NCBI GenBank assembly: GCA_011033025.1
Contig: WFMF01000625.1
Location: 23,683 to 87,682, forward strand
Length of the DNA: 64,000 nucleotides
Origin: Beroe forskalii
Taxonomy: Eukaryota; Ctenophora; Nuda; Beroida; Beroidae
Reading direction: 5' to 3'
Both the position numbers and the translations under genes were made by a program. How positions within the stretch are numbered: position 1 is the first letter of the stretch; the number at the start of each line of letters is the position of its first letter. The notes beneath the pieces are model-generated. The model made no database searches and was not told the origin of the DNA. It worked only from the letters and a program-made list of their open reading frames with translations. Positions 1 through 64,000 of the stretch are shown here, piece after piece.

Positions 1-229
1 GGTGTTAGATGATCTGTGGAGGACATACCATAGGGACACATTGGAGCCATGGAGACATAGTGACTTAAAGAGTAGGACATAGTACCATGTTGATGAGTCT
101 AGATAGGAAGAACAGTGTAATTTTGCAGGAAGTCAAGTCTTAATGAATGTTTTTAAACGTAATATTTTTGAAATGTTAACAATAATAAGGCTGTGATTTG
201 AATTTCGTCGCATGACAAAAACAGCTCAC

Positions 230-3200
230 CCCTCAGAGAAGTGTTTGCCCCGACTGTTGTGGAATATCGTCCCTTTCCTCGACCTCCACGAGTAGCTGAA
301 CTTGTCGTAGCCGCAGGGAGCTTGCAAATTAGCGTACTGCTGAGCCCAGCCCAGCCTACACGCTGACTTACCCGGCATCTCGCTTACTGTACACTGAAAT
401 AAAAGCATTTCTAGACTTACTCTGTAGACGATAATGAATAGTTCAACGCTCAGATTGAGTCAAAAAACAAGTCTATGTTCATTCCAGCCCATTTCCTTAC
501 ACCCTACAAAATATCCAGAAGCTTTAAGTCCATTTACGTAAGATAATTGCAGACTCAAGGCATTTGTATCTTTGTTTTCTTGTTAGGCTATAGCCTATAA
601 TAATCCAATGTCTTATCTATAGAGGTGTATGGGTATACTACAAACATAACAAAATACTGTACATCGATTTTCTAATTCAAGATTGACATAAGAGGCGGAA
701 GAGACTAAACTGTGAATCATCAGCGGTTACCCTACAGTTGTAAGGTCTCCTGCCATCTGCGATGTAGGTGTCCCATCAGCAGGTGACAAAGGGAAACGGA
801 GGGGTTTCGGCCCACGTACCCCTCACAGCTTACAACTGCAGGGGCTGGGCCACCAGGACTCCGGATTCCTGAGCAACACAGTTTAGAGGGAAGGGGGAGG
901 AAAAGGAAAGAGTTCAGTAGAGGTAAAAGATCAATGAGTGTTATTAAATTCGGGTGAAACATCTTAATGTTACGCTATTTAAAACCTGAAAGTGGAAGTT
1001 CAAATGAATGGGAGGTTACAGGCATACGTGTGCAAACCGCTCGATTACAGGAGGGTTCGAAAAATACGCGCGGATTTACTGTTCCCGGGTCAACTTTTTA
1101 CATAAATTCCCTCGAAAGCACACAATTTTGCGCGCCTTTTTCGAGCCCTCTGGTAATCGAGCGGTCTGCACACATAAGTGTAAGGATACAATACCTCGAA
1201 GTAGTAAGTGCCGTGTTTGACAGCGTGTGTTGCCCGTACCAGACAGTACCCTTTCTCTCCCGTCACACAGGTCCTTTCCTCGTCCACCTTCAGCTGCTGA
1301 GCTGAGAAAGAGGGGGGTAGATTTTACAGAGCTGAGAGAAGGGGGTGTGAGGTTTTCCGTTTTGAGCTGAGAGAAAGGGGGCTGGGGTGAGTTTTGCACC
1401 TTCAGCTGCTGGGCTGACAGAAGGGGGGGAGGGGGTTGAGTTTTGCACCTTCAGCTGCTGGGCTGAGACAAGGAGAGTTTTACAGGGAGCTGTGCAGGGC
1501 TGAGGAATGGTAATGTGGATCCCAAAACTATACATTGCAGTCTCTTATTGACCTGATATCTTACTTACGTAGTATCAATGAGCTCAAAATCTCAATTTAT
1601 GAAAATAGGTTAGAGGTTGGCACTCCTCCAAAGGGCCATGTATCGAACATCCGTATTAAGCGCATGATCATGACAACGTCATATGCCCACCTTTGTCGTG
1701 TAGAGCGAGCAGGACTTTGTCAGGTAGTTTACACCGGTAGTGTTTGGAGGGGAGGGGTTTGCCGGCAGCCAGCTCCTGCTCCCAGTTATCTCCTGCCAGG
1801 GGGTCTGCTTGAGCCAGCGTGTATCTGTAGTTATCCTGGAGGGAAAGAGGGAGGTATGGAATCTACAGTTAGTCATAAGATGAACAATCAGTGAGAAAGA
1901 TTCCTGGCTGAGGACAATTTGCATATTTGAAAGCTTCCTGAAAACCAAACTCGTGTATTCCTATGATTAAGGATACTGCAGGCTGATTGGTCTGTAATAG
2001 GCGGAGAATTTGGTTGTAAGGACAGGAGTAACTTAGTGATATACGAGGGGTATTACTTCACACACACACTAAGGTCATAAACCAGAGGCCCGGCTTGCTT
2101 AGGTGCAGCAGAACGGTACAATTTACAGTCCATTCATTCCCTCAAGCTCCCATTAATACCTTGTTATGAGGGTGTTCCAAAGGGTAGCCCCACTTTGATA
2201 ACCGTTCCTTCTTATCCTCCCTGAAGGATTTCAATTTCTATTAATACAACGTCCGAAATTAGGCATCAGTGGGTACAAATTGACAATCACGCAAAATTTC
2301 TCTGATTTTGATTTGCAGACTTACAATTTAGATCTCTTCCCAGGTCCTCCGTTAGTGTCCGCAGTTTTCCGTTTCTTGCCACCCTTCCCAGGTTGACCCT
2401 CCATTTTCTCAGTCGTTGTTCTTAGAGGGTTTATGAGCGACAAATCCTGGGGATTTTGTACAATTATACGCGCATTCAGGACAGCCTCCATTACCGTGCC
2501 CAACCGCCCATTCATCACTAACTCCAGAATTTAAAAAGTAATATCAGCAGCCTGAAAATTACCGGAAGTCGTTGTGACGTTCTAACCTCCTCGACAAGAG
2601 AGTAGAAGGTGTCCTCTCCCTCCATCTCCGTGCAAAACACGGTCTCCGTGGTCAGGGCTCGGTAGATATGTGTGTACCAGTTCAGACTTTGCTGTCGGTT
2701 AGGCATCAACTCCTCCCAGTGGTCTGCTATGAACGGCACTACGTCCTGAACAGTGAACTGTGTGCTAGTTTCTTCTGGTTTGATATTATATTTTGATTTG
2801 ATGGTATTTTGTAGTAAAGAAATTGAATGATATACAATTTTTTTAAGCCTTCAGTGGTGACCCTCGGGATGACACAATCCTACACTATCATCCCGATTTC
2901 TATTACCAACCTTGTCTTTGCAGTAGAAGCGCTTGTCTGGGTTCTGGAGTATGAGGTTTGCTAAGGTTGTGATACAAGCCTGTAGAAACGCTGAAATCAT
3001 TGGGTGAACCGTTTGAATGTGGGCCAATCATACCAACGGGCAATGGAAGTTGTTTCTGTTCAAATCAGTGTAGATGCTAAATGATATTTAGTAAATGCAA
3101 CAGGTAAATGCGCCTCGTGAGATTAATCTGTCAACAAAGCAAAAGTAGAAATTCATTCAGCCGCAACTCACTCGATTTTGAAATGGTAAGGTGATCAATT

Positions 3201-3601
3201 GACTTATCATGGCACTTTTTGCACGTGAACACGTAGTTCAACTGGAAAGGCAGCATCTTGCTGAAACAAAGCAAGAGTTAGATCGAATGGGGAGAAATTT
3301 GAGACAAAAACAGACTCAGGGACGGAAAACTTACTTAATTATGGTACTAAGGCACTCTTAGTCTTTTTAAACAGGTACAAAGTTTTTTTTGTATTTTTTA
3401 GAGAAAACAATTTCATTTTGTCACATATGAAATGGTAGTTCTGGTGCCATTCTCGATGTCCTGGCTCCTAATAATAATCGTACCAACGCCTACAACTTAC
3501 ATGGGACTTACTCTGTAGCTACAGTGGTGCAGGCTGAGTGGTACCATCTCCTGCATTCGTTGCACATCAGCTCCACACTCCCCACTTCCCGGTGCTTAGA
3601 A
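230..3601 (-). CDS. ASH2L: ASH2L, core subunit of COMPASS/MLL H3K4 methyltransferase complexes (partial; C-terminus lies beyond the window)
   Basis: Nuclear scaffold subunit that with WDR5, RBBP5 and DPY30 activates SET1/MLL methylation of histone H3K4. Nine exons join in a consistent frame on the minus strand: 3512-3601, 3172-3260, 2911-2990, 2587-2745, 2325-2521, 2160-2220, 1691-1835, 1195-1301, 230-393. Domain order follows the family: an atypical Cys zinc finger ([16 protein letters not shown]), the winged-helix segment ([20 protein letters not shown]), a basic tail ([17 protein letters not shown]), the linker [21 protein letters not shown] and AGKPLPS, then the SPRY domain ([49 protein letters not shown]). 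All splice phases close. The first exon, supplying two bases of the codon before 3601, was not found, and the rest of SPRY and the DPY30-binding tail lie left of position 230. Identification is by recognised similarity to animal ASH2L, without an alignment. Confidence 0.93.
598..813. repeat. dispersed repeat, copy 1 (in an ASH2L intron)
   Basis: About 215 bp beginning AATCCAATGTCTTATCTATA and ending near GGAAACGGAGGGGTTT. It recurs in the same orientation at 35047-35265 with very few differences. No coding frame or terminal inverted repeats are visible. It is probably a small non-autonomous transposable element; the class is unknown. Confidence 0.75.
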
Positions 3602-4835
3602 CTGAGACAGAAAGGGGGGTTTTAGAGGGCAGAACTTCGTATGTTTCTAGGTTCGATACGTTTCTAGGTTCGATACGTTCGCCCGGCTCGGTTCAGTCGG
3701 CACATTTCGCGTAATCGTGCCGAACCTAAAAACGTACCAAATCTGCCTAAGATTATTAACCCCTGTTATACTTGTTAAGGCGTTATCGGTATGTGACTTA
3801 AACGTCGCTGTCAAGGTTAGAAGAAGTGCAGTTGAAATGGTTACATTTCTACCCCGAATGATGGCCTTATTTTGGTCATTGAAGCAGTAAACAATGGATG
3901 AAATGATAAAGTTGTTCCTCGTGAAGCTTACCAAACGCAGAGCAAGACAGTTTGTTCATCTTCCGAAGTGGGCTGTGACTCAACCATCCTAAAACTCAAC
4001 AATTGTCATTTTATTTAGAGAGTTCATTAACATGGGGTAAACCTTATTGCATCAGTTTACATAGTCATACGCCTCTTGATGTAATATCGTTATCTCCAAA
4101 TTTTAATTTTTGCAAGTCGGATTTGAAAAATAAAATTATTGAATTCTATTCTAGGGTAATAGAATTAGTAATAACAACGTCAAAGAATCTAGACTCTTTT
4201 CATAGATAAGGTCAAAAACTCGGTGAAGCGGCAGGGTCAAGTTACAAAACTTTTTGTTATACATTGCATGGAGGTTTGAAATATGTTTATTCTAGGTGAT
4301 AAAATAAATGAATTAACTATTAAAACATGACTTAAGTCGCATGCCAAGAGTTTCAACAACCGAAAACTCTGGTAAATTTGATTTGAAACAACTCTGGAAA
4401 CCTTTAATTCACAGAGTATTGACCACATTCCACATTCTGTTCTCGTTAGATTTCAACTGGATTATAATGGGTTATCATGGATATACACCACATCTGATAT
4501 ATGATACGAGATAAAAATCAATTAACATAGAAATTGCTGGTAGATTTATTTAGAAACTACAGTAAGCAAATAACCCGGCAATTAACTTTGATAGTCTGCA
4601 GCTACCTTTGAATATTATCATTATCAAAACGTCTTCTAATGAAAAGAAGCAAGTACCCTGTACAATATGCTTCAGGTTAAGCATGCAGAACGGTAGAATG
4701 TACATTGTACGATATAGTAGTCGAATGTAAAGCTGTCATACACTCAGTATGAGAATGTACATTGAGTGTACATTATACACTCAGTAAGAGAGTACACTTC
4801 AGGCTTGAAAGTAGAGCTCTTTCAGCCCTCCCCTC
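3602..4835. other. spacer between KHDC4 and ASH2L; no convincing gene
   Basis: AT-rich sequence with only short frames lacking recognisable domains. The missing first exon of ASH2L, which must end on two bases of a codon, and its promoter should lie here or within KHDC4, but I could not identify them. The 4675-4795 stretch has several imperfect inverted copies of GAATGTACATTG-like words. Confidence 0.4.
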
Positions 4836-7800
4836 TCAGTCTTCATCTTCGTCACTGTCGCTGTACGCACACACGATGGTCTTGTTATACTTGCCCCTAC
4901 CTCGGTCCCGCCCTCGTCGGGTGTCGTTAGCGTTAGCTGTTTCTAGGATCCAATCGGACACGTTACCTGAATCAAGCGATATATGAACGAAGTGCGAGCA
5001 ATGCACAGAAGCGGTATCAGTACAAACTATACCAAGGGACACCACTGAATGTCGAAAATGGTGGTATAGATACGATATGGTGGTATAGAATTTTGTTCAT
5101 TAGACATAGCAAACAGTAGGTTTACCTGCAGAAATCGGTTTTGTTGGACTGGATTTTGCTTTCGGGGGCGGGGGAGGCATCTTTTGTTTCTCATCCTCCT
5201 CCTTTATCTTCTTTGAAGAGTCAAACTGAAGAATTCCTCAAGTTCAAAAATCATGCCTTTTTATTCTGAATTGAAGAATCAAACTGAAGAATTCAAGAAT
5301 ACCTTTTATTCGAAAATCATTTTAAAATTCCTTTACTTTTTATTCTAAATTTAGTGTTTTGGGCAGTTAAAAAATCAGGGATATTTATCATCTTAAGAGT
5401 GAGATTGATGCTACAGGGGACTGAGGCAGACATTGGCAACTACTCACCTTTTCCTGGAACTTCCTTTTCGGCTGCATCCTGCAATTAATGATAACAATAT
5501 TATTAGATTGCAATGGAAAATACATGGAAATATTTCCTGAACAAAAATGAGAGGAAGAGCGAGTTATGTGCTATTGGAGCAAAGACTGAATAGTGTTTTT
5601 TGAGATATCGAATCAAATTTTTTATTTCCTCAGGGGACCATTTCTATCGAAAGATCCTCTTTTTTGAATAATTTCATCCTTATTTTCAGAGTCAGCACAT
5701 GGTTCATTACTGTTCTCTGGTTCCCTTGTCTATATCCACCATTTGCGGAACTTGGCTCGTTGCCAAAAGCTCCCAGCTGACGTCTCTGAGACTGCGGATG
5801 TTGCGCGGTCTGGTTGTTCTTGGCGGTCTGGTTGTTCTTCGCGGTCTGGTTGCTTTGCATGGTCTGGTTGCTTTGCATGGCCTGGTTGCTTTGCATGGCC
5901 AGCTTGTGGGATGTCTGAGCCAGTGCCAGCCCCCCTGGAACCTGCATGGGGTACACCACTTCATTGCGGGACGCGTTGTCAGTAGCCGACTGAGAGGTGG
6001 GCACGCCAAATGTTTTCTGGAACGGAGCATTCTTCCGCTTCTCTCTGATTTTCTGGTGAACCTGGTTGGTTGAGTGGGTTTATCAGTAATGGCGTAAAGC
6101 CAAGGGTTGTACCTGAGAGGAAATGAAGAGGAGTTAGGGAACCAAACATTTGAAATGTTTACGGTGTTTCAACATTTCTCGAGCGGCAATTTCTTACGTA
6201 TCATGTGGTTCCAGTTTTGAAAACATACACTGATAGACAATTAAGTATTTCGGATATCTATGTTTCAATCTGCTAACTTTGATCGTGCATCAACTGATGT
6301 TGGCCATTTGATAGGTACAATATTATAAACTCAACAAATTTAACGACTAACCGATTAATCATCAATTTATAAGTTATCAATGGCCAAGAAATTTTTCGAA
6401 AGTTAGCAGATTTAAAAAAATTAATAACGAAGAAAATTTGGGTTCTTATGTGAGACGGAATAAGATCACACTTCTTTCGTATCTGATCTGCGATGTCTCA
6501 CTGTTTGGAAGTGCACTACAGGAGAAACCCAGAGCAACCCTGAGCAACACAGAGGAACCCTGAGCAACTCTAAGCAACTCAGTTCAGCTCTTGGAGCAAC
6601 TCTTTCCCCTGCAGTGGAGAAAGGCTAAGTAAATGGGTTAAGTCTCGTACTGTATTGAGAAGACTGTCAACTAGACTCTTCGCTTCTACCAGACCTTCGA
6701 GGGTACTGTGACTGAAAATAGAAACGACACATGAGTGGGGAACAGGGGACGAAAGTGTTGGGGAAAATGCGGGAAAAGGGTCGCAGAGGGGTCAGAAATT
6801 AGGTTGGGTGTTGTTTGCTGTGGGTAAGTGGGGTAGTCAAGGGTAAAAAGAGTGAGTTACAATGCTTTGAAATGAGGGTGTTTTACAGAATTCGATCGAG
6901 GTTCCTGACAAAAAGAAGGAATGCCACTAATGAGAGATTAGATAGAAATAAGGGAATACACAAATTAACGTTAACTGAAAGAACAGATTACTTACTTTAT
7001 CTGGACAAACAGGGGTTCCTTCAGTTCTTTGCCAGTTTCAATCTCCAAGTTACCAGAGAGAATCCCCCGCATGACAATCTGAAATGGTGACCAATGATGG
7101 TGACCAAAAACGACGGACACTGGACGGACAAACGCCACATACCTACACAGTGGTAAATCTCTGGAATGCACAAGAAGGTCATCGCTAGATAACCGTTATT
7201 AAAACCAATAATCGTTTTTACAACCGATAATCGCTTTAGAGCAATAAATCATTATCTTGCTACTGTCATTTTCATGAGTACAGAGTGAGCTGGGTCAATG
7301 GATCAGAGTTGGCGGCTGATAGAAGCTTTCCCGTGCCTAGGGACATTCAAAATGGAACATCGTTATTAACGATTCGTTAACAATGGTACATAGTTAACGT
7401 TTGTATATGGTACCTTGTCAACAATGGTACCTCAACAACAACGGTACCTTAACAACAATGGTACCTTAACAACAACGGTACCTCAACAACAACGGTCCCT
7501 TAAGCACCTTAACAACAACGGTACCTTATTAACAACGGTACCTTATTAACAACGGTACCTTATTAACAACGGCACCTCGTTAACAACGGTACCTTAACAA
7601 CAACGGCACCTTAACAACAACGGCACCTTAACAACAACGGTACCTTAACAACAACGGTACCTTGACAACGGTACCTTATTAACAATGGCACCTCGTTAAC
7701 AACGGCACCTTAACAACAACGGTACCTTAACAACAACGGTACCTTAACAACAACGGTACCTTAACAACAACGGTACCTTAAGCACCTTAACAACAACGGT

Positions 7801-10800
7801 ACCTTATTAACAACGGTACCTTATTAACAACGGTACCTTATTAACATAGATATTTTGTGGACAAGAGTGTTGATGTATTTCATCAAAACAATTATTCTTA
7901 TTCTTCTTACAACGGCACCTCGTTAACAACGGTACCTTAACAACAACGGCACCTTAACAACAACGGCACCTTAACAACAACGGTACCTTGACAACGGTAC
8001 CTTATTAACAATGGCACCTCGTTAACAACGGCACCTTAACAACAACGGTACCTTAACAACAACGGTACCTTAACAACAACGGTACCTTAACAACAACGGT
8101 ACCTTAACAACAACGGTACCTTAACAACAACGGTACCTTAACAACAACGGTACATTAACAACAACGGTACCTTAAAAACAACGGTACCTTAACAACTACG
8201 GTACCTTAACAACTACGGTACATTATTAACAACACGTTAAGCAAGACAAGTTGAACACCAAGAAAACGAATAGAACTAATGGCGAGAGGGGCAGTACACG
8301 TCCTTATATATGATTGCTGACACCACTCCGTCATCAATGACGAACGACGACGTATGCACATTCCACATACCAACGCAATGACGTTGACACCACTCTGCAC
8401 CCAATCAAGCATGACGAACAAGCATACGTGCACATACCAAATCTATGACGTTGACACCACTTTACATCAAATCAGGTATGACGAACAGCGGCGTTTGCGC
8501 ATTCATTACACCCATTGACTGAACCTTACAAATTTAACGAATTGCCAACTGCAATCTGCACGTGTTTGAAAGAACTGATATGAACGTTTATTACGGCCTG
8601 AAGACTTTACGTGGGAAAATAGATTAATCTAAAATGCGCGCAAAAATTATATGCGTGCAAATGGCGAAAAAAGCAAAGTTAATTTAGAAAAAGACTTGCG
8701 CGTTCCAGGTGACAACCTTTAAAATTGTGACCGCAATATAGGTCCCACCTCAGCGATTTCATGAATTCCAAGAATGAAAAACCGAACACACCGACAAAAC
8801 ATTATGCCGGATGTCAGAATACATTCGCTCCTGGTAGGCAGGACACGTAGTACGCCGAATTGTGTAACATGGGTCAATGAGAGTGGTGTGGCATTCTGAA
8901 ACATATGGGTCACACACCACACGAACCTTGGCATTGGTGGATTGTACTATGTGTTCGATGTACGCTCCGTTAGGTCCTTCTATCTCCTGCTTTATGTTCC
9001 AGGGCAGGGGCTGATCTCCCATAGCACATGGGACACGTTCCACGAAGGGGACCTGAAAATAAACAAATGAAGGCTTTTCGTCATCAAGTCTACGGCATGA
9101 AAAAGATAACCAAGCAATATTGTAACTGCAAACGTACTGACAAAGCTAATACCAAGAACTATCAAAGTATGAAGAACTATTGGGTACTAACAGTGGATTC
9201 CTCTAGGTCTCTTTCGCAGAGTTTGAGTAGAGTAGGGTCAGGGTACTGGTCAAGGTGGTAACCTCGCGAGCCAGTAGGGACTTTCTTCAACCCTAACACC
9301 GCCAAGATGTAGTGGATAGCTTTCTTCATCGAACTGTCCCAGTCTTTGTTTACAGCTGGATACAAAGCAAAGTTTTTGAGAATGAAGACATAAAAACTTG
9401 GATCTCGAAATAACGAACGTTATATAATGTCTTGACTTCAACTATTTCTTCAGAATATAAAAGCTGATTCAAGACGAAAAAGACCTGAATGCTCAGCACA
9501 TACCTGTGATATTGATGTAAAGCGGTCGCTCCATCTTCTTGAGGATGTCGCTCTTCATTTCGTCAGAAATATACCTGCCTCGTGTTGTGATGGTGGTTCC
9601 GCTCCACTGCCCTATCTGAAACAACATGCGATCAGCAAACCAATAACAAGTAATGAAGGTTGTGCTTTACTTAGGAAAGTAAGTGGAACCCAGAGTTTAT
9701 CAATAAATGCGAATGGATAATACACGAAATTGAACAATTTAAAGATGACGAGCTTTCGAAAAAGTTTTGAAAAACAATATCAATATCGAATGCGTCCATA
9801 ACTTTTGCCTATTTTAACAAACCTGATCCTGAATGTTGCTCCGCATGATAAGACCTCTGTTGGAAAGGCCGTTTATCTCTATCTCTACGTTATGTACCAC
9901 TTTAGTTGGTTGCTCCTTCCCTCCTAACTGAGACATGGGGCGCAAATATTAGCGGTAATGTTTCCAGGCAAAGGATACTTGTCACTAGACAAGAGCAAAA
10001 GCAAAAGTTAAATATAATAAATATTTGCTGGTAAAGCGAATTACGTCGAATAGGTATCAGAATATCAGATCGTCAGAATGACTACTTTTATTCTTTTTAT
10101 ACCTTAGGAGGTGTATTTATGTGGGATGAAATTTCGGTGTTTCAAATTTTGGTAAGTTGAAAATATGAATTCAAAGCCGCTCTGACCGAGTCAATCCTAG
10201 AAATGCTTCACCTAGGCCGGCTTGTTGTCATACCGGTAGTTCCGACAGTAGATTGTGTACTGCGGACCCGTCTCAGCCCCTTCCCCTGTTAACAAAGCCG
10301 CAGTCAGGAGGTTAACTGAGATTAGTGCACATCCATAACACAACACTGAATATGATGTTAGTCATAATGAATACTCAATTAAGAGACCCATTATTATCCA
10401 ATGTTGGCTCCTGTGTCTTCAATGAGCCAACAATACCCAAGCTCCAGCAGAACATTTTCCGTTAGCAATTCCTTTGATTTGAACAGGTTTGGGATCCTGA
10501 ATCAGCAATTAAGTGACCCATCAACATATAAAATCAACTCACATGAGGGCAAGTCATGTGGGGCCTCCCATATTAGTCATCAAAGTGGCGGACATGACAG
10601 TCAGCATTTTCAAATATCAAGATCGTCGGCAAATACAGAATCAACAATGAATTCTAAAGCCGCTCTGACCGAGTCAATCCTAGAAATGTGAAATTTCGGT
10701 GTTTCAAATTTTCCGACAGTTGAAAATATGGGGATTTTTCAAGTTTTTACTCTTGTTAACATATGATAATGACGTCATTTCGAAATTTCATGGTGGGTGA

Positions 10801-11023
10801 TAAAATGGGGATTTTTCTGAAAATCCCCAAATTACAACCTTTTTGAATAAACCTCCTAAGGTATGACCGACACATAACATTTGTGAAATCATGAAAACAA
10901 CATTACCTTCTGTTTTACTGGTAGAACCTCCTGCTTTATAGGAATTCCTTTCGCCATCAACTTAGCATTGATCTCTGCGGCCTTCAGAGCTGCACATCTC
11001 GCAGCATTCGTCTTATCGGACAT
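4836..11023 (-). CDS. KHDC4: KHDC4 (BLOM7-like) KH-domain RNA-binding splicing factor
   Basis: Nuclear RNA-binding protein linked to pre-mRNA splicing. Exons on the minus strand: 10907-11023 (start MSDKTNAARCAAL; INAKLMAKG as in the family N-terminus), 9823-9927 (VEIEINGLSNRGLIMRS), 9504-9615 (SGTTITTRGRYI; ERPLYINIT), 9192-9355, 8927-9052 (IEGPNGAYIEHIVQSTNAK, second KH core), 6996-7078 (RGILSGNLEIETGKELKEP), 6651-6711 (EGLVEAKSLVDSLLNT), about 5700-6061 (VHQKIREKRKN, then a Q/N-rich SNQ tract), 5448-5478 (PKRKFQEK), 5126-5225 (acidic, then a proline run), 4836-4966 (last exon, ending CAYSDSDEDED, like the acidic family C-terminus). Most phases close. The 3' end of the Q/N exon is not resolved. 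The acceptor-like CCCTTTCTCTAAG ends 6 nt before the ATG. Confidence 0.88.
7381..8233. repeat. GGTACC minisatellite in the KHDC4 intron
   Basis: Tandem array of a 17-bp unit, GGTACCTTAACAACAAC, with variants GGCACC, TTATTAACAAC and CTCGTTAACAAC. A block of variant units (about 7550-7760) recurs in the same order at about 7915-8060, showing higher-order duplication. A unique stretch at about 7845-7908 separates the two blocks. It lies between KHDC4 exons 8927-9052 and 6996-7078. Confidence 0.9.
8319..8520. repeat. three-copy 67-bp tandem repeat
   Basis: Copies begin GACACCACT at 8319, 8385 and 8453. Each contains ATGACGAAC and a CATAC/GCATTC tail. It lies immediately beside the GGTACC array in the same KHDC4 intron. 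No function is apparent. Confidence 0.7.
10102..10864. mobile_element. small element with terminal inverted repeats, in KHDC4 intron 1
   Basis: Bounded by ATACCTTAGGAGGTGTATT on the left and the reverse complement of ATACCTTAGGAGGTTTATT on the right. The length of about 760 bp suggests a MITE-like DNA element. Inside, a word of about 40 bp (GAAATTTCGGTGTTTCAAAT...) occurs at 10133 and 10690, and a 34-bp word (AAAGCCGCTCTGACCGAGTC...) at 10175 and 10648, in the order X-Y ... Y-X. Between them is an open frame of 96 codons (10401-10691, plus), Ser-rich and unrecognised. Confidence 0.6.
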
Positions 11024-11378
11024 TGTAAACTTAGAGAAAGGGATCATGAGATTGGGTGAATCGGTTACAATCTTAATGAATGCGAGTTATCTACGAGCAT
11101 CATCTACAGATCCACTTAACATAAGGTAAATATATATGTGCATTAAATTGATGAGCATTGAAGAATTAGTATGAAGAAACACATCAAGATAATAATATAA
11201 TATGTTCATGGAAGTTAGTTAAGAAGACAAACAATGAAACATCCTCACAGCGAATATGATAAAACTGTAAAAGAATTAATCAGTCAATAAATTACAAGCC
11301 GAACAATTAAAAAACAGAGGTATGCTCGATTAAAAGAGAATGTTCTACAATTCCCCAGGTTATGAAATGTCGAGATTT

Positions 11379-13202
11379 TCAGCTTTCCTCGACTTTATTT
11401 TTCTTCAAATCCTTGGAAGCCTCCTTCCTCTTCCTCTTGCGTTCCAGCCTAAGTTGCTTCTTCTCCTCCTCTGTCTTCAGAGTAAAGTAAGATTTGCCAT
11501 CGGAGTTTTTAGTATCTTCCGCCTTATCTTGAGTGGCATCATCGTTTGATGGTTCAGGGACACTCAAACTTTCATTAGCTGGTGTATCATTCTTTTCCAC
11601 TTTCTTCTTCTTCTTCCTCTTCTCGCCTTGAGACTTCTGGTTCACTGCTGCTTCCTCGGTGATGGTGGCTGGACCAGTGGTTTGTTCATCTGAACCGTTC
11701 AAAAGAGGGCAGTATCTTCTCTTGTGTCCGGGCTGCTGACACCTGAAACATGGATTTGTGTTATGACTGGTGAAATTACTGGCATTGACAGCTGAAATTG
11801 AACTAGCAAAATTCAATACTTTAAGATAAGTGCCAAGGAATCAATAAAATATCTCGCTAGAGTATTGTTATTAATAATTTCAACGAATCTAAATTGATGA
11901 ATCAAACCTGGCAAAATAATAAAAGTTTCCTTCCTTTTCACAAACCTGTGACAGACAGATGGAGCCTTGCAGTGATGTGTGGTAGGTCTACAGCCCTCAC
12001 AGACTCCACAGTGGATGTAGTGGTCCCTCACACATCTCTCACACTTGTTGCAATGCTTGGTAGCCCTGTCCATCGGGGGGCAAGTCTTACACTTCGTGCA
12101 GTGACTCACCTCCTTGGGGACAAACATGGCACACTTCTCACAGTGCTTGTAGTGGTCCTCAGGGAGCGATATCTCACCCAGGGGCTGGTCAGTGAAGATC
12201 CGGACTGGGGATTTGGTACTGTTGTTCGGTTTGAAGACGGGATGGTTCTCGTACTCAATGACAAAGTGACACATCTTCAAGGAGGGCTGCACTTCAGCTA
12301 CATGCTTGGAGAGGAAGTAGGGGAATATCCACATTATCGTTACTTCAGCTTCCGGGTTAATTTCCTTGACAAGGGATTTGAGTTTATCAATACCACTGCC
12401 GATGACTCGAGCCAAAGCACCGAAAGGTGGGTCTAGAACTAGAGCAAGACGCTTCGTTTTCTTCAGAAACATCTTGAGATACTTTTCACCATCCTCTTCA
12501 AAGAAGAAGCTGGAAGACATGTTGTAGTGTTGGAATACAGTTGGAGGGTAAAACTGAGCAAACCTGTCATCAAGGTCGAGTAGCATCGACTTTGGCTTCT
12601 TTCCACCTACAAACATTTCATGTATTCTGGGAGTTCCTAGACATAGTAAATGGGAAAACTTGTTATCAGAAATAAGCTTAGAAATGAATTTTGAAGTAGC
12701 AGACGAGAAGAGATATTGTGCGTTTCCTTCATTTGAAGTAAGCGATGTCAGCAATGTTGAGGGGTTGGTAACTGTTTTGTAGTTTGTTTTCACTACGTTA
12801 TGGTCAGGATGGAGAGCAGGCTCATCTGGATCGATGATAAAAACAGAGCAAGTTTTACAGAAGTGCATCGAATCAGAGGCCCTGATGAGCTGAACACGAG
12901 CAGACCTATCTGCATTCTCCACATACCACTTCCTCTTCTTCCTCTCCTCCTGGAATATGATCTTCCTCTCCGCGAGTTTACTCTCAGTCCAGGGCTTGTC
13001 CAGGAGCACGTACAGCTGACAGTCCTTCCTGTTCCGGTAAGCGCTGCAAGCGTAGAACTTCCTGTGGTCTTCGTCTCCCTGGGAGAACCTCTCAAAGAGG
13101 AGCCCGGGACCGTGCACACATAGGGGAGGGTTGGGTGGGGTGGGAGGATCACTTCCACCCCAGTGCCTTCTCTGCCATGTTCCTGCCGGATGTGCATGGC
13201 AC
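11379..13202 (-). CDS. ZCCHC4: ZCCHC4, 28S rRNA N6-adenosine methyltransferase
   Basis: Nucleolar methyltransferase placing a single m6A on 28S rRNA. Two exons: 11946-13202 and 11379-11742, joined so that the zinc knuckle is completed (CHRCQQPGHKRRYC, the CCHC pattern). Order: GRF-type zinc finger (CVHGPGLLFERFSQGDEDHRK; FYACSAYRNRKDC), Rossmann methyltransferase domain (LCLGTPRIHEM; catalytic DPPFG; WIFPYFL), DHHC-like cysteine region (CEKCAMFVPKEVSHCTKC and following), CCHC knuckle, and a Lys-rich C-terminus. The start is doubtful. A strong acceptor (CCCCTCCCCTACTGCAG) ends at 13203, and the ATG at 13197 opens a frame encoding GVEVILPPHPTLP, which resembles the family N-terminus. The GRF finger, however, is read in a different frame starting within the next few codons. 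Confidence 0.92.
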
Positions 13203-13725
13203 CTGCAGTAGGGGAGGGGTAAGCTTTCAAAGCTCAAACTTCGTGATGAAACATTAAAAGTACATACAAAATACAGAGTATACATAGTATACAAACTACA
13301 GAGTTAGCTTCAGTTTAATTTTGGCAGTGAAGCAATTGTCTATGTCACCAATTCAGGAATCAGAATGTTATTTTAATGTTGTTTAAACAATTATAGTATT
13401 GTAGTATTATTAAAGAAGGCTCACATTATCAGGTTATTGGGTTCTCGACAATTAGGGGATTTATAAATTTAATAATAGGTTAATAAAACAATGGGTAAAT
13501 AAATCATCACTCGGAATTTAGATAAATTAATGTATACATGTACATGAAAGAAACCTAGCAATCCAATTAAGAAATAAATAACAGTACCAATCTATAATTT
13601 TGCTATCTGAATTTCATGGCTTGACCAAACTTTTTACATTGCCAGACAAAATCCCAGGATGAAAAATTTGAATCCTATTTTCTATAAAAGTATAAACATA
13701 ATAGTGACTTGATAAGACAATCAGC
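13203..13725. other. spacer between RRN3 and ZCCHC4
   Basis: AT-rich, no gene. It contains the pyrimidine-rich acceptor just above the ZCCHC4 start and presumably the RRN3 3' untranslated region. Confidence 0.5.
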
Positions 13726-15264
13726 CTAGTCAGTCATAGAAACATCACTGTGTAACATGAATTGATCCCAATCTTCAAAGTTTTCAGACACTTTATACGT
13801 CCTTGACTCAGACTTAAACTCATTAGAGCATTCCATGTCTCTGAAGAAAGGCTGCACCAACAAAGAAGTAGCCTTCAGACTGCACCTCTTGAATGGGTAC
13901 TGTTCATTGGCTATGTGCTGGGCTGCAGGAAGTAACATTCGGGAGTTCCGTTCAATGACTGCTGAACATGCAACAATTTCATACATACTTGACAATTTGT
14001 TAAACATCCGCAAAATGTGTGGGTTGCAATGTTTCAGGGGATTCAACTTACAGTGAACTATCAAGTGAAAATCAAGCTTATCAAGGAACATCTTGTATTC
14101 GTTGGAATTGAAAATGTCTGTGTGGCGGTAGCAGAACATGTAAATTAAGGACTGACAAGCTGCATAGAAGGGTGTGTGATTGCACTTAGTAGATACATCA
14201 TCATTGTTATCTATGTAGCTTTGGCACCAACTGGATACAATAAGCATGATTTTCTTGAAATCAGCTCGACTGACACTTTTTGATCTGTTTGTAAAGCTGG
14301 TTAAATACATGATTCCACTCTGTCTGATGATTGCTGGCTGATTTTTGTCAGCAAAGACAGACCAAAAATAATCCAGCACTACAGTTTTGAGAGATGGGTG
14401 TATATTAAAAAAGTAAAACAAAATGAAAGGTATATTGTTCGGGATATGAGCTTTCAAAACATGTGAATCAAATGCCAATAAAAGAACTTTACACCAATTG
14501 GAGACATCACTGGAATTATCAGACTCCAACTTAATGATTCTCATGAAATCTGACAGCAGGCAATCAAGTTTTTGTGAAACTTCATCACCACAAGAATCAA
14601 TATGTTCAGTAATTGCAAACAATTCATCGGTGTCATTTGAATGAGAAATATCCACATCAATTTTCATAAGTTTTTCAACTATTGTCATAATTATTTCGTT
14701 GAAGTATGATGGTGCCACATGAGAAAACTTCAAGATATTCGAAATGTAAGCTTGATGGTCCAAAAGTAAACGTGATTTATGAGGAAAATTTGACACCAAC
14801 TTATTCTGGATAAACTTCATGTACGTTGGCATCTTTTCTGAGATGAATTGTAAGATCTCCAGATTAGCAGTATGGGGAATAACATTTTCATTCTTATCAG
14901 TCAGTACAAGATTTCTAACAGTTCTGTCGATAACTCTGTTTGTATAATATGGCTGCGAACTAACCAGAGAGAGTAAAAACTGTTTGATAGTTTCCTGTAC
15001 AGTTTCGTTTTCTAGCTCCCATACGATACTGACGATTTCTTGGAAAATATCCTCACAATCTTTGTCAAAGAGTGCAACAACACAAGTTAAATTCCTCACA
15101 ATAAGAAGAAAGTTAGACTTATTTTCAGAAATACCACTGGTCTTCAGGAGATAGAGGAATGCACGATAATTCAAATTCTTTACATTTTTCTTGTCTTTGA
15201 TAATCTGGGCAATACCTTCTGGTGAGCAACTTGAGATAGGTAGTTTCTTCAACACTACTGACAT
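13726..15264 (-). CDS. RRN3: RRN3 / TIF-IA, RNA polymerase I-specific initiation factor
   Basis: Bridges RNA polymerase I to the promoter-bound SL1 complex for rRNA transcription in the nucleolus. It is a single uninterrupted frame of 512 codons. Family landmarks in order: helical repeats, the block NQPAIIRQSGIMYLTSFTNR (PAIIRQ...Y.GSF.AR in animals), ADFKKIMLIVSSWCQSYI, TPFYAACQSLIYMFCYRH, LNPLKHCNPHILRMFN and the signature VIERNSRMLLP. It is shorter than vertebrate RRN3 (about 650 residues), lacking the extended N-terminus and much of the Ser/acidic tail. The start used has an acceptor-like TTACTTCATCAG ending 7 nt upstream. The next gene on the same strand, ZCCHC4, also acts on rRNA. Confidence 0.9.
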   Translation of the reverse strand: MSVVLKKLPISSCSPEGIAQIIKDKKNVKNLNYRAFLYLLKTSGISENKSNFLLIVRNLTCVVALFDKDCEDIFQEIVSIVWELENETVQETIKQFLLSLVSSQPYYTNRVIDRTVRNLVLTDKNENVIPHTANLEILQFISEKMPTYMKFIQNKLVSNFPHKSRLLLDHQAYISNILKFSHVAPSYFNEIIMTIVEKLMKIDVDISHSNDTDELFAITEHIDSCGDEVSQKLDCLLSDFMRIIKLESDNSSDVSNWCKVLLLAFDSHVLKAHIPNNIPFILFYFFNIHPSLKTVVLDYFWSVFADKNQPAIIRQSGIMYLTSFTNRSKSVSRADFKKIMLIVSSWCQSYIDNNDDVSTKCNHTPFYAACQSLIYMFCYRHTDIFNSNEYKMFLDKLDFHLIVHCKLNPLKHCNPHILRMFNKLSSMYEIVACSAVIERNSRMLLPAAQHIANEQYPFKRCSLKATSLLVQPFFRDMECSNEFKSESRTYKVSENFEDWDQFMLHSDVSMTD

Positions 15265-15271
15265 AAGATAC

Positions 15272-16287
15272 CTGATGAAGTAATACAGTTAAAAGAGTTT
15301 ACTACGGTTTAAAGTGAAAGAAAGCAAAAATCTATTGAGTTGATAATTCCATGGTAAACTTTCGATAATGAATTCGGCATGCTTGGTTCATTATCCAACA
15401 TACTTAGTCTTGGAATCTCGGATTTGCCAAGACCAAGAAGGTTACAATAAGAATGAACATAGTACGTCGAATGTATTGAAACATTACTAATTTAATTGCT
15501 GGATTAATATTTTGAAATTTCGTTATGAAATTTCCAACTTCATATTTTGTCGTTCTTTGTCCTGAAATTAGCCGGAAAAGCTTTACAGTAGGTATTCAAT
15601 GTTCATAATTTCTTTATGTGGGATAAAGTAACTAGGGTGAATTAGTTGATATATCTCTCGTGGTACAATCAGGTTATCCATCTCACAATAGTGCTTTACC
15701 CAAGCCTTATGCCACTCGGCTTCTCATCTCAGATCAAGGAACTCATCAAACTCGGCTTGACCTCGTGCAATAAGAACAGGTAACGCACTGGACCTCAATT
15801 GATAAACTTTCATCAACAATAAATTGAACTCTATAGCTGATGTAAACATGTAATGTATCAATGTATGTAATGGTAAATAACGATTATAATAAAAACATAG
15901 AATTATGTACAGATTTTGAATATTTGGCTTTTACAATTTATAAACAAGAAAACTATGGGCCAGGGACGGAAGTTCAACAGCCAGAAGTCCATCACAGTCA
16001 CATTTGTGATGCTCAAGAAATAGGTGCTAAAAAGAGACGTCAATAGATCACAGTTTATAATGGTGCAACTATATAATATAATCATGAAATTTAATCATTA
16101 AATCGATCTATCCTCAGAAAATTAAGGTTTGGAAGGGAGTCTACCTCCTCTGTTGAATTTTTGGGCTGTCAAACTTCTTTCCCCAAACGAAAACTATCAG
16201 TATCATCTTAAATTCTACATATTACACTGATTTCAGATCTAAATGAAAATCCCAGAGGCTCAAATAATAATGAAATCTGCGACTGCC
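15272..16287. other. spacer between the SR-protein gene and RRN3
   Basis: About 1 kb of AT-rich sequence. Small frames at 15861-16046 (plus) and 15903-16085 (minus) lack features of real genes. No element recognised. Confidence 0.4.
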
Positions 16288-18267
16288 TCAATCAAAACGT
16301 TTTACTAAAGTTCTCATGATTTCAGACGGATTCCTCAATGTTTTCGCCTCAGAAGCAGGTACTTGATTTGAAACTGGTTCAGATGCTTGAGTCACTTCGC
16401 TATCAACAGGTTCATGATAATCAAATGACTGAGAGTCATGTCTTGGAACCACATTGTTCGAATTCGGCTCAGTTTGTCCACCAGTCGAATTTTTATTTTT
16501 TGACAGGGAATTCTGACAGGAGGAATGATTCGATCCAGCAGGCATTAAAAGATGGCCACGAATTGTTGGGAGCCTTTTCTGTCTAAAAATATTCCCGGGT
16601 TCAGTACAGGAATTATCACTAAAGTCACGAGGTTGAGGTAATCTGGTGTTCTGGGGCTTCATAATAGAAGCTATCGTCTCTGAACCGTCTGAACCATCAT
16701 TTCGTGGAAGAACAGGACGATTATGAACAGGAGGATTATGAAAAGGAGGGTTATGAACAGAAGGGTTATGAACAGGACGATGATGAACAGGAAGATTATG
16801 AACAGGAGGATTATGAACAGGAGGGTTATGAACAGGGCGATGATGAACAGGACGATTATGTACAGGGGGATTATGAACAGGAAGATTGTGGACAGGAGGG
16901 TTATGAATAGGAAAATTATGAACAGGACGATTAAGAATAGGAGGATTATGAACCGGACGATTATGAACAGGAGGATTATGAACAGGATGATTATGGACAG
17001 GATGATTATGGACAGGATGATTATGAACAGGAGGGTTATGAACAGGAAGATTATGAACAGGAGGATTTACAAAACCACGACGCAATTGAGGCATAGCCTG
17101 AGGCAATGGCAATGGTGGAATAAATGGTATTGGTCCAGGTGGGAAGGGTCCAGGTGGTACAAAACCTGGGGGCAAACAGGCAGGAAAGTTCAATTCAGGT
17201 TGAGGGGAAATCTGCGGCAATATGAAAGAATTTGAAGTAGAACCATGCTGATGCAAGTCTTTTTCAAGTAGATTCTTGGCTGCAGAATCGGCAGTGTAAT
17301 TGTCTTCTGGTCTGCAACACTTTTGACAAAGTTCCTCTAAAGATGATGTCTTATTAAACAGTGCCCCACAACGAATGCAACTTTCGAAAATTTTTGTTTT
17401 CCTGATTTTACCTTTCTGTGGAGATGGTGGTTTGGCTCTCTCTGGAGCGTTAATATCAATATTAAGCATATCTTTTATTTCCGATGATGATTTTGTTGAT
17501 AGTATTCTGTTTACAATGCTGTCTACAGAAAACTGGAATTTCTCCTCCAGATTTTGCTTGAAATCTATCATTTTTTGGCATTGCTTTTGCGTATGAGAAT
17601 CAGAAGAAGGATTATCAGCTCCTGAAGCTGCTCCATGTTGATTGATCTCATTCATCTCATTACTATAGTATTTTTCACGATGATCATTTTTAATGCGGAT
17701 TTCAATGTCAAGGTTGCTGTTTTTATAGTGAGCAGACTTTTTTTGACTTGATTTTTTCCTGGGTTCAGAATCTGATCTGGAGCCAGATTTCTGTCTCCTT
17801 GGACTTCGAGAACGAGATTCATGGGGAGATTTTGTACTGCTGTACTTATCATATTTACTCTTGAACTTTTCATGAGATCGTGATCGTCTATGATACCTTT
17901 CCTTTGATCTTGACGATGATCTTCTTCTCCTTGACGATGATCTTCTTCTCCTTGACGATGATCTTCTTCTCCCTGATGATGATCTTCTTCTCCTGCTGTT
18001 TGATCTTTCCTGACCACGGGATCTCCTTGATTGATTGATTTTATTTCTAAGATCAGTAAATATTTCAACCTTATCTTCCAATTCAATTCCATCAATATCA
18101 TCATCAGAAAATCGACTTCTTAAAAGAGATGTTTCTGTGCTGTGAAATGATTCTGACTGCCCATATTCAATAGAATCTCTGTCATCATGAAAGGAATAGG
18201 TATGCTCAACTTCTTTGTCATTGCTGGAAATTTGCTGCGTTTCATCAGTTGGAGAATATAGTTCCAT
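16288..18267 (-). CDS. SR-rich, zinc-ribbon and proline-repeat nuclear protein, unrecognised family
   Basis: A single frame of 659 codons. From the N-terminus: an acidic segment (residues about 1-75), an arginine-serine domain with perfect RRRSSS-type repeats (about 80-175), a polar linker, a possible zinc ribbon CIRCGALF...LCQKCC (about 300-320), a proline-rich run, then about two dozen pentapeptides of the form xPVHN (about 405-520), and a polar tail ending KRFD. RS domains mark splicing or transcription-coupled proteins, so a nuclear RNA role is likely but inferred. The frame starts at the first ATG after an acceptor-like TTAGGACTTCAG, 8 nt upstream. Expression is supported only by codon-level structure: the repeats vary at synonymous positions. 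I do not recognise an orthologue. Confidence 0.75.
   Translation of the reverse strand: MELYSPTDETQQISSNDKEVEHTYSFHDDRDSIEYGQSESFHSTETSLLRSRFSDDDIDGIELEDKVEIFTDLRNKINQSRRSRGQERSNSRRRRSSSGRRRSSSRRRRSSSRRRRSSSRSKERYHRRSRSHEKFKSKYDKYSSTKSPHESRSRSPRRQKSGSRSDSEPRKKSSQKKSAHYKNSNLDIEIRIKNDHREKYYSNEMNEINQHGAASGADNPSSDSHTQKQCQKMIDFKQNLEEKFQFSVDSIVNRILSTKSSSEIKDMLNIDINAPERAKPPSPQKGKIRKTKIFESCIRCGALFNKTSSLEELCQKCCRPEDNYTADSAAKNLLEKDLHQHGSTSNSFILPQISPQPELNFPACLPPGFVPPGPFPPGPIPFIPPLPLPQAMPQLRRGFVNPPVHNLPVHNPPVHNHPVHNHPVHNHPVHNPPVHNRPVHNPPILNRPVHNFPIHNPPVHNLPVHNPPVHNRPVHHRPVHNPPVHNPPVHNLPVHHRPVHNPSVHNPPFHNPPVHNRPVLPRNDGSDGSETIASIMKPQNTRLPQPRDFSDNSCTEPGNIFRQKRLPTIRGHLLMPAGSNHSSCQNSLSKNKNSTGGQTEPNSNNVVPRHDSQSFDYHEPVDSEVTQASEPVSNQVPASEAKTLRNPSEIMRTLVKRFD
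16705..17066. repeat. 15-bp coding minisatellite (xPVHN repeats)
   Basis: Plus-strand unit GGATTATGAACAGGA. It is in phase with the minus-strand protein, so every repeat adds five residues. The reverse strand is also open in two frames across the array, a by-product of the repeat and not evidence of antisense genes. Confidence 0.85.
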
Positions 18268-18497
18268 AGATCTGCCTGAAGTCCTAACTTCCTAGCAGAT
18301 AAATTAGTTTTATTACATAATAAATATAATAGATATTAGATACCTAGATATTAGATACCTACCTAGGTATTCAAACGTCATATTTTTTGACATTTAATGA
18401 TTTGAAGAAATTTAACATTCTATCAACTTATCAAGGTCGTATGAAAGTATATCATATGATACCATTTGAAATTGATACATGGTACTGTAAAGTCAGG

Positions 18498-19000
18498 CTA
18501 CCTTAGTACACTTAAGAACGGCATCACGTAATTTGCACGCTCTTTAAGATCGGCGCACTTTATTAGTGCGGTTTTTATGAGATCGAAAACGATGTGTAAA
18601 TATGAATCAATTAAAAGTTTCCTCTTGATGGCATGATATCATATTCCTAGGACCAACAATATACAATTTTGAAATTATGACAATAAAACAAATTTCCTAC
18701 AGTAATAATTTATAGTATTTTTTTATTCTTTAAACTTTTTAAGTCTTAGCTAACGGTCACTTATTGTACTTATTGTTTCGGCCACTATAAACTTAAGTAT
18801 ATATTTAAATCGGCTGGTTTAGTTATTCATTCATTCATGTCCGAAAAACAAAATCGGAAAAATGCAAAATACACAAAATTGTTCACTTAATTAACATACA
18901 CTTTATTTTATGCGCACTTAAATACTATACACTTAATTAGTGCGGTTTTTTTCCAAACCGCACTAATTAAGTGACGCCGTTCTTAAGTGTACTAAGGTAG
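18498..19000. mobile_element. MITE-like element of 503 bp
   Basis: Perfect 25-bp terminal inverted repeats beginning CTACCTTAGTACACTTAAGA. Internal ends also contain further inverted motifs with TTAGTGCGGTTT. No coding capacity. No clear target-site duplication; the right end abuts a minisatellite. Confidence 0.75.
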
Positions 19001-19290
19001 TGTCAGTGATACACAACGTCAGCGTGTCAGTGATACGCCAGACTGGTGTCAGTGATTAGCCAGACTGGTGTCAGTGATACGCCAGAATGGTGTCAGTGAT
19101 TAGTCAGACTGGTGTCAGCGATACGTCATACTGGTGTCAGTGATTAGCCAGAATGGTGTCAGTGATACGCCAGACTGGTGTCAGTGATACGCCAGACTGG
19201 TGTCAGTGATTAGCCAGAATGGTGTCAGTGATACGAAACGTTAGCGTGTCCGACTGGTGTCAGTAATACGCTGGACTGGTGAGAATGTTT
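19001..19290. repeat. 22-bp minisatellite, block 1
   Basis: About twelve tandem units of GTGTCAGTGATACGCCAGAC plus two bases. Units with GATACGCCAG and GATTAGCCAG alternate irregularly, suggesting a two-unit higher-order repeat. Confidence 0.85.
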
Positions 19291-19519
19291 GTCAGACTGG
19301 TGCACACATCCAGAAACACGCGAGTCCGTGAGTCTGACTCGGAGGAAATTGATTTTGAGAGGAAATTTTTGATGGTTTGAGAGGAAGTTTTCTGTATGAA
19401 AATGTTAATTTTAGATTCTGACGGCAGAGGAAGATGTTTATATTTTTAAGTCAAGTGTCACAAATATGTTTCATTCATGAGCAAAAGGAATATGATTTGG
19501 TTCTATCAGAACCGGTCAC

Positions 19520-19800
19520 AGATGTGAAACATATAAAATTTTCGCCTTTGGCGGACTATTGTAATCAAATTATTGATACCAAATTGCTCTTAGAGGCAGA
19601 TTCAGATGCAAAAATTCCTGAAAATTTTCGCCTGCGGCGAGCTGTTGTAATCAAACTATACAGATTCCTGCAATATGAATGCAAAACACCAAAAATTTTC
19701 GCCTGCAGCGGGCTGTTGTGATTCATTATCCTACTAAATTGGTCCTAGACATAGTTTTCGATGTGAAACTTTAAAACTTTTCGCCTGCGGCGCTCAGAAA
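19520..19800. repeat. degenerate repeat with GCCTGCGGCG motif
   Basis: Four copies of AAAATTTTCGCCTGCGGCG or close variants at about 19537, 19619, 19693 and 19776, spaced about 75-85 bp and mostly followed by GCTGTTGTAATCA-like words. A short plus frame (19434-19721) crosses it but looks incidental. Confidence 0.55.
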
Positions 19801-19954
19801 GATCAGTAAGGACTTAGAACTAGAATTGCAAATGAACAATATTGTCGTATCATCGTTCCTTGTATTTATTTGTGGTATTTTTTGCGAGAGAAGCGAGCAG
19901 GTCACAGAAATCATAAAAAATGGGTCTCAGAGGAAATTCACAATTTTCTGGATG

Positions 19955-20445
19955 TGGGGACTGGTGTCTGTAATTCGTCAGACTGGTGTCAGTGATACGC
20001 CAGACTGGTGCCGAATAACCACAACGTCAGCATGTCCGACTGGTTTCAGTGATACAACAAACTAGTGTGTTGTCAGTGATACGTCAAGCATGTGTCAGTA
20101 ACACTTCAGAGCTGTGTCGATAGTGATGAATACATCAGAGTCAGACAAGTGTCAGTCAAGAGATATAGTTATAAGTCAAAGATTCGTTACGTCCTCACAA
20201 TGGTTTCGGCAATTCCCCACAATGGTTTCAGTGAAACGTCGGTGGCCACACTGGTTTCAGTGATAATGTGATGCCTAAATGTCGGGGTGTAAAGTTTCCA
20301 ACTTGCTCCCAAGGTTGGTATGCAGTCACAGGTACATGGAATGTTGTCAGTCACGAGTGATATGTCCGAATACTGTCAGAGAGCTACAGATTCGTGAGCA
20401 TGGTGACAGTGAAACGTCGGACTGGTTTCAGTGATAGATAGATCA
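19955..20445. repeat. 22-bp minisatellite, scattered diverged units
   Basis: Diverged copies of the unit from 19001-19290 (GACTGGTGTCAGTGATACG, CTGGTTTCAGTGATA and similar) resume here, mixed with unrelated sequence. Confidence 0.6.
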
Positions 20446-20755
20446 GACTTGCTTTTCAGTAATAACAGTAATAACTGCTTAATTGAAACATCAAATAGTA
20501 AGAAATTGAATTTTGGAATTCAAAATTACAAAATAAATAAAACAAATAGTTAAATTCCTCAAAAATCAAGTCCTTTTAATTTGATGGAAATATTCGGTCG
20601 ATTTGCATCTTTCATCTTTGATACATAAAAATCAATAGGATACAGTAACAATGTTACGGGAGGAATGAATTATTCTTCCTTCGCAAATTGCAACTGAATC
20701 CCATACGACCATTGTCTCGCTGTGAATCAGTGAATTATGATATTACTACAGTATC

Positions 20756-23700
20756 TCATACTGTACTACAGTTCTTACAATTGCAATTGAACTCTGGTAC
20801 TTGAACATCTGAATCCATCATTTTGTGTAGGGCATTTCCGCAAAGCTCATTGTGAAGGCTACTATGTCTGGTAACTTGATGGCATTGAGCACGTTCAATG
20901 TTCATAAGACTGATCTTCTTTGATTGGAGTTTATGTAATGCCTGAAACAAGTTTGAATTTTGAAGATTTATAGTCAAATCACAAATGAGAAGCAATATCG
21001 AATTTCGGAAAGTTAAACAACATACATGTTTAATATTATTACATTTTATGGTGAGTAATGGCATACCATTAAGGGGGGGGGGGGGGTTCAACCCTAATTT
21101 TTTGTAAAACACGTTTCTGAGATAATGGTTGACCCAAAAGGTATACCCCGTGGGCCAACTTTTTGGCCGGGTTTGGTACCCCCAGACCCACTGGCGCCAC
21201 TGTGGCGCCGGCGCCAAAAGTGCGCCCAAAATGGGCACATTTTTTCAAAAGCGCCAAAATTTTGGCAAAAATTTGGCGCTTTTGGCGCCAAAAAATTTTG
21301 GCGCCAAAAAATCCGAGTCCATTTTTATCTGAGGAATTTAGTCTAGTTTCACGTAAAAAAAGAATTGTGCAAAAATATCAATCGTAGCCGAAGTTATAAG
21401 CGTTTGAGTAAAGAGCACTTCGGAAAAAACGCGAACTGAGAAAATGGCGATTTTGTGGTTTTTTAGAGGTTTTTTGACCTCAAATCGCCATTTTAGCAAT
21501 CCCAAACTTGCAGAAAATAGATAATACAACGCTATTTAATGAATAAAGTTGGTTTCATTCAAAAATATCGATATTTGGGCAAGTTATGGCCTAAAATAGG
21601 CTTGCGCAACGCGCGTATGCCCATATAGTCTTAGTCTTAGTAAAACGGCCACGGTCGGTTTAATCAACCGGGCCAGTGGCAGCCATGCTGAGCATGGAGA
21701 CTTCCCTATACACTAGGCCAAGGGTGTGAACTCCCAGGTGGTTTTTAGGCCACCCGACTGCCGGGTTATATCCTGAGCTGAGAGCAGAACCCAGTCCTGG
21801 ACCACACAGGTCTGGAATTCCACCAACGCCCATGGCTTCAAACGGACTGCAAAGCAAGTCAAGGCTTGCCTGCAGATTAGGTCAGCTTTCAGCCGAAGAT
21901 GGCTATTGGCTATGTACCATCTCCCTTCGTCTAGTGGATCACAGGGTGGCCTGACCCAGCCAGACTGTGTAAATCATATTCCCATCGATTGGGATTTAAC
22001 TGGGCTCAATGGGCAAAGCCCAGTTCAGGATACTGCCTGGAACAACAGAAGTTATTAGGTGGAATTTTTGTTAGGTTTATCTTCTTAGTGAGATAGGTTC
22101 AGTTAGTTTCGATGAAAAAAATATTAGTTTGTGGATTGTTATATGAATTGGTTGGTGAGGTTGATAATTTTGCCAAGTTTAGGTAATTTTGAAGTGGTAT
22201 ATTTTCTGTAAGGAGGATGTATGTGTATTGCTGTTTTGTCTGGATAGAATACAGGGTCTGTTCCAGCATTTTGAACTTGAAGGTCACAGGTACTGAAAAG
22301 ATGTTAGAAGTTTCCCTGTTTAGGGTAAGTTCATGATGGTTGTTCATTAATCATGATAATGTTGCTAAATCAGATTTATTGGGAGGGAGACATCTTTCCC
22401 ACATGGGCTGCAGTTTATAGTACTTATTTCTAAGGGTCTAGATGTACAGGAATTTGTTGCTTGACAGAGGTGGTTAGGTAATGGGACTTAGCTAGTTTGA
22501 AGTACGGAGTAGCCAGAAGGTGAGGGTGATGAAAGTAGGGAAGATAATGAGATAGAATATTGCTTACTAACTGGTTCTTGCAAAGAGTTGGACAGTGGGC
22601 TAAGTTTTATAGCAGTAAGAGGGTTGATAATGCAACCAGGGGTTGCCAATGTAACTGCTGCTTCCAGAATGAAACGAAAATTATTCCAGCTGATGGTACT
22701 GAGGAATCTTGGAGGGATCTGAACTTGTGAGAAGGGGTTTGGGGACCCCTTTAACAAGTTATGAGGTGAAAATCTTATCAGAGGTTCTTGAGTGGCCTGT
22801 GAGAGATTGAGGGAGGAAGCCATATTGGATGTTTTGTTGTACAAAGTGAGTACTGACTACTGGGCTGCGCCCATGTTGCTACAATATATAATATTTTGTA
22901 TCTATGGGTTGATCATACCTTTGAGGACAGTCTTCACTCTTCAAGTAAGTGTACCTGTATTGCAATGAATTAAGTAAAAAGATTAAAGAATAGTATAGGT
23001 ATAGAAAGAGGGGGCTAGGGTGGTTATAACTTTATAATGTAAAATCAAAATTTATAACCGTGAGGGGTTGGAAAGTGAGGTTATGATACTTAGCTGGTGA
23101 GTGGTACTAGAGAGCACCCAGCAGGTGGAAGGTGTGGATGATACCAACTGCATGGGGAAGTGCAGTTGGCACACTCGGGAGGGGAGGTGCGTGAGGCCCC
23201 AACTGGAAAGAACCAGGTCCCTGCCCTAGTATGCCCATATATGGGCATACGTTTTTCGGCCATAACTCGGCCATTTTTTGAGATATCGACTTCAAATTTT
23301 TGTTTATGGTAACTCAGGGGATCATTATCTATTGATTGCACACCTCCGATCCCGTCCAAGTCGCTTTTGAAAAAATGCGCCCATTTTGGGCGCACTTTTG
23401 GCGCCGGCGCCACAGTGGCGCCAGTGGGTCTAGGGGTACCAAACCCGGCCAAAAAGTTGATCCACGGGGTATACCTTTTGGGTCAACCATTATCTCAGAA
23501 ACGTGTTTTCCAAAAAAATTTCATGACACAGATATGTGCGTAATACGGATCAAATCACAGCACTTCTGAACTGTGGTACTTGTAGATTAAAATAGTAAAA
23601 TACATAAAATAGGTCATATTCTTACCTGGATTAAGTGGGTGACAGTTATGGAGGAATGATCCACTCTGTGGTGATTAGGAATACAGTCAGGAGCACTTTT

Positions 23701-26700
23701 CGACTTAGTATCAGCTGATGATTGTCTGCTGTAAAAAGAGATTAGGCATCATCACCACGTACACAATCTAAAACTCAGATATTTCGTCTTTTCTGCACCA
23801 TTTTCATGTTGAAATACTAATTCAAATGCGATGATAACTATGCTATTGTTCATGGAGGAGGGAGACTATTGTGAACTATTGTACTTAAGGTACTTACCAT
23901 CTTTGGATGGTAATGAGACTAGGGAGCACTTGAGAACTGACTGAAGGATGGGGCTGGTTTACTCCGTGAGGCATGTGATGTTCATCTGTTCGGAATGCTT
24001 TGCAGGCTTTGACACAATCAGTGAGTATTCTTTGTATGTACATCTGCAAATTGGTGTTGTATTGTCATGTATGATTTACTTTTTAGATACATCACAATAT
24101 TATACATTGTTGCATTTCATATTAGGCTCTCCAAAACCGACGGACGGTTGTCGAAGTAACCCCGGCCCCTGCTGATTTGGTGTGGTCAGTCCATTTCGTC
24201 AGTTGGAACCAACGTAACTAAACCTCACGCAGTCCGAAACAACGTTATTTTAACTTTGAATTCACAAAAGTCATTTATTTTTATTTCTACAACTCATCGA
24301 TGTGAACTCTCGTGCTGAAATACAGCAACAGGCTTCAATTTCACATGCATTTATCGTATTTGAACTTGTTTCAATGTAATCGAGTCGAAGATCGCATGTA
24401 AATATCGGTTTCTTTCAATCCCCTATTTTCTACAAACGTCCACGTAAACTCACGTGATTCACTATTACATCGTATATTTCCCATACCTGGTCACTGCAAG
24501 ACATGAAGAAACCATTATTAGTTCACCATCGTATCACAGAATAGGGCTACAGTAAAAATTTTGGTCATAAACGTAATTTCTATCATTCTGCGGCTCAATT
24601 TTAGAGGCTTCCCATGACGACAAATTCGGACCGATCACCCTGAAACTCGTTTTATAGCTAAATCTCGAGGGCTAAAAGCAACGTAACGAAATAAAAACAT
24701 AATCCGATGAAAGCAGCGCAAAATAGCGTTTTATCGCAAAATACGTTATTTTAAGATTTTCGTGGTTTAACGCGATTTTGATGACGTCATCACAGCACCA
24801 AAATTAGCTCAAAGCCTCAAACAAACTTCCCATATAGCCTTTAGCACAAGTGCGCTTTAGACTTTAGTAGAACATACTTTGACCGGTCTCATCTCAAGAT
24901 AAGTTGTACATCTCACTCGTTTAAGTTTTGTACTAAAATTTCGACATCGATTGCTCACGGCACCTTAGAAAGTTAAAAGTTAGAAAATCGCGTATATCTC
25001 GATGAAAAATCGAGATATCCCAATTATCCACTTATCCATATGATTTTCTGGAAGCTCAATAAATTTGCTTACTCCTGTTTGGAAAAATTTTTGATCTACA
25101 GTATCTCGCTTCCTTCTTGGTAAAAATTGCGCTCGAAAACGACCAATTTTCGCTAAAAAAGCTAGAAAATTTCGCTAACTTGATGACGTCATAATGACAT
25201 CACCAGAACTTCTCTTATATCCTATTGCACACACATCTACCTTAGATCAACAAAACCAGGCCTCTCTTATCTCTTATATTATTTACCAATCTCTGTGCGT
25301 TTTATCAGCTCTCGCTTATCAGCTTGTACAGCTTATCGTTACTGCAGTGCTGAGTGCCTGATCTTGTGCAAAAGTTGAATACATTGTACATTGTACACTG
25401 TACAATGGCACTGCAATTGACAGAGCTATTAAGGTTCTCGACAGAGGATGCAAACGACCTGATCGAAGGAGAGATGGAGACAACATTGAGAAAAGTGAAG
25501 GAGCATACAAAATGCACTGACTGGAGGAAAGTTAATTCGGCGGTGTTGACGAAACTGACAAAGGCTCAGTTAGTCGAGTGTCTAAACGAAGCAGTTATAG
25601 CCGTGGGGTTGGGTCAAGAAAGCCTTGAAGATGCAGTTGCCGACTATGGCGGATTGTTGGAAAACCAGGTACGATTACAAGCTAGAGTCATCAACAGAAA
25701 CGAGGAACTATTGAAGTGCAAGAACGAGCAACTTGAAGCAATTCAAAGCACCGTGAAATCTGAATTGGAAAGTTACAGTGAAGTCACGAAGAAAGGGTTG
25801 GAAGAAAGGGCCATCACAGCCCAACAGGTGAAGATGGCAGTCAAGACCGCAGTGAAGGAGGACGACAGAAGTCGTAATTTGATGATGTTTGGCGTTCCGG
25901 AGACAGCAGCAGAAGATTTGGAGACTAAAGCAGCGGAAGTATTTGAACAGCTAGAGGAAAAGCCCAAAGTTATCGAGTGCCACAGAGTTGGGGTGCAGAA
26001 AGAAGGTGCTTCTCGACCGGTCAAAGTGACTCTCTCGAGTTCGGATACTGTTGGGCGCATCCTGAGTAAATCAAGACAGTTGAGGACCACTGATCGATTC
26101 AGTCACGTGTTCATATCTAAAGATCTGACTATTGAGGAACGAAACGCACGAAAGAAATTGGTGTTGGAGCTGAAACAGAAAAGAGAAAATGAGCCGGGAC
26201 TCTATCATTTTATTAGAAATGGGGCACTGTTCAGTCGCCTTCATGCAGGATCATGACACTTTAACAGAGTTTAATGCGTTTAATGTTTTTCTCAAACTGT
26301 TTGTGCTGAGTATATTCGATAGAACACCACTAAAAACTTATTATCATACAAATTTGCTAATCGAGGGCGCAATCTCAGACTTAATTAATCATGTATAATT
26401 AAATAGCCTATACACTGCAATTTAAAATCATTAGATGTGAGGTAGACCCCGGGTGGAAACAAGCACCAGCACTTCCATCGTTCATCCCTGCCTGATAACA
26501 CGTCTCAACTAAATTATTATCACTACCAAATTATATCAATTAGTGTTTAAAATTGTGTGTTTGGTTAGTTTGGTTATTCAATGAACTATTAAGCTATTAT
26601 TAAAACTCATGAGATCAATTAAGCAATTAGCCTCGAGAATTTAACATTCGATATGACCAATATCAATTGATTGGATGTAAAATTAAATTTTGCTTTTCTT

Positions 26701-29700
26701 GTTTAATTTTGCTTTTCTTGTACTATTATTATTATATTTTTTCTACGTCGTAACATCTTTTTTCCTTTTGTAAACACTTTTCGTGGCGCCCGCGTGAAGT
26801 ATGGATATAGGCGCGCGCGTTGCTATGGTTACATATTGCGCGCGTTCATTTCTGTTTAATACTGTTTTGAGTACGTGGCTCCGTAACTTGTGATCGGATA
26901 TGCATTTTTTGATGCGGTAAAAAGTATTCAATGGATTTAAATTTGCGAACGAGGTGCTGCATAGCAGCGCCGAGTGAGCTGTGAATTTGCAGATCCAACG
27001 TCACGATCCATGACAACGTGGGCGCAGGAGGGAAAGTGCTGAAACTAATGCACACGAAATTATGAAAATTCAGATGAATATTCATAGCTTTTTCGGTAAA
27101 GGCTCTATAATACAGTTTGTCTTTAATCAAAGGATTTCACCGTTCGCATAAGAGCTCAGCAAAAGAGCTCAGCTGGAATGTTTTTCTGAATTTTCGTTTC
27201 CATTGCCTAAGAAAAAGCGGTTATTTCTATAGAATATTGAAGGGGTGAAAGGATCTGTATTCTGTAATTACCCAATATTACAAAATTGTATTGATTATTA
27301 TGTGGATGATTCCTAATATTATTATTATTAACTTATGGGCAACGGCATGGGAAACGTTCCAAACATCTGGTTAGGTAACTGTTATGCCAGGAGGAGATAT
27401 TATGTAAATACAAGTAATATTTCATCCAAGAAACATTTGTAACGATCAAAGAATGGATTAAGGAATAAAGGAAGACTTTAAACTGTAAACGTTTTGTTAG
27501 ACCGGCGTACCGGCACCCCACCATAATTTTTTCAGGTCTCATTGTTTTTACAACAATTCAAGTTCAACAAAGTTAAACTATACATTTACTAGAAAGGCCC
27601 GTTGGGCCTGCTAATAAGCTCACAAAAAGTTTATGAAAGAGCAAAATTTAACATTATTCGTTGGTTACTTTTAGTAATGCTGGACCGGGCAAGTTTTGAT
27701 TATTATAATTTGCTCTTGTATAATGAAGTCTAATCTGAAAATTAAAACCGAGTATCGCACTCATACTGAACATTGAATTGATAAGCATTGATTCACATCA
27801 AGAGCAGTCTTCCAAATTAGCAATGTGCTTTGCCCAAATTCGACTCAATTTGATTTTGCTTTTGGTCAATCTTAAATTGCTCTAAATTCACATTTTTCGG
27901 TTATCATCAACTCTGCATTGATTTAAATCGACCGACGTCTGCCGCAGATTTATGAAGAGAAGCTATCAGAAATAGCCTCCACTATGCCAGCCATACCGTC
28001 CTCTATCTTCAGATCTTGAATTTCAAACTTTCAAATGAAAAACAGTAAACACACCGTTCTTTCAAACGCTACAATGCAGCAGTCAACAACTTATCAGAAA
28101 GCTTTCGCATAGAACTGATCATAATCTTCACGTGCAGAATATCTGTATCCATAGCAACGGCGCGACTTAGCCCGGTTAAGCCTTCGTTTATCTTGATAAT
28201 TTTTTGCCAAGCTCAAATTTTATTGCATACGGTGGCACAGACATTGGAACGTATGCAGAAATGAGGGATTCCCTTAAAATTAGGAAGTGCTTAAAAAATA
28301 AGGGAAATGAGTGGGCTATGAGTGGAAAAAAAAATTCTAAACTATAATTTTTGCGAAGAAATGGGCGTGGCCTCGGGTTTTTTTTACCTGCAGTGCTATT
28401 CTGAGCAGGGGAACAACTTCAGCACTCACAACATCCAGGTTCTCTTCCCAGGCACCCGTCAGACACCGACTTGTGATATTTTCGTCGTCAGGAAGCACTT
28501 TCTCCTGAGTGGCAAGGCCAGGTCGACCATCCAGCACTTTCGCTGAGTCATGTCTCATGCATGTCACAGAGGGTGACATTCTTTCAGTGGCTGATAATCC
28601 ATTGGTATTACTTGAAATACCTGAAATAACAATGCAATTATGAATATTGTCGTAGTGCACGGGATAGTTCTACAGAAGGAGTGGATCTGTCAGGTGATCC
28701 GTCCCCCCGTCCTTGTCTCAATGATCTTATTAAATGGGCCTGTAGGCTGAACACAATCCACATTATTAATGGGTAGGTACTAGGTAGCACACATTAGCAA
28801 TTATTTGGCCATCATCGACTCATCGAGGGTGAATATGAAATATGCCAAAAATTTGATCTAATATGTGAACTACATTGGTCTTATATTAAAGTATCTTTAT
28901 TACAAACCACAGCACAGAAGTGCTGCAATCTGATCAATAAAGGATGGATATTTTAAGGTTCTCACATGCATAATATGCATGTTTATCCAGAATAACGTAG
29001 TGGTGCTCAGTGCTCACCCCAAAATATAACAAGAGGCCACCATTTGCATATTGCATATTGTGCATATTATCATTGTGCATATTAAATTCGGCTTCTCCTC
29101 GTCTACAATACACTAATTAGCATCTCAATGATGCCCTATAGCTGTTTTACAACAAGAGGCGTATACATGTTGTCATCCGTGATGAATGGCGGGTACAAGT
29201 GTTACTCTTTCATTATTCAGAACATTATATCAATGGTTACTAATATGGCGGTTGCCTAGGAGAACGAAGTGTTCGAAACTTTTCCAGGCTTATTAACTAT
29301 TGATGTTCTGTCAACTTAAAAATAACAGGCTGCGTTTTACTTTTGATTATTATCAATGTGTGCAGTTGACACTTCGAATTTGATGAGGGGAATTCTACTT
29401 TCCGAAAAATGCGCATTATTTCCGATAACTACATTATGATTTGTCAAACTATAAAATTTAACTTCCGTATTTCTTAAACTAAGATATCACTATATGTTCG
29501 TGTATTGAGTAATGACCGTAGGATACTGGACATCATTAACGTCACTCTCTCAGTGCTTCTTTTCAACCATTCTATCTGTCAATGCTGACATATTTTTCTT
29601 TTATTATGCTGATACATATTTATTGAACCGGATTGAACTAATCTTCTGTCCTTATTCGTTACCAGTCATAAACTTCTATTGATTAGACTTAACAGCACTA

Positions 29701-32700
29701 CTTTCAGCTTTCAAATTTACACAATGAACTTACGTACATGTGGTAGCATTGCTTTCCAAACGAAATCTTATTTTGCTATTAAGGAAGCAATACACAAAAT
29801 ATAAATACACAAGAGAACCTCATTTCATTATCATAGCTGAGAATTGTGTTTGAAAATGAAGTTTATTTCCATGACCTAATGACAAATCTACTACGTCAAA
29901 CCAAAATTTCTTCCTGTTGATCCCCATATATAGCGCCCTTCACAATTTCACACATAATTACCGAATATTACCAAACCTATTTTAGTCCATTTCAATCGCT
30001 CCTCCTTTCTCCGTTATAATCCCGTTCTCATAAGTCATATATAATACTGTACGGTAGTATTTGCCATGATTTGCTGTTTATTATGTGTGACCATACTCGA
30101 CTACCTTAGTACTTCGTATAATTGTGCTACTATGGCTTTGTAGGAAGGTGAGGCGTCAGCAGACTGGAGAATGAGATATGATTTCGTTTTCTTTGAGACA
30201 GAGGAGATATCTCGTAACAGTCATGTTCATCATCTTTGTTTTAGTGTACTGCCATGCAGTTTATGTGGGTAAATTCATGTAATTCTATTGTAATTTTAAT
30301 CAACAATACACAGTACAAAGTAATAGTGATTCGATCATGTCTCTGCGTTTTTTGAAATATGAAATCTAAACAAAGTCCATGATATTTTCCGTAGCGACAT
30401 TCTTCTCAGTCTCATGCCCATCTTTGTTTCAGGTCCAGCTATCTGCCATTGACTGTCACAAAACTCCCCAAAACGAACCCTCGGACAACTTCTCAGACAA
30501 ACGCTACGCCGATTTGTTACGAGGTCTACTCAAGCAGATGGACGATAATTATAACAATGAGCTCGCTCAGCACTCAATTCTCCCAACCGACAATAACCTC
30601 AGTGTGTCCGCTGAGCAACGCCCCTTCACAGACCAATGCTCCACTGTCCGTGATGTAGCTCATAACCGAGCTACAATCCAAGTCACTGCACTCGTCGAGA
30701 GTTTACCGTTTGAACTTGGACACGGCGGTAAAGATATGTCCATATACCCCGATCTGGACCCTCTGCCGTTGGAGAAACCCCTGCGAGTGCTGCTTATTCC
30801 CCACTCGCACTGCGACCCTGGGTGGCTAGAGACCTACACCACGTACTACAGCCAGCAGGTGAAACCCCTCCTCACCAACCTGTACGAGTGGGCGCGGGAC
30901 CACTCGGACTTCACCTACGTGTACGCGGAGGTGTCCTTCTTCAAGCTGTGGTGGGAGGAGCAGGAGGAGGAGGTTCGGGAGGGGGTCAGGAGGCTCCTCA
31001 AAGAGGGCAGGTTCGAGTTCTTGCAGGGGGGCTGGGTTCAGGCGGACGAGGCTAACACTCACTACTTCGCTTTGTTTAACCAGATGTTAGACGGACATGA
31101 TTGGTTGAAAGCTAATCTACCGGAAGCTATGCCGAAGTCTGGGTGGGCTATTGATCCGTTCGGCCTGTCTCCCACAATGGGGTATGTGAACAAGTTGTTC
31201 GGGTTAACGGGCATGCACATAGACCGTGTCCACTATAGGGTCAAAACCCACCTGGCCAAGAACAAGAGCATAGAATTTCGGTGGAGACAATCGTGGGATG
31301 GAACCGGTGAAACCGATATTCTGACTCACATGAACCCTTTCTCCGGGTATGCCACGCAAAACACGTGTGGACCGGAAAAGAGCGCCTGCAAGAAATTCAC
31401 GTTCTATGACCCCAAAAATAAAGTAAAAGTTACACCCGGAAAACACGGTAGAGTTATCAGAACGTATTCTGACCCAATGGAGGATGAAAGCAGAGCTACA
31501 CCGAACAGACACGATATTCATTGAGCTGGGCGATGATTTTGCTTACACTAAGAAGGAGTTTATAGCGGATATCTACGATAATTACACGCCCCTCATGAAT
31601 TACATAAACAGTGAACCTAGTCTGAACACCCAGGTGAAGTGGGGCACTGTTACCGAGTACTTCGATCACGTGAGAGCTCACGGAGTGGATAAAATACCGA
31701 GTTTGAGCGGGGATTTCTTCACGTATGCTGACAAAGAGGCCGACTACTGGTCCGGCTATTTCACTTCTCGTCCTTTTTACAAAAACCTCGATCGAATGTT
31801 GGAGTCAGCCCTCCGTCGAACGGAAATCTTGTTTTCTTTCTCCCGCTTACATTCGAGATTGGAGGATTTACTGAGTGCTCGGCACGCTCTGTCCTTATTT
31901 CAACACCACGATGGTATTACAGGTACATCAGTGAAGAAAGTAGTGAACGATTACGGCAGAATTCTACACAATGCATACCAGAAATGTAACGAAATCACTG
32001 CGCAGGCAATCAAGCATCTCCTAAATCACGACACATTGTTCAGCCCAGTTATCAATAGAGTTAGTATTCAATGACTACGATAGGTATGAAGTTCTACGAG
32101 GTTTCAAGGAGCTTATTCTAATGAACTCATTGCCGCGTGATATTCAGTCAGTAAACCTGGTAGCAGTACAAGCAGATAGTACATTTGCCATTCAGAAAGA
32201 GGATGGGGGTTATGTTGAGCAACAGGTTGAGCCAAGGATTGAGTATGGGACAGTGTTTCTAGACTCCAACTACGTTGTCTTCGAAGCTGCTGCACCTTCC
32301 GTATCGCTGAAAACCTATCAAATGGAACCGATCATGAACTCTAAAGCAGTTTTAGCCAAAGTACAACTATACAACACAGATGCTCAGATTGCAGAAGGCA
32401 TGAAAAATAACTTCAAAACCAAACATTATGACACAGAAACCTGTTCAGATGTTGTTTTGGGGTTCAAAGAAGGGCCAGGGGCTAGCATTACACTAGATTG
32501 CAACTCAGGGCGGATGAAAGCCATGAAAACAGGAAGTGCAATGATGAGTTTGGATCAGGAAATTCTTCTTTATAAAGGTAATGATGGGGCATATCTCTTC
32601 CGGCCGATAGGAGAACCTAAGCATCAACTGGATCCTACAGATCGTCCAAGGATCACAGTGATTAAAGGTCCTGTGCGACACAAAGCTGTTGTGTACATCG

Positions 32701-35700
32701 AAGAAATGTTAGTCGTTTCCTACACAGTAAATTTACAAGTTGAAAACGAATTCGTGGAGCTAGAAGTACTAACAAATCTGAAGGAAAACGGTGATCTGGT
32801 TGTTCGATTCAAAACGGAAATCTTCAACCGTGGCAGCATCTTCACGGACAACAACGGGCACACTATCCAACAACACAGATACAAGGAAAAACTCAAGCTT
32901 CAGGGGAACTTCTTCCCTATGCCGAGCACAGCTTTTATCCAGGATTCTAGCAGGAGGTTCACTCTGCTGGGAGCTGAACCTCATGGTGTAGCATCTCTGG
33001 ATAACGGGTACATTGAGGTAGTGTTGGACAGGAGGTACACTGCAACAAACGATTGGAGGGGTCTGCCTGAGGGAATCAAGGATAATCTCCCCAGTCCAGC
33101 TAGGCTAAGGCTGCTGCTCGAATCACACCCAGTGGTAGAAGCATCCGAAGGATATACTGTAGAGTATCCATCCCTAATGAGTTACAGGGTCCTGCAGACT
33201 CTCCTGCATCCAGTTTGGGTGGGTTACAGGGGAGCTAAGGAAGTGGACGAGGATGGGAAAATGGAAAGAGGAAACCCAGAGATGGAAGAGATGGAAGAGA
33301 TGGAAGAGATGTCCGCAGAAAAAATCGACTTATACCTTGACAGCAAAAATATAACTGAGCTCAAATCAAAGCAGCTTATGAAGAAACTTCCATTGGATGA
33401 GGAACTGGTAAATCTCCGGCATATTGAAGGAAACACATCTCTTATGATCAGGAGGCGACTTGGTTTCACCTGTAGTATTCAGTATCCCAAACTTTTTGAG
33501 GAAAAGAAAGATTTAAAGTTGGGGGACCTATTTCTGGAAAGGATAATGTCAAGGGAACACCCATTTTCTCCATTTCATGATGAAAATACTGAGTCATCTC
33601 CCCATAGACCAATGCAATTCACATCAGACTATGTAACCTTTATTCATGATCCATAATTGGTTTATACTTTTATAAACAAGTTTCTTACAGGAATATAAGA
33701 ATATTCTAAATTAAGATTTGGTTATAAGTAGTGTAAGCTACATAAATTTTTTGATACTGTTATCTCCAGCCCCTCTGGCATACAGTGACGTTTATTTGAT
33801 TATGAATGCAATTTCATAACATGTTTCTTAGTCTTAGTCTTAGTAAAATGGCCACGGTCGGTTTAATCAACCAGGCCGGTGGCAGCCATGCAGAGCATGG
33901 AGACTTCCCTATACACTAGGCCAAGGGTGTGAACTCCTAGGTGGATTTTAGGCCACCCGACTGCCGGGTTATATCCTGGGCTGAAAGCAGAACCCAGCCC
34001 TGGACCACACAGGTCTGGGATTCCACCAACGCCCCTGGCTTCAAACGGACTGCAAAGCAAGTCGGGGCTTGCCTGCAGATTAGGTCAGCTATCAGCCGAA
34101 GGTGGCTATGTACCACCTCCCTTCGTCTAGTGGATCACAGGGTGGCCTGACCCAGCCAGACTGTGTAAATCATATTCCCATCGATTGCGATTTAACTGGG
34201 CTCAATGGGCAAAGCCCAGTTCCAGGATACTGCCTGGAACAGAAGGAAAGAACTGTTGATATTGATTTAAATGTTGTTAATGTTGCCGTTGATGTCGTTA
34301 CATTTGCTGTTGTTGCTGTTTTGTTGATGTTGTTTTGGGCAGATCATGAGATTTTTGACTATCCTTTGACGTTTCCTGTGATTGGCTCGGGTAAGCCAAA
34401 CATATATAAAATGGTTAAATTATATTCTTGTTTATATTCTATGTTTAATAAGAATATATAATAAGAATATTTGTTGCTCTGATTTATTGATCTATTGATC
34501 ATAATATTATTATCATTAATAATACTAATTTTTGCACAAGGAATGATCTGAGCCTAGAAAACATCATGGCAACCCCTGAAACCAGTCGAAGGACCTCTTG
34601 ACTGAGGACTAAGCATAGGTCATGAAATCATATAAAAAGTAGGTAGACACTTAAATCAGCAGTAAGTTTACTAGCAACTGTGGCAAGTCAAGATGATTGA
34701 TGTTTATGATATAGGTTAACAATTAGTGGTGTGTGAATTTAATAAGATATCATAATTGAATGTATCTCGAATTCAATTTCAAATTGAATATAAATCAAGA
34801 AGCTTAATTTAAGTTATGACTGTAAAGCCAAATACTACTTCTTTAAAAATGGATTAATTTTGTGGTAGAAAATTTCATGCATTTAAAATCCTCTTGAAAG
34901 CCAATCTGAAAAATAGGTACAATTGGGTGAATAGAACCTAAAGAATCACCAGCATTGGCAGTTATGAGGTTTACTTAGAATGGGTCATATGAGGAAAAAA
35001 TCTCTATTTGCCTATCATTTTGATTGTCCACTGTAATTATTGCTTGTTTAATCCAATGTCTTATCTATAGAGGTGTATGGGTATACTACAAACATAACAA
35101 AATACTGTACATCGATTTTCTAATTCAAGGATTGACATAAGAGGCAGAAGAGACTAAACTGTGAATCATCAGCGGTTACCCTACAGTTGTAAGGTCTCCC
35201 TGCCATCTGCGATGTAGGTGTCCCATCAGCAGGTGACAAAGGGAAACGGAGGGGTTTTGGCACAGGTAATGAATGAGGAGATAATTGAGTGAATTGAGCA
35301 AAATTGAGTGATGTGAGTTGTGATATGATTAAAGGTCACATGACTTCTTGTCCCTAGATTAATTTTAATCCTGTGTTAACTTAGCAAACCATCAATTTTT
35401 TTCTTCAGTAAATCAGCAAGGCTGAGTCCGTTCAGTTCCCTCTATCTGTACTCAGCTTTCCAATAATTTAAGATTTATCCTTGGTAATGATCTTTAGATA
35501 TTTTCAAAAAGAGTACCATTTAAAATGATATTTGAGATTTTATATTGATATGATTTTACCAGATTTATTTACTACTGTAATTTTAATAAAGAAAATTGCT
35601 GTGGGCTATTAGCATTAATCATTTGTTTGACTTGTTTATCTAAATTGGCCCTTCTGCCTCACAGCATGACAAGAAATGATACATAGAATACTTAAATTGG

Positions 35701-37621
35701 AAATGCAGCAATAATATTAAATAGAATTATGAAATTTAAAAATTTTATAGCTGAAATTTTTGAAAAATTTGTTTGAAAATTAATGCCACACTCACTATAG
35801 CATGTGTTATAATATAGTGAATTCAAACTCAATCAAATTCAATCATCACAGTAATTATTTGAGGAAAGGGAAAGATACACTTAAAATTTTGAGCTGGGAA
35901 ACTCAATTTGGATTTAACAAATGAATGACAATTCAAAATATTGGAGTATTTGATATATTCATAAACTTACACTTTTTAACATTCCTATGCATATGTTGAC
36001 ACTTCAGTAACAGTGCCAAAACGAATTCATTGTGCACATGGATATTCGACTCTCCAAGTAAGTCTTTGGCAATTCTGTTGTATTCTTCTTTACTTATCTG
36101 GTAAAATTAAGCAAAATGTTATCTATACTAAATTGAAATGATTTGAAAATGAATTTGATAACACAGAAAAATATATAATGTAATTTTTTCCAATAGATAT
36201 AAATCAGAGAAGCTTTATGATTGTGTTGATGGACAATCATGAAGACTATTAACAAAGTTTTTATATCTATAGTAACAGTACATATTGATATTCCATGTCT
36301 GTTAGAAAATGAAACTAAAGCATTCTGAACTGAAACTAGAATTTGCATATGAACACAAATTTCCCAAATTTTACAGCACAATAATTGTGTAAGCTCAAAA
36401 TTCAGTTTGAATGTATTTTTGTGCATGGTATAATAGGTTTGTGTGATGTACAGACTGCAGACACATAAATTATGTGTCTATACAGTATACAGTGCATACT
36501 TACACTGTGCACACAAGCAGAAGATGTGTAAAGTGCAGTTCAAACTGCCTCTGTTACCATAATATATTTTCATCAATTCATTTTAACTTTTTAAGGAGGT
36601 TCTTCAAAGAATAAAGATTTTGAACACAATGAAATGATAAACTTTAGATTCCTATGACTCATTGAAGAGTGTCAAATCATGGTGATCAAACAAAACACCC
36701 TCTGGACATAAAACCTTCAGACAACACACTCCTGGACATAACACCTCCCAGAAAAACACCCCAACCAACAGAAGGCCAATGTCACACTACCCAACCTCCA
36801 TACAAAGTGTGAGTGAGCCCAAGGCAAAGTGAGCCAGGATGTCCCACACAGCATCCTGCCTTGCCAAGTGAGCTGCATTTGCTCAATTATTTGCTTTTGT
36901 AGTGTCAGGGTTAGTTAGGGTTTGGTTAGGGTTATTTTAGTGTCTCAATCTTTTGAGGCACAGCATATTACAGGAAACATGCTCCTTCATGCGAGCACAA
37001 TGTATTATATCAAAACTGTGCTAAGCTGGTTGCCAGAAATACATGGACCAACAACATTAAAAAGGAAAATTATGTAATAACAGCAGGTTAAAAAAGCATG
37101 CATAGAAGTGGATGAAAACATCCAAAAGAAACACAGTAGTGAACTAGTGACAGAAAGTTAGAAGCACTTCAGAGCACAAAAACTAAACAAAAAGGTGCTA
37201 AAGTGGTTACTCGAAATGTATGGCTCAACATAGCTCTTTTTCAAATAATGCAGAAAAATGCACTCGGACATGACATAATATGCTCTGCCCAAAAAGGTTG
37301 AGACACCTGGGTTATGGTAGGGGTTATGGTATAGAGCTGGGTTAGGGTTAGAGTAAGGTTTTGTCTGGGGATGCTTTGTCCAGGGGGTGTTTTGTCAGGG
37401 AACCCTAATACTTACTATCCCTCTTCTATATTGTTATTCAGTTCAGTTCAGTTAGAAATTTGTAACATATTGACATAGAGTATGATCACTAGATTATGAA
37501 TATCATCACTTACTTGATTTTTATACCATAATCTGGTTGTTTTCCAATATAACTGATTGTTTGAACCCAGAATATTTTCAAGATTTTCTTTTGGTTGAAC
37601 CAAACTAATATCTGATGCCAT
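20756..37621 (-). CDS. TADA1: TADA1, SAGA-complex adaptor subunit (long, intron-rich; one internal exon not found)
   Basis: Histone-fold adaptor of the SAGA acetyltransferase coactivator. Exons: 37514-37621 (MASDISLVQPKEN; LYWKTTRLWYKNQ), 35971-36097 (ISKEEYNRIAKDLLGE; HVHNEFVLALLLKCQ), 28388-28620 (VLPDDENITSRCLTGAWEEN; LDVVSAEVVPLLRIALQ), 23898-23940, 23626-23728 (ITVTHLIQ), 20756-20941 (ALHKLQSKKISLMNIERAQC, ending with a stop). Exons 1-2-3 join in phase and follow the human order (KQKISKEEF; HSHNDFLLAIL; the AYEHGLDNV...VENHL block; the EAL...NIERI block near the C-terminus). An exon matching the R-R-K-A-Y region should lie between 28388 and 23940 but was not found, and the frame from exon 3 into 23940 needs it. 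A candidate acceptor at about 24495 gives no open continuation. The introns hold MAN2A, a LINE ORF1 and several repeats. Confidence 0.8.
21099..23516. mobile_element. element or fold-back unit with ~155-bp GGCGCC-rich inverted ends, in a TADA1 intron
   Basis: The segment 21099-21252 recurs inverted at 23361-23516 with few differences (AACACGTTTCTGAGATAATG outermost; CGCCACTGTGGCGCCGGCGC internal). 21240-21310 is a dense run of GGCGCC palindromes. The 2.1 kb between the arms includes a SINE-like copy (21623-22045) and no coding frame. Confidence 0.6.
21623..22045 (-). repeat. SINE-like dispersed repeat, copy 1
   Basis: About 420 bp, nearly identical to 33829-34243 in the same orientation. The plus-strand left edge carries tandem GTCTTA units, so on the minus strand the element would end in a short tandem tail, as many non-LTR-mobilised SINEs do. 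No protein. Orientation inferred from that tail. Confidence 0.6.
25405..26256 (+). CDS. LINE ORF1-like protein (intact frame) in a TADA1 intron
   Basis: The frame is open from 25354, but the ATG at 25405 (MALQLTELLRF) is the likely start, giving 283 residues. Order: N-terminal acidic region, a long coiled-coil segment (about residues 85-155), then a segment of the type seen in LINE ORF1 proteins: RSRNLMMFGVPE, HRVGVQKEGASRPVKVTLSS, VFISKDLTIEERNARKKLVLELK. Such proteins bind their own RNA for retrotransposition. No reverse transcriptase follows within the next 4 kb, so it is either a truncated insertion or a solitary or domesticated ORF1. It is antisense to TADA1. Confidence 0.7.
   Translation: MALQLTELLRFSTEDANDLIEGEMETTLRKVKEHTKCTDWRKVNSAVLTKLTKAQLVECLNEAVIAVGLGQESLEDAVADYGGLLENQVRLQARVINRNEELLKCKNEQLEAIQSTVKSELESYSEVTKKGLEERAITAQQVKMAVKTAVKEDDRSRNLMMFGVPETAAEDLETKAAEVFEQLEEKPKVIECHRVGVQKEGASRPVKVTLSSSDTVGRILSKSRQLRTTDRFSHVFISKDLTIEERNARKKLVLELKQKRENEPGLYHFIRNGALFSRLHAGS
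26257..28387. other. TADA1 intron sequence without a recognised gene
   Basis: AT-rich, several short frames without domains. It may include the 3' flank of the ORF1 element. No repeat copy shared with the rest of the window was noticed. Confidence 0.4.
28621..30177. other. TADA1 intron upstream of MAN2A
   Basis: No coding features. It should contain the promoter of the plus-strand mannosidase gene; no specific element is identified. Confidence 0.35.
30178..33656 (+). CDS. MAN2A: alpha-mannosidase II (GH38, MAN2A family), with two apparent frameshifts
   Basis: Golgi type II membrane glycosidase that trims mannose residues during complex N-glycan formation. Exon 1 (about 30178-30265) encodes a signal anchor (RRYLVTVMFIIFVLVYCHAV); exon 2 starts at 30432 after TTTGTTTCAG. 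GH38 landmarks: HSHCDPGW (zinc His/Asp), WAIDPFGLSPTM (zinc and nucleophile Asp), LSLFQHHDGITGT (fourth zinc ligand), later beta domains to about 33656. The frame changes near 31473 (a CCC run) and again at about 32045-32065; each is a +1 shift and flanking protein on both sides fits the family. No splice signals explain either. It lies antisense within TADA1 intron 2. It could be a broken gene, a decaying retrocopy-like locus or an assembly-error case; the 5' intron argues against a simple retrocopy. Confidence 0.85.
33829..34243 (-). repeat. SINE-like dispersed repeat, copy 2
   Basis: Same sequence and orientation as 21623-22045, including the plus-strand GTCTTAGTCTTAGTAAAA edge. A few substitutions and one short deletion (near 34108) separate the copies. 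It lies just downstream of MAN2A, inside TADA1 intron 2. Confidence 0.65.
35047..35265. repeat. dispersed repeat, copy 2
   Basis: Second copy of the 598-813 repeat, same orientation, with single-base differences. In TADA1 intron 2. Confidence 0.75.
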
Positions 37622-37907
37622 GCTCTCAAATTTGAAACTTATTATGATAATTTTATGATGATTTTAAAACCTTGCAAATGAAGAATGAAGTCGCATGTAA
37701 CTAATCAACAAATTAATTTTGATTAATTAAGTGTGTGGCAAACATTATTACAGTGGCTGTCAGCATTTGTTCTAGGCAGCTTCATGTAACACATTTGATC
37801 ACATACTTGGTTTTGACCAGTTGATAGATTAATGAATCTGATGCACATCTAATTTTAAGCTGAAAGCACAAATAACTCTAACAAAATGTCATCAAACTTT
37901 ATAAAAT

Positions 37908-38032
37908 AGATAGACACGCACCTATCGGGTCCATGTTGGGATACTGCCCGAGGGTGGTATCCGGTTTTGGCCCGAGCCTGTAGGGCAAGGGTCTAAACCA
38001 ATATGGACCCGATCAGGCAAGTATCTATATAT
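37908..38032. repeat. short hairpin repeat (MITE-like)
   Basis: About 125 bp whose ends are imperfect inverted copies around ATCGGGTCCAT ... ATGGACCCGAT. The inverted-duplication partner is at 58789-58910. No coding potential. Confidence 0.55.
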
Positions 38033-38611
38033 TATAGACCCGCATGAAAACTGCAGAGGGTTCTATAAAGGGGTAAAAATCTCCGAAGAGAGTCAAATAT
38101 TATAAAATACAGGTTGAGAAAGCACCCAACATTTGTAATGAGAGGTGTATCACAATTACAATGATTAAGAAACAAAGATGACTGTATTTGTTCTACAAAG
38201 AAGATAATATAATCTGAAGTCAAAATATTTCTAACAGTCTGATGAATATCAATACATAAAAACAACATATATGAATGCCATCTTATATATAAAGTAAAGT
38301 CACACGTGAATAATGTTTGTATGTGCTGCTGTACATATAAACGATAATAATAATAATAATAATAACAGGGTAATGGTATTTAACCATCACAATTAACATA
38401 AACAATATATAAATAACAATGGTAACTTTCTTACACACCATTTAACTCAGGTGCCCATTAAACATAATTGAAAAATCATTCATAAATATTTAATAAATAA
38501 AATAAGGTGAAGTTTATAAGCTCATTTTTATAAAATGAATTGTGTTACTTAATAATGAAATTATCATACTTATTCTATACTTATTGAATGTCACCAGGAG
38601 CTAGTTTTTAC

Positions 38612-40085
38612 CAGGGCTGTAATTCTCAATTTTGAGTTGGGGGGCTGGGCGAGCAAAGCGAGCCCAGGGTACGGGGTCCAGGGGCAGAGCCCCTGGCCGG
38701 GGGTTAATTTTTGGGGTTTTCAATGTCTGAGGGGGGGAGTTTCACTGTCCCAATTGTCCCTGTCCCAATTTACTCTTTCTTGAGTTTGGGACTGGTTTTT
38801 GGGACAATTGGGACAACTGGGACATTTGGGACAATTGGGACAAACAAAAAGTTGGACAAATCAGTCATCAATGTTTTTCTATCATACTACTATGCTAATA
38901 AGTACAAGTTTTGGTTGTGTGCTACTATGTAACAAGTTGTAAGACAAAAACACTAAACTCCCACTCAAAAACACAATCATTTGAGCTCCAGTTGCCTCTG
39001 TCACTTTTGTCCCAATTGTCCCAAATGTCCCATTTGTCCCAAATGTCCCATTTGTCCCAGTCCGTATTCACTTTTTTGAGTCCCATTTGTTCCATTTTCT
39101 CTGTCCCATTTGTCCCAAATGTCCCAATTGTCCCAGTCCGAATTCACTTTTTTGAGTCCCATTTGTTCCATTTTCTCTGTCCCATTTGTCCCAATTGTCC
39201 CATTTGTCCCAAATGTCCCATTTGTCCCAATTGTCCCTGTCCCAATCCACTTTTTCTTGAGTTTGGGACCAGGGCCGTAATTCCCGGGGGGGGGGCTAGG
39301 GGGGCTGAAGCCCCCCCAAGATTTTTGAACTGACTCAAAAAAAATTCTAACTCCCTATTAGAATTTCCAACTTAACTGATCTTTACAGTTTACTCATTAA
39401 ATAGGGAATGATATTGATGCATCATTCGCAATTGTGAAGGTTTCAACATCATATCAACACTTCATGTAGGCTAGTTTGTAGGTTCATCATGGTATTTTTT
39501 ATCTACAAACCACAGTACAGAAGTGCTGTAATCAATCAATGTCTCCATAGTAAGTAGGCAAAAATAATAATAATAAAGAAAGGAATAAATAAATATCGTG
39601 CTCAAATCATGCTCATAACATGCTCATGTAAACATGTTCATAGATTTATGCAAGTGACATACTGGAATGAATAAAAAAGATTTAATGATGTTCATAATAA
39701 ACGCCTAAAAACCAGCAAGTGCTCTGGGCTAAGAATGGGTCATCAGTTGGGCAAGGGTGATTATGAGGCACAATATGTTCTGCACATGGTTTTTTAACAT
39801 GAAAACTTGCTCAAGACTTGTCAAAGTACCATTGTATACGACTCATAATTTTCACAATTCTTACCCATTTCTGTAGCCCAAAATTCATTCTCAGACATTG
39901 AAAAACCCAAAAATTTTCCGGGGGGCTCCACCCCCCTAACCCCCGGCCAGGGGCTCTGCCCCTGGACCCCTCTGCCCCTGGACCCCGCTGCCCCCAGACC
40001 CCTGCCTCCGGGAGGCTCCGCCCCTGGACCCCATTCCCTGGGCTCGCCCAGCCCCCCCAACTCAAAATTGAGAATTACGGCCCTG
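38612..40085. mobile_element. TIR element(s) with CAGGGCYGTAATTC ends, left arm
   Basis: CAGGGCTGTAATTCTCAATT at 38612 is inverted at the right end, 40085. A related end, CAGGGCCGTAATTCCCGGGG, starts at 39270, and its best partner lies at 53095 beyond the copia insertion. hAT-type elements often begin CAGGG, but no transposase is present, so the class is inferred. The inverted copies are at 55524-56955 and 56149-58215. Confidence 0.55.
39000..39246. repeat. GTCCCAAWTG minisatellite, left arm
   Basis: Runs of TTGTCCC, AATGTCCC and ATTTGTCCC units of 9-10 bp. The inverted partner is at about 57618-57835. Long frames across it (for example 38911-39333) are repeat artefacts. Confidence 0.85.
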
Positions 40086-40221
40086 TTTGGGACAATTGGG
40101 ACAGTGACACCCCCCCCCCCTCTGAGAATGAATTTTTTGGGCTACAGAAATGGGTAAGAACCGTGAAAAACATCCTTGAAATGATTATTGATTGATTTAT
40201 AACATTTACTACTTTGTCTTA

Positions 40222-40363
40222 TAATGCTTTATATGATATTTAAATATATTCCTTTCCAGGGAATGTCATAAGTTATACTCTGTTTGTTGGGGTTTTGGTT
40301 CTATACCTTTTTCAATACACTACCACTGTGTTTTATTGGTCCACCATCAAAACTAAAATATCA
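40222..40363 (+). repeat. 5' LTR of the copia element (3' 142 bp only)
   Basis: 142 bp identical by eye to the end of the 3' LTR (52422-52563), from TAATGCTTTATATG to AAAATATCA. The first ~53 bp of the LTR are not recognisable; 40171-40221 is different sequence. It is followed at once by TGGTAGCAGAGAATG, a primer-binding site of the initiator-tRNA-Met type. Confidence 0.8.
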
Positions 40364-41239
40364 TGGTAGCAGAGAATGATAAAAGCAGTGAATCAGAAGC
40401 AGGGAATTCTGCAAGTGGTAGTGGTAGTAATGAAGAAAGCGATGTTAAAGGAAGTGTGAACACCAAAGCCCCAGCCTACAGAGAAGGTCAGAACTATGAG
40501 GATTGGAGACTTGACATTGATCTCTGGAATGAATTCACAACATTGAAGAGGAATAAGAGAGCAACAGCATTGTTATTACAGCTTCCAGAGGGGACTGTTA
40601 AAAACCATGTGAGGGCACTTGGAAAGACTGTTTTGACATCAAATGATGGTCTTGAAAAGGTGATTGAAAAACTTGATAGCATTTATAAAGAAGACATTTC
40701 CCATAGTGCATATCGTGTGTATTGTAAATTCGAAAAATATGAGCGTCCCTCAGACATGAACCTGAAAGCATATCTTTCAAATTTTCAGAAGCTGTATGAT
40801 GAGCTACTTAAGTATGATATGAAACTGCCTGAAGAGGTACTTGCATACAGATTGCTGAATAGTGCTAATCTCTCAAGTGAAAAAAAAAAAGTTGATTTAG
40901 CTTTAGCTACAGTGAAGCAATTAACTTATGTAGAAATGGCAGCAACATTGGGTAAAATTTTCGCAGTTCAGATCAACAAATCAGGTTTAGATCAAGTCAA
41001 TAGTGAAACATTGGAGATTAAGTCTGAACCAGAAGAATGTCACCTAGCTTCTCACAAAAGACCATATAGAGGAAACAGTTCTGGATCATATGGGCCTATC
41101 AGATCACAAAGTAGCAAACAGTATCATCAACCATATAACCGAGGAAGGGGCAGCCCAAGTCAAAGTAGAAATTCCCCAAGAGGAGGAAGAGGAAGCCCTT
41201 ACTCAAGAAGCCCAAGTTCAAGTGATGGTGCCAAATTCA
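40363..41239 (+). pseudogene. copia gag, 5' part, interrupted by a Merlin transposon
   Basis: Capsid-region polyprotein of a Ty1/copia retrotransposon: GQNYEDWRLDIDLWNEFTTL, YKEDISHSAYRVYCKFEKYE, then a Ser/Arg-rich stretch. The start codon overlaps the last base of the LTR, so the primer-binding site itself is translated. The frame is cut at 41240 by the Merlin element. On the far side, the CCHC zinc knuckle (CFNCHQVGHFKAEC, from 48379) continues in the same frame. The insertion plus its 8-bp duplication is 7,137 bp, a multiple of three. Confidence 0.85.
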
Positions 41240-42709
41240 GGCAGTATTAACGAAGACCGACCGGGATAAGTGGAACCTTGTCGGAACTTAGTCGGAACCT
41301 AATCGGAACTTAGTCGGAACCTTGTCGGAACTTAGTCGGAACCTAGTCGGACCATAATCGGAACCTTGTCGGACCATAATCGGAACCTTGTCGGAACTTA
41401 GTCGGAACCTAATCGGACCTTACTCGGAACCAAATTAGCTCGGAACCAAATTAGCTGTAATTAGGGCAACTAATCAGATGGCAGGTCTGATTGCATCTCA
41501 AAACGTAACCTAATACCACACTGAATTTGATATAAATAGAGGGATCGAGGATGTTAAACTATCAGTTTCAATATGGGTGATGCGACCTTTTACCCCCCGA
41601 CTTTTTATCCCCCGACCTTTTACCACCCTAATGTACAGGTGCGACCTTTTAGCCCCTGTTTCGCCTTTGATCTGTACTGCATTCTGGGGGGGATAAAAAG
41701 GCGCACTTCTGCCATAGACTGCGACTTTTTATCCCCCATTGAAAATGAGCTCGGAATGAAGCAGGGGGATAAAAAGTCGTAGATAACAATAGAGCTGCGA
41801 CCTTTTATCCCCGTTCAAGCTACGATGGGGATAAACATTAAACAGTCGTACCTAACTGCAGAACTGCGACCTTTTACCCCCTTGGATCACATTTCAAAGA
41901 AGAACTCACATGATACTGTCTCGTTCGAGCAATGGTGTCAGGTACCAAGGATCGTACCATGAACCTTGATACGATTGGACTTCCACATCAAGCAGCTGGA
42001 ATTACTTCCTAAGTACACCTACCTCTGACTTCAAGGTGCGGGTGAAGAAGCTTGCTGCTCTTCCCTCTCTCGGATTTGGTGCTGACTGCTGGTCAACGAG
42101 ACTCGTAGTACGAGTGCCTGTCTACTTCTTTCCTTCCTTCCTGACGAGCTCCACATCCTCTTCTTTGAATTACCTTGGATCAGACTCTCAGTGGCTGGCC
42201 TGTGGATGGCTCCTACTACGGGCCCCGTATATTTCTACCCTCTCGTGATGTGGTATGTCTACAACAGAGATGCTCAGGGATCCACCAGGAGGCAGTCTTG
42301 AACTATTCCGACACGACCGGCTGATTGACTAGCCGGCCGGCTAGCCGGTTGGCTCACCGGCTAGCCGGCCGGCCAGCCGGTGAGCCAACCGGCTAGCCGG
42401 CCGGCTAGTCAATCAGCCGGTCGGCTAGCCACCCGGCTTGCCAGTTAGCCGGCCGGCTAGCCGGTCGGTTAGCCGGTCGGCTAGCCGGTGAGCCAACCGG
42501 CTAGCCGACCGGCCAGCCGGTTAGCCGGCCGGCTAACCCCTTCTCCAACACCCCTTTGCCTTCCTTCTCCAAACCTTCGTTTGCTTTTCTTCTCGGGCGA
42601 AATATCCAAAATCAGCGTATCCAAATTTTCAGGACTGCCTCTCAATCGGTGTATTAGTGGGTTAACGTATTCTCGCGGTATACCTACGTATCTCGCGTCA
42701 TGTAATGCC
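41240..42709. repeat. Merlin left terminal inverted repeat
   Basis: Blocks in order: GTCGGAACCTTGTCGGAACT subrepeats (41277-41450), the GCGACCTTTTACCCCC block (41579-41710 and 41780-41880), a unique stretch (about 41888-42285), the CCGGCTAG array (42318-42535), and a 165-bp inner segment ending TGTAATGCC. Each homologous block reappears inverted on the right side in mirrored order. Confidence 0.8.
42318..42535. repeat. CCGGCTAG palindrome array, left
   Basis: Dense overlapping copies of GCCGGCCGGCTAGCCGG-type words, each self-complementary in part. The counterpart is at 47111-47375. It should form many alternative hairpins. Confidence 0.9.
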
Positions 42710-42893
42710 TCGTTTCAATTTGAGATTTATTATATTTTATGTATCAATAGCAATTTTCGTTTCAATTTATGATAAGAAACAAGTTCTAGAAAAATAAGAT
42801 CTAGTATCTTGAAGGAACTAATAGGAACTAATATCTTGAAAATTATAACATATAACAGCCCAACATAACATGAAATGTAACAACCCAAAATAT

Positions 42894-43801
42894 TCAGTTG
42901 CCGTAAACATCCTTCAGGCAGTCCAAGGCAGCAGTCCAAGTGTTTTGAATCTGAGCAGTTCCGCTGGTTCCATTGATGCGTTTCCTCCACATGTAGTCGA
43001 TGAGGGAGTCTGTTATGTACTTGTTGCCGTTCACGTGTTTCTTGCAGTGAGTCCAGAGCCCTCCATAGTGTTGATGTGAACTCCGGTGATGGGGTTGACG
43101 TACTGGATGCTGTGGTTCACAACGAAGTGGTAGTAGCCCCTCCTCGGTAGACTGTTGTACCCACTCCAGCCGTCTGTCATTACGATGGAACCTGGTTCCG
43201 GACGAAGTTCACGATGATAGGGATGAGGGTAGCAGCACTGCGACTGTTGCCAGGAAGAGCCCATGAATCTGTCGGACCTTCCGCGTTCGAGCATCCCAAG
43301 CACCCAGTTGCCATCCCGCCATGATCCTCGGTTGTTCTTCCGCTTCCCATATTAACTCTCGTCCACCTCCACCACCACACCATGTCCGCCGAGCACCACA
43401 GGGTTCTTATACAGGTACTCCGCCAAGCAGGTTAGTAGCTTGCCCACCCACACCGACACAGAGTGCTCTGACAGTCCCGTGTACTCCCATAATGTTGACG
43501 TTGGTGTTGTTCTTGTTGGAGAAGGCGTGGAGGAGCCAGATGAACTGCGTGAAGGTTATGTTCCGCTGATCCAGGATGGAGTTGTGTCTGATTGAGCGGT
43601 ATACTCCACAGCTAGGGCATCTCCAGCAGGAACCATCTCTGTAGCGGGTTGCAGAACAGGAAGTCCACGTCATCTGGGCGTTGCAGTTGGTACCCGACAG
43701 AGGGAGGAAGAAGGGATCACACCTCTGTTTCTGCAGAAGATCTGGATGTCTGCTTCACTGGAGGTTAGTAGCTGTAGAACAGATGAGTTGAAACAAGCCA
43801 T
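42894..43801 (-). pseudogene. Merlin transposase pseudogene (ISXO2-like DDE family)
   Basis: Starts MACFNSSVLQLLT at 43801. Pieces in family order but several frames: a zinc-like CWRCPSCGVYRSIRHNSIL, FTQFIWLLHAFSNK, VVLGGHGVVVEVDES (first catalytic Asp), RKNNRGS, RSAATLIPIIVNFV, IVMTDGWSGYNSLPR (second Asp), FVVNHSIQYVNPITGVHINT (conserved NHS...G.H block), and a C-terminal YITDSLIDYMWRKRIN ending at a stop near 42894. Frameshifts and in-frame stops (for example just after VDES) make it inactive. Confidence 0.85.
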
Positions 43802-44275
43802 GATGAACTGATGATAAATGGTCAGAAAGTCCTCTATTTAAGGGTACAAATATCCTATTCGTCTTGAAGCGACGTGACCATGCAATAACAGGGTAGGAGA
43901 CGATCTATGAAGCATTGCATTCAATGTAGTCCTAATCAGTCCGTGTCACATGAGATACGTAAGTGACCGATGTTACTATTCTGTTGGAAGTATTTTCACC
44001 CTGCAGTCATATTCACGTAACACACGTAAGTGAATGCGATCACAAGTAGGAGAGCGATGTTCTTATCTTGATAAGGCATTACATGACGCGAGATACGTAG
44101 GTATACCGCGAGAATCTGAATACGTTAACCCACTAATGTACCGATTGAGAGGCAGTCCTGAAAATTTGGATACGCTGATTTCAAATATTTTGCTCATAAT
44201 ACTGTCAGATGCCCGAGAAGGAAGGCAAACGAAGGTTTGGAGAAGGAAGGCAAAGGGGTGTTGGAGTATGGGTTA

Positions 44276-47100
44276 TTGTATTTGTATTGTATTGTAGGTT
44301 CCCCAAACTCGGAAGTAAGGGGGACAGTACCCTTAAGGGCACTGCCAGCACTGGGGCCACGGGACACCACTTATAGCGACGGCAAGTTGCCACTGGTACC
44401 CACTGGGTGCTCTGGCTTTATTGGGAACAGCATTTCAGTGACATTGGCTTGGTGAACTTCACTGAGCAATGGGGGTCCGGGTGTTAGGCCAGACAAGCCG
44501 CCTTTACTGCTGCACACTACAGTTTGAGTCAACTATATCTCTGTCCAAAGCACAGAAAAATAGATTTACTCTCTGTCCACATTGCCATGGGTCGGTCAAA
44601 AAGTCATAAAGGTAAGTGTAGTTTGAAGGCGTGAGCTAGTTGCCTTCGGTAACATAAGTGTATTTAAAAAGTGGTAATGGATTTCATTTTGAGTGGTGAT
44701 TATCAAAATGTCAGGACCCTCCTGCTCTCCTTCCATTATTTTCTTGAATCAGCTGGTGTATCGTCGTCTTTTATTATTATTACCTTGTGTAGGTGAGCTT
44801 CTACGTTTGTTAGTTTTGTGAGATAGTGTTCTGTTGGGGGAAAGGCTTCTTTTTGTTATTTGTGGCTTTCTTTCAAAAATATTGGTGTTGTTGAAAAATT
44901 TTATCATTTTGTTGATTAGATGACTACTTTGCAGATCGTCAATGCTATCAAATTGGTATTTGTTGAATATTTCTTTTCTTTATAGCTGAAATAAGAGCAT
45001 TTACACAGTATATGATGCGCTGTTTCTAGGCAGTTCTCTTCCAGTTGTAGTCAACGTATTTCATTACTTCTGTACAGTATTCACAGTGTTCATTTTAACT
45101 CTGTTTTGTTTTTGTCATGTGATAGTTTAGTTTGTTATGATTGGATAATATTTTAATTAAAGTACTTATTTTCTCATAGTTTAGTGTTAAGATTTTGTTT
45201 GTCATTTTATTTGTCCTGTATTTATAAGCTTTAACTAAAACCAGATGTAAGTATCTTAGCCTCACAGCTTATATCACTATATATAAATCTGTTTTCTATT
45301 GATCTATGGTAGTGTTTGTTAATGATATTAATAAATGTTGTGAATGGTGCTTTATTATATAGCGGATTTGATACTTGTTTTAGGGAACCTTTCTTAGCAA
45401 GGTAGTCAGCTATTTCATTTCCTTCATGACCTTCGTGGCCAGGTATCCAGTTGAGATTGACTGTGTTATTTCCTCCCAGCTCATTAAGTGAGTTATGGCA
45501 CATTTTATTAATTCATTTTTTGTATGTTTGTTCATTAGAGACTTAAGTACTGCTTGTGAATCTGAGTAGAATTCGATATTTAAATTACTTAAGTTTTGTT
45601 TCATATGATTTCTTAGCTTTCCATATGGCAATTGCTTCTGCTTGGTAAATGCTGGTGTGTGTTGGGAGTGGTTCTGCTACCTCATTTATTTCTTCTTCAC
45701 TGAATGTTATACCGATTCCTGTGTTGCCTTTTTCATTTTTTGACCCATCTGTGAAGATTAGAAGGTTTGATTCACATTCTTTCACTTGTATACTGTCCCT
45801 GTTTTCAATGTTGATTTTGTTTGTTTTGTTTAAGATTGAGAAAGGACTAATTTTGTCTGAAATTGGGTTTGGGTCAATTTTTATCACATTTTTTAATTTC
45901 CAATCAATTATTTCTTGTGTTGATTGTATTTTTTCATTTTTATAGTTATTCATGTTCCAGTGTCTTTCAGTCTTGAGAGTTAATGCTCTTTGTAAAGCTG
46001 TTTCTTCTAATTTTAACTCAATTGATGCCATATTAAGGAGTAAATTTAGGAGTACTTTGGGAGTGCTAGTTTTACACCTTGTTATCATATGTTGTGCCAT
46101 AGTTTGTATACCTAGGAGTTATTTTAGCTATTTGTGATTTCGTTAGGTTCATTGCCCAAACAAAGAAACAATAGATCCATAACTTATAATCGGTATGATG
46201 ATTGTCTTGTATATCCAGAGCATTTGTTGTGGAGATATTCCCCATTTGCTACCTATTGCCCTTTTTGTGGCAAAAAGAGCCTTTTTATTCTTTTTGACTA
46301 CATTCTCGATGTGATCATTCCATTTTAGTTTATTATCAATTGTTACTCCTAAGTATTTTACTGTTTTTGATATCTCAATTTTGTGACCATCAAGTTTGAT
46401 TGATTTTGGGTGTTTATTTTCCCTGGTTGTAGACCAGAAAATTACTTTTTGTTTTAAGTGTGCTGATTTCTAGTGAGTTTTGGTTACACCATTTCATTAT
46501 TTTCTCAACCATGTTTTTGTGTTTATTTTTATTCCATATATATCTTTCCCAGTACTGAGTAGACTGACATCATCTGCAAATGCTTGTATATTGTCACTGT
46601 ATTATATAATCAAATTTTTTAAGCTATAATGGTCCATAGAGGATTGCACAGATTCAATTAATTCTATGTTTTTTGAGAAGTGAAATTTAAAATTTTTGGC
46701 AGAGCTTCCGCCAGAGGGCAAAGAAGCCCTACTTCAAACTGCTGAACAAAATTCCCCAATATCACTTGATTTTAGTGTGACAGATTGGGACCTCACTGGT
46801 AGATCTGGAGGATTTTTTAGTTCTCATCCGGCTAAAAGCACAAAGAACTATTGACTGTAAGAGGAAAGACTAATGGCTGATACAGCGCTAGTCTGTTAGG
46901 TTGTACATTGTTCTTATACTCCAAGAGCATAAGAAAGTTGGCAGCCTACTTGTTGCTTCTTAGTCTTAACGCACCATCGCTGTAGTATTAGCAAGCTAAT
47001 CTACAGACTACGGCCTCGGGAGCAGCAACGAAGCTCCGTTCCAGGGAATCTCACCGATGTTCTGATTTAACGGTATGGTGCCCGAATCATCAGAACCTGG
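44276..47100 (-). mobile_element. RNase H-bearing LINE inserted in the Merlin right arm
   Basis: Flanked by TGGAGTATGGGTTA at 44262-44275 and 47101-47114, a 14-bp target-site duplication. The minus-strand 3' end is a short AATAC-type tail next to 44276. It contains the C-terminal reverse transcriptase and RNase H region and is truncated at the 5' end. The pre-insertion sequence matches the inverted Merlin left arm exactly in layout. The plus strand of 46690-46855 has an unexplained open stretch (LAELPPEGKEALLQTAEQ). Confidence 0.8.
45231..46640 (-). pseudogene. LINE ORF2 remnant: RT C-terminal part and RNase H
   Basis: Read on the minus strand: FADDVSLLSTGKD (RT catalytic box), VKYLGVTIDNKLKWNDHIEN, WIYKTIIIPIISYGS, then RNase H with LLIFTDGSKNEKGNTGIGIT, IYQAEAIAIWKAKK, EFYSDSQAVLKSLMN and LNWIPGHEGHEGNEIADYLA. 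Several frameshifts and stops between blocks. The RT-plus-RNase H order fits the I/R1/Jockey group of non-LTR elements; the clade is not determined. Confidence 0.85.
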
Positions 47101-47110
47101 TGGAGTATGG

Positions 47111-47375
47111 GTTAGCCGGCCGGCTAACCGGCTGGCCGGTCGGCTAGCCGGTTGGCTCACCGGCTAGCCGGCCGGCTAGCCGACCGGCTAATCGACCGGC
47201 TAGCCGGCCGGCTAACTGGCAAGCCGGGAGGCTAGCCGACCGGCTGATTGACTAGCCGGCCGGCTAGCCGGTTGGCTCACCGGCTGGCCGGCCGGCTAGC
47301 CGACCGGCCAGCCGGCCGGCTAACCGGCTAGCCGGCCGGCTGGCCGGTCGACTAGCCGGCCGGCCAGCCGGTCGT
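47111..47375. repeat. CCGGCTAG palindrome array, right
   Basis: Inverted counterpart of 42318-42535. Both are flanked on the outer side by the word TATTCCGACACGACCGG or its complement. Confidence 0.9.
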
Positions 47376-48368
47376 GTCGGAATAGTTCAAGACTGCCCAC
47401 CAGGACTACCAACGCCCTTACAGCATTCCATCACTCCTTCAACAGCCTCATCACTCATCAGCTATCAGCATCCATCCATCTGGAAATTACTGGATGGAAT
47501 TTCCTCTCCGCTCTACCAAAGAGAAGAAGGGGACCGAACGAATCCAGAAGCAGGTCTCAGAGTGCATTTTCCCTCAAGCTGACACATTTCTTCGGTTGAA
47601 ATTTCTATACCAACATGGGGGATAAAAAGACGGGGGGTAAAAAGGCGCACTTGATCCTTAGGGTGGTAAAAGGTCAGGGGATAAAAAGTCGGGGGGGGGG
47701 GTAAAAAGTCGCATACTCTCAATATAAAATAATAATAATAATAATAAAATAAGGTAGCTTATACACAGTAACGAGGTAACATAATATTAAAATATTTGTT
47801 CCTATGCACAACTGCCTTTCCAGTCAGCACAGATCAGCCTGCACGAGGAGATCACTGGTATCACCGCAACAGAAGACTCCTCCAGGACCTTCCTCTTCAA
47901 TCACCAAGTCCAATCTTTTGGCAACCTGTTCCAGGCAGAGAAGAGAGTGAAGCTTCTGAACAAGCTGTGCAAGGAGAAGTTGGAAGAGTCTCCCATCAAG
48001 AGGAGGATGGGAAACTGCTGCCTTAAGTCGTGCATTTCATCAGATTTATATAACTGTAGAACTGTGTATCAGATTGTGTATAATCAGTTATTACTGAGTT
48101 ACTGTATTGATTTAATATTGATTTAATTGATTTTATTGATGTTTTTGAATCTTTCGTTTCAATTTCCGCCTTCAATTTCTGTTATCAATTTCCGATTAGG
48201 TTGCGACTAGGTTCCGAGTAAGGTCCGATTAGGTTCCGACTAAGTTCCGACAAGGTTCCGATTAAGGTCGGACTAGGTTCCGACAAGGTTCCGACTAAGT
48301 TCCGATTAGGTTCCGACTAAGTTCCGACAAGGTTCCACTTATCCCAGTCGGTCTTCGTTAATACTGCC
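47115..48368. repeat. Merlin right terminal inverted repeat, outer part
   Basis: Mirror of the left arm: the CCGGCTAG array, a unique stretch (47400-47620), a GGGGGATAAAAAGTCG block (47620-47715), a second unique stretch (47720-48175), GTTCCGACTAAGTTCCGACA subrepeats (48195-48340), and terminal CGTTAATACTGCC. The inner 200 bp lie at 44075-44275, cut off by the LINE. Confidence 0.8.
47819..48130 (+). other. coding-like segment inside the Merlin right arm
   Basis: After an acceptor-like CTGCCTTTCCAG (ending 47822) a frame reads ISLHEEITGITATEDSSRTF, LFNHQVQSFGNLFQAEKRVK, LLNKLCKEKLEES and on to a stop at about 48130. Composition and splice-like edge suggest an exon, perhaps captured from a host gene. 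Not recognised. It is absent from the corresponding place in the left arm. Confidence 0.4.
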
Positions 48369-51300
48369 CAAATTCAAATGCTTCAATTGTCACCAAGTAG
48401 GTCATTTCAAAGCTGAGTGTCCTTTTCGTTATGGAAATCAGTATCTTACCCAGAATGAAGAGAATCCAGTTACAGACGCAGATGAACAAGCAGGAGGAGC
48501 ATACATAACCCTCATGATTTCGCCAATTGTGGAAGAATCAGTTCTATATGAGGGTGACACATCCTGTAACTCACTAGTTTTTGAATCATTAGGCTGTGCA
48601 ATTGTAGATTCAGGATGTACTAAAACAGTTGTTGGGCAAAATTGGATTGATTTCTATCATGACAGCTTAGATGAAAAGGATCAAAAGATGATCTCTGCCT
48701 CAGTTCCATCAAAGATACCTTTTAAATTTGGTGATGGAAAACAGTATGTATCTGAAAAAGTGGTTAAAATACCAGGTCTGATTGGGAAGCAGAAGATTTT
48801 AATTGAAGCTAATGTTGTCACATGTGATATTCCCCTCCTTTTAAGTAAGCCATCTATGAAAAAAATTGGAGCTGTGCTTGATTTCAATGATGATTCTTTA
48901 ATTTTCCATGGTGAGAGGGTAAAATTAATTGAAACTAAATCAGGGCACTATTGTTTACCCATTTGCAACAGAAAAAGGAGTATGGTTGACCCAGAAGTAA
49001 AGGTGTTTATAACAATCACAGAAGAAACACTGGGAGGCAATGACCAGAAGATTATGCAAAGGAAAGCAGAAAAACTGCACAGACAGTTTGCCCATGCTCC
49101 ATTCTACAAGTTGAAAACTCTGCTTGCAAATGCTGGTTTTAAGAAAAAGTTGTTCCTAGACAAACTGGAAGAAGTGTGTGAGAATTGTGAAACATGTGAC
49201 AGATACAAAAAGCCAAAGCCAAGACCAGTAGTGGGACTACCAAGAGCTTCATCTTTTAATGATTGTGTTGCAATGGACCTTAAAACGATCTCTGGAGGAC
49301 CCACCTTTCTTCATCTGATAGATTGTGCAATCAGATACTCGGCAGCAAAATTTGTTCCAAATAAAAGAAAGAAACCATCATTGAAGCTATTTGCACATGT
49401 TGGCTGGCAATTTTCTGGCCTCCAAAGAAGATCACCGCAGATAATGGCGGGGAGTTTGCAAATGAACATTTGTCTGATCTTTGTGAAATGTTTGATATAG
49501 AGCTGCAACATACGGCAGCTGAATCACCATTCAGTAATGGAATGGTGGAAAGGCACCACCGTATTCTAACTGAGAGTACAGTGAAAACAAAAGAGGAGAC
49601 TGGATGTACTTGGGAAGTTGCACTTGCATGGGCACTAAGTGCCAAGAACTCACTTCAGATGAGCGGTGGATATTCACCATTCCAGCTGCTATTGGGAAGA
49701 AACCCATCTCTTCCAAATATACTAGAAAGTAACCTTCCAGCTCTTGCAACTAGTAATGACATCAGTCGACAGGTGGAATTACAGCTTAAGACAATGAGAC
49801 AAGCCAGAGAACAGTACATAAAAGCAGAGAGTAGTGCAAAGATTAAGAAAGCACTCACTTGTCAGACTAGGACTTGCAATGATATTCATATTGATTCAGG
49901 TGAAAAAGTTCTCTATAAGAGGAACAATAGTGATCGCTGGCATGGTCCAGGTGTTGTGATTGGTCGAGATGGCCAAACATTCATTGTGAAGCATGGGTAT
50001 CAAATTGTGAAAGTCCATCCAGTACACATCAGTAGGAAGAAAGGAGCTGATGCTAGTTCAAAGAGCACAAGTGAGGTAGGGAAGGACAAAGATGAGGTCA
50101 CAGATACAACAGAAGATTCAAACAAGGTGACCAGATCATATACAATTGATGATCAAGGAGTGTATGCTGGGGAAGAAATGACACACAGACTGATGAGTGA
50201 GGAAAGTGATAATGTTCCTTTTGCAGATTCTAACCAAGAGGGTGATGGGGTGACAATTAATGAAGAGACCCATGGTGTTGGAAACATGGCTCTGTCAAGA
50301 AAAGTTGAAAATGCACCCAAACCAGTTAAGAAAAGCAAGCTTCCCTCTCTGAAGTCACATGTGATGTTCAAGCAAAAGATCCCTGAAGTTGGCCAAGAAA
50401 ATGAATGGACCAGAGCTTATATTCACAGTAGGGCAGGCAAGTCTACTGGAAAGTATGCCAATTGCTTGAATATTCAGATTGATGGGGAAGAAGAAGTGGT
50501 AGCTGTTGATTGGACAGAACTAACTGAGGACTGGGTGGAGGAGAAAGCATGTGGAAATGAAGAAAATGAAGATAAAGAACATGAAGTTCTTATGACAGTA
50601 TCTGAAGCACATGATCAGAAAGTAGTAGATGCAAAAATGGCTGAGTTAGATAAGTTCAAGGAGAATAATGTGTACGTAGAAGAAAAGGACATGGGCCAAT
50701 CTACAATTGGAGTAAGATGGGTTATCACTAAGAAAGATAACTCAGATAAAGTGAAAGCTCGCTTGGTTGCACTGGGATATCAGGAAAGTGGAAAAGGAAT
50801 AAGATCTGACTCTCCAACTTGTAGTAAAGACACTCTACGTATGACATTTATGATATTATCAATGAAAAAGTGGAAAATTCAGCACATTGATGTCCAGTCC
50901 GCTTTCCTTCAGGGAAAGCAGATCTCAAGGGAGATTTTCATCAAGCCACCAAAGGAGGCAAATGTACCTCACGGAATAATATGGAGACTCAAAAAGTGCA
51001 TTTATGGTCTGGTCGATGGGCCTCGAATGTGGTACATTGAACTGACAGATACATTGAAAGATCTCAACATGTGTGTCTCAACCTTCGATGAAGCATTGAT
51101 CTTTGTACATATTGAGAATGAACTACAGGGTATGATGTCAATACATGTTGATGACATTATCTTTGGTGGTAATGAATGGTTTATCAAATATGTAATTGGT
51201 GCTATCAAGGCAAAATATAGATTGAGTACTGAAGTTGATACATCTTTTGTTTACACTGGGCTGGATATTGAACAGTATCCTTGGTATATTTGTGTGTCTC

Positions 51301-52091
51301 AACTGGGTTATATTCATCAAATGAATAAGCTCCATATCACACATGAAAGGATCAATCATAATAGTATTCAAATCAATGATGAGGAAAAGTCACAGCTTAG
51401 ATCTCTTGGGGGACAAATGTTGTGGGTAACCACACAAACTCGTCCTGATGCTTCTTATGGGACATGTATTGCTACAAACTCCTATGGCACTGGAACCATC
51501 AAGGAGCTCAAGCTGGCAAATAAAACCATAAAATTCATGCAACAGAACCCCATGATTGTCAAATTCCCTTGTCTTATCCTGAAAGATTGTGCTATTATAG
51601 TATTCAGTGATGCATCCTTTGCCAACTTATCAGATGGGATGTCACAAGGTGCCTATATTGTATTCATTGCTGACAAGTTGGGATGTTGTTGCCCATTGTC
51701 GTGGCAAAGCCGTAAAATAAAAAAGGCATGCAAAAGCACTCTTGCAGCAGAAAGTTGGGCTCTAATAGAAGGACTTGACTCTGCTGACCTCATAGTATCC
51801 CAACTGAAAGAGCTGTTATTAGTATCACTGAAAATATTCTGTTGCACTGATTGCAAATCATTGTTTGATGCAGTGAGAACATCCAATACACTTGAGGATA
51901 AAGGACTGCGAATACCTATGGCAATACTACGCCAAAGGTTCTCTCAAAATGAAGTGATGTTCAAATGGGTTCCTGCAAATCTTCAGATTGCGGATTGCAT
52001 GACAAAAGCTGGAGCCTCATCAATGCTTATGCGAAATGTGCTGTCAAAAGGAAAATTGTGTCAAGAACTATTATCAGTATTGTGGAAATAA
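48369..52091 (+). pseudogene. copia gag 3' end and pol (protease, integrase, RT, RNase H)
   Basis: One frame to 49500: CCHC knuckle, protease with DSGCTKTVV, integrase zinc domain (HRQFAHAP ... CENCETCDRYKKP), first integrase Asp (AMDLKTISGG). A one-base deletion between about 49370 and 49470 moves the frame; it continues 49470-52091 with ADNGGEFAN, NGMVERHHRILTE, an acidic linker, RT (WVITKKDN, KARLVALGYQE, DVQSAFLQGK, SIHVDDIIFGGN) and RNase H (FSDASFANLS, LAAESWALIEGLD, CCTDCKSLFDAV, LQIADCMTK). The order integrase-RT-RNase H is diagnostic for Ty1/copia. Confidence 0.92.
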
Positions 52092-52368
52092 TTTATTGCA
52101 ATATTGACAAGTGTAATAACCAATGATATTATGATATAAGATTGAATTGTTATGTAATACCACACCAGTTTATAAAAGAAATAAAGATAACCAGATTGAT
52201 TAATACCTATTTATTTATCTTACTTATATACATATATTGTGTGTTTTAATAAGAGTGGATGAATTTTATAATTTGTATGTTCAAATAGAACATATTTTAA
52301 AATTTGTCTGAATTTCATAATCTTGTTGAATTTGAAGATTATAATATTTTTAGAAGACAGAGGGAGAT

Positions 52369-52563
52369 TGTTAACAGCCATAGTGTAACACAACATTCTC
52401 AAATTTGATTGTAATTAGTAGTAATGCTTTATATGATATTTAAATATATTCCTTTCCAGGGAATGTCATAAGTTATACTCTGTTTGTTGGGGTTTTGGTT
52501 CTATACCTTTTTCAATACACTACCACTGTGTTTTATTGGTCCACCATCAAAACTAAAATATCA
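52369..52563 (+). repeat. 3' LTR of the copia element
   Basis: 195 bp, TGTTAACAGCC ... AAAATATCA, preceded by the purine tract AGACAGAGGGAGA. Its last 142 bp are identical by eye to 40222-40363. Directly after it, duplicated-arm sequence (GTATACAATGGTAC) resumes. Confidence 0.85.
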
Positions 52564-53240
52564 GTATACAATGGTACTTTGACAAGTTTTGAGCAAGTTT
52601 TCATGTTAAAAAACCATGTGCAAAACATATTGTACCTCATAATCACCCTTGCCCAACTGATGACCCATTGTTAGCCCAGAGCACTTGCTGGTTTTTAGGC
52701 GTTTAAAATTATTATGAACATTGAATCTTTTTTATTCATTCCAGTATGTCACTTGCATAAATCTATGAGCATGTTATGAGTATGATATTTAGTTATTCCT
52801 TTCTTTATTATTATTATTTTGCCTACTAACTATGGAGACATGGATTGATTACAGCACTTGGTTTGTAAGTTTGTAGATAAAATACCATGATGAACCTACA
52901 AAATAACCTAATGGTAGTTGATATGATGTTTTAAACCTTCACAATTGCAGATGATGCATCAATATCATTCCTATTTAATAGGCAAACTGTAAAGATCAGT
53001 AAGTTGGAAATTTGAATAGGGAGTTAGATTTTTTTGAAATCGTTCAAAAATCTTGGGGGCTTCAGCCCCTCTAGCCCCCCGGGAATTTATTCCTGGTTTT
53101 ATAAGTAATCAAAACTTCAGGCTTCAGTGCTTTCAGATTTCAATATTGATTGTAAATCTTGGGTAATTTAATCATTTAAATTAGAAACATGACAAATCAT
53201 AACCCAAGATTTACAATCAATACATTGAAATCTCGACGGA
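52564..53240. repeat. inner continuation of the left arm
   Basis: Matches the reverse complement of 55360-56055, which shows that the copia element landed inside the left arm. It ends with a CCGGGAATT... TIR end at 53095 and a damaged copy of the hairpin described at 55360-55473 (part of one arm missing near 53166). Confidence 0.8.
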
Positions 53241-55359
53241 CGTTGCCCAGTCTATTTCTTCTGACTGGATGGCTATCAAGGTTGCAAAGTGACGTCCAAA
53301 TGTGGAACGTTGCGCCGGGCGCGAGGGTAGGTTGTCTGACGTCGTCAGACCCATTATTTAAAATTTTAGGCAACGCCTGACAAAGGGTAGGGTAACATCC
53401 TACGAATTGAAATCTGAAAAGAGCACTGAAGCCTGAAGTTTTGATTACTTAGTAAAAACTAGCTCTTGGTGACATTCAATAAGTATAGAATAAGTATGAT
53501 AATTCTATTATCAAGTAACACAATTCATTTTATAAAAATGAGCTTATAAACTTCATGACTCACATGATTCTCTAAAACTTCTGGCAATAGGATGTTGCTT
53601 AACACAAATACCCTGTTTCCGTTGTGCAATGTGCGGCGTTTCCTATGCGGTCTACGGTGGCCGAGCAGGCTCACTTTTTTTCACATAAAAAATTTTTCAT
53701 AAAAAATTTTTTTATATTTCACTTGAAAATTTTTATATAAAAATTTTTGATCCTCTTTGTCCAACCCCGTGGCCGAGGAGGATCACTTTTTTACTAAAAA
53801 TTTTCAGAAAAAAAAACATGAAAAATTTTTTAGGCTCACTTTTTTGTATGGCCTCTTCGTCCATGCCCGTGGCCGAGGCTCACTCCAGGGCATCACTTTT
53901 TCAATAAAAACTCGCGTGCGCGCTCAAATCCCGCGCTGAAATGCTGCTAAGAGAACAATCGCGTGTTCCATAATTTACGAAATTCATGCACATTTGATGA
54001 ATAAGCGGCAAAAATGGCGTCATTATGACATTTTAATATGGTTGATGACGCACAACAGCCTACTAATATGGGGCATAGCAGAATCGACACGCTCCCACGC
54101 GTACGAATTCGACTACGGACAGGGTCCGGTCACCATATTCGTATAATTCAAAGTTTTCACATTTATTCGTCTTTATCAGAAACTCAACCAGGAGAGCGGA
54201 CCGGTACTGATAGCCCCATTTCATACCTAGCTATCCAGGTGTCCCGACATAACAAATTAAATCAATATTCGAGGTCTATGGCGACCGATACTTCAATACT
54301 TCAGTTAAATATATGGCGACCGTTGGAGTTCTTCATTAAATTCTTAAGATACGTGAGTCGTGACTCGTAAGTATTAATATTCTCACTGAGGCATTTTGAA
54401 AGAACGTATTACAATAACATTCTGTAATTTTCCTTGACAAAACAAGCTTTGTCAGGGTCCCTAGTGAGCAGGATTGTCCCCTGTCGTTCTACATGCACAG
54501 CAGCAAATCATACTGGTCCTGTCATTTGCTTCATCCCACCTCAATAGCCCATACTATGTCGATCAGTTTATCAAATGCTCAGCATCATCACTACTTCACG
54601 GTTCACCCTCATTAACATTCGGAGCTAGTGTGTGATATTTCAATAAACACGGCCTTCCGCCTTTGTTCATGTTGTAAACTATATTTGAAAATTCCTTGAA
54701 ATAACGGTCAAGTAATCTCTACTTCGATCAACTTCAAGCAAATATCGGTCAAGTACACCCTACTTCGATCTATATCTCGCGGAACTGCAGCAGAATCTTG
54801 CGCGCGCGGATATAAGCGCGCGCGTAGAATCCGCGGATGGTCACGCCATACCGCGCCTTCCATACAAGTATGGCCGATACAAATCGTCAACGCTCCAGGG
54901 GTTCCCGGGGTCCAATTTCAAAAAACCGGATATCCTCGGTCTTGTCTCACCGAGATCTATCGCTCAAGGGTTGAGCACCAAAAATTTAATTTTTTTGGTG
55001 CACCCTAGCGCCGCGCTTCCTTTCGCAGGATTGATGAGGTTTCAGCAAATGCTTCATGATCTAACCAGATGCTTTTGCGCGCGCGGCCTCCGGGTATTCT
55101 GAGGAGGAACGACGGCGCGCAGGATAGGGCACTGGTTAGTGCAAATGTAACCTATTTCAAGTTCAAAGTTTGTCAGGCGTTGCCTGACCCCTCGCGCGCG
55201 CGAAGCGCGCGCGCCACGACTCGCAGAGTTTAAAATTTGAAATAATGTCATAATGGGTTTGACGACGTCAGACAATTTCAAGTTGATGATGGAAAATAAA
55301 TTTTGTCTTTTTGAAAAATCCATTTCTAATTTGCTTTTTTAGAATTTTTGCTGATTTCA
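53241..55359. other. centre of the inverted duplication, no gene found
   Basis: 53340-53390 (GACGTCGTCAGAC ... CAACGCCTGACAAA) recurs inverted and altered at about 55170-55275. 53450-53560 is another copy of arm sequence found at 58210-58320. 53640-53890 has imperfect GTGGCCGAGG / CTCACTTTTTT repeats. 54790-54830, 55075-55090 and 55190-55215 are alternating GCGCGC runs. Open frames here are short and unsupported. Confidence 0.5.
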
Positions 55360-55473
55360 TTTCAATGTATTGATTGTAAATCTTGGGTTATGATTTGTCA
55401 TGTTTCTAATTTAAATGATTAAATTAGAAACATGACAAATCATAACCCAAGATTTACAATCAATACATTGAAA
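55360..55473. repeat. 114-nt perfect hairpin
   Basis: Two 55-bp arms, exact reverse complements as far as I can read, separated by the 4-nt loop ATGA (55415-55418). The left arm begins TTTCAATGTATTGATTG. A partly deleted copy with the complementary loop TCAT lies at about 53143-53238. Confidence 0.9.
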
Positions 55474-57014
55474 TCTGAAAAGAGCACTGAAGCCTGAAGT
55501 TTTGATTACTTAGTAAAAACCAGGGCCGTAATTCCCGGGGGGCTAGGGGGGCTGAAGCCCCCCAAGATTTTTGAACTGACTCAAAAAAAATCTAACTCCC
55601 TATTCAAATTTCCAACTTTACTGATCTTTACAGTTTACTCATTAAATAGGGAATGATATTGATGCATCATTCGCAATTGTGAAGGTTTAAACATCATATC
55701 AACACTTCATGTAGGCTAGTTTGTAGGTTCATCATGGTATTTTATCTACAAACTTACAAACCAAGTGCTGTAATCAATCCATGTCTCCATAGTTAGTAGG
55801 CAAAATAATAATAATAAAGAAAGGAATAACTAAATATCATACTCATAACATGCTCATAGATTTATGCAAGTGACATACTGGAATGAATGAAAAAGATTCA
55901 ATGTTCATAATAATTTTAAACGCCTAAAAACCAGCAAGTGCTCTGGGCTAACAATGGGTCATCAGTTGGGCAAGGGTGATTATGAGGTACAATATGTTTT
56001 GCACATGGTTTTTTAACATGAAAACTTGCTCAAAACTTGTCAAAGTACCATTGTATACGACTCAATTTTTCACGGTTCTTACCCATTTCTGTAGCCCAAA
56101 ATTCATTCTCAGAGGGGGGGGGGGTGTCACTGTCCCAATTGTCCCAAACAGGGCCGTAATTCTCAATTTTGAGTTGGGGGGGCTGGGCGAGCCCAGGGAA
56201 TGGGGTCCAGGGGCGGAGCCTCCCGGAGGCAGGGGTCTGGGGGGCAGCGGGGTCCAGGGGCAGAGGGGTCAAGGGGCAGAGCCCCTGGCCAGGGGTTAGG
56301 GGGGTGGAGCCCCCCGGAAAATTTTTGGGTTTTTCAATGTCTGAGAATGAATTTTGGGCTACAGAAATGGGTAAGAATTGTGAAAATTATGAGTCATGAC
56401 ACAATGGTACTTTTGACAAGTCTTGAGCAAGTTTCATGTTAAAAACCATGTGCAGAACATATTATGCCTCATAATCACCCTTACCCAACTGATGACCCAT
56501 TCTTAGCCCAGAGCACTTGCTGGTTTTTAGGCGTTTATTATGAACATCATTAAATTTTTTTTATTCATTCCAGTATGTCACTTGCATAAATCTATGAACA
56601 TGTTTACATGAGCATGTTATGAGCATGATTTGAGCACGATATTTATTTATTCCTTTTCTTTATTATTATTATTTTGCCTACTTACTATGGAGACATTGAT
56701 TGATTACAGCACTTCTGTACTGTGGTTTGTAGATAAAAATACCATGATGAACCTACAAACTAGCCTACATGAAGTGTTGATATGATGTTGAAACCTTCAC
56801 AATTGCGAATGATGCATCAATATCATTCCCCATTTAATGCGTAAACTGTAAAGATCACTGAAGTTGGAAATTCTATTAGGGAGTTAGAATTTTTTTGAGT
56901 CAGTTCAAAAATCTTGGGGGGGGCTTCAGCCCCCCTAGCCCCCCCGGGAATTACGGCCATGGTCCCAAACTCAAGAAAAAAGTGGATTGGGACAGGGACA
57001 ATTGGGACAAATGG

Positions 57015-57620
57015 GGCCAACCCCATAAACCCCGGTGGATATCGAAAAATGGCAAATGGGGTTTAATTTTGGGGGTTTATGGGGGTTTATGGGGCTTAAT
57101 TTAGTTAAATTTTGATGTTTTATGACTGATTATGTTCACGATTTTTGGCATTTTTTACGGAATGGTACCATTTTTTGTTGACGATTTTGGCCTTTTTTGA
57201 AATGGTACCATTTTTTGTTGATGAATTTCGGCCCTTCTCTGAAATGGTACCATTTTTTCAGCGATTTTCAAGCCTTTTTGAAATGGTACCATTTTCTGTT
57301 GCGCATTTTCGAACCTTTCCTAAAATGGTACCATTTTCGGCCATTTTTTGAAATGGTACCATTTTTTGTTGACAATTTTAGACCCTTTTTTGAAATTGTA
57401 CCATTTTTTGTTGACGATTTTCAAGCCTTTTCTGAAATGGTACCATTTTTTGTTGACGATTTTTGGCCCTATTTTGAAATGGTACCAATTTTCATTGAAG
57501 ATTTTCGACCTTTTTCTGGAAAATTAAACCCCCATAAACCCCCAAGTGGATATCGAAAAAGGCAAATGGGGGTTAAATTTTTGGGGGTTTACGGGGGTTT
57601 ATGGGGGTTGGCCCCCCCCC
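57015..57620. mobile_element. small TIR element filled with a palindromic GGTACC array
   Basis: Ends GGCCAACCCCATAAACCCC and the inverse GGGGTTTATGGGGGTTGGCC. Between them are nine units of about 41 bp (GGTACC at 57164, 57204, 57246, 57285, 57327, 57355, a variant at about 57396, 57439, 57481), most carrying the 14-bp palindrome AAATGGTACCATTT. Present only in the right arm. Confidence 0.75.
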
Positions 57621-57835
57621 CAAATGGGACATTTGGGACAAATGGGACAATTGGGACAAATGGGACAGAGAAAATGGAACAAATGGGACTCAAAAAAGTG
57701 AATTCGGACTGGGAAAATTGGGACATTTGGGACAAATGGGACAGAGAAAATGGAACAAATGGGACTCAAAAAAGTGAATACGGACTGGGACAAATGGGAC
57801 ATTTGGGACAATTGGGACAAAAGTGACAGAGGCAA
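57618..57835. repeat. GGGACAAATT minisatellite, right arm
   Basis: Inverted partner of 39000-39246, units GGGACAAAT / GGGACATTT. Long apparent frames here are artefacts of the repeat. Confidence 0.85.
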
Positions 57836-58788
57836 CTGGAGCTCAAATGATTGTGTTTTTGAGTGGGAGTTTAGTGTTTTTGTCTTACAACTTGTTACAT
57901 AGTAGCACACAACCAAAACTTGTACTTATTAGCATAGTAGTATGATAGAAAAACATTGATGACTGATTTGTCCAACTTTTTGTTTGTCCCAATTGTCCCA
58001 AATGTCCCAGTTGTCCCAATTGTCCCAAAAACCAGTCCCAAACTCAAGAAAGAGTAAATTGGGACAGGGACAATTGGGACAGTGAAACTCCCCCCCTCAG
58101 ACATTGAAAACCCCAAAAATTAACCCCCGGCCAGGGGCTCTGCCCCTGGACCCCGTACCCTGGGCTCGCTTTGCTCGCCCAGCCCCCCAACTCAAAATTG
58201 AGAATTACAGCCCTGGTAAAAACTAGCTCCTGGTGACATTCAATAAGTATAGAATAAGTATGATAATTTCATTATTAAGTAACACAATTCATTTTATAAA
58301 AATGAGCTTATAAACTTCACCTTATTTTATTTATTAAATATTTATGAATGATTTTTCAATTATGTTTAATGGGCACCTGAGTTAAATGGTGTGTAAGAAA
58401 GTTACCATTGTTATTTATATATTGTTTATGTTAATTGTGATGGTTAAATACCATTACCTGTTATTATTATTATTATTATCGTTTATATGTACAGCAGCAC
58501 ATACAAACATTATTCACGTGTGACTTTACTTTATATATAAGATGGCATTCATATATGTTGTTTTTATGTATTGATATTCATCAGACTGTTAGAAATATTT
58601 TGACTTCAGATTATATTATCTTCTTTGTAGAACAAATACAGTCATCTTTGTTTCTTAATCATTGTAATTGTGATACACCTCTCATTACAAATGTTGGGTG
58701 CTTTCTCAACCTGTATTTTATAATATTTGACTCTCTTCGAGATTTTACCCTTTATAGAACCTCTGCAGTTTTCATGCGGGTCTATAAT

Positions 58789-58910
58789 ATATAGATACTT
58801 GCCTGATCGGGTCCATATTGGTTTAGACCCTTGCCCTACAGGCTCGGGCCAAACCGGATACCACCCTCGGGCAGTATCCCAACATGGACCCGATAGGTGC
58901 GTGTCTATCT
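58789..58910. repeat. short hairpin repeat, right-arm copy
   Basis: Inverted copy of 37908-38032 with minor changes. Confidence 0.55.
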
Positions 58911-59192
58911 ATTTTATAAAGTTTGATGACATTTTGTTAGAGTTATTTGTGCTTTCAGCTTAAAATTAGATGTGCATCAGATTCATTAATCTATCAACTG
59001 GTCAAAACCAAGTATGTGATCAAATGTGTTACATGAAGCTGCCTAGAACAAATGCTGACAGCCACTGTAATAATGTTTGCCACACTTAATTAATCAAAAT
59101 TAATTTGTTGATTAGTTACATGACTTCATTCTTCATTTGCAAGGTTTTAAAATCATCATAAAATTATCATAATAAGTTTTATTTTGCAGAGC

Positions 59193-59301
59193 ATGGCATC
59201 AGATATTAGTTTGGTTCAACCAAAAGAAAATTTTGAAAATATTCTGGGTTCAAACAATCAGTTATATTGGAAAACAACCAGATTATGGTATAAAAAATCA
59301 A
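59193..59301 (+). pseudogene. TADA1: duplicated TADA1 exon 1
   Basis: Reads MASDISLVQPKENFENILGS ... LWYKKS with a GTAAGT donor at 59302. It has one extra A in the A-run before the donor compared with 37514-37621, which puts the donor out of phase with TADA1 exon 2, and one changed codon (Phe for Leu at residue 14). Directly before the ATG it has TTTTATTTTGCAG-AGC, an acceptor-like tract that the intact left copy lacks. No exon 2 copy exists on this side, as the arm ends within intron 1. Confidence 0.85.
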
Positions 59302-60620
59302 GTAAGTGATGATATTCATAACTAGTGATCATACCTATGTCAATATGTTACAAATTTAACTGAACTGAACTGAATAACAATATAGAAGAGGATAGTAAGT
59401 ATTAGGTTCCCTGACAAAACACCCCTGGACAAAGCATCCCCAGACAAAACCTTACTCTAACCCTAACCCAGCTCTATACCATAACCCCTACCACTATAAC
59501 CCAGGTGTCTCAACCTTTTGGGCAGAGCATATTATGTCATGTCCAAGTGCATTTTTCTGCATTATGAAAAAAGAGCTATGTTGAGCCATACATTTCGAGT
59601 AACCACTTTAGCACCTTTTTGTTTAGTTTTTGTGCTCTGAAGTGCTTCTAACTTTCTGTCACTAGTTCACTACTGTGTTTCTTTTGGATGTTTTCATCCA
59701 CTTCTATGCATGCTTTTTTAACCTGCTGTTATTACATAATTTTCCTTTTAATGTTGTTGGTCCATGTATTTCTGGCAACCAGCTTAGCACAGTTTTGATA
59801 TAATACATTGTGCTGCATGAAGGAGCATAAGCCTTGTATTATGCTGTGCCTCAAAAGATTGAGACACTAAAATAACCCTAACCAAACCCTAACTAACCCT
59901 GACACTACAAAAGCAAATAATTGAGCAAATGCAGCTCACTTGGCAAGGCAGGATGCTGTGGGGACATCCTGGCTCACTTTGCCTTGGGCTCACTCACACT
60001 TTGTATGGAGGTTGGGTAGTGTGACATTGGCCTTCTGTTGGTTGGGGTGTTTTTCTGGGAGGTGTTATGTCCAGGAGTGTGTTGTCTGAAGGTTTTATGT
60101 CCAGAGGGTGTTTTGTTTGATCACCATGATTTGACACTCTTCAATGAGTCATAGGAATCTAAAGTTTATCATTTCATTGTGTTCAAAATCTTTATTCTTT
60201 GAAGAACCTCCTTCAAATGAATTGATGAAAATATATTATGGTAACAGAGGCAGTTTGAACTGCACTTTACACATCTTCTGCTTGTGTGCACAGTGTAAGT
60301 ATGCACTGTATACTGTATAGACACATAATTTATGTGTCTGCAGTCTGTACATCACACAAACCTATTATACCATGCACAAAAATACATTCAAACTGAATTT
60401 TGAGCTTACACAATTATTGTGCTGTAAAATTTGGGAAATTTGTGTTCATATGCAAATTCTAGTTTCAGTTCAGAATGCTTTAGTTTCATTTTCTAACAGA
60501 CATGGAATATCAATATGTACTGTTACTATAGATATAAAAACTTTGTTAATAGTCTTCATGATTGTCCATCAACACAATCATAAAGCTTCTCTGATTTATA
60601 TCTATTGGAAAAAATTACAT

Positions 60621-61935
60621 AAATAAATAAATAAATCAAAACATTTATTCCACGCTTAGACATAGTTAAGTTAATATCACAGTGAGGGAAGAACTCTAGC
60701 CATTTAAGCGTGCCCTGGAAAAAATCTTGCTGACTAGGTTAGCAATACAATACTAGCAAAATATATATAGCAAAGAATCATTCTATTTTAGAAAATGCTA
60801 GGTCAAAAGTAATATGTCTTCAAACTCTTCTTAAATGTTTCCAACTTCAGCTAAACTTCTTATCTCATAGGGTAAACTATTCCATACTTTAGGACCATTA
60901 TAGCAAAAAGAACCTTCTGTCCTTGTGAAACTAGCAGGATTAGGGATTTTTAACAGGGAAAAGTCATTATCTAATCTTAAACTAATTTTCTTAGGCTCTC
61001 TAACAGCAATTAAATCCATCAGATATCTAGGGGCAAGATTATTAATACATTTAAATACTAAAAGTGCAACTTTGAATTCAATTCTATATACCACTGGCAA
61101 GAAGTGAAGTTTCTTTAGATAAGGGCTAATAGAAGTCCACTTTTTCTTCCCTTTCAAATTGAAAATAAATCGAACAGCATTGTTCTGTATCTTTTGAAGC
61201 TTTTGTAGATTTTTCTGTGTAATTCCTGTATAAGCTGAGTTGCAATAGTCAAGAACTGATAAAATATTTGCATGTACAAGCTGAACTTTCAAATCATGTG
61301 TGAGCCTTGATCCAATTCTTCTGATATTTCTGAGATTCAAATAGCATATTTGTGACACATGATTTATCTGATCATCCATACTTAGCCTGTGATCAAAATG
61401 AAAACCTAGGGTTCTTGGCAGATAAAACAGGGCTCACTGAGAGACTATTGGATGCATTTCCTATATCAAGAGTCTGGATAGGACTTACATAGTAACCTAT
61501 GTCAATGAATTCTGTTTTATCATCGTTAAGTAGCAGATAGTTTTCTGTCATCCAGGATTTTATTTCTGAGAAGCAACACTTTATTTTACTCAAGTCTGGA
61601 AAAGGATTATGGACATCAAATGAGAAATAGACCTGAGTGTCATCTGCATAGAGATGTATATTTAGACCATATTTAGTAACAACTCTCTCAAGATCCTTTG
61701 TGTAAAGTATGAAGAGAAGTGGACCTAGGATAGATCCTTTGAGGAACACCTATGTCAAGAGTACATTCTTGAGAAAACTCATCATTTACCAGAACTTTAA
61801 ACTTTCTTCCAGAGAGGTATGATCGTATCCATTCTAGAACCACACCTGAGATTCTGTAGCTATGCTTCAGTTTGTTCAGCAGAAGTGTGTGATTTATGGT
61901 ATCAAAAGCAGCACTTAATGATAATGGGACCAAGC
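60621..61935 (-). pseudogene. 5'-truncated CR1/L2-like LINE ORF2 remnant
   Basis: Minus strand: LSAAFDTINHTLLLNKLKHS, IRSYLSGRKFKVLVNDEFS, GSILGPLLFILYTKDL, LNIHLYADDTQVYFSF, WMTENYLLLNDDKTEF, then the C-terminal LDYCNSAYTGITQKNLQKLQ and GPKVWNSLPYEIRS typical of CR1/L2 ORF2. Frameshifts near 61390 and 61740. The 3' tail is AAAT-rich and adjoins the duplicated arm at 60620. The 5' part of RT and the endonuclease are missing; the break lies at about 61935, next to the first GCCTTCCGGAAGGC box. Confidence 0.88.
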
Positions 61936-63740
61936 GCCTTCCGGAAGGCCATTTGTCCTTCCAGAAGGCCATTTTGTAAATGCATCTCTACATTACATAA
62001 ATTTAGGCTATGGTGCATTTCTTTGTGGTTTTATTGATGTTGACTATATCATCTACCAGAACCACCAACCAATTTCCTTCCAATGCTTCTTATCTCTTGG
62101 AAATTCAGTTTCAAAAATTCCAATTTCATCAAATTTGTCCAAAAAAGGCAATAAATGCAGCCTCTTTTCTGAGCTTTAATTTTTGATGAATATCATTGAC
62201 TTTGTTGTAGTAGTACAATGGATATATAGCAATTGCTAAAAACGCAGAAATTTTTACACTATCGAATATTTTTTTTGCTTTTTAGGCCACTAGAGTAATA
62301 CTTTTGGTGATTTTTCACATGTACTAGTAGTTTAATGCTCGATTTTATTCTTCAAATAAGCAGGAGCTGTAGCGTTTTTGACTTTAGACTGATCTAAAAT
62401 GTATTAACAATGTATAAAACGATATAGGGAGTGATGACCTTCTTTTAATCTTTACTAGGAGCCATTAGAATGGTAAGCATCAAAACGTCCTTCTGGAAGG
62501 CTATTTCTCAAAATTATTATGAGAGCATTGTTGACAAATTTGAGGTAAGGCCATGCTGATTGTATCCTTAATTGGTGTCAATTGATGCTATCTATTGGAT
62601 CGAGGATGAATTTTGTGGTATACAGACGTTCATTTCAAGAAAACCCATCACAAATAACATGCCTTCTGGAAGGCCATTTTCCCTGAAAATTGCAAATTCT
62701 GAACCTTTGGGCAGCGAATCAATCATGAATTGGGTTTCTCTACCTAGGCAAGACAACTTATGAGCCTCCTTATGCTCTTTGGAATATTTGTCCATGATTC
62801 TATACATATTTCTGGCAATAATGACAAAAAAAGCCTTCTGGAAGGACGTTTTGACTGTTTAAGAGAAAGACAGCATTCTGATCCATTAACAGATCAAAAA
62901 TCAATCAATCATCTGAGTAAGATTAGTTCATTATCTTGTTGAGGAATGATAGTAATTGTATATCAAAATTCATATTTTTGACTGATTATTCACTCCCATT
63001 TCCATCAAACAGTTTTTCCATGGAAAAAGGCATGCTATATTTCTGTAAGGAAATATGAAATAAACCAAATTCTCTTTCCTTGGGTACAAAAATGTCCTAT
63101 ATTTCAATATTTGCCAACAAAGGTTTGCAATTGCTCCAGTTTGTTTCTCCTGAACAGCAAAAACCTTGATAAGCAAAATGCCCTTCTGGAAGGCCATTTT
63201 AAGATTTTTTGAATTGTGTTCAATTTTGATGTGGTAGCTCTTAATGGAAATGATATAACGGTACAAATTCTTCAATGATAAAAACAGAATTGATCTTGCT
63301 CTCAGTGAAACCATAAAATGGTAACTTTTTATCAATTCAACCATATTTTTGAGATCAAATGCTAAATCAATGCCATATTTTAGAATTTCCAGTTTTTGCT
63401 TATGTTTTCCTCTATAATTTTTGATTCAATTGAGTGACCGAGGAAAGCTTGATACTGGCGGGTAGCTGAACTTATTCTGGACATTTTACAACAAAAATGT
63501 CACATCCAACTTCAAATTGAATGTCCTTGGGTATCAGATTTTTCCAAAAAATTACAAAAATTGTAATCTGCTGAGCTGCCATAAAAAATGCAAGACTTAT
63601 AGGGTCATAAAAATTTTTCTAGTCAATGACAAGTCGTCAAAGCTATCCAAAAAAGTCTGTTTGAGGCAGGCAATACTATTAGAGGCTTCATCAGACTGCA
63701 TTTCAGTATAGCTTTAAAATGGCCTTCCAGAAGGCCATTT
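61936..63740. repeat. CCTTCTGGAAGG palindromic boxes at ~175-bp multiples
   Basis: Boxes at 61937 (GCCTTCCGGAAGGC), 61957 (CCTTCCAGAAGG), 62489, 62662, 62834, 63182 and 63723. Successive distances from 61957 are 532, 173, 172, 348 and 541, close to 3, 1, 1, 2 and 3 times 175. The flanking sequence between boxes does not look homologous by eye. At a skipped position the palindrome TTTTTCCATGGAAAAA occurs (63013-63028). No gene is supported here. Confidence 0.6.
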
Positions 63741-64000
63741 GTATCTATTTTCATGCTTCAATAACTTAGTTATTTTTAATGCTAATAAGAATCTGTCTTT
63801 TTCCACACATTTCTCATATGTTGAATTTTGTCCACATGGAAAATCTTTACAGTACTGGCCAAGATAAAGCTCAAATTTTGAGGAAATTTGAAAATTCCCC
63901 ATCTTCAAAGGGCTCATGCACCAAAATTTGTAATCTTAGACAAAAACAACTGGTTATGCAATAAAGATCACCCATTTCCCAAGTGAAAAACAACCATCGG
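63741..64000. other. right edge of the window, nothing recognised
   Basis: AT-rich sequence with short frames only. Confidence 0.4.

Follow-up and report, generated by a model that had tools for sequence, protein, structure and literature searches.

Two head-to-head copies of the TADA1 first exon in Beroe forskalii: a candidate inverted duplication with a spliced-leader-like tail at one copy

Why does the first exon of TADA1 occur twice near the end of one contig of the Beroe forskalii assembly, and why do the two copies differ just where the exon begins? We analyzed a window of 64,000 nucleotides (positions 23683-87682 of contig C720), in which an earlier note had described a ~24-kb inverted duplication. 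Comparison of the window with itself bore out inverted copies of the TADA1 exon-1 region, with three inverted pairs, each with an E value of 0.0: 36178-39224 against 60620-57621 (97.7% over 3052 columns), 39217-40170 against 57015-56066 (97.0%), and 52564-53231 against 56058-55359 (92.6%). In this layout, 36178-40170 plus 52564-53231 mirrors 60620-55359, and no inverted pair of comparable length occurred elsewhere among the 100 best matches listed. The same DNA is thus present as a pair of inverted arms, to a degree far beyond chance. The arms themselves are ~5.2 kb long, however; 24 kb is the sum of the arms, a 12.4-kb element and a spacer. The features are as follows.

35999..36097, minus strand: TADA1 exon 2 (PF12767 match at 35999-36100, below the curated cut-off)
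36178..40168, minus strand: left arm, outer part (remaining TADA1 intron 1, exon 1, upstream DNA and most of the common hAT-like insertion)
37514..37621, minus strand: coding part of the left exon 1 of TADA1, in frame with exon 2
37625..37634, minus strand: CAAATTTGAG, directly before AGCATGG in the left copy; equal to the last 10 leader bases
40169..52563, plus strand: Copia-type element interrupting the left arm (RVT_2; weak gag match), itself carrying nested insertions
52564..53231, minus strand: left arm, inner part
53232..55358, plus strand: spacer of ~2.1 kb, a mosaic of repeat families (including 53653-54457 and 54459-55007)
53406..53555, plus strand: third copy of upstream arm DNA, lacking the hAT-like insertion
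55359..55474, no strand: innermost end of the right arm, a perfect 56-bp inverted repeat around a 4-base loop
55359..60620, plus strand: right arm
55521..58215, plus strand: hAT-like insertion common to both arms, flanked by 8-bp GTAAAAAC
57016..57620, plus strand: 605-bp insertion in the right arm only, between 8-bp CAAATGGG copies
59180..59189, plus strand: acceptor-like TATTTTGCAG of the right copy, followed immediately by AGCATGG
59193..59301, plus strand: right TADA1 exon 1, coding part, with an extra A in a run and Leu to Phe
60620..61918, minus strand: 5'-shortened LINE whose 3' tail borders the right arm
61919..64000, no strand: end of contig C720, single copy except for 76 bases (61922-61997) common with contig C110

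The left copy probably represents the working gene start, judging from frame and homology. The peptide obtained by joining left exon 1 to exon 2 aligns without gaps to residues 8-71 of human TADA1, in agreement with the earlier claim that this copy is in phase with the exon 2 starting at 36097, and the exon-2 match to PF12767 is the single one in the whole assembly. The right arm does hold another exon 1 in inverted orientation, together with the region upstream of it, and this exon has one A more, but its description as decayed found little support: the extra A falls inside the one-base indel background of this assembly and is not proof of decay, because LINE copies in several contigs show similar private gaps. 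Decay is thus weakly supported by the extra A, and the Phe found where both the left copy and human TADA1 have Leu is the firmer change. Of the two orientations offered for the promoter copies, divergent is correct and convergent was dropped, since both copies of exon 1 read outward.

At 60620 the right arm runs up against the LINE's 3' tail, so that 36178, previously taken as the point where the duplication splits off, is a LINE site and not a demonstrated duplication breakpoint. Beyond the LINE tail come other sequence and then the end of the contig (base 87,682, window position 64000), 3.4 kb past the right arm, and the statement that the right side has no exon 2 cannot be concluded from an arm that stops in this way. 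The last 2 kb of the contig have no match of length elsewhere in the assembly. We take the LINE to be CR1-like; a Pfam scan of its open frame returned no family. A transcript from the right copy would enter it, as had been proposed, and the most likely reading of that copy is a fragment made up of promoter and first exon. The LINE is also young: over ~1.3 kb, the window LINE and three near-identical copies on other contigs have 1, 2, 0 and 7 private substitutions, respectively, and 4, 5, 4 and 5 gap columns private to one copy.

Other insertions distinguish the arms. The Copia-type element, ~12.4 kb long and with a broken pol frame, splits the left arm only; its left LTR lacks an outer part that is present in other copies, its right LTR end is common to other copies, and no target duplication was seen around 40169-52563. 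An LTR boundary at 40222, suggested by the self-comparison, was rejected, as the repeat starts at 40169 and other copies have further common sequence upstream. The 605-bp insertion lies between 8-bp copies of CAAATGGG (57008-57015 and 57621-57628) in the right arm, and the left arm has the empty site. Thus, the arms carry separate later events. Both arms share the insertion that we presume to be hAT-like from its CAGGG ends and 8-bp GTAAAAAC flanks (55513-55520 and 58216-58223), and the third copy lacks it, which gives an order of events; this third copy is 96% identical over 53452-53555 and matches at 54 of 54 bases over 53406-53459, with its end part belonging to an old interspersed repeat. 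The 56-bp palindrome has an imperfect partner at 53144-53231 and matches in contig C720 only. We also observed two breaks in the neighboring MAN2-like frame, across which the Pfam matches adjoin. COX1 points to a ctenophore, as does the Hormiphora-like leader described below: it is fast-evolving, with TGA as Trp and AGA/AGG at conserved Arg, and no tRNA was called in 2.8 kb. The COX1 DNA had no match in a plasmid collection.

Substitutions between the arms are few. Counted by eye, as was the division into isolated and clustered, 36178-38603 contains two isolated substitutions and two clusters. The difference-free stretches in the outer arm (653 bases, P = 0.047) are borderline and were left unused as evidence. 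In the inner units, the left has 14 derived substitutions compared to 1 in the right, with 14 ambiguous, as polarized by paralogous units whose ends were cut unevenly.

One cluster, of five substitutions, lies at the acceptor position of exon 1. With up to three mismatches allowed, a spliced leader that ends in ATCAAATTTGAG has 774 matches in the genome, compared to 0 for the reversed control, which points to a ctenophore-like spliced leader. In the left copy, AGCATGG is preceded by 10 of 10 bases of the leader 3' end (11 counting a T common to both copies), such that the leader match ends exactly at the exon start; where the left copy has this tail, the right copy has the acceptor-like TTTTATTTTGCAG. 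An 11-base tail alone would be no proof, since among the 27 listed sites with such a tail and no further leader match, 6 have an ATG no more than 12 bases away, close to the expected ~17%; moreover, CTCAAATTTGAG is a palindrome, which raises the background of tail matches. The figure of 1.6e-5 for this site assumes five changes confined to ten bases and random targets, with the leader noticed post hoc. None of the 100 listed leader tails is followed by AG, which speaks against left exon 1 being a relic, and the listed leader copies in the genome run into many different sequences. Two other sources of the left tract were rejected. A local template switch finds a best match of 7 bases in 2 kb of right-arm DNA (shuffled 10-mers average 6.9), and RNA polishing as a general cause is at odds with RRN3, the gene at 16288-18291 and a ZCCHC4-like frame, whose start regions lack the tail (their exact starts are not fixed). 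Tentatively, and at somewhat less than an even chance, we read the arms as a before/after pair: the right arm would keep the TADA1 trans-splice acceptor, the probable older state, and in the left arm a trans-spliced TADA1 transcript, once reverse-transcribed, may have overwritten the last 10 bases of the native acceptor with the leader 3' end by partial gene conversion. On this tentative reading, the event would belong to an animal genome with hundreds to thousands of leader-derived stretches.

For the arms as a whole, we lean modestly towards a duplication of the TADA1 5' region that is young, inverted and partial. Exon 1, the DNA upstream of it and no less than 1.3 kb of intron 1 would have been copied recently, inverted and head-to-head, a few kb upstream into DNA that was already repeat-rich, with the locus-specific 56-bp palindrome at the inner tip as a plausible template-switch or break site; the Copia-type element would then have entered the left arm, the 0.6-kb element the right arm and the LINE the right intron 1. 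We infer that both arms lie on one chromosome, and likewise the mechanism and expression of the duplicate. Against a duplication, the LINE hides the outer breakpoint of the right arm, and it is odd for the arms of a simple duplicate to differ by three large insertions yet by so few substitutions. The main rival is a misassembly that falsely joined the second haplotype, or a fold-back chimera of that haplotype, in inverted orientation as the right arm; the arms would then differ as alleles do in the Copia-type element, the 0.6-kb element, the LINE and the leader tail. We give this rival a real but clearly smaller chance. Contig ends are likely places for false joins, and here the right arm lies close to one whose last 2 kb have no long match elsewhere; the young LINE could be polymorphic, and arm-specific insertions are also compatible with alleles. 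The Hormiphora (ctenophore) study reports that non-coding DNA is rich in indels and shows lowered SNP heterozygosity, attributed in part by the authors to read mapping (PMC8527503), so that few SNPs and many indels are compatible with alleles. Nevertheless, the substitutions between arms in 36178-38603 fall below the 2% SNP heterozygosity given there for Hormiphora, another species (PMC8527503), and, leaving the hAT-like insertion aside, the arms are highly similar for alleles of a ctenophore. A same-molecule fold-back would share its insertions, whereas the large ones differ, and the third, inverted piece at 53406-53555 suggests a real local rearrangement, albeit part of it is interspersed repeat. 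Furthermore, a query with 36400-37400 gave full-length matches at 2 places, both in this contig, the other 51 of 53 matches being partial repeats (40 of 55 candidates scored). TADA1 exon 2 had one match in the assembly, and a 3-kb RRN3 stretch of the contig had one full-length match and 19 short ones, and thus no alternative haplotype was seen with these three probes; a haplotype-merged assembly would likewise show single-copy flanks.

We also considered that the small differences might be mostly sequencing or polishing errors in practically identical arms, as after a very recent duplication or gene conversion. We regard this as less likely than not, though it is compatible with the other readings. 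LINE copies on other contigs have private one-base gaps about as often, which would fit it, as would the split MAN2-like frame, but neither the acceptor cluster nor either insertion (12.4 kb and 0.6 kb) is an error-type difference, and the 14-to-1 imbalance of derived substitutions argues in the same direction.

Structurally, an inverted partial duplicate riddled with transposons is nothing unusual, and its place at a contig end calls for caution. The potentially important part is the natural pair, an acceptor version and a leader-tail version of the same exon. If confirmed, it would show the route by which spliced-leader sequence gets into a native animal gene, and past reverse transcription could then be read from the leader-derived stretches of ctenophore genomes.

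Inverted (head-to-head) partial gene duplications and palindrome-associated duplications are a known kind, with a human example reportedly described in 2025. The TADA1 locus resembles them in its two highly similar inverted arms, short spacer, inner-tip palindrome and partial gene content, but differs in that one outer boundary is hidden by a LINE, it ends a contig, and the physical linkage of its arms is presumed. In dinoflagellates, spliced-leader relics, or leader-tagged retrogenes, are described, through which whole transcripts re-enter the genome, with retained introns reported too (PMC6050394). As proposed for left TADA1, leader-derived DNA precedes the gene start in the cases given there (PMC6050394); in contrast, TADA1 has only 10-11 leader bases, is an intron-containing gene in its native place, and has an inverted partner with acceptor-like sequence in place of the tail. 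Among ctenophores, the Hormiphora study counts 718 genomic leader copies in Hormiphora and 491 occurrences of the leader motif in Mnemiopsis (PMC8527503). The leader there likewise ends in a mostly conserved AATTTGAG, but the authors speak of leader loci (PMC8527503), whereas the copies listed here precede many different sequences.

Self-comparison of the window bore out the inverted arms claimed in an earlier note: 36178-40170 and 52564-53231 pair with 60620-55359. The features to which we refer are as follows.

35999-36097, minus strand: TADA1 exon 2
36178-40170 and 52564-53231: left arm; the left copy of TADA1 exon 1 is on the minus strand
40169-52563: Copia-type element interrupting the left arm (RVT_2, 107 bits)
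53232-55358: spacer
55359-60620: right arm, inverted; the right copy of exon 1 is on the plus strand

The genome searched comprised 216 Mb in 1134 contigs. The spacer contains repeat families present in many contigs (at least 73 matches, with 40 of 2358 candidates scored); at 54440-54470 inside it, two families are joined at a short common stretch, beyond which other copies (six for the first family, seven for the second) continue differently. A perfect 56-bp palindrome, closed by a 4-base loop, occupies the right arm's inner tip; the left inner tip has an imperfect counterpart, and all four genome-search matches of the palindrome lie within this contig. At the outer edge, the 3' tail of a LINE adjoins unrelated flanks in eight other copies (L024-L031), and thus the right arm ends where the LINE starts. 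The LINE hides the true extent of the right duplicate, so the absence of a right exon 2, asserted previously, is not established. This LINE copy is cut off at 61918, a point past which three of the others (L024, L025, L026) continue alike, and 61900-64000 has one other match in the genome, of 76 bases, in contig C110.

In our judgement, the inverted partial duplication is probably genuine and young. The window covers positions 23683-87682 of contig C720, which is 87,682 bases long, and therefore window base 64000 is the contig's end; a misassembly there would also account for the arms, and is a serious, if less probable, rival. The aligned arms differ at 23 substituted columns in 36178-39216 (gaps: 19 right, 2 left), 13 in the middle block (7 right, 6 left) and 21 in the inner block (1 right, 10 left), although many substituted columns are clustered or arise from adjacent gaps. 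For comparison, private gap columns number 4, 5, 4 and 5, and private substitutions 1, 2, 0 and 7, in the LINE of the window and three near-identical copies of it from other contigs. These gap columns indicate that one-base indels are common in the assembly, and thus the extra A in right exon 1, earlier described as decay, gives no ground for that description; it is not demonstrated to be an error either. Right exon 1 also has Phe where the left copy and human TADA1 have Leu. With six other copies used for polarisation, the intron 1 repeat shows derived states at one cluster plus a single base in the right arm and at a single base in the left. Among paralogous units of an insertion common to both arms, which we take to be hAT-like, derived indels number 7 (left-inner), 3 (right-inner), 4 (left-mid) and 7 (right-mid), with 9 ambiguous, and derived substitutions 14, 1, 4 and 7, with 14 ambiguous; the units are trimmed unevenly at their ends, and some counts are inflated.

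This 2.7-kb insertion has an 8-bp duplication, and a third copy of its flanking DNA (53406-53555, 96% over 104 bases) lacks it. The end of the third copy, from about 53480, resembles an old interspersed repeat in other contigs (78-91%), which makes the history of this part less secure than that of the remainder. A 605-bp element, also with an 8-bp duplication, is present in the right arm only, opposite an empty site. In the order we propose, an older local copying of the flanking DNA would have come before entry of the hAT-like insertion, which the inverted duplication would then have carried into both arms; the 605-bp element (right), the Copia-type element (left) and the LINE (right outer edge) would have followed, in any order among themselves. 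The Copia-type element has a copia-type gag match (18.9 bits, under that profile's cut-off). Judged from copies elsewhere, its right LTR ends at the common end, its left LTR lacks upstream sequence common to six other copies, and no target duplication is seen. Several inverted repeats between its gag and pol frames (41240-48368; e.g. 42358-42550/47302-47098) point to a possible nested insertion some 7 kb long.

Human TADA1 residues 8-71 align without gaps to left exon 1 plus exon 2 (E 5.9e-15). The TADA1 family profile finds two places genome-wide, both below cut-off: exon 2 (23.3 bits) and, likewise on the minus strand, 28385-28519 (15 bits, E 2). Between these two minus-strand matches (28385-36100) lies a plus-strand MAN2-like alpha-mannosidase gene (30370-33656, Glyco_hydro_38 matches), which, being so flanked, may be nested within a TADA1 intron; in Hormiphora, genes nested in introns are reported to number in the hundreds (PMC8527503). 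The MAN2-like frame shifts twice (31427-31521 and 32025-32071) while the Pfam matches adjoin (Glyco_hydro_38N 2-187, then 191-270); these changes could be frameshift errors, tiny introns or real breaks.

The main interest of the locus is, in our view, that the bases just ahead of the left TADA1 exon 1 may derive from the 3' tail of the 34-base spliced leader. Directly before AGCATGG stand TTTTATTTTGCAG in the right copy and TTTCAAATTTGAG in the left; the five differences between them are also the five between right copy and leader, and the left has the leader base at all five. Agreement by chance would be about 1.6e-5, assuming five changes confined to ten bases with random targets. However, AG follows none of 100 listed leader tails, short tail matches occur away from gene starts too, and no outgroup fixes which state, left or right, is older. 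Among the papers listed, judged by titles and the openings of abstracts, none dealt with relics of the leader in ctenophores, and we make no claim that none is in print.

Across the genome, the leader has 774 matches with at most 3 mismatches (reversed control, 0), and its 11-base tail, with a letter other than C required on either side, has 2297 occurrences compared to 187 for its control. Hundreds of leader matches precede varied sequences. A further leader match upstream (at least 9 of 11 bases) was found at 34 of the 100 tail places listed; in 23 of these an ATG lies no more than 12 bases away (expectation about 17%), and the downstream sequences of the 34, 28 of them distinct, start with G or A in 31 cases and with GT in 8. 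Twelve sites were read, hand-chosen partly for a nearby ATG: a long open frame follows the leader at one (207 codons, running to where the piece ends), and at the other 11 no ATG within 80 bases opens a frame of 60 codons or more. The copies are thus not one repeated leader gene; many look like relics, but these sites do not demonstrate protein-coding retrogenes. The leader is partly doubled at one locus (L074), and at three others (L069, L070, L078) it starts at one common shortened point. An antisense leader-like tail (52392-52407, minus strand, 16 bases exact) lies close to the Copia-type element's 3' LTR, and the AATGTTGTGT downstream of this tail also comes after leader tails in other contigs.

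We take the animal to be a ctenophore. In COX1, on contig C1134, TGA is read as Trp and AGA/AGG stand at conserved Arg positions, a codon use that would speak against the usual invertebrate code. As for leader type, a sequence very similar to the Hormiphora spliced leader lies in the same contig as the window (locus L010, near 5905, minus strand).
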